Below are positions 1 through 64,000 of a stretch of 64,000 nucleotides of DNA, piece by piece. The number at the start of each line of letters is the position of its first letter. Within the stretch, counting starts at the first letter, position 1. The DNA is from Astrocystis sublimbata (taxonomy: Eukaryota > Ascomycota > Sordariomycetes > Xylariales > Xylariaceae), in the NCBI GenBank assembly GCA_022453515.1, contig JAJNNY010000003.1, positions 620,001 to 684,000 of the forward strand, read 5' to 3'. Position numbers and translations under genes: made by a program. Under the pieces are notes generated by a model. The model searched no databases and had not been told where the DNA came from. It saw nothing but the letters and a program-made list of their open reading frames with translations.

Positions 1-530
1 TTCTACAGTAAGAACATCCATGTCATAGGAAGTAGGTAGTAGGTAGCACAAAAAGGCAATGGTGTTGATCTTGGTGCTCGCGAGGCCACCATCGAGGCAG
101 GCGAGTGCCACAATCCCCACTCACTTGAGCCTTCTTGCTTCTTGCCTTACACCCTTCCAAAGGTACTGTGGTGGACAGTATCTACCATGGTGTATTCATA
201 CTGTACATTATCTACTTGTTACCTCCTAGGCTCCTTTAGGTACCTTAGTAGCTCGCCTAGGTAGACACCTGTCGCGCCTAGATAGGTACCTTGAGAGGAA
301 AACCCGGCCGGAGCGAGCACGAGCCACCTGAGCTGGAGCCCCATTACAGATCCGTAGCCTCTTCCAGCCTCGAATCAGAGGGCTTCAATTGACCAAAGTC
401 CCCCGATTCCCAGCCGCAGGTAGCTTAGCTACCCGAGACCTTACCTATCCTCGCCTATCCAACTCACCTGACTTCCTATTTGCTTCCTTCTCAGCCAACT
501 CCCATCGTGAACGTCCCCCGTTGGCTTACG
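1..530. other. Intergenic, upstream of the complex I gene
   Basis: No coding exon is supported here. From about 215 to 295 there is a cluster of short GGTACC- and CCTAGG-type palindromic words (for example TTTAGGTACCTTAG), the same motif family found in most long intergenic stretches of this window. The rest probably holds the promoter and 5' leader of the gene starting at 531. Confidence 0.5.
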
Positions 531-1341
531 ATGGCGATTCCTCACCCCGTACAGACGCTGGCGGAGGACAGGCCCTTCCACCCGAAAGATGCCGTGAAGT
601 CGGCTATCCAGGGCGGTCTCGTCGGCGGTGGAGCTGGTCTCCTGCTCTCCGCCATGCAGAATTCGCTCGCAAAGCAGAATGTGGGCGCCTGGGGTGTCTT
701 CTCACGCACCGGCAGCACCATCGCCACTTTCAGTACGAGTTACCTCGCCGTCCCTCGGCTTACCCGCCGCTGTTGCTGACGACCGTGTGCGCAGCTGCCG
801 TCACCACTGTCTACAGCTTCTCCAAGGACGCCACTGCCAACTTGCGCGAGAAGGATGACGCCTTCAACACAACCGTTGCCGCCTTCCTTGGAGGTGCTAC
901 CATTGGATTGAGATGTAGGGCACATCCAGCTAGGCCTCTTCGGTCTGCTCGGCTTCCAGCTAACAACTTGCGCAGCTGGCCGTATGCCCCGCATTCTTGG
1001 CTTTGGCGCTGCCTTTTCAGTCGTCATGACTGTCTTCGCCTACACTGGTGGCAGCCTGCGCGGCACACAATCCGAGGTATCGGGGATAGATGAGTATGAT
1101 CGCAAAGAATACCTCCGGAGAAATCGCAGGCGGCCAATAGAGGAGACGATTGCAGTGCTGGGAGAGGGAAGAGGTACAGCTTTGATACAACCTTCCCCCG
1201 CTACTCTTTGTATACGACACGTTCCTGACCTTTCTCTTGTACTCAGGAATCCAGCCACCCGGATACGAGGAACGGAGGCGGGAGAGGCTGAAGCAGACAT
1301 ATGGCGTTGAGATTAAACCCGTCTCGGCGTTGGCGAACTGA
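531..1341 (+). CDS. NADH:ubiquinone oxidoreductase (complex I) accessory subunit, NDUFA11/B14.7-like, 21.3 kDa type
   Basis: Accessory membrane-arm subunit of mitochondrial respiratory complex I. The spliced model has four exons (531-732, 795-914, 976-1173, 1247-1341) and gives 204 residues ending at TGA 1339-1341. The N-terminus begins MAIPHPVQTLAEDRPFHPKD. A glycine-rich helix (GGLVGGGAGLL, about residues 28-38) and three later hydrophobic segments are typical of the Tim17/Tim22/Tim23 superfamily, to which NDUFA11 belongs. The C-terminus is basic and hydrophilic. All three introns are short, with GT donors and AG acceptors. The 204-residue size fits the Neurospora 21.3 kDa subunit related to B14.7; that name is from family knowledge. 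A TIM17-family translocase is the alternative, but the N-terminal sequence resembles the complex I subunit more. Confidence 0.82.
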
Positions 1342-1761
1342 AGCCAAGCGACACTTGCCTGACCGATGCAGGCCTGTACATACACGATCGGACGTCTTGC
1401 GTAACTCCCCTGGCCGTCCCTAGATAGCTGGTATCATTGTGTCTTTGCCTGCACGGAGCTGGGCACATCTTTCAATTAGTGAGTATGCCATCGGCATCCC
1501 CCCTGTCCGCAACCCCCTTCTATGATGAGATTCCTTAGAGGCTGTTTATGACTCATTCAATGAGTATGATTAGTCTATCACCACATTGTTCTATCATTCC
1601 TGACAACTTGGGCCCCTTCCGCCAGACGTCTTGAAAAGTTTAGTTTAAGTATCTGCTGCTAACGTCGTCGACGCAATAGACTTTACAATTTCAATAACAT
1701 CTCACGAGAAGAGCGTTTCGTCAACCCTGCTAGCTCGTATGCTATTTGCCCTTGATCGTTC
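1342..1761. other. Convergent 3' intergenic region
   Basis: This stretch lies between two convergent genes and should hold both 3' UTRs. No ORF with coding character is visible. Confidence 0.5.
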
Positions 1762-2354
1762 TCAACAAGAAGCTGTGTAATGTAGTCTTTCCATTACACA
1801 GTTGATGATGTCTTCCGCTCGGTCGGATTGCGCCTGCTTGAACGGGGCACTCGGCACAGCGACCGTTTTCTCTCGAGATTTTAGTCCGTGTGTGATCTGC
1901 AAGCTAGACTTGGGCATGTCCAAGGCCTACGACGCAGTAAGGTTGCATTAACAGAAGACTCAGGCGTAGTAGATACGACAGACGAGGGATGAAAAGGAGC
2001 GGCCTACTTGACTCAAGACTACAACCGCTGGAGTCAGCAATTGCCTTATACAGTAAAAGAGTTGCTCACGAAACGGGGGCTTGCAGGTGTCTCGGGAGCA
2101 TAGATACCTGTCAGGGTAATTCATGCCTCTGAGACTTGCCAGAATGACTCCATGGAGTGCATACCTTCCACCACGGCCTTATTTGCCTTGCCGTCCTGTG
2201 GTGGCGCAGTTACGCACAGCTCGATGACTTCGTCGGTGATGGCGACTACGCCTTCGCGCGCCTTGGCAGCGCCTGGCCGCACATGGCAACGTAGCTGTAT
2301 GATCTCGGCTGAAGATTTGGATTTGATAAGGCTGATAGCTGCCCGACTTGACAT
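1762..2354 (-). CDS. DUF167 / YggU (UPF0235) family protein
   Basis: Small conserved protein of unknown biochemical role, found from bacteria to eukaryotes. Reading the minus strand, exon 1 is 2354-2165, exon 2 is only 11 nt (2018-2008) and exon 3 is 1926-1762. The spliced product is 121 residues. The family core is clear: IQLRCHVRPGA, then ITDEVIELCVTAPPQDGKAN, a KAVVEVLSQAL segment and ITHGLKSREKTV. The last two segments only come into frame when the 11-nt exon is used. Intron 1 (2164-2019) is copy A of the repeated intron family described separately. An in-frame ATG at 2432 would add 26 residues. I prefer 2354 because the extension is basic and low in conservation, but the choice is not certain. 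Confidence 0.85.
2019..2164 (-). repeat. Introner-like intron, copy A (DUF167 gene)
   Basis: A 146-nt intron that matches copies B, C and D along most of its length and shares their ends: a GTATGCA start, a central TGGCAAGTCTCAGAGGCA block, and a TGACTCCAGCGGTTGTAG end. TGGAGTCA near the 5' end (plus 2145-2152 is its complement) is exactly complementary to TGACTCCA near the 3' end (plus 2029-2036 is its complement). An internal CAG/GTATCT junction at 2108/2107 divides it into two intron-like halves of 57 and 89 nt. Confidence 0.82.
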
Positions 2355-2410
2355 TGCTGCGGGTGACCTGTCACAGTGTTTAGCGCTCCACCGGGAACAG
2401 CTGTTACGTT

Positions 2411-2422
2411 TGACACGTGTCA
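2411..2422. promoter_or_regulatory. 12-bp perfect palindrome with E-box core CACGTG
   Basis: TGACACGTGTCA is a perfect inverted repeat about 60 bp upstream of the preferred ATG of the DUF167 gene, and inside the alternative 5' extension. CACGTG is the usual core for bHLH factors in fungi. Its role here is inferred from sequence only. It is followed directly by an A/T-rich trinucleotide tract (2423-2447). Confidence 0.35.
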
Positions 2423-2432
2423 ATAATAACAA

Positions 2433-2945
2433 TAAAAATAATAACTTACTGACTTGAGAATTCTCGACATCTATACGTGTAGTCGTGGGATCTCTAAGTA
2501 CCTGCGTTTGTACGCATGATTAATGGCCGTCAGTAGTAACCTTGGAAGCCGAGATGGATCGTAACCACTGTTGCTTAGGGTACGAATGTAGGTATGATAC
2601 TAGTACCTATCTCGCCTATGTAGGAAGGAGGCATGGGTAGGCGCCTGATCTAGCGAGGTTAGATTACTGTAGGTAGTACTAAGTACAGTAGGTAGAAACA
2701 TGCAGGCGCTATGTACTCTGCAAAGATACCTAGGTAGGTAAGACCGGCGGATATAAGCTACTCGATGTAGCTTAGCTCAAATGCATATTATATGAGGCAT
2801 CATAACCTCGATTCTCACAGTGAATTGTTACAATTGCATTGCTCGAATATGCCATGTTCAAAGATCCAAGAGCTGACACCTGAAAAGCCCAACGCCAATT
2901 CCATCCGACTGTTTCGACATTATGCCTATATAATCTAGTGGGTGT
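2433..2945. other. Divergent promoter region between DUF167 and HAD genes
   Basis: Shared upstream region of two divergent genes. It contains a cluster of TAGGTA/TACCTA words (about 2590-2740), including ATACCTAGGTAGGTA near 2729, and a good TATA-like box TATATAAT at 2927-2934. No coding sequence is seen. Confidence 0.5.
2927..2934 (+). promoter_or_regulatory. TATA-like box of the HAD gene
   Basis: TATATAAT lies 12 bp before the first in-frame ATG (2946) and 78 bp before the ATG at 3012. The spacing makes 2946 likely to fall in or before the transcription start, and supports 3012 as the translation start. Confidence 0.4.
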
Positions 2946-3011
2946 ATGTACCGCATCGTCCGCTGTCTCTCGAGCACGAGCCGGGAGACACGCCAGCTCT
3001 TGCGCGGCACC

Positions 3012-4869
3012 ATGGGGTCGCGATACAACACTGGGAGCGGCTATGGAACCAGAGCCGGAGTCGGGACGGGAACTGGAACTGGAACTGGGATGGGTAATGG
3101 AAATGGAAATGGAAATGGAAATGGAAATGGAAATGGAAACGGAGGCGGGAAGTCCATCAATGGCGCTTCCAATGGCCTAGCCAGTGGCCCGACTATCACA
3201 GCGTTGGGCAGATGGTCCATACTGAACACGCAACTTCCAGGTGTGTGCTGCTGCTATTATTCCTCCCTCGTCGCCGCGTTTGCTAACGGCGGCCTGCTGC
3301 GCAGCTCCCGACCAGATCAGCACCATCCACGTATACGACTTCGACAATACCCTCTTCCAAACGCCGCTGCCGAACCCGAGACTGTGGAACAATGTGACGC
3401 TGGGCCGCCTGGGAAGCCCCGACATATTCGTGAACGGCGGCTGGTGGCACGATTCGCGCATCCTGGCTGCGACGGGGGACGGCGTCGAGCGCGAGGAGCC
3501 CCGAGCCTGGAACGGCTGGTGGAACGACAAGATCGTCGAGCTGGTGCAGATGAGCATGGCGCAGAAGGATGCCCTCTGCGTGCTCCTGACCGGCCGCGGC
3601 GAGCGCGGCTTCTCCGACCTCATCAAGCGCATTGTCACAAGCAAGGGGCTGCAATTCGACCTGATAGGCCTGAAGCCAGAGGTCGGCCCCGACAGCGAGC
3701 GGTTCCGCAACACGATGCACTTCAAGCAATCCTTCCTTGGGGCCGTTATCGAGACATACAAGCACGCGCAGGAGATGTGCATATACGAGGACCGCCCCAA
3801 GCATGTCGACGCCTTCACGGAGTTCTTGAGCACGTACAATGACCGCCGACAGGACGCCCGCCATCAGCCCGCCCGCGGGCCCATCACCGGCAAGGTCATC
3901 CACGTTGCAGACATCTCCACCCACTTGGACCCCGTCGTCGAGGTAGCCGAAGTACAGCATCTGATTAACAACCACAACCTGTCGGTCGGCGCCCGATCAA
4001 AACGAGGTCGCAGCGAACGCTTGGTCATACGGAAAAACGTCTTCTTCACCAGCTACATGATCAAACCGGACGACACCAAGCGGCTGATCGCGCTAGTCGC
4101 TCCGCACATACCCGACAACCAGGTCAAGTACCAGGCCAACGCTATCATCATCACTCCCAGGCCGTGTCCTCGGAACATCTTGGACAAGATTGGCGGCATG
4201 CACGCCAAAATGCAATGGGGCGTTTCGGGCATAGGGTCGTGGGACAACAATCTCTGGGCTGTGTCTCTGCAGCCCGTGCCCCAGTCCGCGCCGTATCACA
4301 CAGACTCGAGCGTCCCGTCCGTGGTCATCGCCACGCGTCGGACAGCGCGACCCTCGGAAGTGAACAGGATCCACCATTGGCAGCCCATCCCGCCCGAAAA
4401 GGTCTTTGCGTTCGAGACCGTTGTCGGCGAAAAGGTCATGCTGCGGATCGAGCCCGAAGACAGCCCGGACGACGAGAGCGATGGTATCGCATTGCAGAAA
4501 GCTAAACGCAAGTTCAATAGAGTTGACGGCGACGACAAGCAACAGCGTTCCACGAGTGGTGGTTACGGTCACCATACCAACAACAATAATAACGGCAACA
4601 GTAACTCACGTGGCTACCACACCTCAGGTTATCAGGGTCGTGGTGGGAATCGAGGCGGCTTCAGGGGGGCCTCGAACCGCGGATTTCGCGGTGGCCCCAG
4701 AGGCCGAGGGGGCGGACGTGGTGGCCGAGGTGGCTACCGGTCGTTGGATGATCTGGGAATGCGAGAACCCCAGGGTGGCGTTTCTTACGATGACAACTTT
4801 CCGTCATTTGGTGGCGCGCCCTCCCAGCCGTCCCAGCACCATCCCCAACAGCCGGGCGGCCAATGGTAG
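3012..4869 (+). CDS. HAD-superfamily 'Swiss Army Knife' RNA repair-like protein with C-terminal RGG region
   Basis: Predicted phosphohydrolase-fold protein of the HAD_SAK type, proposed to act in RNA repair; function in fungi is not established. There are two exons, 3012-3240 and 3305-4869, giving 597 residues. After a Gly/Asn-rich N-terminus (GN repeats from a GGAAAT hexamer run) comes ITALGRWSILNTQ, then the HAD motif I HVYDFDNTLF with two aspartates, followed by LLTGRGERGF and a MCIYEDRPKH motif. The C-terminal third is rich in Asn, then in RGG/RG repeats typical of RNA-binding tails. ATG 3012 has an excellent context (CACCATGG) and lies downstream of a TATA-like box. An in-frame ATG at 2946 would add 22 residues. 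The domain is clearly recognised; the biological role is inferred. Confidence 0.85.
3091..3142 (+). repeat. GGAAAT hexanucleotide repeat in coding sequence
   Basis: About seven tandem GGAAAT units encode alternating Gly-Asn. The unit length is a multiple of three, so length changes would keep the frame. It is preceded by a degenerate GGAACT run encoding Gly-Thr. Confidence 0.8.
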
Positions 4870-5890
4870 GCTCCGAATCATTAACGGAAAACAACTATCT
4901 CCCAAGTTGAACACGCGACGTTGAAATAGGTCCTAGCGAAGTACCTCGGTAGGTGAAAGCCATCTCATCCTCGAACAATTCACGTCAGTAGTGGCGAAGT
5001 CTAGCCATCTACTACTTCTGCGTATTATAGCATTGCCGCGAGAAGAAGAGGGCAAATGCAAATGGCACTTACTCTAATTGTATATCTATATCTGCGGGTG
5101 GACGGGTAGGTTGTCACTTCTAATGCGGTGTCTGGAGCCGGATTTCAAACATACAAATGATATTTCTGCTGCGGCCTGTGTTGTCGCACAGTTCTGCGAG
5201 TTAATCAACAAGCAGCAATGGGCAGTATTAAATCGCTGTTCGAAGACGGCGATATACCTATGTGCCTGTACATGTACGGCTTCAATGGCTCCGTCCTTCT
5301 GCGGAAACACGCAGATTGGCAGAGCATGCGCATGCCTCATGACATACTCATGTACACATGTAGAATATGCCAGCTACCTACCTGATGAGCGTTCACAGAA
5401 CATCGTTGGTTCTGATGTAGCTTTCCATAATAGGAAGTTAATCGTAGCCTTGGTGTCAAGGTTCTTAGCCAATGGGTTGTAGTATCATAGACGTCGCATC
5501 ACGCACATGCCTTCTTACAAGAATATAAACGTGGACACACATCTCAAGGCCCAGCCGGCTTGCATGCAATTAGAAATAAGTGATTTCCCATATGCTTCCG
5601 ATTCAAATGCTACTTCGTGAAATCCCAAGTACAATTGTATATACAGCCAGCGCCACCAGTCAGCAGCACGTATGCTTCGCCCAATATCATGTCGCTCCGC
5701 AACGCCCGAGGGAACAACCATCTAATGTAGGTATGTTCGATGCCAAGCAAGAGTCCGCAACATGCATTTTCACCGTGGCCTTCGAATGGACCGTGCCGTT
5801 CAACCACGGGATCGACACGCATATGTGACAAGCAGAATCAAACCTAAAAACAGCCCGTCAAGGCACCCTTCCTGCCTAACACGGCCAGCC
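4870..5890. other. Convergent intergenic region, no supported gene
   Basis: Short open frames exist on both strands, but none has family similarity, a plausible start context or support on splicing. This 1 kb contains the 3' UTRs of the HAD gene and of PRI1. Confidence 0.45.
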
Positions 5891-7649
5891 TCAAAACTCC
5901 ATCGCATCGCCCTCCTCCCTCTCTCGCTTGACCTTCGAATCTTTCTCGTCGCGCATGAGATTTAGGACGTAGGTGCGGAAGAACTCCACATAAGGCCTCA
6001 AGCTCGTCTTCTCCCAATCCGCCGGGCTCTTTCCCTCCTTGCCGTCCGCATCTCCCGTCCAGGAGTCGATCTCCGCCAGCAGTTCCTGCACTGTCGGGAC
6101 TGCCAAGGGGTCGAAGTCATCCAGCTTCCTCGGGTCTATCGGCACGCACACGCGGCCTGTGCCAGGGTGCACGACGAAGGGGGATTTGAGCAGATGGTTC
6201 AGCTTCTTGGTGACTTCGATATCGAGCCGCGGGTACGTGTACTCGAGGACCACGTCCTGTTTCGCCTCGAGCAGGGTTTGCGCACGGAGGGATTTGCTGG
6301 CGCCGCTCTTGGCCAGGGCGTCGATGTCGGCCCATTTGAGGGTGCTGCTGCGTCCCGGTGACGAATCCCACTTTTTGCGCAGGGAATCGTTCAGGGCTTT
6401 GTCGGGGAGTAAGGAGAGCAAGTGCTCGGCGCGGGCGCTGTCCGCCCACGGGTCTTGGGTCTCGAGGATGTCGGTCTGGAAGTGCGGGGCTAGTATGTCG
6501 AGACTTCGGCTGCGTTTAAGACGGGCATGTGAGCTTGGCTGGTTGCTGTGCGGTGCAGGGTGGTCTGGGTGAGGGCGAGCTTACCTCAGATGGGGATGCA
6601 GCGGCCGCCATAGATTCACCTTCTTCCCGCTCTGCGCACCGCCCTTGATGACTTCTAGGTAGCCGGCGATGGCGCGCCGCTTCTGGTCGTCCATGGCGCG
6701 CGCCTTCTTGTCGCTGACCCAGGCGTGCACGCCACGACGACCTGAGTAGACCCACATGATATGCTTGAAGCCGAAGTCCTCCCTCAGGGCGGTGTCGATG
6801 GTCTTGACGGCCATGGTCATGAATTGCCAGCATTTGTTGCAGATGTTGGCGTTGTTGCAACATGTGCGGATGCCGTCGTAGTCTGTCAAGTCGATATCGA
6901 AGCACAGCTCCTTTGCGAGGGGCTTGAAGGAGTTCTGATTCCGCAACGACTTGCGATCGCGTGGGTTGGTGGTGTATACGGGCCCGATCTCGAAACGGGT
7001 GGGGAGTTTGGATACGATGTCTTTTCGGATCCTGCGCCGGGGCCCAACGCGTCAGGCCGTCTGGCTGCTGAGAAAGAGAGGGAGAGTGGGGGAGAGGAGG
7101 AGAGAGGGAGACAAGGGGGGGGAAGTGGGTGCTCTGCGGCTTACAGGTCGGCGGTAGGATACGAGTTATATCGCGAGTATATGTCATCGCCTATGGGAGA
7201 GATCAGGTTCAGGGCAAACTCGCGGTGGCCGAAGTCGTTTGTGGGTGTCGGGCTGTGGTTCAACCATTGGAACAGGTAGCGGAAGGGGAACAGGCGCTGG
7301 TAGAACATGCGCAGGAGCTCCGGGTCGGACGAGCTCATGCCATGCGCGTTGTCATTTCTTCTGCGTCAAGCGGTCAGCAAAAGCACGTGTGCACTACATT
7401 GGCCTGAGGCATTGAGTTGCCGTACATGGGCGATGAAGGAGCGATAGGAGCGCTCGAGGGTTTGGCCCCCCCGTCCGGCCTCGAGCTAGGGAACTCGTCG
7501 TCAGAGTCGACGTCTGCAAACAGGTCGTCGAGCTTGACGTCCTTCTTCTCGTCGCCATTGGTGCCATTGGTGCCAGTCATGGCGACGTCGTTGCTCGAGG
7601 CAGATTGCTGGCTATGACCATCGCCGCTGGCGTTTGGGGTGTCGGCCAT
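5891..7649 (-). CDS. PRI1: DNA primase small (catalytic) subunit
   Basis: Catalytic subunit of the DNA polymerase alpha-primase complex; it makes the RNA primers for nuclear DNA replication. Minus-strand exons are 7649-7426, 7360-7145, 7031-6585 and 6509-5891; the spliced product is 501 residues. The first 75 or so residues are an acidic, Ser-rich extension. The catalytic core begins near MSSSDPELLRMFYQRLFPFR. The metal-binding pair is the D-I-D at residues 192-194 (ELCFDIDLTDYD). The third catalytic aspartate is probably D392 in PRLDIEVTKKLNHLLK. The motif SGRRGVHAWVSD and the cysteine-rich CCNNANICNKC (zinc site) are also present. The start at 7649 follows an in-frame upstream stretch without family similarity; intron 1 was chosen so that SPIRNDNAHGMSSSDP stays in frame. 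Confidence 0.93.
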
Positions 7650-9007
7650 GCTGGACGCTTCACCTTCGCTCACACTGTGATTTTGCGGTGCTGTGGAATG
7701 TGGCATGTGGCATGTGGCATGTGGAGGACTGCGAGACTGGAACCCGATTTGGTGATCTCTTCTCTTTTTGAGCTCGAATTGTTCATGTATAACTTTGGGG
7801 ACGTTGCTTCCTAGAGGGGCTCTCCCGAAAGTAAAGAGAGCGAGCCGAGCGCGTCTGGCGCGTCTGTCAGGACGCGTTAAGCACCCTGAGATAAGATAAC
7901 AGGTGCCTGGTGCCTGAGGCCTGAGGCTGGCAGTGGGCACCTACCCCCTCCTCCCCTCTCCCAGTGAAGGAGCCTGGCAGGGAAGGCACAGTGTAGCCTA
8001 GATTCTACGTACGAATACTAGGGTCTCTACGGGCACACCTAGCCCACACAGTAACCTATCCCAATACATCCCACTTTGCAACTCCGACCTTTTCTCTCCC
8101 GGGCAATCTACCTACATGTACTTAAGTACTTCCAGGTTAATACCAGATTAATGTGAAATGATGACCATCAGAGGACTTTGGGGTAATCGGAACGCAACGA
8201 CGCTGGTCACAAAGTTCTCGGGCTCCAAGCACGAGCGATATGTTCCTGGCATCGCGATAAAACAAGACCGTTATTGGTTGAGAAAGTTGATTTTGCCTTG
8301 GATGTGTGGCGGCGCCACGTTTCATGTATACGGTAACTGTAGCCTGTTGGTGCTACACCCGCCGTCGGCCGTGTTTGGACCTTCTGAGATGCGACCGCAA
8401 GCCATACCCAGGTATACTAGTACGATGTCGATCGAGTATGGTGACCGGCCGTTCATTTACACTACAGCCAGTGACTAGATATGCCACTGGCCCGTGACAG
8501 GATAGCATCACGTCCGAGGCAATCAGAACACTCATTGTTCCCGATGCCTAAATGAGGGCGTAGGTAGACAGAGATAGAATGATATAAGCATGTTGCACTG
8601 CAAGGACAGCCTGTGTTCAGCATTCATTGAAATAGCGGTTATCGTAGTATATTTATCTATCTGACTGTCTTGTTCATGCCAATAAATCATAGCCAAAGCG
8701 GAATGCGACATTGTATGCTCATCATCATCATCGTGAAATTGATCATGTCCAATTCGTAATAAGCCCTAGACGAGGAGTAGCCAAATACACGCGTATAAAC
8801 CCTCCACATTCTTGCAATCTGGAGGCGGGGCATATTAAAAATCATATATTTCATCCCACGATTTGATGTCTCCCATGTCATCATCGAGTACATGAATGGG
8901 AATCGCTCAAAATATCATGAAAGTTTTTCGAAGGGCCAAGTCCTGCCTCCCAAATGTGCTAGCTCAAACACGTCAGAAGGCGCGGGGGAGCCAGTGGTGG
9001 GACGCCT
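7650..9007. other. Intergenic region upstream of PRI1
   Basis: The first few hundred bases should include the PRI1 promoter; near 7700-7725 there is a short tandem of GGCATGT. From about 8100 to 8900 several overlapping ORFs of 60-106 codons occur on both strands. None shows family similarity, so I do not call a gene. Confidence 0.4.
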
Positions 9008-10114
9008 CTATCGACCACTACCAAACAGGCTGCTGAATCGGAAACGTTCCTTGCCCCCCGTCTTTTGCGATGCGCGGCTGAATGACTGCTGCGAATTGAT
9101 GCGGCGGCCCGGGCCGAACGGCGGGACGGCGAAGTCTTCATCGTCCTCGTCGAAGTCCTCGCCGTCCACGTCGTCACCATAGCGTCGAGCACTCATGGGT
9201 CGGTTCTGGCTCATGGGGCCTGCACCTTGCATCGTGGCCGGGCGCTGCTGTTGGTGCTGCATATCTCTGGGCGGCGACATACCCAGCTCCCCAGACATGG
9301 CGCGCTCGACGTCATTGTACTGCCGCCTGTACTCGTCATGCTTCGCCTTGGCATCGTCGAAGCGGCCTTCGGCCTCGGCCCGACGTGCCTGCAGCACGCG
9401 CAGCTCGTCGTCTAGGCGCTTGATCTCCTCCTGCTCGCGGCGCATATGCTGCTCATACTCGCGAACCTTGTGGTCCAGAGGCTGCAGCACGCACTCGAGG
9501 ACACTGGGGCTTTTGAGGCGCTGGACAGGTCCTGTGGGCTCCCGGTCGCCCTGACCGGAGACGGGGCGGCTGTTGTGGGGGTGGGAAGGCGACGAGCCGC
9601 CAGACACCGGAGGGGTGGGTGATGTGGTGCGCTGTCGCGAGCCTGTTGACGGCTGTTTAGCTGGAGGGGGCCCACCACCACGGCGCTGGTTCTGACGGGC
9701 CATCTTGGCGTTGGCAGACTTGTCGACGAGCTGCTCCTCGGACCGGCTGCCCGAATACGACGGGGGTCGGGAGCGGTCTGGGAAGATGTTGGTCACTGGC
9801 GGCCTGCTCTGGCTGGGCAGGTTACGCTGGTGTTGCTGCTGTTGCTGCTGCTGCTGAGGTGGCATTGGGGCCGGCGGGGGGCTCCTCTCGCTGGCACCAG
9901 GTCCATTGATACCGCTGGGCCCCGCACCGGCCATCGAGGGGCCGCGGTTGTTGTCAAGAAAAGCGTAGAAGTCGTCGGGGTTGCCGAAGTGGGAATTGTT
10001 CCTACGGTGTGGTGATGGCCTGTCTTCCAAAGTGACACCTCGCGGCGATTGTTGGTGAGGCGGTTGTGGTGGTTGCTGCTGAGGCGGGTTCATGGCGGGA
10101 GCGTAGGCATCCAT
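9008..10114 (-). CDS. Low-complexity fungal protein with central coiled coil
   Basis: Not recognised. A single open exon gives 368 residues. The N-terminal half is Pro/Gln/Ser-rich with a run of eight glutamines. The middle, beginning at SVLECVLQPLDHKVREYEQH, is a charged heptad-rich segment of about 80 residues that looks like a coiled coil (REQEEIKRLDDELRVLQARR). The C-terminus has an acidic block (DDVDGEDFDEDDEDF) and a basic end FRFSSLFGSGR. This architecture is common in fungal scaffold or cell-end proteins, but no function can be assigned. An in-frame ATG at 10141 would add nine residues; just upstream of 10114 there is also a possible CATAG acceptor, so a 5' exon may be missing. Confidence 0.75.
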   Translation of the reverse strand: MDAYAPAMNPPQQQPPQPPHQQSPRGVTLEDRPSPHRRNNSHFGNPDDFYAFLDNNRGPSMAGAGPSGINGPGASERSPPPAPMPPQQQQQQQQHQRNLPSQSRPPVTNIFPDRSRPPSYSGSRSEEQLVDKSANAKMARQNQRRGGGPPPAKQPSTGSRQRTTSPTPPVSGGSSPSHPHNSRPVSGQGDREPTGPVQRLKSPSVLECVLQPLDHKVREYEQHMRREQEEIKRLDDELRVLQARRAEAEGRFDDAKAKHDEYRRQYNDVERAMSGELGMSPPRDMQHQQQRPATMQGAGPMSQNRPMSARRYGDDVDGEDFDEDDEDFAVPPFGPGRRINSQQSFSRASQKTGGKERFRFSSLFGSGR

Positions 10115-12395
10115 CGGCTCTATGTGCAGAATTGCATGCAATTCAGTTGGTGGAGGAAGTGAGAAAATTCAAAATGGGAGCTGACACAAGGTCTCAGGAT
10201 GTAGTGTAAGTGAGCGGTGAGTGAGACCAGGCGGAACAGGTCTCGCACAGCACAATTGGGGTGCGTCAACTTTTGGCAGCCAAAGAAAACCGTGATCGGT
10301 TTGGATTAACTGGCAGGTAGGTATGGCGAGGGGAGAATAGGTAATTGGGAAGAAAAAGAGAGAGTTGGTTGAGATTGGAACGAATGTTGCAGTACAAGAC
10401 GGAAACAAGCTGAGCTGAGCTGTTGGAAGGTTTGAAGGTTTGGAGCAGGTTGGTTGAAGTGGTTGGTTAATTGCGCTAAGCTTTTGGCCCAACGAATTCC
10501 GGGTGGCTGGTCAGGAGCTAACCTTAGTGCGTTAGGTATAGGTACATACGTCAGTACCAGCCGAGCAGCCATGCCATCCCTTTGCCGCCGCCTATGCCTC
10601 CCGTAGTGTTGTACCCCAGCATGCCCAGCAGCCCAGCCGTTACAAGGGTCCGGCCCTGTGGCACCGGCCCAGCCACCGAGATCGAGCAGACGAGTCCCAG
10701 ATCCCGTCGAGTCTGTTTTGAGCAATTAAAGTAGCCTACACCAAGACGAGAATGTTGGGAAGTTTTGTGTTCAATATCAGGCGAGTCAGGCTGCAAGGTA
10801 CCTGCCGAGTACCCACAGTACCTACCTACCCGCAGTACCCGTCTATAGCACCGATACGAACCTTAGCACCTCAACCATGCCCGTTAATCGCGTCTGCATC
10901 GGGACCAAGCCCCAGGCACGCTAAGAACGTATAGTTGGACGCATGATATAGCAATATACTACCAAGTGCAAGGGGTGGTGGTCAAACTCGTAAAGTCCCT
11001 TACAGTGTGGCAGTGTGGCGCAAGTGTTCATAGCTTGGAATATCAACTTGCAAAAGCCGGTGTTGTTGAAACAACAGGGAATCCGGATATCTACAGGAGG
11101 AAGCTATCAAGCACTTCCCAGACAAGTGTCTTGTCATTGGTTTAGAGGTTTGCCATGAGATGAGAACTTAGGTGGGATTAAGCTGGCATTGTGTGCAACA
11201 TCCCCTGCGGCCCTGCCTCGCCTGCCACGTCTAGATACAAAGTGCTGCAGATTGGATACTTATCAGATGCTGGCTCATAATTAGGTAGCTAAGAGTCCCT
11301 ACAGTTGTGCAGTACAAACTGTCTTGGTACAACTACTTACTAAGTTAAAGTAGGTAACATAGGGACAGTGAATTCTATGATCAGTTCCAAGGTTAGCTGT
11401 CTACAAACCTGCTGCCCACTCCAGGTATGCTTATGTAGCTCATACTTTTGCTTCCTTGACCTGCAATCTACTTACTCACATTGAAGAGCTTGGAAGCCAC
11501 TCACCTAGTGATTGTGCTGCCTTGTCTTCAAAGGCCCGTGTAATGTTAACCATGCAGCAGTATTTGAACGAGACCTGTGCTACTAGAACCATCCAACTCT
11601 AGGCCATAGCTGCTGAATAGCATGTTTCATACCAGCACCTGAACAACATATGACGCTACTTCCTATGGATGAACCCTAGATGATAATGTGCACATTTCTA
11701 GTTGTGTGAAATTATACCGCAGTTCAAGAGAACATATTCGAATAACTTACAATTCAGCTCCTCTTTGCAACCCAGGTAGTGTCTTTCATGACCACAGCCA
11801 AAGGTTGACAGGTACATTGAAAATTTCTGCCCGTAGACCTGAGGTCGAAGCAAATTTGTCAAACCACTTGTGCGTGTGTTCCGGCTTGTAGTGAATCAGA
11901 CCGGGTCCCTTCCACCCAAAAGCACGGGGCCGGCCCGGTCCGCGCCCCGCATCCGGACTCACCTTCCGAGTAAAAAGCCGGCGAACCAGCCGGCAATGCC
12001 CGCATGTGGGCTCCGGATTCACCAACCGCAGGCCGGATGTTAGTCTACCACACCCAACCGGCTTCCTCTATAGTATCCGCTTTTTGCCATGTAGCAAATA
12101 CTCAGTGTAGGACCTAGGTGCCCACAAGCAGATTTTTTTTCAACTACCTGACCTCTCCAGGTTTCCAGTCTCTACTCAATTTCCCCAAGCTGCCAGTCTC
12201 TCTACCTGGACTCCATCCCCTCTCACATACACACACTTCTACTGGAGCCTTCATACATCTTGCTTGCCCCCCTGAGGCATCGACCATTGCTTGTCTTTCA
12301 CTTCTACGAGGAGTCTGTCGTGGAGCGTACACCTCTAACGACGAGCCCTTCCAAATCCATATCTTGCTAGAAGTTGAGCAGGCCACACATACACA
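10115..12395. other. Long intergenic region
   Basis: This 2.3-kb region separates two divergent genes. It holds GTACC-rich words near 10798-10850, a largely A/T-rich middle (10950-11850) with no coding signal, and a GC-rich patch at 11890-12060 (see findings). A minus-strand open frame of 79 codons spans 11786-12025 with CGHC near its start; it has no recognisable domain. Confidence 0.4.
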
Positions 12396-14576
12396 ATGTC
12401 TAGCCAGCAGGATCTACAGGCCACTTGTGGCTCGGGGATGGCATTGCCCCAACAGGTAAATCACTCGATACTCACAATCTATGCAGCACAATTTTCTAAC
12501 ATGCTATTACACAGAAGCTCCCCTTCGACATTTTTTACAAGGTCGCCAGAGACTTCCTGGTAGAAGCGAAAGATGTCTTGGCTCTCGCTATGACTAGCCA
12601 CGAACACTGGGAATACATTCATCGTGAGATCTACAGAGCTGATATCCTTCTAGCTAAGAGCATGGTTGAACAAGGTGTGTACCGTCGTTCCTGGGCAGGA
12701 CCAGGAACCGCTGAGGCTTGGGCAGACCTATACCTGAAGTACGATCCCCTTGATGCGAACCGAGTCTGTTATAGCTTGGATGGTTTGCCACGTCGGCCTT
12801 TCCGGGGTCTCGTACCAGACAACTATGCTCCCCAAAATCCACGACACCCAACCATCCTGCATCGTGTCACGCTCGACGGAAATCTTCCAGCACTGAATAT
12901 GTGTCTCACGGTATCAAGAGACGTGTGGCCTGACTACGTTAGCCTGCTCAGTGTCGATTATCTGCACGGAGCACTTCACTTAGCAACGGCTTTTGGAAAG
13001 GCAGAGATCCTACGCGCGATCCTCGATCACGACAGTACGACGGTCAATGAGACATTACCTGATTGCCTATCAACACTGTCGCTTGTCTTCGAGTATGAAC
13101 AGCAACTTCATCTCCGCGGGTACAGCCGTATGCCTATACCAATTCAATATCTTTGCGATAACAAGCCGCGAAATGCTCTTTGCTTCGCTTTGGCGCGAAA
13201 ACAACAAGAATGCGCCAAGATTCTGGCAGAGTACCATGATGAGTGAGTAAACGCCCTGCGTGAGGTCGTCTTCACCTGGGGCGAAAATGCTGACACAATC
13301 AGAACGCATCACGATTGGGCCCGTACGCTTCACCCGTTGGACAGTATGTAATCTCTCGAGTCATCCACTCTCCCTTCTGGCAACATTCGGAGTCACAATT
13401 TACCCCAATGGGCACCTGTACTCCTGGGTCACCTGTACACTTCAATTTCATGAGAGTCACTATTTACCTTGGTTCGCAATGTCTGACTTTTGTGCTTGTA
13501 GTTGCTGCGTTTTCTGGCATGATCAATATTGCCGAAACCCTTATTCAAAAGGGAGCCGATGTGCGAGGCCGTACTTTGCGGTACGCCCTACGTCGTGAAG
13601 GCAACGATGCTATGGTCGACTTTTTACTTGAAAAGGGCGGCATTGCAACCCGAGCCCACCTCGACGAAGCTATCAGGTGGAGAGCTCCTGGTAATACCAA
13701 AAAGCTTCTGGAAAGAGGAGTCGGATTCGACTTCCTCCCACCCTACACTGACCATAAGGAAGAATGCAACTTTGGCGAATGCCAGTTTCAACAGTGGTAC
13801 GTATTGGTTTCACTGGCTTGCCACATAGTCCATATCAATCCCGTCAAGAGGACAATATCTTGTCGTTCACTACTATTATAGAACCCGCGAGGACTCGCTA
13901 ACGCCGAACATATAGTCTCTCCCATGACGTTTTCATCGACTGCACCAAGCTGATGCTCACAATGCCTTCAAACTTGGACGAAAGAAGCTTGAACATTTGC
14001 CTTCTACACGCGCTACGCGATATAGACGGAAATGAGCAGACTCTGAAGTACTTCATCGAAAATGGTATTGGGCTTGACGTTGAGAGAGATGCTGATGGGC
14101 AAATCTTGACGACCCCAATCCATCAAGCCGCTTATATGGAATAGTATGTAGCTTCCCCTCCATGTTTTTCTTTTTTTTTTCTTTTTGCAATCCCAGCCAT
14201 CCTATATTCAGGACATTGCATTGCAGGATGAAATTGTTAATTAACTCTCATGTGATTTAGCGTGGCAGGCTGTCCAATGGACATCCTTACTCTATTGCTG
14301 GAAAAACGACCAGAAGACATCAACAGATTGGACTGCAAGGGCAGCACTGCAGCATCCGTGGCCTTTTGCCACAAGAATTTCGACAGGCAGAAAGCGGCAT
14401 TGTTCTTTCAGTATGGTGCAGAGCCATCAGCTTGTTCAACGCCGCAGGAACGAGTCATTCTGGAGGAAATCAGGCGTGGAACATCTGCCGAAGACATCAA
14501 CCAGATTCTGGAGCTTCAATTCGATGGCATCTGGCCTGATAGTGATTATAGTGCGAGGTATTGGTATGTCGTCTAA
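12396..14576 (+). CDS. Ankyrin-repeat protein with F-box-like N-terminus
   Basis: Predicted protein-interaction protein of unknown target. Six exons (12396-12455, 12515-13242, 13303-13343, 13502-13796, 13916-14143, 14261-14576) splice to 535 residues. The N-terminus reads MSSQQDLQATCGSGMALPQQ, then KLPFDIFYKVARDFL, which resembles the start of a fungal F-box-like helix pair. Ankyrin-type units follow: GALHLATAFGKAEILRAIL, LHPLDIAAFSGMINIAETLI QKGADV, a NICLLHALRD unit with LKYFIENG, and MDILTLLLEKRPEDIN. The 41-nt exon 3 is needed to restore LHPLDIAAFSG across the splice. Intron 3 (13344-13501) is a diverged member of the repeated intron family. Such proteins are numerous and fast-evolving in filamentous fungi. 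Confidence 0.82.
13344..13501 (+). repeat. Diverged introner-like intron, copy E (ankyrin gene)
   Basis: A 158-nt intron. It keeps the order of family blocks: GAGTCATCC near the start, CTGGCAACATTCGGAGTCA in the centre followed by AATTTACCC, GTACTCCTGGGTCACCTG, and a GCAATGTCTGACTTT end before TTGTAG. Individual blocks differ at several positions, so this is an older copy or a parallel resemblance. The internal AG/GT junction is not kept. Confidence 0.5.
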
Positions 14577-14776
14577 CTCGCCAGTGGGCGGGGCCTCTCA
14601 AGACGTTATGCCCATCATGAATCCGAGTGCTCTAGGACGAGGGAATGATAATTATTCGAGTCTCTGGCGAGGGAAGGGAGCTCGATTGCTACGCAAATGG
14701 GGAAGAAGTTGCTAATGTACACCAGAAGAGCTCATGAGCGAATAGGCGCGACCTTGTGGAGCATATGGCCGTTCCA

Positions 14777-17700
14777 TTATTCGAGATTCGCGTGTAGTCT
14801 TAGGTCTCTTGAGCTTGCACCAATGTATGCAGTCTTCGCATAACTTGTGACCTTCCAGTCCTGTGCCTCGGTGTCCCAATTGCTTACATCACGATATGTC
14901 AAGTTAAAGCTGACTGTTTTCATCTTCCCGGCCTGAAGCTCAACCTCGTCAAAGCCACGAAGCACCATTTCTGTGAGAGGAAGAGTTAGAGTCTACTATA
15001 CATGGGATAACGTCGACTTATGTATTATGAGGAGTCTTGGGAGCATGCATGATCATGTGGCATATGCAACGGCAGAGATTTTGCCGTGTTGCGGAATTGA
15101 AGTTTGAAAAGTACTAACTAGGCTCCGTTGGGCCACCTAGGGAGATATACTATAAAAGAGTCAGCGGCTGTCCTGTTTCGTTGTCGGTAAGAATTCAGCC
15201 ATATCGGTACGTACGAGTTGTGGAATATCAGTTCCAGTCACTAGAACACACGAATTAGTTGATGCCTAGCCCACATTGATCTCGAGTTTCAAGAGACTTC
15301 CTCAAGCGCACAAATATTTTATACAACCCCAAGGATGCGCAGGAATTGTGTGAGCTGGAATTTTTGTTACCTTTGCCCGAGTTCGTGATGCTCACGGTTA
15401 TGATGTAAATGACTTTGTACAGTTGCGGGTTTCCTCCAGGTGCGCCACCAGCTGCCAGAATTGGCTGCGCGGATCTGTTGTGTGCTGCATATGGAAAATC
15501 CGGGGACCCGTTGTCATAAGGAAAGTCTGTGCTGTTGATCCAGGGATATATCATACCGGGCACCTTTTCGAACCCATCGGGCTCAAGTGCACTCACGGGG
15601 TCAAAGTCGATGCCCCCAAAAGTCGGCCCCGCGACCGTGAGCCCACTTGATGGCTCGTAGGGCTCTACATCTTGCTTTTCTATCGTGAGGTTCGCGTACG
15701 AGAAATTTGTGTAGCTAAGACCGAAACCAAATTCGAAGCTCGGTTCGATCCCTTCGCGATCAAAGTAACGGTAGTCGATGAAAGAGCCTTCGACGAAGTC
15801 CTGTTGTGGTTCTGGCTTGCTTGAGTTCACAAGAGTAGCGATACCCCAGTCCTTGGCTTCCTTGCCCCACGTAAAAGGGGTCCTATTCATCACACTAGAG
15901 TCAACAACTTCCGCTTAGAGTAAAGAATTGGCTCCTGATTCGGGAGCCTACGCCTACATCTATTGCAAGAGCAGGATGTGCCCGCTAGGGCAATTCGTGC
16001 CTCTGAGACATGCCAATAGAGGGAACAAAAGACCTCGGCGAACTCACTTGCCTGATGGGTTGACTTTGCCATATAAGACATCGGTTAATGAGTTACCAGA
16101 CTCCTGGCCCGGGAGGCCCGCCCAGAGAATCGCCGTGATGTTGGGATGTGCCTTGATGTGATCGATGAGCACAGGCCCCACGCTATGTATCACTACAATC
16201 GTGTTTCGGTTGATCGACGCGACGGCGTCAATGAGTTCATCACCGCCGTTCCAGAGTGTTAGATTCTTGCGGTCGCCGAAGTTTCCGTCAAGGGACTGAT
16301 AGCCTTCTCCGGAGTTTGCATTTGCGAACACGATGGCAATAGACGAATCGCTCGCGGCAGCCTGAGCGGTGCTGAGGTCCCAGTTACTCTGGACGTTTGT
16401 GAAAATGGTGCCATCCGTCCTAGCTTGCTTTTCGAGCGCACTTGCGGGAGAAACAAGATACGGAAACTCGGCTGTCGCTGAGCCCCAACCCATTGCCAAT
16501 GTTGCCTCATCGCATATTCTGTCGACACAGGCATTGGGACCTCTGGGGTTGTCTTGTGCATCTTCGCCAATAACTGCAATGCTGGCTGGTTTACTCAGTG
16601 GCAGGACATTGCCCGAGTTCTTCAAAAGCACAACCGATTTCGCACCAATCTCTCTAATAAGGCCGGCATGGTCTCCTTGAACGTTGACGTGTTGATTGAC
16701 TGTCGTATTACCTGTCTTAGAGTGCCAGTATTGAGGCCCCACGGTCTCGTTCGTCCACGAGGAGTAGTTGATATCAACCTGTTTCGTGTCTCGTCCTACC
16801 TTGTAAAATGCGGCCATTATTCTGACAGCCATGTCATCCATTCGAAATTGAGACACTGTGAGAGCCAGAACTGCTTCTGTGAGCCCTCCGCCCCAGTGCG
16901 AGCCGTACGTAGTATTACGGACTCCGTCGCCGGGCATCGTCATGTCGAGCCCAGCGAGTGCACTCAACGCACCGCTATGTTGTGCACCCCAATCCGAAAC
17001 AACTGTTTTCGATAGTGAGCAAACCCCCTTTTCAAGCCTTCGTTTCGAATGAAAGATCGCCCCCCGGACTCTGCACAGAGCGCATTGACCTTGATATAAC
17101 AACAAGTATGATAGATAAAAGAAAACGCATCTCATACCGAAACCTTGGAAGCCAAGCTCGTCTTTCAGCAGACGGTTTAGAACATACGAGTTTTCGCAAG
17201 CATACGTGTTGTTGATCTTGTTGTAGGAGCACATGACGCTTCCGACACCAGCGCGTATGGCATCCGCGAATGGCCTGTAATTTAAGTTCAATTAATCAGC
17301 AGTCGAAACTAGCGAACACTTTCACTCTTATCATGATACGCTATGTTCTCGGAGTGCGTGGTATAGAAGATCTTTTGACTGACCATAGATAGAGTTCGTG
17401 CATAGTTTTATCGTCAATATTGCTACTGATGCCACCTCGAAAGTGCTCTTGTTCGTTCAAGATGAAGTGCTTCACGCTAGCAATCACACCTGCGCTCTGT
17501 GTTCCTTCGACCGTCTGTGCGACAGCCACGCCTGCTAGGTATGGATCGGGCCCAAAAGCTTCAAAGTTGCGACCGCCAGCCGGATCACGCCCTAAGGGCC
17601 CAACAACTGGCCCGAGGAGGACATCTTACACGCGTCAAAGTCAGCTTGGGACTAAAATGCCGAGACCGAAGTTCCCTCCTCCATCGATCATGAGGACATG

Positions 17701-18328
17701 GAAATGATGACCTTTACGTACCGATTCCCTTATCCCTAAACTCCGCGCCAAGCGCTTCGCCTCTCTTGCGAATCAAAGACCGAGACCATGTCGCTGCAGC
17801 ATTGATACCAGCAGGGAACACCGAGTTCAGATCGGCTAAGTACGAAATGATAGCGTATTAGCACATAAGTCGTGATGGCTCTGATGGGTCTGATGCGATG
17901 TAGACGTTATGGGCACGTTATTGGTATCCTTTACATACAACACCGGCCGCCATGTACTGTATCACCGGTCCTTTCTGCGTGTCGACGGACAAGATATTCG
18001 AGATGATGCAAGACATACTGTACCTAACACCGACCGGGCCGTCTTGAAGACATAATTTCCGGAACCCTAGTCGAGGGATACTCCCCGTATTTCCCGTGCA
18101 CAGATCTGCCTGGTTTCCCGTGCCAGTAGTTAGGTTGACCTTTTCGAGAAGCGTCAATTTCGAAACAAACTCGTGCGCCCGCTTGTAGGCATCGTCCCAG
18201 CCATCTGGACCACCTGCACTCCACGGAGACGGGTAGAATTCGGCTGCAGTGGGCACAGGATCCGCGACTAGGGCGCCATTACTACCTGCCAGGATCGAGA
18301 TGACGGTTATGAGCGTGGGTATCTTCAT
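14777..18328 (-). CDS. Secreted beta-glucosidase, glycoside hydrolase family 3
   Basis: Hydrolyses terminal beta-linked glucose from cellobiose and related oligosaccharides outside the cell. Nine minus-strand exons (18328-18019, 17835-17722, 17624-17384, 17274-17138, 17002-16048, 15882-15371, 15240-15215, 15149-15119, 14970-14777) give 839 residues. [22 protein letters not shown] is a signal peptide. The GH3 barrel contains [36 protein letters not shown] and [11 protein letters not shown], with the nucleophile expected at D271. The second domain includes [15 protein letters not shown], and the third, fibronectin III-like domain includes [15 protein letters not shown]. Several N-glycosylation sequons are present. 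Exons 7 and 8 are only 26 and 31 nt. Intron 5 is copy B of the repeated intron family; its acceptor was set so that GKTPFTWG, conserved in the family, is restored. It ends convergent with the ankyrin gene. Confidence 0.93.
14971..15118 (-). repeat. Possible degenerate introner-like intron (last GH3 intron)
   Basis: A 148-nt intron with weak resemblance to the family: a GGCAAAATCTCT block, then ATGCTCCCAAGACTCC, which differs from ATGCTCCCGAGACACC of copy A at two positions, and GACTCTAAC near the acceptor. The rest cannot be aligned with confidence. Confidence 0.25.
15883..16047 (-). repeat. Introner-like intron, copy B (GH3 beta-glucosidase gene)
   Basis: A 165-nt intron. It shares TGGCATGTCTCAGAGGCACG, GAATTGCCCTAGC and TTTACTCTAAGCGG, and TTGACTCTAG near its 3' end, with copies A, C and D. 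It carries its own inverted repeat GGCTCC...GGAGCC at 15930-15948. The internal AG/GT junction of A and C is altered (GCGGGCACA). The acceptor used lies 12 nt beyond the family's CTAG, at GAATAG. Confidence 0.75.
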
Positions 18329-18814
18329 CTTGAGGATCAAATGATGATAAGTCAGAAATGTAACATCACAAGAGGCCGAATTTTTCAACCGCAATCGAAA
18401 GACTGTAGAGATATTTACATCTCCATGTTCAAGACTTCGATATGACACGAAATGGCAAGGTATTCCCACAATGACGCAGGACCGCTAAGAAATGAGTATG
18501 CCTTGGTAGTGCAGTTCATTTCCGGCAGAATGTAGGAGTCCAATAATAGCCATTACTGCCGGCAAGGAAACTCTGCATATATCCGATAGCATTCTCATTC
18601 GTTAGAAATGAAAAGAAAAACAGTAGTAGACCCAAAGCATTAGGCACAAAGCTCGCTGTATTGGGATGGACGGGAGGTATAGGCAAGCAAACAATGTTGT
18701 TGCCATCAACTCAGGATACACCACTACCTACTTTGTTGCTAGGTTATGGTGCCTCCTCCAACATCACATATCATCGCAAACTATACTGTGAATGGCCAGG
18801 ATACCGCCTCAACA
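18329..18814. other. Intergenic: GH3 promoter and SRO7 3' end
   Basis: Contains the upstream region of the beta-glucosidase and the 3' UTR of the minus-strand SRO7-like gene. No coding signal and no clear carbon-regulation motif array were recognised by eye. Confidence 0.4.
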
Positions 18815-21800
18815 TCAAGAAAACTTGCCGGTGATACTCCCCAATAACATATTCCGTTTTTGTTTGTTCACAAATTTGGTTGCTCCATCTGCCCAATTCT
18901 GGCTACTTGTCGCGACGTTGTCCAGACTATCATTCATGATGTTTAATTTTTCCGTGCGTTCATTCAACTGGCGAGTGAGATAATCTCCCCAGCCCTCTTG
19001 GCTTGGACTCGACGGTCCAGCCCGGGCTGAGTTTTCCATCGCCGCAGATGCGTCAAGCATCCGCTTGCTTGGTGGTCTTCCTGCACCCCCAATCAGCAGA
19101 TCGAGATCTGCTGGGGAGATATACTGGGTGCCGGATAACCACTGCACGTTCGAGATAGTTGGTCGGGGTGGTATTGCAAGATCAGGGTTGATGAGCTTAT
19201 CGGCGGTATTCTCGAGTTCCTTACCCGTTCCCCATACTTGCAAGACAGCCAGCTCCGCTGGTCCCGTCCAGCAGATTACTTCACCATCCTCAGTAACAAG
19301 TGAATTGGAGATACGTCTGCCATCTAACATTGGTAACGCAGCATTACCGATTTCTTTCAGTCCTGGGAGACTAAATGCTCGAGTCGTTCGATCGCCGAAG
19401 ACGCCAACTAACGCCATCCCATGCAGTTCAAACTCGGTAACTGCAGCAGCGCTACACAGGCAGTCACTGAATGATTTGGATGCCCCTTTGGCAGAAGCAG
19501 GTTTGAATATACGGATTTCGCTTTGTGTGACTAGACGGTTGTTAGCGATCATTTTGGCTACTGAACGTGAGACTGTGCGATGCTCACCAACAACAAGCAG
19601 ACCGTTGACATGTCTACCTTCTCTAAGACCGGCAACAGCGTGACCCGTGGCCGCTGCTGGTTTGCCAGTGTCAGCTACAATCGGACATATAGAGATCACC
19701 TGGTCATCCAAATGAGATACACCGGCAGGTTCAGCCTTGAAGGTTGAGCCTGATGGCAAGATTCTCAGCGTAATAACTTTCCCTAACTGAGTGCCGATGA
19801 AACAGCATATGCTTGAAAATTTGTCATCATCCAGAGTGAGGACTGCGAATTCGATGACAACGGGCCAGTCTTTGTTAGCCGAGCCACTTGAGCGGTTCTT
19901 TAGGAAAGACGTTTTCTTTTCCGGTTTTGTCAGGTCGCTTATTGAGGACTGGAACATGACCGAAGGTCCTCGCAAGTCAAGAATACTAAGGAACCCGTTC
20001 TCTGAGCCAACGGCCACAAACCCTACGTCAGATACCTTGACAGCGCTTATTGGTCCCTGGGCCATTTCATAAAGCGACAATGGTTGTAGGCCGCTTTTTA
20101 GATTTGGCTCTGATCTGCCTCTAATATCTGAGAGTCCACCAGGGTTCGAAGGTAAATCTTGATTGGCGGCCTGGCCGTAAAACTTGTTAGCACCCCACCT
20201 GTAAAGTACCAATTCTCCCTTGCTCGTGCCGACGGCGAACTCCTGGCTCTCAGCCGACATGCTCATTGCTGAGATGACGACATTCTCGTACCGGTTCACG
20301 GCTCTTGCCACGTCAACTTGCAGTTGTGCTGAATTTTCGATCTCATCTCCATGACCGACGTCCCATATCCGAACGGTGCTATCGGCGTGGGCAACCTGAA
20401 TAATTGACCGACCCTCAAAGCGACGTCGCGGCAGGGCTCCTTCGGCGCCACCTTTCAGAATCAGCTCACCCGCTGGTCTGTTCTCGATCATGCCGAGCCA
20501 CCTGTCACGGGCAAGGGTAGAGGTTGCAACTTTGGTGGCAAGCGGATGAAGGAAGGATAGCGAAGGATGAAGTTGATTGGTCGGCGAGATAGGATAACCG
20601 CTTGGGAAGCTCATGGTGATGATCTCCCCGGACGACAGCAAAGATAGCACCGCGATTGGGTCTTGGGCGCCAGCAAAATGTGGCGATGCTCGAGGGATAA
20701 GGAGGAAATCGGACACTTCGGTGCCTATTGGGGTTTCGAGGGTCATATTTTGTTTGCCCCTGAGATAGTCTGCCAGGATCTGCCACGAAGAAGTAGCATA
20801 GTTGGGCGTCACCCCAAGCTCGATGAATTTTAGCCCGGCAGAAGACTCATTGAGTGCCTGGCCACCGGCCACCAGCAAGCCTGAATCTTCCGGGTTCTGT
20901 TTACAACACCAGGCGACTTGCGTGTAAGGATGCTTCGGCCTGGGCTCTTCTGGTCGTGATTTTGGCTGATCAACCCCAAAATCAGATAGGGTGCGTGCCA
21001 TGACCAGCCGCCCATCCTTGGAGGTGTCCCAGAAGGCCAAGCTAGCATCGTCGTGTACGGTGACTATGAATGTCCCGGTGGGATGCCACAGAGCATGCGT
21101 GAGCTTCGGTTTCCTCAGTGTGTCTATGGCCTGGTGGCTGCCGCCCGGCGCTCCAGGGGGAACCTCGTATTCGTAGTAGGCAGTCGGCTGGTTCTGCTTG
21201 AATGAGTAGACAACAGCGCCATGGCTGTACGCGATCAACAGCTTCCCCACATCTCGGGGGTGCATCTGCAGAGACACCAGAGTGACAGCGCGAGCACGGG
21301 GATCTCTCGCAGTCCAGAAGTTTGGGAGGCGGAATTGGGACAAGCGTTCGCGATCGAGGTCGTAGGCGTAGACCTCGCCAGTCTGGAGACCCAGGAAGCA
21401 CCAGTCGAGCATGGGATCGGTCAACATGCGGGCGACGAGCCCCGGAGCTGGGAAGGTGGCCAGGCTGAGGCCGGTGTCGAGGTCCCATATGGCGACTTCA
21501 TTGAGCGAGTCCAGGCTGATCAGACGGTTGGCACAGAACTGGAGGTCCGAGATGCCGCGACCGCCGCGCGACTGGGAGGGCTTGAAGAACTTGTGGACTC
21601 TGGCTTGGCCGAAGACATGTATCTCCCCACCGTTGGTGCCGACGGCCATGAGAGACTGCACGGGCTCGTAGGCTACACAGCTAAGACGGCGGCAGTTAGC
21701 TCGAGTGCCCCGGCATTGTGGTTTGCGCGCCATGCATACCTGATCTGAGACCCGATGCCGTATCGCGAGCGCTCGTCGGGGGAGAATAGACCGGGGAGTA

Positions 21801-21858
21801 TGTTCGCCGACAGGTCATTCTGCATGCCTGCCTGCTTGCCTCTGAAGAAGCTTGCCAT
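18815..21858 (-). CDS. SRO7: Lethal giant larvae / Sro7 / tomosyn family WD40 protein (exocytosis)
   Basis: Regulator of SNARE assembly in polarised exocytosis, known in yeast to bind the t-SNARE Sec9 and the Rab Sec4. Two exons (21858-21740 and 21680-18815) give 994 residues. The N-terminus MASFFRGKQAGMQNDLSANI and the following SPDERSRYGIGSQISCVAYE enter the first WD40 propeller directly; the splice rebuilds QISCVAYEPVQSLMAVGTNG. Many WD-like repeats follow over about 850 residues. The last 60 residues (LTRQLNERTEKLNIMNDSLD and onward) resemble an R-SNARE motif, with the arginine of NERTEKL placed like the VAMP zero-layer residue; this is the tomosyn-type tail. The 59-nt intron is near the 5' end. 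Family identity is strong; the exact orthologue name is an inference. Confidence 0.9.
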
Positions 21859-23909
21859 GGCGGAAAATCAAGTCTGTCGATGTCGAGGCTTTGGGGGTGT
21901 AGTACAGAGGTGACTCCTACGTATCAGTAACAAAAGGTTCGCAGCATAGCGCCTGGCTTGTCTAGGATCGTTTGGATGAGGTATGTTCTATTTATCATGT
22001 GCTAGGGGTCGTTGATTGCTTCCTTCCTTGGGTCGCAGATGGTACGTAAGTAGCTACTTGAGCTTCCCGTCTGTCTGGGAGACTCCCGTCTACGGCTAAC
22101 ACGGCTGCCTGGCAAGCCTGGCGTACCTGGGCAGCAGCTGGAGGTAGGTACCATAAGGTAGATAACCGGGGCTACGTCACGGCCCCTCCAGAGCCCAGAC
22201 TTTACGGAATATCAGTACCATATAAGTACTTGGGTACATATGTAGGTACTCACCTACAGGTGAACATCATGATGCTAGCAACCTTGGAAACGCATTTTAA
22301 TCTCTAACCAACCACCAACATGTAATACCTAGGTACTTACCTAGGCAGACAATAATGGCATCGGTCCCAGCAATACATGGAATAATTGACATGCCTAACG
22401 CTGCAATGACGCAGCCTACATGCGCCCGAATCGACGGCACTAACGCGAAGTGTAACATCTACCATACAGGAAGAATATCATGTGTATGGCCGCCTGTTCT
22501 GCCAACACCATAGGTGGTAGCTTCTTAACATTACCACGACACATCCAACGTATTATCGACCATGGTTCATGGTGCTCCCTTTACATGTTTCTGATGCTCG
22601 ATTATGTTCACTGTGTAGCCACTATGGAGACAGGTGCCATACGACATTTTCATTGACGCGAATGTCACTGCGTTGAAGCATCCTGGGTATACCTCAAATA
22701 AACTGCTCTATCTCGTGAAACAGTGCATTTTGTGGCGACTGAGAGTCGGAACATTTCAGGTTTAAACTTTACACCTTCTTGCGAACTCAACTGATTGGTT
22801 CTGTTTCTGCCGCCTGACTTGAAACTCTTGTATTATCCCTATACGTCACAAACTCGTGGCCATAGCTTTAGAGTACATCCCATGTTCTTGCAAAAACAGA
22901 CAATTGCGCTATCCTGAATGACCACCACAGTGAGAGTCTTGTTGATATTGAATATTCTCTAGTTCCAAATAAATAACGCATATGCCTGGCATTTATATAA
23001 TTATTATTTACCTACCACTCACATTGTTACTATGACACTACCTAGTCTTGCTCATATTCAACTCTCAAATCAAGAACTCAGTTTGTATGGACTATGTCCT
23101 CATATATATCAGAGGCACATGGCTCGGGCGCCACCATTTTAAGACATTTGATCTTTTCTACTATACAGTTTTATCAAGTTACTCCTATCAAGATACACTC
23201 TTTGGTCATCTCTCCTAAAGCTTGTTAAGTGTGTAAGTTATATGGTTGCCTGCTTGAGAAATCTTGAGAGATTCCTTAGTGCCCCCTTTTCATTAGATTC
23301 TGCACATATTTACTATTTCATTAAGTTGACAGAAAATGAAACACCAACCCTTCTTTGATTCGGAGTCAATCAAACGAAGTCTTGTTATTTGCAACGCCCG
23401 CCATTTCTATCTGCTTCTATAACATGGTTCGAGATGAGTTGCACAATACTTGGGCCTCTGTGAAAGTGACTGATCTTTGGTATGATCTGGAGTGCTAGCT
23501 TGGTAAGTGATGATAAAGACACATTGTGATATGAAGCGGAATCATGTCTAGAATACTATGGCCTAACAGTGCCTCCCTTCGGGCTTTCAGTTCACGATGT
23601 CACTAAGCCAGCTACTCACCAGTGATGACATCGTCGCAGCAACTAAAGCGGAGCCTCTCAAAAGCCTGGTGGTTGCCCATGTGTTGTGCCCTTCAGGCAA
23701 TGGTTGTTGCAGGCACACCATAAATGCGGATCCGTCAACAAATACAGCAGCAGGTGCAAATCCGATCCCTTCAACTTGATCTTTCCCATTCTCACTGAGG
23801 ATCAAGGCTCTTTGACCTCTCCTTCACAACTCCCAGCACCAAAAAGCTTGGTGTCACACAACACACATCCTACCGCACCGAATCACAACACCACCCTAAC
23901 ACCAACAGC
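21859..23909. other. Long intergenic region, A/T-rich in the middle
   Basis: The part near 22130-22350 has many GGTACC/TACCTAGG words and is the likely SRO7 promoter side. From about 22550 to 23500 the sequence is A/T-rich with no long ORF; it could be a decayed repeat, but I recognise no element in it. A 60-codon ORF at 23597-23779 precedes the coiled-coil gene and might be a uORF or a missed exon. Confidence 0.4.
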
Positions 23910-24686
23910 ATGGCTTCAAACCCAAGCTCAAATGGACTCGCATCCAGCTCCATGGCTGAGCCTGCCTCCATTGCCGCTGCCGTGTCCCGGAAGCGGAGAT
24001 GTAAGGCTTCAATCCCTGATACCAACCAGGGTCCCTCAAGCCAACACGGAGTTGATGAAACTGCCCGCTCCAAACATCAATCAGGTCCTTCTTCTGCAAT
24101 CGCAGCACAGGAAGTTTCAAGCCCAACAGTGTCGTTGGAAACTATTCGAGCCGATCTGTCATCGCAGATGGAGACGATCTCAGCCGAGCAACTAAAGCGC
24201 TGGGAAAGCTACAGTGAGGAGCATGATAAGATGTCGATGAAGATTCTGGAAGCTCTGAACCAAGCCAAGCATGAGAACGAACAGGTGCGGAAGGATATTC
24301 ATGAGATGTCTCCAGTTCTGAAGAATTTCGAGACGGTTACGACGCAAGAGAGATCGAATCATCAGCGCATCAAACTACAGCTGTCTGCCTATATGCAGGA
24401 AAACCAAAATTTGAGCAGAGAGAGAATGCAGCTGCAGCAGAAACTCGACGCCGCCCAACGCGACCTTGTCACAGTACGAGGAGCATGCAAAAACCTTGCT
24501 GCCCAGCTTACAGCAGCCGATCGACGGTGCGAATCAACCATGACAATCATGGCAATGCAATACCACATCGACGAATTGAAATCGGAAACGCTACGCCAAC
24601 GCACACAGTTGACTGCAGCCAACGGGCTAGTTGTCATGCTTCAGTCCGAGCTGGAGGCCGCCAAGAACGATAACGCCAACCGTTAG
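23910..24686 (+). CDS. Orphan coiled-coil protein
   Basis: Not recognised. A single exon encodes 258 residues. The first 75 residues are Ser/Ala/Pro-rich with a basic patch SRKRRCKA that could act as a nuclear signal. From about residue 78 to the end the protein is almost entirely predicted helical and heptad-patterned (LETIRADLSSQMETISAEQL, RERMQLQQKLDAAQRDLVTV, LVVMLQSELEAAKNDN), typical of a long coiled coil. No membrane segment or catalytic motif is visible. The ATG follows a CACCA/CAACA-rich leader common before fungal starts. It may be lineage-specific. Confidence 0.65.
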   Translation: MASNPSSNGLASSSMAEPASIAAAVSRKRRCKASIPDTNQGPSSQHGVDETARSKHQSGPSSAIAAQEVSSPTVSLETIRADLSSQMETISAEQLKRWESYSEEHDKMSMKILEALNQAKHENEQVRKDIHEMSPVLKNFETVTTQERSNHQRIKLQLSAYMQENQNLSRERMQLQQKLDAAQRDLVTVRGACKNLAAQLTAADRRCESTMTIMAMQYHIDELKSETLRQRTQLTAANGLVVMLQSELEAAKNDNANR

Positions 24687-25164
24687 AGTTCGTTACTTTG
24701 AGCATTGAGGACAAACTTGGGTGCCGCACTCTCGACACCAAGTGATGGGTCGGGCCGCTCGTGCTTGTGGACCATCATTATCCCGTAAGGGCTGAAGGAC
24801 GAATTGCCACTGCCTCAAATGTCACGTTTCAATTATATCTTTGTGGGCGGTGGAAGGTATAGGTATCAGGAGGGTCATCACGTTGCGATTGGGGTTTCTT
24901 ACCCAGTTTCAGCAAAGGAGGACGAAGTTTGGGATGTGCGCAAAATTGGTGTGTGATTTGAGTGGCCGAAGGTCTGTGGATGGCTCCCAGGAGTGGACGG
25001 AACGCCTGTTCGGCAGGAAGCCTGTAATTATAAGTCGCGAGCAGCAGTGACACTGCACTTGTCGACATGCCATGTCCATGATGTGCTACAAAACGTGTAC
25101 GAGCAATCACTCGGGCAGATTGAGTCTAAATCAAGGCAAAAACTTGTCATCAGTAGTGCAGTTC
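24687..25164. other. Convergent 3' intergenic region
   Basis: Lies between the coiled-coil gene and the mitochondrial carrier gene, which converge. It should hold both 3' UTRs. Nothing else is supported. Confidence 0.45.
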
Positions 25165-26118
25165 TTATTCTCTAAAATCTTGACGTCGAGACAGCTGAGA
25201 AATAGCAAGCTCATATATGCCCCATTGCACGGCATTGACCACAAATGCTCTTAGACTACACCATCCTAATCCGCGGAAGAAAGCCCGTATTCCCTCCTGT
25301 CTGTATGTGTCTCTGGCAATTTGTATTGCCCCTCGTCGTTTAGCAATGCCTAGTAACGGTGTCGAAGCTGGGTCGAATGCTGTTTGGCGTTGCACGCGTG
25401 TCTTCACAGCGTCGAGAGGGTAGATACTTGCCCAGCTCACAACGCCGGCTATGCCACCACAGAAGAGGACCCTTGCCGTCTCCTGCATGAGCCCAGGGCT
25501 GTGGCCATAATCTCCGTTCCGGGCAACAGAGGGAGTTTGAAGTTGATTGCTCATCACACGCCCGCAGAGCTCATATGCCCAGAAGTAGAACCCGTATCCG
25601 ATGCTATCCCGCAGCGCAGTGACAGTGCCTCCACGGTAGAGACCGCGTTTCCCTTCGGTGCGGAGGATCTCGCGGGTTATTCCCCAGCTTGACGACGGGG
25701 TTTGGGCCGGAGCTATAGCAGAGGAAGCTAGCTGGGTTCTACATTTTATCAACTCCGTTGGCGTGCTCACGGACCAGGTGGCTAGTCCACCGACTGCGCC
25801 TGCAAGCCAAACTGTCCAGAGATTGGAGCCCGGCATAAGGCTACCGGCGGCACCTGAATTGGTGGCATCGGAGGGCTGGAGGGCACGGTTCAAGAACTCC
25901 TCGGTTCCTTTGTATGCCGCGAAGAGAAGGCCGTTCAGAAGGCCATAGCCGACGATGGGAGCTGCGGTCCCCGTTACCAGGGAAGATGTTGATGGAATAT
26001 TAGTGCGCAAGGAGGGAAATTGTGCAGCTTGGAGCTGCACTTTCTTAACATCAAGCGGGTTGCCGATTATGATGCCCGCGGCGCCGCTGATGTAGCCGGC
26101 CCAGAAATCGGCGGACAT
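25165..26118 (-). CDS. Mitochondrial carrier family (SLC25) protein
   Basis: Inner-membrane solute carrier; the substrate cannot be named from sequence. A single exon from ATG 26118 gives 317 residues, the usual carrier length. Three repeats are present, each with the signature after its first helix: NPLDVKKVQLQ, TPTELIKCRTQL and YPLDAVKTRVQR. The matching second-half motifs are seen in repeats 2 and 3 (GLYRGGTVTALRD, AFFRGLGWCSLR). Repeat 1 is less regular: it lacks a clear G-x-x-x-x-Y/F/W-[KR]-G second motif. An in-frame ATG at 26220 would add 34 residues, but MSADFWAGYISGAAGIIIG is the expected carrier start. Confidence 0.88.
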   Translation of the reverse strand: MSADFWAGYISGAAGIIIGNPLDVKKVQLQAAQFPSLRTNIPSTSSLVTGTAAPIVGYGLLNGLLFAAYKGTEEFLNRALQPSDATNSGAAGSLMPGSNLWTVWLAGAVGGLATWSVSTPTELIKCRTQLASSAIAPAQTPSSSWGITREILRTEGKRGLYRGGTVTALRDSIGYGFYFWAYELCGRVMSNQLQTPSVARNGDYGHSPGLMQETARVLFCGGIAGVVSWASIYPLDAVKTRVQRQTAFDPASTPLLGIAKRRGAIQIARDTYRQEGIRAFFRGLGWCSLRAFVVNAVQWGIYELAISQLSRRQDFRE

Positions 26119-27584
26119 CGCAAGTGGAGCCGGGTAATGAAACCGGAAGTCTGAAGGTTCGAGCGTGTTGCCGATGATGATTTCCTTTGTTTTCTTTGTG
26201 GTTGACCAGTATGTGCCCAAATGCTGTCAGAAGGCAGAGACAGGAATATTGACCGTCAATCTTCCATCCAGCATCAGCATCAGGGCGTGTATGGCAAGTC
26301 GTGTACTAGCAAACTTAAAGTGAGCATTTCCGGGATACAATGACGTTCGTTGTATAGGCTCATGAGACTGAGGGTTATGGGAGCGCCGAGGACGTGGCTC
26401 GCTTCTTTTGGCCGTTACTCATACATATTCATGGGAGGTTCGAAACAGATGATATTGAAGTCGCATACAACACACTTGAAGTGAGAATTTTCGTAAATAG
26501 ACGAAGGAAGCTATCTCAAGTCACAGCACACAAGTCACAGGGCGATAATTACCTCCCTACACCCGGGACGGAGCCAAAGGACTCATGCGTACTTCGCAGC
26601 ACTTTCTCACGCGCGAGTTCGGCATGTGTAACACTAACCCCTCGCCCCCTCTTACTTTGTACTAACGGTAAGACGGACGGCCTTGGATTTGTCTACCAAG
26701 AATCTGGGGCAGATAAGAACGGGTGGCTTGCCGTGGTTCCGGTGGAGCTACCAGATAGTGAGCTCTGTTAGCTTCGAGCCTGCTGATGGGAGATGGGGAG
26801 GCTCAGGAGTATGTCGGTTGCCAAGTCGCAGAGGTATTGAGGCATCAAGTACCCAAACCCGCCAAGGGCATCCAAGACGGTTGAAAAGTCAGTGAGTGCT
26901 CCATCCTTGAGTTCTGGATGCCTTTGATTGTATACCTAGGTTGGTAGGAAGTGGTGTCTACTGAGGAAGCAGAGGAAAATCACACAGCGGAATGGAACCT
27001 TGGAAGAGAATCAGCTGCTCGCCTGTAAGTACCTAAATGTAGGTAACTTGGCGTGCGACTACCAGGCGAGCAGGTAGAATCTAGGAGGTACCCACAGGCC
27101 TTGCTTAGTAGTAGGTACAGTCTAACATTTTGTTATAAACTGTACAACAGCACTGTACACTGGGAGAGTCTTTGGAAGAAATGCGGGATATCATGTGACT
27201 TGGTGTCGGCGCCCTGCCTGTTCCGCTCCACTTTATCGCCACTGTAGTGGCCACTTTAGGCAGCTTGTGGGGTTGTTGGCCACCAGGTCGCGTCAACGCG
27301 CTCTGCGCCGCCCGCCCTTCCCACCTTGCCCACTTCCAAGTTCCAAGTTCCCGCAAGTCAACACCATCGAATTGTTCAACATCCGGCTTAGCAACTCTGC
27401 TCGTGGTCGCGTTTGCTTGTCTCCCCTTGTCCTGACTCGTCCCTGGCCGTCGTCTGTCAACCCTGATACGTCCTGCAGCAACCCTCCACTCTCGATAATG
27501 TATGTGTATCCCTGATCTCACGACTCGAGACTTGGACTTGTTCAGTCCGTGGGCGTTGTGCAGAATGCTGAATGCAGACTGACG
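26119..27584. other. Divergent promoter region of carrier and RAD54
   Basis: About 1.5 kb with no supported gene. GTACC/TAGGTA words cluster at 27020-27120. A plausible 5' UTR intron of RAD54 (GTATGT at 27500 to TGCAG at 27563) lies at the right end. An ORF of 125 codons at 26394 has no family similarity. Confidence 0.45.
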
Positions 27585-30014
27585 ATGCCGCACAGGGCGA
27601 CTCCCGCCACACCACTGGCCAAGCCAAAGCCACTTACAACGCCAGGCAAACGTCTCGTGTCCCAGAAATCGGTCGACCAGCTCTACAAGCCGTTCAAATG
27701 CCCCGGCTCTGCCACGAGGACTCCAGCAACCGATCGCCCGGCTCGGAAGCGGAGAAAGGTCGACTACAAGGGCGCTGACGGCGGCACCGACGACTCACCC
27801 GACAAGCCCTATACCAATGCCGATCGTCTCGCCCTTGCCAATAGAGATGTCAACCGCTTCCCCGTCTTCCGGGCCAAGGAAAAGGAGACCGTGTTCAGGA
27901 AGGCATTTGCCGTGCCGTTGATCAACAAGAATGCCTCGGGCTACAACCCCAACCGCCCCCCGCCCACTCTCGGCCTGCGCCAGGGAGCCGCCTTTGTCGC
28001 GAAGCCCCTGCACGACCCCAGCGGGGAGTTTGCCATTGTGCTGCATGACCCGACCATTGACGATAAGCCGAAGGATCCTGTCAAGCAAGCCGAGGCTGAG
28101 ATGGAGAAAGTCCTGGGCGAGAAGATCGACGCCCCTCTTGTCCATAAGAGTCTGGCTGAGATCCTCGGCATCAAGAAGCAGGTCGAGGGCGAGCACCCCC
28201 GAGTTCCCGTCGTCATCGACCCCAGGCTAGCCAAAGTCCTGCGACCGCACCAGATCGAGGGTGTCAAGTTCATGTACAGATGTGTGACTGGTTTGATTGA
28301 TGAGAATGCCAACGGTTGCATCATGGCCGACGAAATGGGTCTTGGAAAGACGCTGCAGTGCATCACACTCTTATGGACCCTACTGAAACAGTCACCCGAT
28401 GCCGGCAAGACCACTATCCAGAAAGCCATTGTTGCCTGTCCTTCCAGTTTGGTCCGCAACTGGGCCAACGAGTTGGTCAAGTGGTTGGGAGCTGACGCCG
28501 TCACGCCTTTCGCTATTGACGGAAAGGCCTCGAAGGAGGAGCTGACCCGGCAGCTTCGGCAATGGGCCATTTCGACCGGCCGTGCTGTTACACGCCCTGT
28601 CATCATAGTCTCATACGAGACTCTACGTCTGAATATTGAAGAGTTGAAGAACACCAAGATCGGCCTGATGTTATGTGACGAGGGCCATCGATTGAAGAAC
28701 GGAGATAGTCAAACATTCACAGCTCTTAACAGCTTAAATGTGAGTAGGCGCGTCATTCTTTCCGGCACGCCTATTCAGAACGATCTATCCGAATACTTCG
28801 CCCTTATTAGCTTCGCGAATCCAGGACTCCTCGGCTCACGGCTTGAGTTCCGAAAACGGTATGAGATACCGATTCTCCGAGGACGGGACGCCAATGCCAC
28901 GGACAAAGAGCGACAGAAAGGCGACGAGTGTCTCGGGGGCCTTCTCGGCGCAGTGAACAAATTCATCATTCGAAGGACAAACGATATATTGTCCAAATAC
29001 CTTCCCGTCAAATACGAGCATGTTGTGTTCTGTGGGTTATCTGACTTCCAACTGGGCCTTTACAACTACTTTATCAGGAGCCCCGACATTCAAGCTCTGT
29101 TGCGTGGCAAGGGAAGCCAGCCTCTCAAAGCCATTGGAATCCTCAAGAAACTATGCAACCATCCAGATCTTCTCAACCTCTCCGACGATCTCCCTGGTAG
29201 CGAGAAGCACTGGCCTGAGGATTACGTGCCAAAAGATGCCAGGGGCCGCGACCGAGATATAAAACCTTGGTATTCAGGGAAGATGCAAGTGCTTGACCGT
29301 ATGCTTGCACGCATTCGACAAGATACAAACGACAAGATTGTGCTGATCAGCAATTACACACAAACCCTCGATCTGTTCGAGAAGCTCTGCCGCAATCGTG
29401 GATATGGCTCGTTCCGGCTAGACGGTACCATGGCTGTGGCTAAACGGCAAAAGCTAGTCGACAAGTTCAATGATCCCGAGGGCAGCGAGTTCGTTTTCCT
29501 GTTATCGAGTAAAGCCGGTGGCTGCGGTCTCAACCTCATTGGCGCAAACCGGCTGGTACTCTTTGATCCCGACTGGAACCCTGCCGCAGATCAGCAGGCG
29601 TTGGCGCGAGTGTGGCGTGACGGCCAGAAGAAAGACTGCTTCGTCTACCGCTTCATCGCCACAGGCACAATCGAGGAGAAGATCTTCCAGCGGCAATCTC
29701 ACAAACAGTCGCTATCTAGCTGCGTCGTCGACTCGGCAGAAGATGTCGAACGTCACTTCTCGCTGGACAGCTTGCGTGAGCTCTTCCAGTATCGCCCCGA
29801 CACCTGCTCCGACACGCACGATACCTTCAAGTGTAAGCGCTGCAAACCGGACACGGCGCGCCAATTTGTGAAAGCCCCTGCTATGCTTTATGGTGACACC
29901 AGCACTTGGAATCATTTCAGGAACGAAGGGCTTGGCAACATCCAGGATCTCTTGCTGCGGCAAGAAAGCGAGGAGAACGAGGTGTCCGCTGTGTTCCAGT
30001 ACATTTCGCATTAA
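27585..30014 (+). CDS. RAD54: DNA repair and recombination ATPase RAD54
   Basis: Swi2/Snf2-family DNA translocase that works with Rad51 in homologous recombination. One uninterrupted exon gives 809 residues from ATG 27585. The N-terminus is basic (ARKRRKVDYKG) and family-like (ETVFRKAFAVPLINKNASGY). The helicase core contains LRPHQIEGVKFMYRCVTG, the Walker A motif DEMGLGKT (residues 249-256), DEGH (365-368), SGTPIQNDLSEYFAL and, in the second lobe, SSKAGGCGLNLIGANRLVLF and DWNPAADQQALARVWRDGQK. The C-terminus carries CDTHDTFKCKRC-type cysteines typical of fungal RAD54. The reading frame is open upstream to 27549, but without an ATG. Confidence 0.95.
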   Translation: MPHRATPATPLAKPKPLTTPGKRLVSQKSVDQLYKPFKCPGSATRTPATDRPARKRRKVDYKGADGGTDDSPDKPYTNADRLALANRDVNRFPVFRAKEKETVFRKAFAVPLINKNASGYNPNRPPPTLGLRQGAAFVAKPLHDPSGEFAIVLHDPTIDDKPKDPVKQAEAEMEKVLGEKIDAPLVHKSLAEILGIKKQVEGEHPRVPVVIDPRLAKVLRPHQIEGVKFMYRCVTGLIDENANGCIMADEMGLGKTLQCITLLWTLLKQSPDAGKTTIQKAIVACPSSLVRNWANELVKWLGADAVTPFAIDGKASKEELTRQLRQWAISTGRAVTRPVIIVSYETLRLNIEELKNTKIGLMLCDEGHRLKNGDSQTFTALNSLNVSRRVILSGTPIQNDLSEYFALISFANPGLLGSRLEFRKRYEIPILRGRDANATDKERQKGDECLGGLLGAVNKFIIRRTNDILSKYLPVKYEHVVFCGLSDFQLGLYNYFIRSPDIQALLRGKGSQPLKAIGILKKLCNHPDLLNLSDDLPGSEKHWPEDYVPKDARGRDRDIKPWYSGKMQVLDRMLARIRQDTNDKIVLISNYTQTLDLFEKLCRNRGYGSFRLDGTMAVAKRQKLVDKFNDPEGSEFVFLLSSKAGGCGLNLIGANRLVLFDPDWNPAADQQALARVWRDGQKKDCFVYRFIATGTIEEKIFQRQSHKQSLSSCVVDSAEDVERHFSLDSLRELFQYRPDTCSDTHDTFKCKRCKPDTARQFVKAPAMLYGDTSTWNHFRNEGLGNIQDLLLRQESEENEVSAVFQYISH

Positions 30015-30828
30015 CACATTCTCGTTCTCTGATCGAGTGTGATGGAATAATGAAATATATATATATATTGTGCTTGCTTTTACGCTACCTAACGATACCA
30101 GCCTTAGATAGAGCTAGACCCCTTACGACTTTTACTTTTAGATGCATTGCTATGGCGCGAGGCGAACAGAAAGACAATGAGATACTTGCCTACATTACCA
30201 AGTTGCTTCCTATTTCCCTCATAACCCCCGGATTCAATCGATTATCAATGTTTTGGTTTGGGTTCGCATTCAAATGTCTTCAAAAATGCGTGAACTATGC
30301 GCGCCTAAATGATAGGTTAGGAGCAACTCGAGCCTACTTTTGCTTCTGGAGTTCGTGGTACTACCACGGCTCGTAATTCTTTTGTCCAACGAGGCAGTCG
30401 CTTGCAGTCTTTATATAAGGAGAGGTGTTAGCCATGATGTAACGCACATAAAGTCCTGGCCTCTTCGCTCTTTGTGAACAGTCAAGGAGCCTATCTTGGG
30501 CCTCTAAAAATAGATCAGATGTATCGAGCTCAGGTTCATCGTGCATCTAGATATGTATCAATTGTAGCTTGATTCGACCTCAACCTTTTGTAGGTACGAG
30601 CTGGCAACGTCTGAGTTTTCGTACGTCGATCATCTCATGCATCTATAACGGAGATAGGAAAACCGCGGAAGCTGATGACTGAGTAAAACAAACTAGGATC
30701 TCAACTGAGAGGTGATTCGTCCACCATTTCTTCATCCACTGCAATGTAAACGGGCTTCAACGGACATCCCTGATCATGTGGATTTCGGGAAGGTAAATGC
30801 GACTTCGGGAGTGGATATACGCCCTGAG
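30015..30828. other. Intergenic region downstream of RAD54
   Basis: Begins with an (AT)n run at about 30053-30068, likely in the RAD54 3' UTR. The remainder is A/T-rich with short ORFs only. The 5' end of the next gene is not fixed, so part of this region may be its promoter or leader. Confidence 0.4.
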
Positions 30829-32824
30829 ATGTCGCGTTCTGCTATTGAACCCTCTTTTGCTTTGATGGAGGATGTCTTTGTCGGCCACATACTACCCTAC
30901 TGTGCTGTGTCGAGCAAACCTGATTCTTTGCCTGCCCTGTCTGCATACCTAGAGCGGCTGTCTGCCAACAATCGTTTCGCGCCGACGGGAGTCAACCAGC
31001 TCCATGGGAGATGTAGCATACGTTCTCATTCCTCAGCGATCGTTGATTCCCCCATCGTGCGAAAACCCCGAGGTGCCTCGGTTGAGTCTGTCGTTACTGT
31101 GCTGTTTTCTAGATTATTTCTCATTGTTGCCACCCTCCTCCCTTTCAGACGTCGAGGCTCCTACGAAAAAAAAAGATATCACGACGATATGAGCGACGGC
31201 AGAGTCTGGCCGAATGACACAGTATGCGAACAATACTATGGGTCCGGCAACTCCTTCCTCGAGCCACAGACATCCTCTGTTTTCGAGCCTGGCGACTCAA
31301 CAATTGTGCAATGGTTCGCGGGCATCGTGTCCTTGTCCAGTCCTCCTGCGGCATGTATGCAACCACTGGAGTCTTTGATCACCCCTTTTCGCAACCAACC
31401 GCTTACTCACCCTAGCAGCTAAGGCGACCCAAGTCTTCAACCTCGCCATCACGTCTTATCGGAATGAGAGTGAAAGTTCCTATATCGTGAGTAAGTGGCA
31501 ATTATCCCATCAAGAGGCCCATATTCTCTCAAACTACAGTGTCTTCGTAGTCGCAAGGCTATAAGAAGCTACCGAAAATGCCCTAGGCATTCTCTTACTA
31601 CATCTTTTAACATCCCGCAGGAAAAGCAAGCGTTCATTTCTCAGGAAATACGACCAAGGACGACTTATCCTGGACGTACATTACTGAAGGCCCTTGTCCC
31701 TCCGCGACCGAGATCTCATACCTATGGCATATACCGAATGACTTCATGGCCGTTTCCGAGACGGACTTCGACTATGTCCTCATCGTGGAGACCGAAACCT
31801 CAGACGGAGATTTGCGACGCTCATCAAGCATGCCATTCCGAATCCTTGTGCATTCGTCCGACCCCGCTATATCGTCAACCTCATCTGCCACGGACGAGGC
31901 ATCGATGACGCCCGAGAGTAACCCAATAGGGGGTTTTCCACCGGGATATGTCAACCCCCATCGCTCGCGGAACCACGGCTTGAGCACCGGCGCAAAAGCC
32001 GGAATCGCAGTCGGCAGTGTCCTCGGTGGGCTGGCGCTGATATTGCTCTTCGTCTGGGCGTTTTACAGACGGCGACGGAAGTTGGAGTCAGGGGAGTTGG
32101 GAGAAGAGACACCAGGACCGCCGACGACTGTTAATGCCTATTCTAATACTAATGCTACGACTAATACTAATACTGAGCAACCCGGTGCCACAGATCAGAA
32201 AGCCGAGTTAGATAGCCGGCAGATACCGACCGAAGTAAGCACTCCCTGGAGTTATTCATTCCACCTACTGGCAAGTCTCAGAGGCATAAATCACCCTAGC
32301 AGGTATCTGTGCTCTTGAGACACCTGCAACCCCCCGTTTCATAAGCAATTGTTTTGGCATCAAAGGCGATATCGTACTGACTCCAGCGGTTGCAGTCAGG
32401 CGGGGCGCCGTTGTATGAGCTCGAGGCCTTCGACACACCCCAAAGAAATGCCGCCACCGTGTCGCAGGCAAGTGAGAACACGACGCCACAAGAGAAAGAT
32501 AGCACCCCGTCGCAGGAAGAGACGGCGAAGACCGTAGTACAGGAAGGAATAAACGTGAAGTCCCCTGATACGCCAGTCACCACCTCATTACAAGGGGAGA
32601 TGGGCACCACACCCCAGGAGACAGCGAAGGTCCAGCCTCACGAGGAGGCCAACGTAGCGTCAGAGAAGGAAGGTCATAATCTACCAGAGGGAGAGGCCAA
32701 TAAGGAGTTGCAAGATGAAGACAGCGTCACGTTACAGGGGGCTGCCCATACCGATGCGGCTGTGAAGACACTGCCTGGAGAGAGCCATCCTCTTGATGTC
32801 ACGCCCCGTCCCCTTTTTACCTAA
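30829..32824 (+). CDS. Single-pass plasma-membrane-type protein with Glu/Gln-rich tail (start uncertain)
   Basis: Unassigned, but of a common fungal design: extracellular domain, one membrane helix, basic stop-transfer and long cytosolic tail. Exons are up to 31354, 31419-31490, 31621-32234 and 32396-32824. The outer domain includes SFLEPQTSSVFEPGDSTIVQ, a KATQVFNLAITSYRNESESS segment, GNTTKDDLSWTYITEGPCPS and TEISYLWHIPNDFM. The helix GIAVGSVLGGLALILLFVWA (about residues 327-346) is followed by FYRRRRK. The tail repeats TPQE/PSQEE-like units. The ATG at 30829 gives 546 residues, with a hydrophobic stretch VVTVLFSRLFLIVATLLP near residue 90. An ATG at 31189 would drop it and leave no signal peptide, so the 5' end is unresolved. 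Intron 3 is copy C of the repeated intron family. Confidence 0.65.
31355..31418 (+). repeat. Short intron resembling the first half of the introner-like family
   Basis: This 64-nt intron starts GTATGCAACCACTGGAGTC, close to copy D (GTATGCAACAATTGGTGTC), and ends TCACCCTAGCAG, identical to the last bases of the first half of copy C, which lies in the same gene. It may be a stand-alone half-unit. The middle does not align. Confidence 0.35.
32235..32395 (+). repeat. Introner-like intron, copy C (membrane protein gene)
   Basis: A 161-nt intron, closest to copy A. Shared blocks are ACTCCCTGGAGTTATTC, CTGGCAAGTCTCAGAGGCAT, the CACCCTAGCAG/GTATCTG junction, TTGAGACACCTGCA, CCCCCGTTTCATAAGCAA and TGACTCCAGCGGTTGCAG. 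CTGGAGT (32246-32252) is complementary to ACTCCAG (32380-32386). The internal junction at 32302/32303 gives halves of 68 and 93 nt. It interrupts the coding sequence in phase 0 between TEIPTE-like tail residues (QIPTE) and SGGAPLYELEAF. Confidence 0.85.
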
Positions 32825-33524
32825 TGTGATATTGTTATGGAATATTTCAGGTTTCGAGTGATGGGAGGCTATAATCAACGTCCGAGGTGGCGCCCATTTT
32901 TAATTATAATCATACCCTAGTAGGGATAATGGAGATCAAGGTCTTACTGCACATACGCCTCAGATGGAAACAATTCATATGGTATTGAACAAAATCAGAC
33001 CCAGACCTCCGTAAGCCTGGGCTCATAATTCCTCTGTGTAGCGTGCACCTCCCCAACGGCTTTGAATTATCTAATGCTCCAATTCTAAGAGACAGCTCCT
33101 CTTCTCAGACATGAAATGTTTACTAGGGTAGAATATATGCGTCAACCAGGCCTGTGGCTACTATTTAGAATATCACAACCCCCTCAGGTCCGCCCAAGTG
33201 ACTCTACGTCATGCAGTCATAACCATCGTATGACCTAATCATAAGGTTCATGACTTTGCTCCCCTTACAATTCAAGAGTTTATTTCAATTGTTTAACAAT
33301 CTACTCTGAGGCCTACGTCATGACCCGTTCCCCCCTTTTGCTATCTTCAATATGCTATATATCTGGGCAAGAAAGGGCACAGACTAAAAACCAGAGTTGG
33401 TATCATCATTTTAAAACTGATTCTTCTACCTCCCAACATCTAGCACCCACGATGTATTCGAAAATCCTATGCTCAATGCAGATGCCATTTCCAACCTTTG
33501 TCTTTACTTATAGTTTACATGACA
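32825..33524. other. Convergent, A/T-rich intergenic region
   Basis: Lies between the 3' ends of the membrane-protein gene and the SKT5-like gene. A/T-rich; no coding signal or recognisable element. Confidence 0.45.
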
Positions 33525-36500
33525 ACCTAGGATTTCAGTCAGTCAACTGGAAACAAGTCCACTAGCAGAAGACATAGGGAAGAGAAAGAAATCTTACACA
33601 ATCGTCGTCTTTCTTGGCTTTAGGAATGCCCATGGCCTCAAAGGTAGCCGGTCCTTGCTTTGTAGGCTTGGACTGTGGTGGGGCTGAAACCGATGAAGTT
33701 GGTGTACTTGGTGCCGGGCTTGGCCGGCCCTGAGCAGGTGGTGTGTTTGACCAGTTGCCCTGGTCCATCATAGAAGGTCCATCTTTTAAGGGCACACCGG
33801 GGCCGGGACCAGGGCGACCAGCGCTGCCTGGTTTCGGGCCATGTGGCAAACCCATTGGTGGCACTGAACTGACACGGCCTGGACCTAATCCTCCACTCAT
33901 AGGAGGTCCGCCTGCTGACATGCGCGCGCCGGGTGCATGAGGTGGTGGTAGGGAAGACTCCCTCTTCTCATAGGCCTGTTGCGGCTGCGGCCCTCCTCGG
34001 CCAGCGGGCATCATATTCATTCGGTTCGGGCCAGGCTGCGACGGCAGACCGACGGGCCGGTCATATTGGGAAGGAGGCGGACGCTGGTTGTAGTCAGCCC
34101 CTTGGGAACGCAGATCCTGTTGACGAGGACCTGGACTGGGCTGTCGATATCCTCCAGGAACATTGGGTTGCCACCCTGTCGAGGCGGGTCGTCCATAGTT
34201 TGGATCCATACCACCGGGTGGAATGGGAAGTTGGCCCGACTGAACTCGCATTCCACCTGGTCCAGCTGGGGATTGTGTGCGTATGCCAAATGCGCTTCCC
34301 GGGCGATCAGCATTGGGACCTGTGGAAGTCCTGATGCCCGCGTTATAATGGGGAGATAGTTGCGGCTTGCCATACCCCGCCACATCATCTTCAGGGTAAG
34401 GGGCGGCGCTGGAAGGCCGCCCCAAATTGAGAGGCGCTGGCCTATCGTCTTCGGGGTACGGCGCCGTAGATTTCGACCGATCGGCAAGGTTTACGGTGAA
34501 AGCAGGTGCTCTACCTGCGGGTCCGGGTTGCGATGGATCGGGGTATGTAGCATGTTCGAAAGCCTGCGTCTGAGGCGACGGTTGGGGAGAGACCATGGGC
34601 GACCCTTGCGTTTCCGATACAGTGGCCATGGAGCTTTTCATCTGCTTGAAGCGTTCTGGTCTCTGGCCTCTTTGTGAACCATGCTTAGACTTGATTCTCC
34701 CCAGAGTTGAAGTCTCGTGATCTTGTTTAGAAAGTGACTTGGCCTGTGAGAGGCTTTCTAGTCTTCCCACTGCATCGTTGTTTCCATGCTCAGCCGCAAG
34801 CTCATACCACCTGCGGGCTTCTCTTACGTCTTTCTCGACTGAAATACCAATCTCGTAATAGTACCCCATGGCGAATTCACCAGTGGCCAGCTTGGTTTTC
34901 GCTGCCAATTGTGCATATTTGAAGGCCAGTTGCTCATTCTTTTGGAAGTCGTCCTCGTAGCCAAATAAGAACCAACGACTGACGCCCAAGCAAGCCTCGG
35001 GCTGGCCTTGGCGGGCGGCTAGACCATAGTAATGCAGCGAATAAGTTGGCATGAACTCACACCCTAACTGACATAACTCATATGCCTGGCCCATTTTTAG
35101 TTGCGCTTTGGCAAACCCGAGATAGGCAGCTTTCTCGATGTATTGTCTAGCAAGCGCCACATCGTACGGCAATACTTCCTCGGGCATGTTGACATCGGGC
35201 AAGTCTCTCCCTATCAGCATCCCGTAGACAAAGGCTCCTTGGGGCGCATCTTCGTCGGCCGTTTCGGCAGCCTGGTGGATTAGATCAAGTCCCCTCGCCA
35301 TGTCTTTCGGCATTCCCCGCTGACCAAGCAGGTTGATCATGCCCAGTCGGTAGGCTGCCGCCGAGTCCTCCTTGGCCAGGCCGGCCTTGTAATGGCGCAT
35401 CGCCTTCTCTATATCGTTCGAGTGCTCATAGAGCATGCCGATGCGATAGTCGGCCCTGCCCCATCCTTGCTGGGATGCCTTCACGTAGCCGCTGTAGGCT
35501 TCCTTCTTGTCCAGACGCCTGCCGAACTTTCCGAATTCCACCCACTTGCTCCGGATGAACAAAGCCTCGGGATGGCCCTGATCGGCTAGATATGAGATGA
35601 TATTGACGGCGTCGACTCGCAGCTCGTGCTCAATCTTAGGGGTGACTGGACGAGCGGGCAATTCGCGATCATTGGTGTTCCGCGCGGCTTCGATTTCGCG
35701 CACGGCGGCCTCGGCGGATATCTCGACAAAGGACAGTACGTCGCGGGCCCAGCAGATCTGCATCTCGGGGTCGTTGGAATGCAGCACATGTTCCCTGCTG
35801 TCGGCGAGGACGGTCTCCTTGTCCTCATCGCTGGGTGGTATGTGTTTCCCCGTGACCCTGGGGAAGGGCGAGAAGGAAGGAAGGTCGCGCATATCAAAGG
35901 GTTTCTCGTCGCACTCGTGGAAGGGGCTGAAATTGGAGGCGGGGCTGTAATCGGCAGGCTTCACCCTGCCGCGTTGGTACTGTTGTCCGTAGTTGCCGAG
36001 CTGGGTGTTGACGGAGTACTGGCGCGTCGCGAAGGTGGCGCTTCTGCTGGTGGGCTGTGCGTTGGGTGTACTGGCGCCGCGGTTGACTTCACGTGCTTCG
36101 AGTTCCATGCGCTGGAGGCCTTGTTGCATGTTCTCAGGGACTTCTGGCATAACCCTGCAGGTGCTCTCGTTAGCTTGGGCGAGTAACCATCTAGGCAAGA
36201 TGCGAGGGTGGGCACGGCGCCATGACGACAGCGACAGGGTTCCACGGCGATGATTATGGTGGTGGTGATGATGGTGATGATGTTTATGGGGAGCGGGGCG
36301 GGAGCCGATGCAAGCAACAAGGCGTGCATCCGCTTCGAAAGCGGGGTGGTGGCGGTGGTAGTGACGGTGAGTTGAGCGACGGCAATAGCGGTGGTGATGG
36401 TTTCGAGTTTCTTTATAAGCCACACGATGCAGACCGCAGACTGCAGACCGCAGACACCAGACGAACGAAGACACACTCACCTCTGGGGCAGGGGGGCTAA

Positions 36501-36563
36501 CACCTCGGGCATCAGGTAGTCATCGCCGCCGCCGGGATAGAAGGTGGCTCCAAATTGAGGCAT
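33525..36563 (-). CDS. SKT5: Sel1-repeat chitin synthase activator, SKT5/CHS4 family, with CaaX box
   Basis: Activator and localiser of class IV chitin synthase at the plasma membrane, by analogy with yeast Skt5/Chs4. Minus-strand exons 36563-36481, 36154-33598 and 33536-33525 give 883 residues. The N-terminus MPQFGATFYPGGGDDYLMPE leads into a linker, then a Sel1-repeat solenoid from about ETVLADSREHVLHSNDPEMQ to AEHGNNDAVGRLESL, with repeats such as ADYRIGMLYEHSNDIEKAMR and GEFAMGYYYEIGISVEKDVR. A long Pro/Gly/Ser-rich region follows. The last exon is only 12 nt: splicing TGT to GTT GTC ATG TAA gives the C-terminal CVVM, a CaaX prenylation signal like that of yeast Chs4. Read without this splice, the ORF would end in an unrelated tail. 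Intron 1 is long (326 nt), with GATGGT/GGTGGT repeats. Confidence 0.9.
36248..36282. repeat. GGTGATGAT-type simple repeat in intron 1 of SKT5
   Basis: Imperfect trinucleotide tract of GGT and GAT units on the plus strand, within the first intron. It produces spurious open frames on both strands. Confidence 0.6.
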
Positions 36564-39232
36564 GTCTGAGGAAGTCAGGGCTCGTCAAAGCTGCGAGTGC
36601 GAGCCTGCATGGACGGACGGACTATGGACTGCGAAACACCTGGCTGTCAGCCCAGGGCCCAACGCAAATTGCAGGCAGGCTGGCTTCGGGCTGGCTTATG
36701 TCTGTTTCGCTGGAATGCAACTACCTGCCTCAGGTACCTAAGGCGAGTACTAAGGTTGAGTAGCGGGAGGGAGGGATGTAGGAGGTAGCGGGCAGACAAG
36801 ATGTAAGCAGGCTAAGGCGGGACTAAGGTAAGGAAGGCAAGGCAGCAGCAGTAGCGTCACAGCGAAGTGTACGAGTAAGTTATACCTTCCAAATGTATGC
36901 ACGTACCTAGGTAGGTAAGGGCAAGGAGGTACCGAGGTAGTAGTACCTTACTTACATGTACCTCGTACCCAACCTCAAGGTGGTGGTGGTGGTTGTTCTT
37001 GCTTCTTTCTCTCTCTTTTTCTCTATCTCCAAGGTCGCAGCTGTGTTTGGTATATCGCACCCCCTTATTCCCAATCCCTCAGTTCCTAGGTATTTCGGTA
37101 TTTCGGTATTTCGAGGGGTGTAGAAGGATTGCGCACTGACTGCGAGAGGGGGGGATCGTGAATAAGCTGGAGGTAGGGAAGATACGGTTCCAAATGTTTT
37201 GTTCCTCCTTGTGCTTGCTTAGGTGGTTAGACAGTTCTGGATCTCAGTCTGATGAACATGCGATTTCCATTGCCTCAAGCTCTGGCTCAGAACCAACGGG
37301 AGACCGTCTTAAATAAAAATAAAAATAGGCATCGACAGTGGCTGTGGTGCTGGTTCGTACAATGGGCCGTCCGTCTTACACGTACCTAACCCAACGCTTG
37401 ACATGGGCGCAGCCGTGGTCCCGTGGGTACCTCCTACAGATGAGGGGCTTGGAAGGGACCTGTAGGGCCTTACCGTCTCAACCGTTAGCTGAGGTGACAG
37501 GGGACACTGCAGGATTGAGGGAGGTACCTCTAGGTATCTTCCTCCCACCCCTACCCAAATCTGCCTGTGACGTGTAATACCAGGTTATGCGGTGTGGTGG
37601 GCAGCGAGGGCAGCGAGGGACGGCCCTCTGCATCTTGCATCTGCTCTTTCATGGATTATTGACTTTGACCAAACGCGCATGTGGTGTGCAAGCGACACCA
37701 TCGTTGCCTTCAATTTACTCATTCCATTCTGCATTAAACCAGAAGGGAAGATTATTGGTAACCTAGACCATGGAACACTGCTACCTCTACCTCAACATCG
37801 CATCTCTGAGCCGAATTATCATTGCGGTGCCATATTTGAGCTTAACATCATCAATGGTACCTACCTACAGTAGTAGGTAGCAGCTCTTTATTTGCCCTGC
37901 TGTGGCCAGTGCCCCGTCAGATTTGAAAGTTCAGCTGAAGTAACGGGCTCATGTTTCTGTTTTTTTGTTTCCTCCCCCAGGATCCGACACCATAAAAACT
38001 ACAAGCAAACTGAATACTAACTTGAACTGGCATACTAATCTAGCATGATCTCGTGCTGTATGTATAACCGCCCCCCCATTTCGGCATGAGTATCCGTTTG
38101 CTTACCTATCCCAATTTAGGTGAACAACTTGGGGAAGGTTGGTTTGGGCATTTCAAGCAATTTCTGATCTCTGAACTCTGGTTATATTTCTGGTGAAAGC
38201 TCTTGTATATACGAGTGAGCACGCAGCTATAGCTGGGGTAGGACTATTACAGTGTTCCAGAACAAGTACTTACCCTAGCCGCCTAGTACCTGGCGGGGCC
38301 TGGTATACCAAGATCTGTGCGGGGCTTGAGGCGCAGGAGATAATGTTTCGTCGTTGCTATTTTTGAGACGGGTACATAGACGCTAAAGCTAGCCTGCCAC
38401 TAGTGGAGTTAGTGCAATCGGGCGAACTGCCATAAACAAGGACTTTGTGACCCATCACGACTTCGATGTGTACAGTAGAGAATTGATATGTTAAACACAC
38501 ATTTCTGGTACCCAGATTTCTTTGATGCCCCTTTGAGGCTATGAGGTCGTGAGTGAATAGACATCGTGGAGAACGTGTTTGAAAATTGGGCGATCTCTTA
38601 TGCAGGGACATTTCAGGTCTAATGACAGAATCAGCAATCCGTTGACTCTCGATCTACCTTCAGGTTCATTTTTACTTTTGCCTGGTGCTTCTACATATCG
38701 ACTTTGATCTTGATCTTGCTGTGTATCAACTTGTATGTACATGCGTGGCTTAATATCCGACTTTGTACCTACCTCCTGCCTCACTTTTACAAGTTCCAAC
38801 ATGAAGTATCTACGGGCTTTCAATTCCATGAAACCTACTTGAAGATACCTATGTAGGCGGTCAGGTACCTATGTAGGTATTAAGCTTCCTAGCGAGCGGT
38901 GCCGGAACGGGAGGTTGGCGGGTCGGGTGGGACGTCGGTGCCAAGCATCCAAGGTCCAGCTGGCTGTTCAACTGCGTCAGCCTTTCAGCCTGCCTGCCGT
39001 GCCTCGCCAGACCAACGCTTATTACCCCCATCAACAACAACACCAACGACTAATTCAACAGATCCGCTGATCCTGACTTCTTACACGGGACAGTGCTCAC
39101 AGGGAACATCAGCTGCGGAAGCTCAGCATCCACCGACGAATACGGCTAGTTTCACCCGTCCCGGCCCCCAATTGATACGGACATCGTCACCACGAACCGC
39201 AGCTCTTGCCTCACCACGAACCCGCCATCACC
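36564..39232. other. Long intergenic region with GGTACC/CCTAGG clusters
   Basis: The largest gene-free stretch (2.7 kb), between divergent SKT5 and RPN12. Clusters of TACCTAGGTAGGTA and related words lie at about 36720-36760, 36895-36975, 37400-37545 and 38845-38880. Small ORFs on both strands lack family similarity. TTTCGGTA is repeated three times near 37090-37115. Confidence 0.45.
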
Positions 39233-40175
39233 ATGGCCGAGCGCGCCCTCCAGCAGATACTCTCGCAGCTCAAGTCGCATCCGAACGCCCCCTACAGCGA
39301 GGCCTCCAAGCTCCTTTCCAAAGCTAAGATCGCCCTCCTACAGCTGAAAGCCGTGACGCCGTCGCCCTCCACACCCGCTTCACATCTGACCCTGGCGAGG
39401 GAGGTCTACGAGGCCGGCGCGCTGTTCAGCATCCGTGCCAAGAACGCCGACGCCTTCACGCGCTACGTGTCGCAGCTGCAGCCCTTCTACGAGCTCGCCG
39501 ACGATGCCGGCGACAACGGCGAGGAGAACCGGAACAGGGTGACGGGGCTGTATCTGCTGCTCCTGCTGACCCAAGGCCGGTATGCCGAGTTCCACTCCGA
39601 GCTGGAAACCTTGAGCACGCGCGCCCGTGGCAGTGAGGGCATAGAGCGAGATCGCTACCTCGGATATCCGATCAAGCTGGAGAGGTGGCTGATGGAGGGC
39701 AGCTACGATCAGGTGTGGAAGGCCATGAAGAGCAGGGAGGTCCCGAGCGAGGAGTATGGTGTCTTCTCCGAAGTAAGTCTATTTATTTATCTATTTGTCT
39801 ATCCACGAACAGTCCAATCATACTTTTCCCCTCGGTGTTGCCCACACTATTCGTCGCGCCGAGCAGCAACAGCCAAATTTGACTCTAACCTCCCACCGCC
39901 AGATTCTTACATCCCAGATCCGCTCCGAGATCGCCTCCAGCAGCGAGCGCGCATACCCCTCGTTGCCACTCAGCAGCACGAAATCTCTCCTCTTCTTGGA
40001 CTCGGAGGGTGCTGTGATCGACTTCGCCCGCAGTCGGGGCTGGGTCATTCGTGACGGCCAGATCTTCTTCCCAACTGCCGAGGGCCCCGACGATGGAGGC
40101 GACGACAAGGATGTCAGTCAAATGGTCATTCAGAATACGCTTGGATACGCACGGGAACTTGAGACCATCGTTTAA
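39233..40175 (+). CDS. RPN12: 26S proteasome regulatory (lid) subunit RPN12
   Basis: Non-ATPase subunit of the 19S proteasome lid (human PSMD8). Two exons, 39233-39772 and 39903-40175, splice in phase 0 to 270 residues. ATG 39233 sits in a strong context (CACCATGG). The family reads through from ALQQILSQLKSHPNAPYSEA and SHLTLAREVYEAGALFSIRA to RFHSEL-type helices (RYAEFHSELETL), YPIKLERWLMEGSYDQVWKA and, in exon 2, ILTSQIRSEIASSSERAYPS, which enters the PCI-like end domain (LFLDSEGAVIDFARSRGW). The length agrees with yeast and human orthologues. The 130-nt intron has a TTTATC-type pyrimidine-rich tract. Confidence 0.93.
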
Positions 40176-41155
40176 GTCTATGCCTGTCTTCCGTATGCCT
40201 TCTACTTTACCATGGAGGTGGGCAAGAAAGCAATCTATTGCCCCGCTATTTAGCCCTCCGCGGGGAGTTACTCATCATCGGCCCCAGATGACTGCATGTG
40301 TGCATGGGTAGAACAAAGCCAGGAATTGTCACAAATCGTTGTTTTCTATCGATCAGGTGATAATGGGAGAGGATGCCACCTTGGCAGCGAATAAACAAGC
40401 CCAGGCTTCAAGTGGATGGAAAGACAGACTTATTGCATATACGTGTTACCGTATCGGACGGAGAGTCCATCCCATGTTTGCTTGCGGATGGCATCGTCCA
40501 TCCCTAGATAGGTTGGAATCCAGCAAACGACGGTCTTGCGCTTTAGAGATAGAGCATATTTACACACAACTAGCCAATCCATTAATCTTATGCTATGCCT
40601 GTGCTCGTGCGGATTATTAGACGTCAAGGTTCCTACGTGGCCACATTTCTCCTTATCACCGTCTGCTGTTGTGTTCCTCTTTCCATGCCGTTGCGTGGTC
40701 CTGTGCCCCTACCTAATGTAGATAGGATCTAGGTACACACGGGCACCAAATAACTATAATAGAATTTAGGCCATCATCGAACACTTACCTGGTTTTAGAT
40801 AGGAAATTTTTCAGTTTTTGTAATTGATTCATCCGTGCAATAAATGGGCCAGACTCCTTTGTGCTGTAGACTGACTACGTGCACTTATCGTCCCAGCCTT
40901 ACCCCAAATACAGTACTTGATTGATACTATTCAGCACAACACATTGCTTGCAATATTCCCTCAAGGCATGGTGGTGATACGGCAAAATATCATTTTTACT
41001 CTTGAATTCGTTTAAAACTTTCTCTTCTTCCCCTTTTGCGGAACTTTCAGTTTTGATCAGTAGCACATCCTTTTGCTGTTCCTATCAAGACGTTGGAACA
41101 TGACCCTATGCTCCCTTTTGGTTTAGAACATGAACAGCATGGTACTCCTTTCTAT
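40176..41155. other. Convergent intergenic region
   Basis: Between the 3' ends of RPN12 and coatomer alpha. It contains only small ORFs without similarity; A/T-rich toward the right. Confidence 0.45.
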
Positions 41156-44100
41156 CTACGCGAACAACCTCAGCCCACTACCATGCTTACCCACCTCGCA
41201 CACTTGACAAACGATGCAGACGGAGCCCTTGTACTTGGAATGGTACTTGGACCCATCGAAAGCACATTCCTCGAATGCTGTGCCGCTGTAGATGGGCGTG
41301 TGGCTAGCGGCGCAGATATCAAACTCGGCGAACTGATCGTATTCAATCTCGACCGCGTCATGGGGGTTACGCTCGCACTGTGCTTTCATTTTCTTGGCCT
41401 GTTGGTAACTTTGTTAGTACGTTGAGTAGGACAACGCAGATATGTGGTTGCAACTTACGCTCTCCAAAATCCTAGCAGCACCGCCGTTCGCGAGTATGCG
41501 ATTGGCAAAACTTAGGGCGGAGCTCAAATTTTTGCTTCGGAATGCCAAATTCATGGCATTCAGGAGCGCCAATTGTCTGTGGGGCACCTCGATCTTTGGA
41601 ATAGTGAAATATGCGGAAAGCTCCAAACTGCGCTTGAGAAGGTCGGGGTTGCTGTTCACAGCATCGGGGCCACCTAACGTTCTCCTGGCTAGCTCGATTG
41701 ACATAGCAACTGTGTACTCGCTGGCCGAAGTGATCAATTTTTTGGCCTCAGCAACCTCGCTCTCGCTTGATACAGCATTGGTGAGAATTGCGTGAAGAAT
41801 ACCTCGGAATATCCTCACACCTTCCTCTAGCTTGTTCGAACGCATTGAGTCATAACCTTGTTGCAGGTCGTTGGATGCAAGATGTTCGAGGTCACGAGGG
41901 ATGGTGGGTAGAACCTTTCTAAGATCCGTTTCGTCCACGGTCCGACGCACATAGTTGACAAGTGGTGGAAGCCCAGCAGAGGCTGGTAGGTATGTTTTTG
42001 TGGCCGAGTAGATCTCCATGAAGCGAGGCTTGATTGGTGCAAAGTTCACCGCACCCACTTGTCGGTTGAGCAGATTCATGGCTGAGTCAAAGGATCCGGC
42101 TGCAATGTGATCAGCTGCTATAGGCGAGTTACGAGCCCATAGATCGGCCTCGCTACTGCCGGCGCCACCGGCGTCTGTGCCCTCAACATTGACAAAGTCA
42201 TTATCTGCTTCCGGGATGATGTCGTCGCCCATATCCCAACCAGCCGCGTCTTCGTCTTCATCAACTTCCATAGCACCATCTCGCTTCGTGAGAGCATCGT
42301 CATCAGCCAGTGCACCAATCTCGGGTTCGGCGGCTGCAGGCTCGTCCTCGAGGCTCATGCCTTCCAATTGACCCGCAAGCGCTTTCTCGAAGATTGACTG
42401 AGAGGCCGCTTTCGTTGGCCAATTCGCCTTGAAGGTGGGCACTATCGGCTTCGGCGTTGGTAGTGCGTCTCCAAGCTGGGGCAGGGCAAGTTGCTCCTCC
42501 GTGACTCCCGTCGCTTCTAATATAGTCTGGCATTCGTCGTCCAGTCCATGAGCTTTGGCGGTCATGTATGCCAGGGGATCTAGCTACTTGTTAGTACGCG
42601 TCTCTCGCCAACCCCATCTGCACTCACATAAATCGACCTCTTTTAACATCTGTATCCTGTCCTCCACCTCATTCAGGTAGAGAGCATTCTGGAATCTGGC
42701 AGTGAAGTCTCCTCGGTGTTCGGCGATTTTGGCCATCCGTGCTAGCTTAGAATGATCACCGGTCGAGAGATACAAAAATGACAGCTTATCAAACTGTTTC
42801 AATTTTTGGTACGTCATCTCGACAACCTGGTGATTTCCATGAGCCAACGCCTCTGTGCCCAGTCTAGTCCAGAGCTTCGGTCGGTCTAGTTCCTTGGCCA
42901 TCTCTACCGCGACGTCCAAGTTGCCACACTCGATAGCAAGTTCGAATCGAGTTGAGGGGTCTTGGACAAATTGCAAAGCGATCTCAGGATATCCCTTCTT
43001 TTGCAGATAAGAAATGATCGACTGGCCAACTAGACTCGACGTCTGAATGATGTGCAGCATTTCTTCGTAGTTTCGCTTCACCAAAGACAATTTGAACCGG
43101 TATTCCGTGGGGTCGATGTTCAGGACTTTCGGCTTGGCGGATCTGTCCAGACAATACACATTCCTGCCCTTGACCTTCACGAGGTACACCGTTTGGTCCA
43201 GCGTCCTGACAATGCCATTATCGCCGTTCATCAAGGTGTATTTGATATGATTTAGAGTAGAGTATAGCAAAACGCCAGCGTCGTCCCAGGTAGCGCTCTT
43301 GATACGAATGGTTTCGTGCAGTGTGCTAACCTGCTCGAGGGCCTTTGTCACGATGGTGACATTGTGCTTGCTGAGGAGCGCCGCATGGAGGCCATCATTC
43401 GACCAGACAACATACTTGACGCCGTTGACAGCTAGTTCAGCAACACTCTTCTTTTGTTGAATATCATATAGGTGAACAGCAGTTGGGGTGATGATTAGAA
43501 GATTTCCGGTGCCACCAAAGTAGATGTCAGTCGTCCCAACAGGTGGCTTGAACGACCGAGCCGTGTTGTTCGAGAGGTCCTTGATATCCACGGTCTGGGT
43601 TGCGATGTTCAGGACCGCAAATCGGTTACGTGCAACGAAGATGGCCGAATTTCCTTGTCCTCGCTTTGAATCCGTCGCATCTATGGCACCAGAGCCATCC
43701 CGTGGGAGATTGATGAGCTCGTACGAGCCACCATCAGAAGGCGACGTGACGAGAACAGAGCGCTCGGCGGGATTATACGACAAGGTCCGGGGAGGAACCC
43801 AGGCGCTTCCCAGTCGCTTTAGAGAAAGTAAAGTCGGGCTTTCCGCGTTCTTTTGGAAGTCATAAGAGCGGACATGTTTCTCCTTCGTGATGAAGAACAG
43901 CGAGTTCTGGTGAACTGTGGACGCTGGACGCTCCCTTTCCAGCTTGAAAACCATAACACCGTTGTCGTGACCGGCAGCGAACAAGTTGATTTCGGGATGG
44001 GCTGCGATGACCCAGAAACGGTCATTCTCTCGCTTAAAGGACTGAACAGAGGTGCGTTTCTGAGAATCCCAGACGCGGATCGTCTTGTCTTCGCCGCAAG

Positions 44101-45129
44101 ACAAAATCAGGTCCTGGTGTGGGTGAAACAGGGCCGCAGAAGCATTCTGGAAATGGCCGCGGCAAGTATCTACTTCCCAGGCCTTGGTTTCGCTGAATCG
44201 CCACAGCTTGATGAGGCGATCGTCGCCAGACGAAACAATGTGCGGGGCTGTGGGATGAAAGGCGACCCAGTTCACTCCGCGATCGTGTCCTTCCAGAACA
44301 AATTTTACCATCGCGTCGGTATTGCCGAACATATCGGTCTGTTGCGCGTTCGATCGGGCGACCTGGTCTTCGAATGACATGGACGTGGGGGCCGAATGCT
44401 TCTTTCTCAGGCCGGAGATATCCCACACGCGTACAGACTGGTCGAGGGAGGCGGAAACGACAAGGTCATCCTTGGGATGGAACTGCGCGCACATGACATA
44501 GTGGTTGTGGCCGGTCATGGTGCAGACTGTAGTATATGTCAGCCAGTGGCCGTCCTGTGTTTTGCGTATTATGGCACGGTCTTACTGAGCGAGCGGTTCT
44601 GCCAATTCCATATCCGGATGGTCTGGTCGTCCGAGGAGGAAATAATCCACGGCAGTTCGTGGTGGAAGAAGACTGTGCGGATGTAGTCAAGATGGCCGTT
44701 CAGGGTGAAAAGGCAGCGTCTTGTCTGGTAGGACCAGACTTTGATCTTGTAATCATCACCACCCGAAACGAAGAGGGGCTGGGTCTTGTGGAAGTCGACA
44801 CCCCTAACGGGGCCGTCGTGGTCTTCGAACCGGTCTATTAAGGTTCCCATACGGTAGTCCCATAGCTGGATGGTCGACGAGTGTAGGGAAACGAGGATCC
44901 AAGGTCTAGCGCATACCCATTAGCGACGTGGCGGCGACATCGAACGGGAGAGGGGACAGCAGTTCTTACCGTTTCGGGTGGAAGGCAATGCCCTTAGCCC
45001 TCGAGGACTTGGACTCGAACTGCAAGATGGTTGATCAGCACGAACTCCAGGCCACGCCCTTGGTCCCCGAGAGAAGCGTTGGAGAGAACCAATGGAGAGA
45101 AGGCATATGTGGCGCACCTTGGTCAACAT
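41156..45129 (-). CDS. COP1: Coatomer (COPI) subunit alpha
   Basis: Largest subunit of the COPI vesicle coat for Golgi-to-ER and intra-Golgi transport. Six minus-strand exons (45129-45118, 45019-44970, 44905-44586, 44526-42628, 42579-41459, 41398-41156) give 1214 residues. The first exon is just ATG TTG ACC AAG (12 nt); joining it gives the near-invariant start [22 protein letters not shown]40 repeats follow ([60 protein letters not shown]), then a second propeller, the alpha-solenoid ([20 protein letters not shown]) and an acidic linker. The C-terminal COPI domain ends [17 protein letters not shown]. It shares a 1-kb divergent promoter region with UGGT, also a secretory-pathway gene. Confidence 0.96.
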
Positions 45130-46135
45130 TCCAGAGGAAGCCTGCATGGCGAATGGCGGTGGTAGAGGCGCAGGAAGCCCCTAAGCTTGAATCATGGGAC
45201 TGTGCACTTCGCTTCTAATTCGCAACGAGAGGCGCCGATTGTGCGAAGCGGTGGTGCGGTGGTGAGGTGGGGAGGGGAGAATGAGGTAGGAGGTGCCGGG
45301 GCCGCCAGGTCGACGAGGTGAGCTGGGGGAAGGGAGCTCGATGAAGGTGAAGTAAGGTGGTGGAAGCGGTATGTTAGTCGACGAGGCCAGCTTCGCATAC
45401 ATAGGGTAGGTTGTTTAGACTGCCTTAGTCGAGCAGTGGGTAGATGCTGTCCTTTACGGTTACCTGCTCGAGGAATGATTTGGTGACAGGTTCCCTAGTG
45501 CCTATCTAGGTACCTAGGTACCTTACCTACCCTACCCACCTCGCCCACTTCATGGCCCAAGGGCCAAAAGTGACGGTGATGGGTTCCGCAATAAATTGTG
45601 GGGTCCGGTGCCCAGGCGAGCCAGGTGTCATTAGAGCGTGCAGACACAGCTGTGAGCCACCTGCCCACCTGCCAGTGATCTTGCTGTGTTGGCCTTTACA
45701 TGCACTACCTGCTCGCCTGCCACGGCGCAAGGTGCCTGAGGTATTGTGCCCTGCACATTGATTGGCCGGATTGGCGCCAAAAGTCCAAGTGTCCAATTGC
45801 TCACTTCACACCTGCCAGAGAGACAGTCGACCACTTATACGGAAATCAAACCAAAGTAAACCTGAATCCATGATGTACACATTCGATTGTGCCCCCTAAA
45901 AAGGCCGCTTTATGCTGTCCAATCTTTGCCATTGAACCTTATATCAGCTGATTAATAGATCTGCCGACACCTGGGTTACTAGATGGTACACACTCACTGC
46001 CCGCCAGTATTTTGCTTGGTTTGAGCTGTCCATCGACTGAGAGCACTGGACCTGCGAGCTGCTTCGCCCTGGCTCTCACACATGCCATCTCTCCATAAAC
46101 GATTGACATAGCGCGTTTCGTAATCGCCAGCCGTC
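45130..46135. promoter_or_regulatory. Divergent promoter region between coatomer alpha and UGGT
   Basis: About 1 kb with no supported ORF. A long palindromic run AGGTACCTAGGTACCT lies at 45508-45523, followed by TTACCTACCCTACCC. I did not find a convincing unfolded-protein-response element by eye. Both flanking genes act in the early secretory pathway, so shared control is possible but not shown. Confidence 0.4.
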
Positions 46136-49100
46136 ATGATAAGCCTGATGAAGCTCCCATGTAGCCTGGCTGCTGCTCTATTAGCCGCCGTGTGCCTTGG
46201 CCCTAGCTATGTCACCGCCGGCCCCTCGGTGCGGGTGGATATGAAGGCTGCTTTCTCAGCTCCTCCATATCTCATCGAGCTTTTGTAAGCTTACCGTGCT
46301 CTTGGCTCATCCGACGATGGCTGACCAAGTGTAGAGAGACAGCTGCCGGGGAGAATTCCACCTCCTATTTTCCCTTGCTAGATCGAATATCCGACGGATC
46401 ATTTGTAGAATCCACCACAGACAACGCCTTGTACGACAAGTTCCTCGAGATCTTGAAACAGGATGGCCACATCAACACCCCAGAGGCACTATCAACTTTC
46501 AAGCTGGCTCTCTCTATGAGAACCGCAGCCCCCCGGATTGCGGCACATTACCAGTACTATGACACTGCTGTGAGACCGTCGCTGGGCGGGGCTGGAGATG
46601 ATTGCGAGGAATGGGTCTTTCTGAAGAAGAAACGATACTGTTCTGCTTCTTTTGCTAGCCCCGATGGTAAGATATCGGAAGACTCGTACGTACAAGCTAA
46701 ACGCATCTTTTCATGATCTATCTAACTAACGTTGAGGCAGGCAAGTTGGTGAGCTTCCTTTCGACCGTACTTTAGGTACCGGTGCAGAAGCGGTCTTGTA
46801 CGCAGACATCACCAGACCAGAGTTCGGCTCTTTTCATAAAGTTCTTGCCCGTATGGCCCGTAATGGCGAGATATCCTACCGACTTCGGTATCGCACTTCT
46901 AGATCTGCTGAGCTGGGGGCACTACCTGTTAGTGGCTACGGAGTGGAGTTGCAACTCAAACGAACGGATTATATAGTCATTGATGATCGTGAGGCCAGCG
47001 AATCCAGTGCCGACCAAACCTCCAGATCAGCATACACAGAAGCCATTCTGGATGGCGAAGAGGACGTCAATGATTTGAAGCCGCTGACTGCCAGCGAGCT
47101 CGCCAGTCTCGGTCTCAACACTGGTTCGTTCATCATGGAAAGTGACGATCCTTTTCGAACCTTGATCAGATTAACTCAAGATTTCCCCAAGTTCTCAACC
47201 TCCGTAGCAGCTCGAAATGCCACCAAGGAATTCATCGCAGAACATCGTCAGAATCGAGAAAGAGCAGCACCTGCCGGTATCAATGCTCTGTGGATGAACG
47301 GCGTGCAGCTACCTGAGCGCCAAGTAAACCCCTTCACTCTTGTTGAAGGGATCCGGCGAGAGCGGCTATTCATCAAGGGTGCAACAGACCTCGGTCTGAC
47401 TGCAAAAGAAGCCATCTCTCTTCTTGGTGACCGAGAAGTGACGATGGCCAACGCTGATGACGAAGGACCGCGATTTGATTGGAGAGACCAACTCGAAGAT
47501 GGCCGCGTCATCATCTGGCTCAATGATATTGAAAAAGACAAGCGCTATGCTTCGTTTCCCTCGAACCTTCAAATGGTATTTTCCTGATCTGTCTTTATTC
47601 GACGTTATGGCATTGCTAATGACATGTGTAGCTTATGCAAATGCCGTATATGGGCCAGATGCCACAAGTTCGAAGAGATATCTTCAATCTCATTGTGCCA
47701 GTCGACTTTAGTAGCCTAGATGACCTCCAACTGGTTGCCGAGAGGCTCCAGGGTCTCGTGAAACGTGCGCTACCAGTACGGTTCGGCTTGGTGCCGCTGA
47801 CCCCAGACAAGGGGTCTGAAGACCGCGCGAAATTGATATATCACTTGATAGAGAACTACGGACTTGGTAGTTTGATGTCTTTTCTCGAGTCCTTCATTAC
47901 GGACGAACAGGCTCCCAACTCAGATCAAACAAGCTTTTTGAAAGCTATAAAGAACGGCAAACTTAAGGCAGATGCAGTCGAACTTTCAGTTGACGACGTT
48001 CTTAAATCAGAGGAGCGCGAAACCCAGCTACAGTTGGCAAAGCGCTGGGTAGAAAGGCTGCAGGCCGACACCAGTGTTCCGCCCGTATTCCTTAACGGTT
48101 ACGCCATTCCACGGGAAGCGGGCTGGTTGCAGACTATGAGTATGAAACTTGGGGCTGATCTACAACAGATCCAAGGAGGGTTGTACATGGGAACTATAAC
48201 CGAGGATATGTGGTTACCAAGTTTGTTTCTCGAGAATGCACTTACGCGTCGCAATCCTTACACTTTTCCCGATAGCGACCGCCCCTTAAAAGTACTCGAT
48301 GTTCACAGGCTTCACTCTGAGCATGAGGGACTTTTCAGCAAAATTCCTGTCATTGAAGCGGACACTGATACATCCAAAGAACAGTGGGCTGTAATCACAC
48401 TTGTCACTGATCTTAGCTCCGCACCGGGCCTTCAGCTTCTTCATTCGATGTTGGCATTTAGGCGTATCAATCCAGGCCTACGAATCGACATAATCAATAA
48501 TCCTTCAGCAGTCGGACATGCCAATAAGATCAACTCTCTTCTGCTGGAGGTTGCACCTAAGCTTCTGGAGATGGAGAACAAGGAGACGTTGGAAATTACT
48601 GTCACTGGCGATGGGAAGGAGGATGATCAATTCGAGCACGCCTTGGCGCGATTCCTCGAATATTCTGCACTAGAGCCAGGAGCCCAGGCACTCATCATCA
48701 ATGGCCGTGTGGTTGGCCCGATCAGCACTGAATTTACATTCATGGAAGATGATCTACAGCAACTGCTTGAATTTGAGCGAGTGAAGAGAATTCTGCCTGT
48801 ATATCAGGCAGTCGAGTCTCTCGGTCTGACAGACAAAGTATCCGGACCAATCGCTGCCGCCAAGCTTACGTCTATCACGGCACTATCGACCATCTCGGAC
48901 TTACCTGAAGGCATTTTTGAATCTGCTTCGGTTGTTAGGACAGCAGTATATGATTTGTGGAACTCGACGCACACTGCTATCGACGTAGGTGACGAAACCA
49001 CCGCGAACATTCACATCGTCGCCCTCCTCAACCCGACTAGTGAACAAGGGCAGAAATGGGCGCCTATCTTGAAAGTGCTCTCTGAATTAGATGGCGTCTT

Positions 49101-50763
49101 CTTGCGTATCTTCCTAAACCCGAACGAGAGGCTAGAAGAATTGCCAATCAAGCGATTCTACCGGTATGTCCTACAGTCCGAGCCATCATTCGATGAGAAT
49201 GGTACACTTCGCTCTCAAAGTGCCATCTTCAAAGGTTTGCCGTCAGAGGCCCTACTCAACTTGGGCATGGACATTCCACCAGCGTGGCTTGTTGCTGCAA
49301 AGCAATCAGTACATGATTTGGACAACTTGAAACTGAGCTCTGTGAAGTCAGATGTGGACGCAACATATGAGCTGGAGCATATCCTCATTGAAGGGCACTC
49401 GCGACAGATTCCCGGGGGCGGCCCACCTCGGGGTGTCCAACTGCTGCTTGCCACGGAACACGATCGGGCCTTTGCGGACACCCTTATCATGGCAAACGTT
49501 GGCTACTTCCAATTCAAGGCTAACCCGGGGTACTACAACATCCATTTGAAGGACGGTAGAAGCTCAGAAATTTTCGACATTGTCAGTGTCGGATCCAAGG
49601 GCTATGAGGCGAAATCCGGTGACGAGGGCACTGAAGTTGCGCTTATGGACTTTCAAGGCACAACCTTATACCCTCGGCTTAAGCGCAAGGAGGGGATGGA
49701 GACCGCCGACGTACTCGAGGTATCCGACGAAGAGGGTGGCACTGATTTTCTCTCACGAGGGCTCAAATTTGCCGAGGGTATACTAGGTGGTTCTAAGACC
49801 AAGTCCAGGTCACTCTCGGATGAGATTCATGCCGAGATTAACATCTTCTCTGTAGCGAGCGGCCACCTCTACGAACGTATGCTCAACATCATGATGGTCT
49901 CGGTCATGAAGAATACGAACCACACCGTCAAGTTCTGGTTCATCGAGCAATTCCTGTCGCCCTCGTTCAAAGAATTCATCCCCCACCTGGCTGAGGAATA
50001 TGGATTCAAATACGAAATGGTGACATACAAGTGGCCACACTGGCTACGCTCGCAGAAGGAGAAACAACGTGAGATCTGGGGCTACAAAATCCTTTTCCTC
50101 GACGTCCTCTTCCCGCTCTCGCTTGACAAGGTCATCTTCGTCGACGCGGATCAGATCGTGCGTACTGATATGATTGACCTTATCAATCACGACCTGGAAG
50201 ATGCGCCGTATGGCTTCACTCCTATGTGCGACTCCCGCACTGAGATGGAGGGCTTCCGCTTCTGGAAGCAGGGGTATTGGAAGAATTACCTCCGCGGCCA
50301 GTTGTATCATATCTCAGCCCTGTATGTGGTGGATCTTCGTCGCTTCAGACAACTCGCCAGCGGTGATCGACTCAGGCAGCAATACCACCAGCTCAGTTCG
50401 GACCCTAACTCGCTGTCGAATCTGGACCAGGATCTGCCGAACCACATGCAATTTGTGATCCCGATCCACAGCCTACCACAGGAGTGGCTATGGTGCGAAA
50501 CATGGTGCAGCGACGAGAGCCAGAGGGAAGCGAGGACAATCGATCTCTGCAACAACCCACAGACTAAAGAACCCAAATTAGATCGCGCGCGCAGACAGGT
50601 TCCGGAGTGGACGGTTTATGATGATGAGATCGCCGCAGTGGGGAGGCGGAGACGAGGTCTCGGTGGATCGCAACAAAAGGGTCTAGGTAACGAGGAATCA
50701 GATGCAAAGGGTGCATTGTCTGAAGAGGTGAATGTCAAGACGAGAACCAAAGATGAGTTGTAG
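46136..50763 (+). CDS. UDP-glucose:glycoprotein glucosyltransferase (UGGT, GT24)
   Basis: Folding sensor of the endoplasmic reticulum; it re-glucosylates N-glycans on misfolded glycoproteins so that they rebind calnexin. Four exons (46136-46284, 46335-46685, 46741-47575, 47632-50763) give 1488 residues. The first 28 or so residues form a signal peptide (LAAALLAAVCLGPSYVTA). The long middle region contains the thioredoxin-like sensor domains. The C-terminal GT24 catalytic domain begins near INIFSVASGHLYERMLNIMM and holds VIFVDADQIVRTD, with the D-A-D metal-binding motif at 1283-1285, then YGFTPMCDSR, FWKQGYWKNYL and LDQDLPNHMQF. The protein ends in KDEL, an ER retrieval signal. Conserved over its length; the fungal orthologue is called gpt1 in fission yeast. 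Confidence 0.95.
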
Positions 50764-51362
50764 GGGCTCCATCAAGCTAGCTTTATATTTTCTTTTTAGG
50801 TATTATTCCGGAATACAGAAATATAGAAATACATCGAGCCTAAAATCAGCCCATAGCCCTGGACTCGGACTCCGGCCTCGGCCTCTGAGTCTACAGATCA
50901 ACTGAGGTTACCTCCCCCCTGCTCACCTGAGAATAGCAGGGGGTTGACATGTACTCCCAGCCAAAAGAGTACTCAACGCTACAACAGCGTCACACCTATG
51001 CCACACATTCGGATCATAGGTACTACGTATTGAGATCAAGAAAAAAGTTGCGAAAGGGCCGGCTGGGGCGAGGACCGGACCGTGAGGGACGGCGGCCGAG
51101 TTCCTAGAGGGCCAACCTTCCTGTCTCTGGTTCTGTAATTATAAACACGTCAAGTACCTAGGTACCTCTTTACTCTCTGGGCTGCTGTCTGCTCGGAAAA
51201 AGTGGGGTATTGCCAGGTAAGCAGGGGCTGGGAGGGGGGGGGGTCCAACACTAGAGTGCCCGCTCCTCCCATCGCCAGAGTGGAATAACGCTGGAATAAG
51301 TACCCATGTGAATGGGCTCCTTCCATCCCAGAATCGTATAACACTGGAATAAACAGACCACT
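50764..51362. other. Intergenic region with the 5' flank of tRNA-Ser copy 1
   Basis: Contains the UGGT 3' UTR and, from about 51261, the duplicated flank shared with the second tRNA copy. Inside that flank are two head-to-tail units of about 54 bp (starting near 51262 and 51316), each with CCATC..CAGA and a TAACRCTGGAATAA box. A GTACCTAGGTACC run is at 51154-51166. Confidence 0.5.
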
Positions 51363-51443
51363 GGCACTTTGGCGGAGTGGTTATCGCGCGGGCCTGCTAA
51401 GCCCGTCTCCTCGGAGGCCAGGGTTCGAATCCCTGAGGTGTCG
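51261..51443 (+). repeat. Duplicated tRNA-Ser cassette, copy 1 (flank plus tRNA)
   Basis: About 100 bp of 5' flank plus the tRNA are repeated at 54798-54981 in the same orientation. The flanks align through CCATCGCCAGAGTGG, CTGGAATAAGTA, CTTCCATC and AACRCT. Differences are mostly transitions. Confidence 0.7.
51363..51443 (+). tRNA. tRNA-Ser (anticodon GCT), copy 1
   Basis: 81 nt, class II tRNA with a long variable arm. The acceptor stem GGCACTT pairs with AGGTGTC (two G-T pairs), the discriminator is G, and the anticodon loop CTGCTAA carries GCT, reading AGC/AGT serine codons. The variable-arm stem is CTCC/GGAG, and the T arm CAGGG-TTCGAAT-CCCTG has the B-box GGTTCGAATCC. The A-box region is TGGCGGAGTGG. 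No intron. Confidence 0.95.
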
Positions 51444-51903
51444 TCCATTGTTTTTTGGATGACGCATAGCAGCGCCCTCTCTGCCCGACTCGGGAGTCTG
51501 CCCTTTGGGTTCGTGCTACCCCGCGGCCCGCATCGTCGGGGATACTTACACGTACCTACCTAAGCGAGCTAAGGTACCTATAAGCCGCTAAGGTGCGGGG
51601 CAGTAGCTACTGCAAGTACGTAATGTACATACCTCCCTCATGCATGTACCAACCTTCCCACCGAGCCACTCACCAGATATTGAAACTTCAGCATCTTGGT
51701 ACGCTTTCACAACCTTGAAGCTCTTGTTTCGTTTGGGTTTCCACCGTACATACAACCCGGCGAGCGTTTCCATCCCTGCGTTCCTTCGCTTCCTTTCTGC
51801 GCAACAATTACGGCCAATCTGTGATCGACCCCAACAACACGCACCTTTAATCGTTTTTTTTGTTACACGAAGAGGCGTCACTTCGACTGCTTTGCTGCCC
51901 AGG
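51444..51903. other. Upstream region of SDS23
   Basis: Promoter and leader of SDS23, with CGTACCTACCTAAGC and GGTACCTATAAG near 51551-51582. No separate gene is seen. Confidence 0.5.
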
Positions 51904-53551
51904 ATGGAACAGCATCCTACACGCCACTCCGGCGGCGATCAGGCCCCGCGAGAGCCTGGCAACGGCAGCGGCAGCGAACCCATCCCCATTCCGTCACCGA
52001 ACCCGCCTCAACGGACGCCCTCCTCGTCCAGCCTTCACAAGTCCAGCCTCAGCTCGGCTCATGGCCACAGCCATCACGCTCATCGAAACAGCTTTGCCGA
52101 GAACCTGCGGGCCCTGCCTTCGTCGCCACGCTCCCAACGACACCCCTCATTCACCCAAGCCGCCCTCCAGGACCTCATCAACAACCCGCCCGCCTCGAGA
52201 CACAACCCTCGTTTCGCCGGCCGCGACTGGCGCGATGTCGCCATTGGCGAGCTCGTGTCCGAAGAGGACGTCCGCTGGGTGGACATGGATACCAGTGTGG
52301 AGGACGCCTCCATGGTACGTGCGATGCTGCTTGTCGCTTGCCGCCCGGTCCTTGCCCTGGTCTAACGCGGTCGCAGGCCCTCGTCAAGAACACGGCGAGC
52401 AACGTCATCGTGATCCGCGAAAATGCGACCAGCACCAAGCCCATCTCCACATTCGACTACAGTGATCTGAATGCCTACATCCTTGTCGTTGTTGGCCTGG
52501 GCCAGCCCCCGGAAGAGCTGCTGGAGTTGTACGATGACATTGCCAAACGCGCACAGGCGCGGGTTAGCATCCCACTGCGTGACATCCAGCCAATCTGCCG
52601 CAAGGAGACGTTGGTGACGCTGCAGGGCGACGAGGACCTGGCCCGCGCCGTGGAGCTATTTGGCAGTGGCATCCACCGCATACTAGTTACCAACTTCCAG
52701 GCAGAGGTCGTGGGCATCTTAAGCCAGATCAAGCTCATGGAGTTTTTTTGGAACGAGGGCGTCAACTTCCGTGTCATCGACGAGCTTTACCCAAAACTCA
52801 TGAAGGAACTCGGTGTCGGTTCCCAGCAAAGCATCGCGGTCAAGTATGCTGCCTATTCCCCCTCGCTTCGATATCCGCAGACGGAAGTAGGACTGACATA
52901 TACCACAGCGCCGACAGCCCTCTAGTAGATGCACTCACACTCATGAGCCAGGAGGGCCTGACAAGCGTGGCCGTCGTCGACAACGGCTTGAATGTGGTGG
53001 GCAACATCTCGACTGCAGATGTCAAGCTTCTCATCAGTGCTGCTAGCCTCCCACTGTTCAAGGACACATGCATGCATTTTGTCTCGGTCATCCTCACCGA
53101 GCGGGGTGTGGAGAAGGGCAAAGATTCGTTTCCTGTATTCTACGTGAACCCCTATTCTACGCTCTCCCACACTGTTGCTAAGCTCGTGGCGACTCACTCC
53201 CATCGCATGTGGGTGGTGGAGTCGGCTTCGCCGTCTCCCTCAGCCCCTGGCACCCCTCATCTTCAACCAACGGTGCTCGTGTCCAACTCGGCCCCGTCCT
53301 CGCAGCCCGGTGGTCCAACAACGCACCATGCTTCCGCGTCCGTTCCGGCCTCGGCACTTTCGGGTTCCCATCTCTCTGGGCGTCTGACCGGTGTTGTGAC
53401 TTTGACGGACATTCTGAACTTGTTTGCGAGGACCACCGGCCTCAACCCTTCGGACCCAAACGAGCAACGAGCTAGAAGGCGACGAAGCTCCAGTAGCTCA
53501 ATCCGACCGTCGATCGATTCGTCGCGAGCAAGCATCGACAACCGTCGCTAG
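51904..53551 (+). CDS. SDS23: CBS-domain protein SDS23 (Moc1 family)
   Basis: Regulator linked in yeasts to glucose/AMPK-type signalling and to control of PP2A and cell-cycle progression. Three exons (51904-52314, 52377-52843, 52909-53551) splice to 506 residues. The N-terminal 100 residues are Ser/Pro/His-rich and poorly conserved. Two pairs of CBS motifs follow: [60 protein letters not shown] and [20 protein letters not shown] with [20 protein letters not shown]. The last CBS half is split by a Ser/Pro insert before [20 protein letters not shown]. The C-terminus is [17 protein letters not shown], a likely phosphorylation target. It lies between the two duplicated tRNA-Ser genes. Confidence 0.94.
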
Positions 53552-54797
53552 CACGTCATTTCCGCCCGGGTGCTGAAGTTCTACTAAGTTATAACTTGAA
53601 CGTGATGAGGGGAAGGACGGGGCGATATGGGTTTGGTTTTCTTAAGCGGTGCATTCAGGGTGGCGTCTTGTTGGTTGCCGGACATTATATTTGTTGACAT
53701 CGGGAGTTTAAAGGAGTAGGGGGCCAGAATCGGAGGAGATGCTGACTTTAGGTCTCGCTGGTTGGTTTAAGTGTCCACGATGCTATGTAAAAAGTATTCA
53801 CGGATTCGGAGCAAAGTATCCGAGTCATCAGTTACTTCTTAAATGAATCACTTTTTGGTCATTTTTTGGTGTCGTTCTGAATCAGACTCTTCAAGTTGCC
53901 TGAAGCTGAGCAAACAACTATCTCGGTATCCAAGCCTCCGAGGCCAGTCTACATTACATATTTTAGCGTAGCGAGAGCTACATGGTTTCATTGTAAAGAT
54001 GGTCGGGGCAGCCGTTTCAAGGCTATTTGGGTCCGGCGCGTTGCTCCTTACCACCTCTCTCCCGATTCTCTTCTCAGCTCCAGAGTCGCTTACGGGTTTA
54101 GTCAATATTTCAAGTCCATATATCGAACATTGCTTTGACTGTTTTTTTTGTTTTTGCCTTCGTGTGTAGCAGGCAAATGCGTCAGCGGTACAATAAGGTT
54201 ACCTTGCTTATGTCCGATCCCTGACACATGATTTTCCTAGTAGCTTCCAACGTGGGGGTGATTGCAACATGCATCATTACGCAGAAACCTAGGCAACAAT
54301 TAGTAGTTGTCTAATGGTCTTGACTGGCAGAAAAACCCTACCGTAGGAACCGGGATACATCTGCGATACTCTTCGGCCAACTTTTGCAGTCTTCTTCGTT
54401 TTGGGGGCCAAAGTCGCCATCGGTTGGGGGATGTTGATCAATATACTGCTTGAGCTGCCATCATGCATCTTCTAATTTCAAAGGCTCGACGTTGCCTTCA
54501 TCCTCCCCCTGCAGTAGGGGTTTCATGGGAATAAGCTCCCCTTCAACTTTTAACGCTTTTATATAAGGCCATTAGTGCGTTGCCAGATCCAAAACTTATC
54601 AATTCTTTGATGGGCAATGTGGTTTCACCTTTTGATCTTTTCGGAAGCAAAATGGACCGGCCACTGACATCTTTAAGACCGGTATTTACTTTTTTCGGTG
54701 AAATAGATGGTCTGAATATCATCTGAGCTTGATGACCGATTAGATTTGCCCGAATTGAGCTCCATTGCATTATAAACACCGTTGTAGGCCAGGGAAG
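53552..54797. other. Intergenic region downstream of SDS23
   Basis: A/T-rich, with only spurious ORFs. The long antisense ORF at 54543-54986 crosses the second tRNA and is rejected. Nothing else is supported. Confidence 0.45.
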
Positions 54798-54981
54798 GTG
54801 CTCCATTGCTAGAATTGGATAATGCTGGAATAAGTATTCGTGTGAGGTGGCTGCTTCCATCGCAAGAGTCGTACAACGCTCAAACAACCAACGCACGATA
54901 GGCACTTTGGCGGAGTGGTTAACGCGCGGGCCTGCTAAGCCCGTCTCCTCGGAGGCTAGGGTTCGAATCCCTAAGGTGTCG
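54798..54981 (+). repeat. Duplicated tRNA-Ser cassette, copy 2 (flank plus tRNA)
   Basis: Partner of the cassette at 51261-51443. It keeps CTCCATTGCTAGAATTGG and AATGCTGGAATAAGTA, a CTTCCATCGCAAGAGTCG block and AACGCT before the tRNA. Compared with copy 1 it shows several C-to-T and G-to-A type changes in the flank. Confidence 0.7.
54901..54981 (+). tRNA. tRNA-Ser (anticodon GCT), copy 2
   Basis: 81 nt, identical to copy 1 except at three sites: TTAACGCG instead of TTATCGCG in the D loop, and a C-G to T-A change in the outermost T-stem pair (TAGGG/CCCTA). The stem change is compensated on both sides, so the gene is likely functional. Confidence 0.95.
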
Positions 54982-55668
54982 AGCATTTAACTTTTTTAGT
55001 TTCCTTAGTCAAAGGATAAGCAGACCATGTTTGTCTCCTTTAGGGACTCGGTGAATAGCATGAAGCCGGGCATCTTAAAGCTTGACAAATAGATCATGTA
55101 CCATGTCTGTTACGTAGGCACGTTATTTTCGCTGCTTGCCAATCTAAATAGCTTGGACCACCGGAATGCTCCCGGCACTCCGGCCGAGCCTCATTTAGCT
55201 CCGAGGCCGACACCGGTTTCGGCCGTAAACAGAACCAGAATAGGAATCTTCCATGAAGCCAACAATAGGTTTACATAGAAGCTGAGCTAGAATCATTAGA
55301 TTTGATCTGATCTGATCCACTCTAACGGCCCCCGGCTTCTCGCTCCATGACCCCGCGGCCTGAACGAGAATAGTTCCTGCCGTTTTGCGTAGGCATGTGC
55401 GTAAGCCGGAAATTTGGAACATTATCATCATGCTCTTCGATGTCCGGCGGCGCTGAATCTGCAATGTATAGACAATCACACTTTTTGTACGTGTATATAT
55501 ATATATATATATAGGTACACATACATACATAAATGTAGCCCTTGTTGCTGACTCCCAGTCCCTCGTGCAACTCTTTTGTTAAGATCTGATTGAGCTGCTG
55601 GGTCAATACTGGCTCCATTACTAATTATCTGGTGTCATGTAGTTCGAAAACTCAACAATAACGCCAAA
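54982..55668. other. Intergenic region upstream of the FAD oxidoreductase
   Basis: Contains a (TA)n microsatellite at 55493-55513 followed by CATACATACAT, and the likely promoter of the gene at 55669. Confidence 0.45.
55493..55513. repeat. (TA)n microsatellite
   Basis: About ten TA units in a row, 155 bp upstream of the FAD oxidoreductase ATG. Confidence 0.9.
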
Positions 55669-57290
55669 ATGTTCAAGAAAGCTTGGCTTCTGACTCGGGT
55701 GGTAGGAAGCATTGCAGGTTTTCTGGGAGCTCTCATGTCCCGCTTCTTATGGTTGCATGCAAGACGGACACGGTACCATCTCTTTCCTTCCTCCAGACAT
55801 GTCGAAGGAAATGAACGCAATATAGTCGTCCTCGGGGCGTCCGTGGCCGGGTATCATGCCGCCAGAACCAGTATGCAACAATTGGTGTCATTTCTCCCCC
55901 CCTTCTAGCAAGTCTCGGGGCACATAATCCCCTGAAGACTACTTCTGGCCTAGAACACCTGCCCATTCCCGACTCATGCACAAGTCCTTTACTCTAATTG
56001 GCAATTACTGACTCCAGCGGTGGAAGTCGCCGAGTCCATTCTCCCAGGTTCGCTGTTCCGCGTGGTCGTGGTTGAGCCACACGACCATTTCCACTTCACA
56101 TGGGTTTTGCCGCGGTTCTCCGTCGTAGGTGGCCACGAAAGTAAAGCTTTCATACCATACGGTCCTTATCTACGCAATCTACCCGCTGGTGTTTTGAAGT
56201 GGATACGAGGGCGTGCTGTTAGAATCACGAGGGATAGCGTGCATTTGAGCAGCGGCGTCGAGATCCCGTACGAGTTCTTGGTTGTTGCGACCGGGGCGGG
56301 CGCCACGGATGCTCTACCAAGTCGCGTAGGCGCGGATGACAAACTAGAGGGCATAGCCAAGCTGAGATGTATCCAAAGCAAGATCAAGGAGGCAGAGAAT
56401 TTAGTCGTCGTTGGCGGAGGCGCTGCTGGGGTCGAGCTAGCCTCGGACGCGAAGTCATACTACCCAGAGAAGACCGTCATCTTAGTGCATTCGAGAAGCA
56501 ATGTCATGCACAGGTTTGGCTCCGAGTTGCAGAAAGCTGCTATGAGTGGACTGGAAGATCTTGGGGTAAAGGTCATCACAAATGACAGGCTGGTCAGAGA
56601 GGACAAGGAAAGAGGCATTGCGATCTTGAAAAGTGGCAAGGAGGTCCACTGCAACTTTCTGGTAAGTATATTTACTTACCCCTTTCTACACACAAAAGAG
56701 AAAGAAGCAGCACATCAAAACTAAGTGATGAGGACTAGGTTGAATGTGCGGGCCAGAGACCCAACTCAGCTCCGATTGCCGAGCTGAGCCCCAACTCTAT
56801 CACAGGCTCAGGTCGCGTCCTCGTCAAATCCACAATGCAGATATGTGACGATTCGCTTCCTAATGTATACTTGTGCGGGGACGTCGCAGAGACGAACACG
56901 CCAAACCCCAACTCTCGAAGTGCGAGGGGTCAAGCTGAGATCGCGGCTGATAATGTAATTCTTGCCATGGACGGACATAGACCTACGAAGCAGTACGAGC
57001 CAAAATGGCTTGAAGGGTTTATCAAGCTCACACTTGGACTGGTAAGGTTTTCCCTCTTCTTTTCCTGCGACATTTAGTATATATATAACAAACAACTAAC
57101 CCTGGACTCAATTCTACTTATACAGGAAAAGTCTGTTGCCCACATCGGAGACTTTAGCGGCACAGAATTGTTGTTCCCGGCCAAGGAGAAGGACGTGCCG
57201 TTAAGCTCCCAAGGAGCTTGGAAACTGATGGGTGCCACGCCGTTTCAAGAAGATTCGAAGACTCTCCAGAGATTTCTTGCCGAGTCTTGA
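55669..57290 (+). CDS. AIF/AMID-like FAD-dependent NAD(P)H oxidoreductase, N-terminally anchored
   Basis: Pyridine nucleotide-disulfide oxidoreductase of the AIFM2/FSP1-AMID group; probably an NAD(P)H:quinone-type oxidoreductase, with the exact substrate unknown. Four exons (55669-55870, 56027-56661, 56739-57041, 57126-57290) give 434 residues. The first 30 residues contain a hydrophobic helix (VVGSIAGFLGALMSRFLWL) that could anchor it to a membrane. The FAD-binding start is NIVVLGASVAGYHAA, the NAD(P)H-binding motif is LVVVGGGAAGVELAS (near residue 194), and LPNVYLCGDVAET is the second FAD motif. Intron 1 is copy D of the repeated intron family. Its acceptor could be GGAAG (used here) or a CCAG nine bases earlier, which adds three residues in frame. 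AIF-like genes of this type are multi-copy in fungi. Confidence 0.9.
55871..56026 (+). repeat. Introner-like intron, copy D (FAD oxidoreductase gene)
   Basis: A 156-nt intron sharing GTATGCA, TTGGTGTCATTT, TAGCAAGTCTCGGGGCA, GAACACCTGC, TCCTTTACTCTAA, GGCAATTACTGACTCCAGCGG with the family. TGGTGTCA (55883-55890) is complementary to TGACTCCA (56009-56016) with one mismatch. The internal AG/GT junction is lost (CTGAAGACT). Confidence 0.78.
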
Positions 57291-58556
57291 ACAGGTAGTT
57301 GCTTTTCAACTCCACAAATCGAACACCACAGTCAAACATCGTGTCGCCGTGCCGATGATGTAGATGGGGATAAGCCATGCCAAGGACGGCCAGCCCAGCC
57401 CTGGAGGGCTGATTAGACGACGAAACCATAACCGGGACTACTGGAATGCCAAAGACACTGAGGAAAATGAATCGTACCTACCTACCTGCATAGGTACTGT
57501 AGAAGACGGTTCTAGATTGATTACCCGCCGTTGACAGACAAAGATTGAACGAGAGCCATTCGGCCATTAAGCCCTATGCCTGATCCTGATGCATGCTTAC
57601 CTGGTACAATACTAGTACCTACATACATACGCCCTTGCATGTGAAAAGGGCCTTTGGGGGCTTGGGAAGAACGAATAATGGCATTCAAGGGATCTGCACG
57701 AGACGACTAGACTAGCAGAACCGGGACGTCTCGTACCAGGTCCTGCCAGGTACGCACAATTCCTTCCTTGAGGTACCTACGAGAGTAGATAGACTTACAT
57801 TGAGGCTATCGTAGGTGGGATCTCCAATCGGGACTAATGTATATAAGTTCAAAAGATACCTCCATGTACCTCGGCGGCCTAAGTCTTATTGAAGGGCACG
57901 GACCACCAAAACACTGTCCCTCAGCTAGGTCGCCCCCTCCTTCAAGATTCCCAGACCCAAAAAAAAGAACCCCCGCCCCATCTCAAACCCCTCCAAAAGT
58001 CCTTGTTCATACAGTAGAAGGAGGGATTGGCTATGCATACACCCAATAAAACTAAAGTGATGTTTATCAACATTAGCAGCAGCATCAGCAGCAGCAACAA
58101 CAACAACACCGGGAACTACCTTCTGTTTAGATTCTAATACACCAACACCAACGCCAACCACTGCGTCCTGCTTTGCATCCCTGGAAACGGCGTGGAACAC
58201 CACCTGCACGGTTGGCCCTGTCACACTGCCCCAGTCTTAAGCAACGGCAGGCTCACTCGGCTCACAACACCCAAAGCTGTCGAGGCAGGCGAATTGTCAC
58301 AACAGCTGTGTCTCTACACCCGACTGCGGGGCACAGTTGGTTACCTGGTTAGGTTACTCTAAGTGCACGGCACTAGATATACGAGGTAACCTCACTAACC
58401 TTCACTTATCACCTTATCACCTGCCGCCGACTCTGCAAATTATCGATCTTCCCTCCAAACCCCCCCACGACCTCGCCCAAGACCGGAGTACAGTCTCTTC
58501 GCCGTTGTCCCTCCCCCTGACACGCCGCGGAATAGAGGAGGACATCGCCGGCTGCC
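57291..58556. other. Intergenic region upstream of KAP121
   Basis: No gene is supported. TACCTACCTACC- and GTACC-type words lie at about 57475-57495, 57615-57630 and 57770-57785. A CAG/CAA trinucleotide tract is at 58074-58110. The right end is the KAP121 promoter and a pyrimidine-rich leader. Confidence 0.45.
58074..58110. repeat. CAG/CAA trinucleotide repeat
   Basis: AGCAGCAGCATCAGCAGCAG followed by CAACAACAACAA; noncoding, about 450 bp upstream of KAP121. Confidence 0.8.
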
Positions 58557-61500
58557 ATGTCGCTACTCCCGCCCGAGGTCGCTGCGGAGCTGAACCAGCT
58601 CTTGCAAGCCCTGCAATCCCCCGATAACTCGGTACGGTCCCAGGCCGAAGAACATCTGCAGAACAACTGGACCGCAACGCGCCCCGACGTTCTTTTGATG
58701 GGCTTGGCCGAGCAAATTGCTGGCGCTCCTGAAATATCGGTAACTACCAGACAGCCCCCCCTCCCTTTCTCCTCGCCTGCTCTCCGCCTGCTGCTAGCCA
58801 ATGCTACTCTGTCATCGTGAGACTGACTCGGACTCCCCCCGATCTTCCAGCTCCGTTCTTTCGCTGCTGTCATCTTCCGCCGTATCGCCTCCAAGACCCG
58901 CAAGACCGAGAAGGGCGACAATGTCGAGATCTTCATTTCCTTGCCTGCCGAGCAGGCCCACGTCATCCGCCAGAAGGTGCTCGAGACCCTAGCCCACGAG
59001 TCCGATCGCCTCGTGAGGAATAAGATCGGTGATGCTGTGGCCGACCTCGCTAGGCAATACACCGAGAACAGTCAGTGCGCCTCCATCTTTAACCTCCCCC
59101 TTTCTGGCCGAGTGGTTGTACCCACGTTGTTCTTGAGTCCGCTGTGCCTTTATTCGGCGCCTTGCCTATCATTTGCCCTGTCTGTTGCAAGCCGCTCAGC
59201 GTTTGTCTTCTTTCTCTTCTACAGTCCGTTCGTGTGTTGCCTGGGAATCCGAGCGCTTCCCTTTGCGTGCAGAAGATTCTCTTTCTAATGTGTTCACCCA
59301 TGGCGTCAAAAAACATAAAAAGCTAGAGACCGTCAGATCTCAGTCATACCTTTGTCTAATTCCGTCACAGATGACCAGTGGCCCGAGATCCTTGGTGTCC
59401 TTTTCAACCTTAGTATGGCGAACGACATCGGTCAGCGCGAGACCGCTTTTCGTGTTTTTGCAACCACACCCGGCATAATAGAAAAACAACATGAAGCTGC
59501 AGTGATAGATGCTTTCGGTCGTGGGTTCAAGGACAACTCGGTTGCTGTACAGCTGGCCGCTATGGAGGCTTTTGCTTCATTTTTCCGCAACCTGACCAAG
59601 GCGACCCAGCCGAAGTACTTCACGCTTCTTCCAGACGTTCTGAATATCTTGCCCCCTATTAAAGACTCCCATGACTCCGACGATCTCAGCAAGGCTTTAC
59701 TCGCTCTTATCGAACTAGCCGAGTCATCGCCCAAGATGTTCAAACCCCTCTTTCACAACCTCGTCATGTTCAGTGTCAGTGTGATTCAGGACAAAGACCT
59801 GTCTGATCTGTGCCGTCAGAACGCCCTCGAGCTCATGGCCACCTTCGCCGACTATGCTCCCTCGATGTGCCGAAAAGATGCCTCATATACGAATGACATG
59901 ATCACGCAATGCTTGAGTCTGATGACCGACATCGGTGAAGATGATGACGATGCATCCGAGTGGCTGTCGAACGATGACTTAGATTCGGAAGAGAGCGACT
60001 TGAACCATGTAGCTGGCGAGCAATGTATGGACCGTCTAGCGAATAAACTCGGTGGAGAGACCATTCTAGTCCCTACCTTTCACTGGCTCCCCAGGATGAT
60101 AACCTCGATGGCCTGGAAGGACCGCCATGCTGCTCTGATGGCTATTTCTGCCATCTCCGAAGGCTGTCGTGACCTGATGGTCAAGGAGCTGAACAGAGTT
60201 CTCGACCTTGTTGTTCCCGCTCTTACGGATTCCCATCCTCGAGTTCGGTGGGCCGGATGCCAGGCGCTTGGTCAGATGAGCACTGATTTTGCGCCGACGA
60301 TGCAGAAGGAGTACTACGATAGGGTTCTCAGGGCCATCATACCAGTCTTGGATTCGCCCGAGGGTCGCGTCAAGGCACATGCAGCGGCAGCACTTGTCAA
60401 CTTTTGCGAGGAGGCCGAGAAGACTATATTGGAGCCTTATCTCGATGATCTTCTTTCGCACCTATTCCAACTACTCCAGAACGACAAGCGCTATGTCCAA
60501 GAACAGGCACTTTCCACAATCGCGACCATCGCTGACGCCGCCGAGGCCGCTTTCTCTAAGTACTACGATACTCTCATGCCGCTGCTTGTCAACGTCTTGC
60601 AACGGGAAAATGAGAAGGAGTTCAGGCTGCTTCGTGCCAAGGCTATGGAGTGTGCCACCCTGATAGCGTTAGCTGTTGGCAAGGAACGACTCGGAGCCGA
60701 CACGATGACGCTGGTTGGGCTGTTAGGGAATATTCAAAGCAACATCACCGACCCCGACGATCCTCAGGCTCAATATCTTATGCATTGTTGGGGCCGTATG
60801 TGCCGGGTGATGGGTGTCGACTTCCTCAACTTCTTACCCAGTGTCATGCCACCTTTGGTTGAGCTGGCCAGTGCCAAAGCAGATATACAGCTTTTGGATA
60901 CAGATGACGAAATCGAACAAATCCAGCAAGAGGATGGGTGGGAGTTGGTCCCACTCAAGGGAAAGATGATTGGTATCCGAACGAGCACTATGGACGACAA
61001 ACACATGGCAATCGAACTGCTCGTGGTGTACGCGCAGACCCTTGAAAAGTATTTCGCCCCTTGGGTTGTTGAAATTATGGCGAAGATCGCGCTTCCGGGT
61101 CTTGCCTTCTTCTTCCATGATCCCGTTCGCTTCATCTCTGCCAAACTTGTACCGCAGCTCTTGAATTCTTACAAGAAAGCATATGGGCCAGGGTCAAACG
61201 AGCTTCGAGAACTATGGGCTGGAACCGTGGACAAGCTACTCGAGGTCCTGACGGCGGAGCCCGCCATCGATGCGCTCGCTGAGATGTACCAGTGCTTTTA
61301 TGAATCTGTCGAGGTAATAGGCAAGGGTTGTCTTGCTTCGAACCATATGGAAAAATTCATAGATGGTGTGAGCTCTGCCATTGAAGATTACAAGGATCGT
61401 ATCAACCAGCGTGAGCAGGATCGAGCTGGAGCCACTGCCGAGGATGCTGAAGACGAGGCCGAAGATCTTCTGCTAGCCATCGAGGATGACCAGACCCTTC

Positions 61501-62546
61501 TCTCCGATATGAACAAAGCCTTTCACTCCATATTTAAGAACCATGGTGCGGAATTCCTCCAACCTTGGGAGCGTCTTCTAGGAACCTACGAGAGCTTTCT
61601 CACATCCCAGGATCCGACGCAGCGCCAATGGGGACTTTGTATCATGGATGATGTCCTGGAGTACTGCGGTCCGGAGAGCGTGCGCTATGCTCAACTCATC
61701 AGCACATCACTTCTCGAGGGTTGCAAGGACCCATCTGCTGCGATTAGACAAGCTGCTGCGTAAGTCCATAACCCTACCGACTTTCTGAAGATACCTGACC
61801 GATGAGGGGCCACGATGGTCATTTGTCATTATTATCTCAGCATGGCAAGCACTAACAACTACGTAGTTATGGAATCGGAGTAGCTGCTCACCACGGTGGT
61901 GCTCCGTGGTCGCAGTTTCTGGCATCCTCCTTGCCATATTTGTTCCAAGTGACACAGGTACCAGATGCCCGTGGGGAAGAAGCTGTCTACGCAACAGGTA
62001 TGCTTCTCTTTCCAACTCTGACTTGTCACATTCTATTCCGGTAATTTGGAAACTGACCTTCAATCTAGAAAATGCCTGTGCCGCGATTGCCAAAATTCTC
62101 CACTTCAACAAACAGAGTGTGGAGGATCCCCAGCCCGTTATAAGTCAATGGTACCTTGCCCTCATACCCCAGGAATGATGTGCATTATTAATCATGATTT
62201 AGGGTCAATACACTTCCTGTGACCAACGATGAAGAGGCGGCGCCATACGCCTATGGTTACCTTGTTGAGTTGATTGAACAGTGAGTAGACATGCACATCC
62301 ACCCATACAATAATACCATGCTAACAGCTGAGTAGGCAGCACCCAGCCGTCGCAGGCCAAGTAGACAAAATATTTGTGTATGTAGGGAAGACGTTGGAAA
62401 CGGAGATGCTCCATGGACAATTGGCTGTTCGTGTAGCCTCAGCCGTGCGATCACTGCTTGTATCGACCGGCGTTGATCCCACACCACTCCTGCAACAAAA
62501 TTTCTCGGATGCATCACAAGAGATTATCCGACGCCATTTTACCTAG
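58557..62546 (+). CDS. KAP121: Importin beta family karyopherin KAP121/PSE1 (importin-5)
   Basis: Nuclear import receptor for ribosomal proteins, histones and transcription factors; binds Ran-GTP. Seven exons (58557-58739, 58851-59070, 59371-61759, 61867-61997, 62069-62150, 62203-62280, 62336-62546) give 1097 residues, the family length. The protein is HEAT repeats throughout: LPPEVAAELNQLLQALQSPD, LRSFAAVIFRRIASKTRKTE, HAALMAISAISEGCRDLMVK, a TDSHPRVRWAGCQALGQMST repeat, and EFRLLRAKAMECATLIALAV. An acidic loop GEDDDDASEW is near residue 325, and a second acidic stretch TAEDAEDEAEDLLLAIEDD lies in the C-terminal half. Intron 2 is long (300 nt) and pyrimidine-rich. MOG1, a Ran regulator, starts about 1 kb downstream. 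Confidence 0.95.
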
Positions 62547-63503
62547 GAAATGAAGGTTGCGCAATCGACGTCTGAAGCGAATAGGGGGTCAGATTACTGG
62601 CCTTCAAAATGATCATGAATTGATCAGCAGCTCGCCACCATGAGCCATGAACCACCATCGCTCACACATTATGATGGAGAGGCCGATAGCCGCCTCTCGC
62701 CGGTAGGGGCTGTCTGCGAACTAGCAATTTGTCTTTATATTGATACCACATTGTGCCGGGGCGCAAAGGATCCGCCTACCATCTTCGATGCGCCTAACTC
62801 AACTTGAACTCAACCTTGACTGGGCGATTTCGAGATGGGTTTCTAACGTATTCGCTTTGGGTGGGCTATGGGAAATGTTCATGAAATCACAAGTTGCTCA
62901 ATGCAGTTGAACATGGTTGGTATGTTGGTTGCTGCTTACAGCCTGCGGTGGGTCGACTCCAAGGCTGCAGGTGTATCTAGTTACCAGGAAGGGCCACTCG
63001 GATAGACGTCTTCACGCGCCTCGACATCGAGAGAACCTTGGTGCCAGGTGTATTTTGATAAGCAACACTATTGCATTATTATTCGTCGTCTGGGGTGTTT
63101 ACGCACTTACCTATGTAGATTCACATTAATTGAACGAGGATAGGGATACAGGGATAAGTACATGTACGTAGATATGTCCCTTACCTGTAAACTGGAAGCG
63201 AGTCACATGTAAGAGGGTACCTAAGCAGGTACCTTGAAATATAGGCCTGTCGAGCCTGTGTAGGTACCTAAAGTACCTAAGCGGTTACATCATCGCTACC
63301 CCACCAAGAAACACGCGCTTACCTACAGCTACCTAAGGTTATGAAGTAGCTAACCTCGCGGCGATTGGACTCCAGATATCTCGCAGCATGCTGTCCCCGG
63401 AAATAATCGAGGTCAATTAGGTATCTACACCTCTCTCGCCTCTAACTCACGACAAATTTTCCGGGTTCTTCACGCGATCCCGTCTTCCTCTTCATCCTTC
63501 GAC
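62547..63503. other. Intergenic region between KAP121 and MOG1
   Basis: No supported gene. A dense cluster of GGTACCTTG, TAGGTACCTAAAGTACCTAAG and TACCTACAGCTACCTAAGG type words lies at 63215-63350, upstream of MOG1. Confidence 0.45.
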
Positions 63504-64000
63504 ATGGCGACATACCAAAGCACCCCGCTATTTGGAGGGGCCCTTGTTTGCGATCTGTCGACCAAGTTCGCCGATGTTAGGTGCGTCCAGCCTCAACCCT
63601 TACCCCTTGCACATCTCAAATTTTGTTCTATGTATGCGCAGGGCCGCCGCGACGGAGGCTAGGGCCCCATCATCACCATCCGTCGTACCACGCGCAAGGC
63701 GCAGATGTAGGTGTGAATCGCGGGGCCTCGGCGCTTCTCGACCGGCTTCCCGACTGACTGATGGGTGCGCGCCCGCAACAGCCAGCTGCGCCAGGTTCCT
63801 GATAATCAGGAGGTCTACATCGATAAAGACGGCTTCACGAGCATCATCGTCGAGATCAACGAGCGCGTCGGTGGTGAAGGCAGTTCGGCCGAGATCGATG
63901 GCCGCGCGCTGACCACGCATTTGGAGGAGATCGTCGGCGACGACGCCGACCGTCTGAAGGTCTGGAACACCACACCTACACAATTTTCGAAGCTCGAGTA
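63504..64000 (+). CDS. MOG1: Ran-binding nuclear import factor MOG1 (5' part, truncated by window end)
   Basis: Small protein that binds Ran/Gsp1 and promotes nucleotide exchange for nuclear import. Exon 1 is 63504-63580, and exon 2 starts at 63782 and runs to the window edge. The visible protein is MATYQSTPLFGGALVCDLST, KFADVSQLRQVPDNQEVYID, KDGFTSIIVEINERVGGEGS and onward for 98 codons. The core motif RQVPDNQEVYIDKDG is typical of MOG1. The intron (201 nt) has a GTGCGT donor and a CAACAG acceptor, and joins VS in frame. The gene continues beyond 64000. Confidence 0.92.

What the first reader, a model, noticed from the sequence alone, without database searches (positions are those of the whole stretch)
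2019..56026. Family of near-identical introns inserted in unrelated genes (introner-like elements)
Four introns of 146-165 nt in four unrelated genes (DUF167 2019-2164, GH3 15883-16047, membrane protein 32235-32395, FAD oxidoreductase 55871-56026) align from donor to acceptor. All share a central CAAGTCTC/CATGTCTC block with a following AGAGGCA or GGGGCA, and a TGACTC[CT]AG end. Ordinary introns here are short and unrelated to each other. Gene orientation differs, but the intron sequence always follows the sense strand. That pattern means intron propagation, as reported for introner-like elements in some fungi and for proliferating introns in Hypoxylaceae.
Basis: partly seen in the sequence, partly recalled or inferred. 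Interest (0 to 1): 0.88.

Follow-up and report, generated by a model that had tools for sequence, protein, structure and literature searches.

The report
Copying introns spread through fungal genes
A fungus of the Xylaria family carries look-alike introns that seem to have copied themselves recently into many unrelated genes, usually just before a T, and this site rule offers a new handle on how such introns jump.

Summary
The four introns are at the stated coordinates and align donor to acceptor (E 1e-28 to 2e-4). The window holds a fifth full copy (13344-13501) and a truncated sixth (31355-31418). The host is Astrocystis sublimbata (Xylariaceae), judged by one annotated protein and a contig length. 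Searches gave 157 places on 50 contigs, 44 resting on one hit. Two copies are identical over 157 nt with unrelated flanks. The spliced sense frame is open in 70 of 80 (antisense 48 of 80; random control 50%). Pfam domains cross the junction in 15 of 20 proteins. No target-site duplication was found.

New against the Xylariales papers read: an insertion rule. The base after the intron is T in 69 of 80 copies (39 of 41 young ones; script-predicted ordinary introns 6 of 29), then mostly G or C. Young copies fold into a hairpin with a near-terminal stem, as in sister stwintrons, but of other sequence.

Best reading: an introner-like element family, active until recently, probably copied through excised intron RNA. 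The mechanism is inferred, and splicing was not seen in RNA.

The parts
2019..2164 (-). Introner copy i1 (146 nt) in a DUF167 gene, phase 1, exon ..GGAAG^TCTTG..
   Evidence: DUF167 domain across the junction (only 5 residues past it)
13344..13501 (+).
15883..16047 (-). Introner copy i2 (165 nt) in a GH3 gene, phase 2; divergent, with altered donor/acceptor (GTGAGT..AATAG) and +1 base G
   Evidence: Glyco_hydro_3_C across the junction; homologues cover the whole spliced query in the listing (alignments not viewed; the host's own protein not among the 120 rows)
31355..31418 (+). Relic: 5' part of a copy (matched to model position 40), apparently now a 64-nt intron GTATGCAACCACTGGAGTC..CCTAGCAG upstream of i3; spliced reading ..SSPPAA^SKATQVF.. 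is open (read by eye)
   Evidence: (E 2e-4), sequence
32235..32395 (+). Introner copy i3 (161 nt) in a membrane-protein gene, phase 0, +1 base T
55871..56026 (+). Introner copy i4 (156 nt) in a FAD/NAD(P)-binding oxidoreductase gene, phase 1, inserted inside an Ile codon that is invariant in 14 of 14 aligned proteins
   Evidence: annotated protein P0121 identical across the junction

Best explanation
This is a family of introner-like elements in Astrocystis sublimbata: canonical U2-type introns, about 157 nt long, that copy themselves into new gene positions. SHOWN by computation: many copies at unrelated sites; one length unit from GT to AG; no target-site duplication; mostly sense placement in open coding frames; an invariant branch-point A in the copies aligned; a strong target rule N^T[G/C] (weaker C-A upstream); a succession of closely related source copies; and a hairpin with a near-terminal stem in young copies that weakens in diverged ones. 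INFERRED: the excised intron RNA is debranched and folds so that the 16-bp near-terminal stem holds its first and last G together and shields it. This RNA is then joined into transcribed genes just 5' of a T, by reverse splicing or ligation into opened sense-strand DNA or a nascent transcript. It is copied to DNA by a reverse transcriptase or repair polymerase. Because the inserted unit carries both splice sites and the branch point, it is spliced out at once and tolerated. After insertion only branch point and splice sites are kept by selection, and the rest decays into an ordinary-looking intron.
For: 157 places, 44 of them on one hit (sources). Reversed-pattern controls were 0 for four of the five patterns, and 47 against 155 for the fifth. 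Identical 157-nt copies in a GNAT and a 6-phosphogluconate dehydrogenase gene, no flank similarity at E 1e-3. Sense frame open 70 of 80, antisense 48 of 80, random control 50% of 2000; sense score above antisense 68 of 80; retention would break the frame in 79 of 80. Pfam domain above its cut-off across the junction in 15 of 20 proteins. Annotated host protein identical across i4. No TSD: 47 of 59 share no base, shuffled mean 44.6. +1 T in 69 of 80 against 6 of 29 script-predicted ordinary introns, Fisher p 2.6e-10. The T was there before insertion at the two sites checked: the junction Met of 6PGD (16 of 16 rows) and Ile of the FAD protein (14 of 14) are invariant. Fold of a young copy -62.2 kcal/mol, z -7.0. 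Stability falls with divergence. Branch-point A in 79 of 79 rows. 33 RVT_1 matches in the genome, 29 with stops inside.
Against: No RNA-seq, no intermediate and no insertion event was seen; splicing is inferred from reading frames, Pfam and one annotated protein. The host's own annotated protein was seen for only one of three genes searched: for 6PGD the best row was 86% and for GH3 82% identical, so the annotation there is missing, differs, or falls outside the tool's length range. The inverted repeats and the sharp target motif would also suit a DNA element. The gene/sense bias could be partly selection, although selection would not remove intergenic copies. By my rough estimate up to about a fifth of copies could lie outside coding sequence: 10 of 80 are not open in sense (one of them, i1, has a Pfam match), and 2 of 80 are open only in antisense. 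The loss of structure in diverged copies is expected for any structured source copy, so it does not by itself show that structure is needed. Stem pairs do not covary beyond expectation. Many copies were found with patterns that include the branch region, which favours its apparent conservation. The T rule is not explained by the model.
Confidence: 0.6

Rival explanations
1. A non-autonomous DNA transposon family without target-site duplication, whose inverted-repeat ends happen to carry GT and AG. A transposase elsewhere in the genome inserts it at N^T; mainly sense copies in genes survive as introns.
For: Near-terminal inverted repeats and a quasi-palindromic body: the reverse strand also matches the model. 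Sharp, partly palindromic target C-A^T-G. TIR without TSD exists among introners (Acanthoeca, PMC9860276, passage seen). Helitrons insert at A^T without TSD (recalled).
Against: At most about a fifth of the copies with sequence could lie outside sense coding frames, although selection would not act against intergenic ones. The unit ends exactly at both splice sites. No partner element was found, but none was searched for beyond a Helitron family search that is uninformative because its controls also failed. -1 A is only 34 of 69, so not the strict A^T of Helitrons.
Confidence: 0.25
2. Random double-strand breaks are patched with folded intron RNA (the model of Fekete et al. for sister stwintrons); the site is set by the break.
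For: Seamless insertion, no TSD, hairpin with both terminal Gs together, as argued in PMC8469720 and PMC12403724 (discussions read).
Against: Sites are not random: +1 T in 69 of 80 copies and in 39 of 41 young ones.
Confidence: 0.1
3. Chance resemblance, or copies carried along by duplication of genes or chromosome segments.
For: One pair (C11:39255 and C11:53720) is identical including the 14 nt of flank shown on each side, so segment duplication (or an assembly repeat) does occur.
Against: Host genes are of many unrelated kinds, and the flanks of the identical pair share nothing. Non-self matches reach E 1.6e-31 and 1.4e-77.
Confidence: 0.01

Closest known systems
[quoted passage not shown]
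   Same: Same order of fungi; sequence-similar (stw)introns reported at new positions; seamless, no TSD; near-terminal inverted repeats within a few bases of both end Gs; symmetry strongest in young copies; functional on the coding strand only.
   Different: Here the copies fit single canonical introns of about 157 nt, with unrelated near-terminal sequence (GCAAC..CTGGAGTCA against GUAUAAAAAC) and the branch-point A inside the predicted stem. 157 places in one genome, against at most 61 sister stwintrons per genome in the Table 1 rows I saw. Sharp N^T rule where they report no bias.
Introner-like elements of Dothideomycetes (van der Burgt 2012, recalled and as quoted in PMC8469720; Collemare, PMC4457414, passages)
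   Same: Near-identical introns in unrelated genes, predicted stable structure, seamless insertion, two copies in one gene 145-626 bp apart, fast decay into ordinary introns.
   Different: Other class of fungi; shared sequence was not tested. They are said to prefer AG/GY sites (as quoted in PMC8469720), not N^T.
Introners surveyed by Gozashti et al. 2022 (PMC9860276, passages)
   Same: Fits the broad definition; ascomycete families are noted there as outliers lacking TSDs, with direct insertion in Alternaria.
   Different: Clear inverted repeats, unlike what is said there of fungal introners. Whether this species or family is in their tables could not be seen (supplements not available).
Helitrons (recalled)
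   Same: Insertion before a T, no TSD, hairpin near an end.
   Different: No TC..CTRR ends, -1 base not fixed as A, mostly sense-in-gene distribution.

Membership tests
Introner-like elements (fungal) | Similar introns in many unrelated genes, full length from donor to acceptor | tested here: met
   157 places, 108 with matches spanning over 100 nt; of 80 copies with sequence 26 are exactly 157 nt and 69 are 150-165 nt
Introner-like elements (fungal) | Functional spliceosomal introns | tested here: inconclusive
   GT start 76 of 80, AG end 79 of 80, CTRAC in the last 24 nt in 72 of 80; frames and Pfam agree; no RNA data
Introner-like elements (fungal) | Recent multiplication | tested here: met
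   identical pair with unrelated flanks; 17 of 81 copies, the pair included, at 90% or more identity to it
Introner-like elements (fungal) | Positions empty in related species | not testable with these tools
   no relatives' DNA held; only protein continuity was seen
Introner-like elements (fungal) | Seamless insertion without TSD | tested here: met
   (59 copies); protein continuity at two sites
Sister [D1,2] stwintrons of Xylariales | Internal intron between G1 and U2 of the external donor (..AGT.. centre) | tested here: not met
   centre reads AG-GTA (consensus; AGGTA at the centre in 38 of 79), and copies fit single introns
Sister [D1,2] stwintrons of Xylariales | 5'-NTIRE-10 GUAUAAAAAC next to the donor | tested here: not met
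   no exact match to GTATGTATAAAAAC in the genome (variants not searched); near-terminal stem present but of other sequence
Sister [D1,2] stwintrons of Xylariales | No bias at integration sites | tested here: not met
   +1 T 69 of 80
DNA-transposon introners (Huff/Gozashti type) | Target-site duplication, often giving a splice site | tested here: not met
   both splice sites lie in the unit
DNA-transposon introners (Huff/Gozashti type) | Terminal inverted repeats | tested here: met
   16-bp near-terminal stem in a young copy
Helitrons | Insertion strictly between A and T, no TSD (recalled) | tested here: not met
   -1 A in 34 of the 69 copies with +1 T

The most novel reading that the evidence does not exclude
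Xylariales hold a site-selective intron-inserting machinery. A folded, debranched intron (its two end Gs held together by a near-terminal stem of free sequence) is joined into sense coding DNA or RNA immediately 5' of a T, preferably C-A^T-G/C, with no duplication. This would be an unnamed mode of mobility, neither classical transposition nor random break repair. The same N^T rule would help explain why nested introns in this order almost always split a donor between G1 and U2 (G^T); the tandem pair C126:167225-167527, one copy set exactly at the edge of another before such a T, would be a relative of these events. Caution: donors usually read G^TA, and +2 A is rare here (5 of 69).
Probability: 0.3. 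Interest if true: 0.85.

Novelty: new variant of a known kind. Interest (0 to 1): 0.62.

Why it matters
How new introns arise is a long-standing open question, and fungal introners are outliers for which no mechanism is agreed. A family with identical young copies, some 157 places of graded age and a near-strict one-base target rule makes the question testable. Random break repair predicts no rule, and reverse splicing or a sequence-guided enzyme must explain the T. The youngest copies (about 95-100% identical) are natural donors for a reporter assay in a laboratory fungus.

Tried and rejected
Target-site duplication: tested with 59 copies against 500 shuffles, none found. An earlier run stopped with an error after printing the base counts.

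Rows dropped. Of 64 model hits, C107:369749 was dropped because no GT lay near its start. Four more (a segment duplicate, two with degraded ends, and the first of the tandem pair) were left out of the 59. The 80 copies are 81 less the segment duplicate; three of the four come back there. Partial hits and the internally deleted C88:377182 were never counted as copies with sequence. Ends of the first 63 copies were set by a script that weighs coding score, the other 18 by the model.

T carried by the element rather than present in the target: rejected at two sites, where the junction codon (Met, Ile) is invariant in relatives. The other sites were not tested.

Phase preference as a separate feature: 37 of 70 phase 1, but the T motif alone predicts 43% (p 0.12), so it is not claimed.

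Local hopping: in 13 of 14 pairs under 5 kb neither copy is the other's nearest relative; the exception is C168:918401, nearest to C168:916682. Repeated hits of one gene look independent.

Covariation of stem pairs: pairs match no better than when arms are swapped among copies.

Ordinary-intron control: the first thresholds gave only 3 introns; relaxed ones gave 29, 16 and 13, with +1 T in 6, 2 and 2. These are script predictions, not annotations.

Helitron_like_N: no match, but no control genome rang either, so nothing follows.

Star tree: only partly. Pair distances are 0.83 of the sum through the youngest copy, so there is a succession of source copies and at least one older subfamily with other ends.

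Full report
OBSERVATION. The four segments reported were read and compared. They align from donor to acceptor with E-values from 1.3e-28 to about 2e-4 inside a 64 kb window. A model from seven copies also finds a fifth full copy at 13344-13501 and a truncated one starting at 31355. The latter is the 5' part of a copy that now seems to end at its own internal CCTAGCAG, giving a 64-nt intron with an open spliced frame (sequence; reading by eye). The four window copies are 60-84% identical to the youngest genome copies, so 'near-identical' applies to copies elsewhere in the genome, not to these four.

HOST. The spliced translation of the i4 gene is 100% identical, over 90% of its length, to an annotated FAD/NAD(P)-binding protein of Astrocystis sublimbata. 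That protein's longest contig is 1,314,319 bases, the same length as the contig that holds the window. The taxon is Xylariaceae, Xylariales. The genome held is 42.6 Mb in 189 contigs. For two other host genes the listing held no identical protein (6PGD best 86%; GH3 best 82%); the tool's length range could explain GH3, not 6PGD.

COPY NUMBER. Queries over the genome gave: i3, 41 matches with 40 of 100 candidates scored; a young copy, 50 rows with 40 of 165 scored, nine of them short hairpin arms on the other strand; an older copy, 40 rows with 40 of 166 scored. The 3'-end pattern with up to 2 mismatches gave 72 places against 0 in the reversed-pattern control, and a shorter form with up to 3 mismatches 155 against 47 (only the first rows are listed, and I carried over just two that were new). 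The 5'-end pattern gave 32 against 0, the central pattern 90 against 0, and the branch-region pattern 80 against 0. Merged, this makes 157 distinct places on 50 contigs; 108 span over 100 nt, and 44 rest on a single search hit. Of 20 further places fetched to check, 19 hold element sequence, one of them internally deleted. The total is probably a lower bound, because searches were capped and diverged copies are missed. Copies are unevenly spread over 25 large contigs whose length I knew, nearly all known because they held a hit (117 copies, chi-square 73, p 7e-7; p 0.004 without contig C107, which has 13 in 0.54 Mb).

RECENT ACTIVITY. Copies C102:606871 and C104:437349 are identical over 157 nt, lie in a GNAT and a 6-phosphogluconate dehydrogenase gene, and their flanks share nothing at E 1e-3. 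Seventeen of 81 copies, this pair included, are 90% or more identical to that sequence, and it is the nearest relative of 26 of the 78 other copies compared. Distances show a succession of source copies rather than a pure star (median ratio 0.83).

INTRONS IN GENES, MOSTLY SENSE. With ends refined, the 60 nt on either side join into an open frame in the sense direction in 70 of 80 copies, in antisense in 48 of 80, and in 50% of 2000 random GT..AG segments from the same loci. The coding score is higher in sense in 68 of 80; 2 of 80 are open only in antisense; retention would break the frame in 79 of 80. In 15 of 20 spliced translations a Pfam domain above its cut-off runs across the junction, including both junctions of an arginase with two copies; five do not show this. 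The annotated A. sublimbata protein agrees with my splice of i4 across the junction. [quoted passage not shown] mean column 0.82), as expected if splicing is what selection keeps. Two rows, a segment duplicate and the second member of the identical pair, were left out of that count, and many copies were found with patterns that include this region. Up to about a fifth of copies could lie outside coding sequence, given how often a non-coding stretch is open by chance (estimate by hand).

TARGET SITE. No direct repeats flank the copies (47 of 59 share no base; shuffled mean 44.6). But the sites are far from random: the first exon base downstream is T in 69 of 80 copies, in 68 of 73 with the standard 3' end, and in 39 of 41 copies at 85% identity or more to the youngest. 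The next base is G or C in 61 of these 69; upstream C and A are favoured (32 and 34 of 69). In 29 ordinary introns predicted by script in the same loci the first base is T in 6; Fisher p 2.6e-10. Of the 11 copies without T, nine are under 85% identity to the youngest, and several have altered 3' ends; one is the first of a tandem pair, followed by the next copy's G. At the two sites compared with relatives, the T belongs to a codon that is invariant in the aligned proteins (Met in 16 of 16 rows; Ile in 14 of 14). So there the T was present before the insertion. The tandem pair C126:167225-167527 is two copies back to back with no exon between, the second before such a T.

STRUCTURE. A young copy folds at -62.2 kcal/mol against -34.4 (sd 3.95) for shuffles. 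Nucleotides 4-10 pair with 150-156, and 12-20 with 140-148, leaving GUA and the last G free, above a central hairpin. The branch-point A lies inside the stem. Stability falls with divergence from the young copy (Spearman -0.57 for energy per nt, -0.58 for the near-terminal duplex). Pairs are kept no better than when arms are swapped among copies. So the structure is a property of the source copies and is not kept afterwards. This fits a role in copying, but the decay alone does not prove one.

MECHANISM. The GT-to-AG unit, the sense and gene bias, the absence of duplications and the folded young RNA favour a route through excised intron RNA. The inverted repeats and the target rule leave a DNA element without duplications as the main rival (0.25). 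Random break repair is hard to square with the T rule. The genome has reverse transcriptase domains (33 RVT_1 matches, 29 with stops inside), so a source of reverse transcription exists in principle.

COMPARISON. The closest published case is the set of sister stwintrons and cropped sister introns in Hypoxylaceae and Xylariaceae. Of PMC8469720 I read the abstract, parts 1-2 of 3 of the results and the discussion; of PMC12403724 the abstract, parts 1-2 of 3 of the results, the discussion and passages; PMC9024468 was seen only in listings. They share seamless sites, near-terminal stems within a few bases of both ends, and symmetry in young copies. They differ in sequence (no exact match to the published element's 5' end here), in being stwintrons or their derivatives, and in the authors' statement that bordering exons show no bias. 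The word Astrocystis does not occur in PMC12403724. Searches of the held library for Astrocystis with intron, Astrocystis sublimbata with genome, and introner with Xylariales listed no paper on this family, as far as titles and abstract starts show. Papers outside that library and supplements were not seen. Dothideomycete introner-like elements (PMC4457414, passages; van der Burgt 2012 as quoted in PMC8469720) and the survey of Gozashti et al. (PMC9860276, passages) complete the frame.

VERDICT. The kind is known. What is new, as far as I could see, is the family itself, its host and a near-strict one-base target rule in an order where insertion was described as random.

Noticed in passing
window 31355-31418 (+): A 64-nt intron apparently made of the 5' part of an introner that now ends at the element's own internal CCTAGCAG: a snapshot of decay into an ordinary short intron.
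   Followed up: partly
L021, genome C126:167225-167527 (-): Two copies back to back (GT..AGGT..AG) with no exon between, plus a third copy, 96% identical to the youngest, about 180 nt upstream.
   Followed up: partly
element centre, about position 60-75 of 157: The centre of the inverted-repeat body reads CTAACAG-GTATCT, like a branch point, acceptor and donor pushed together. In sister stwintrons the centre of symmetry is also an acceptor/donor overlap, so a stwintron ancestor is possible.
   Followed up: partly
genome contig C107 (0.54 Mb): 13 copies where about 3 are expected; cause unknown.
   Followed up: partly
genome C168:249654, C109:306210, C118:54096, C46:302778 and others: An older subfamily related to C13:47249, with other near-terminal sequences (GTATGTGTTC.. 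/ ..GCGTGCTGAAG type). Some of its few copies with sequence lack +1 T; the ends of most could not be fetched.
   Followed up: partly
L086 and L087 (C11:53720 and C11:39255): Identical copies with the same near flanks in inverted orientation: a segment duplication or assembly repeat rather than two insertions.
   Followed up: no
window 51362-51447 and 54901-54981 (+): Two tRNA-Ser (GCT) genes 3.5 kb apart.
   Followed up: no
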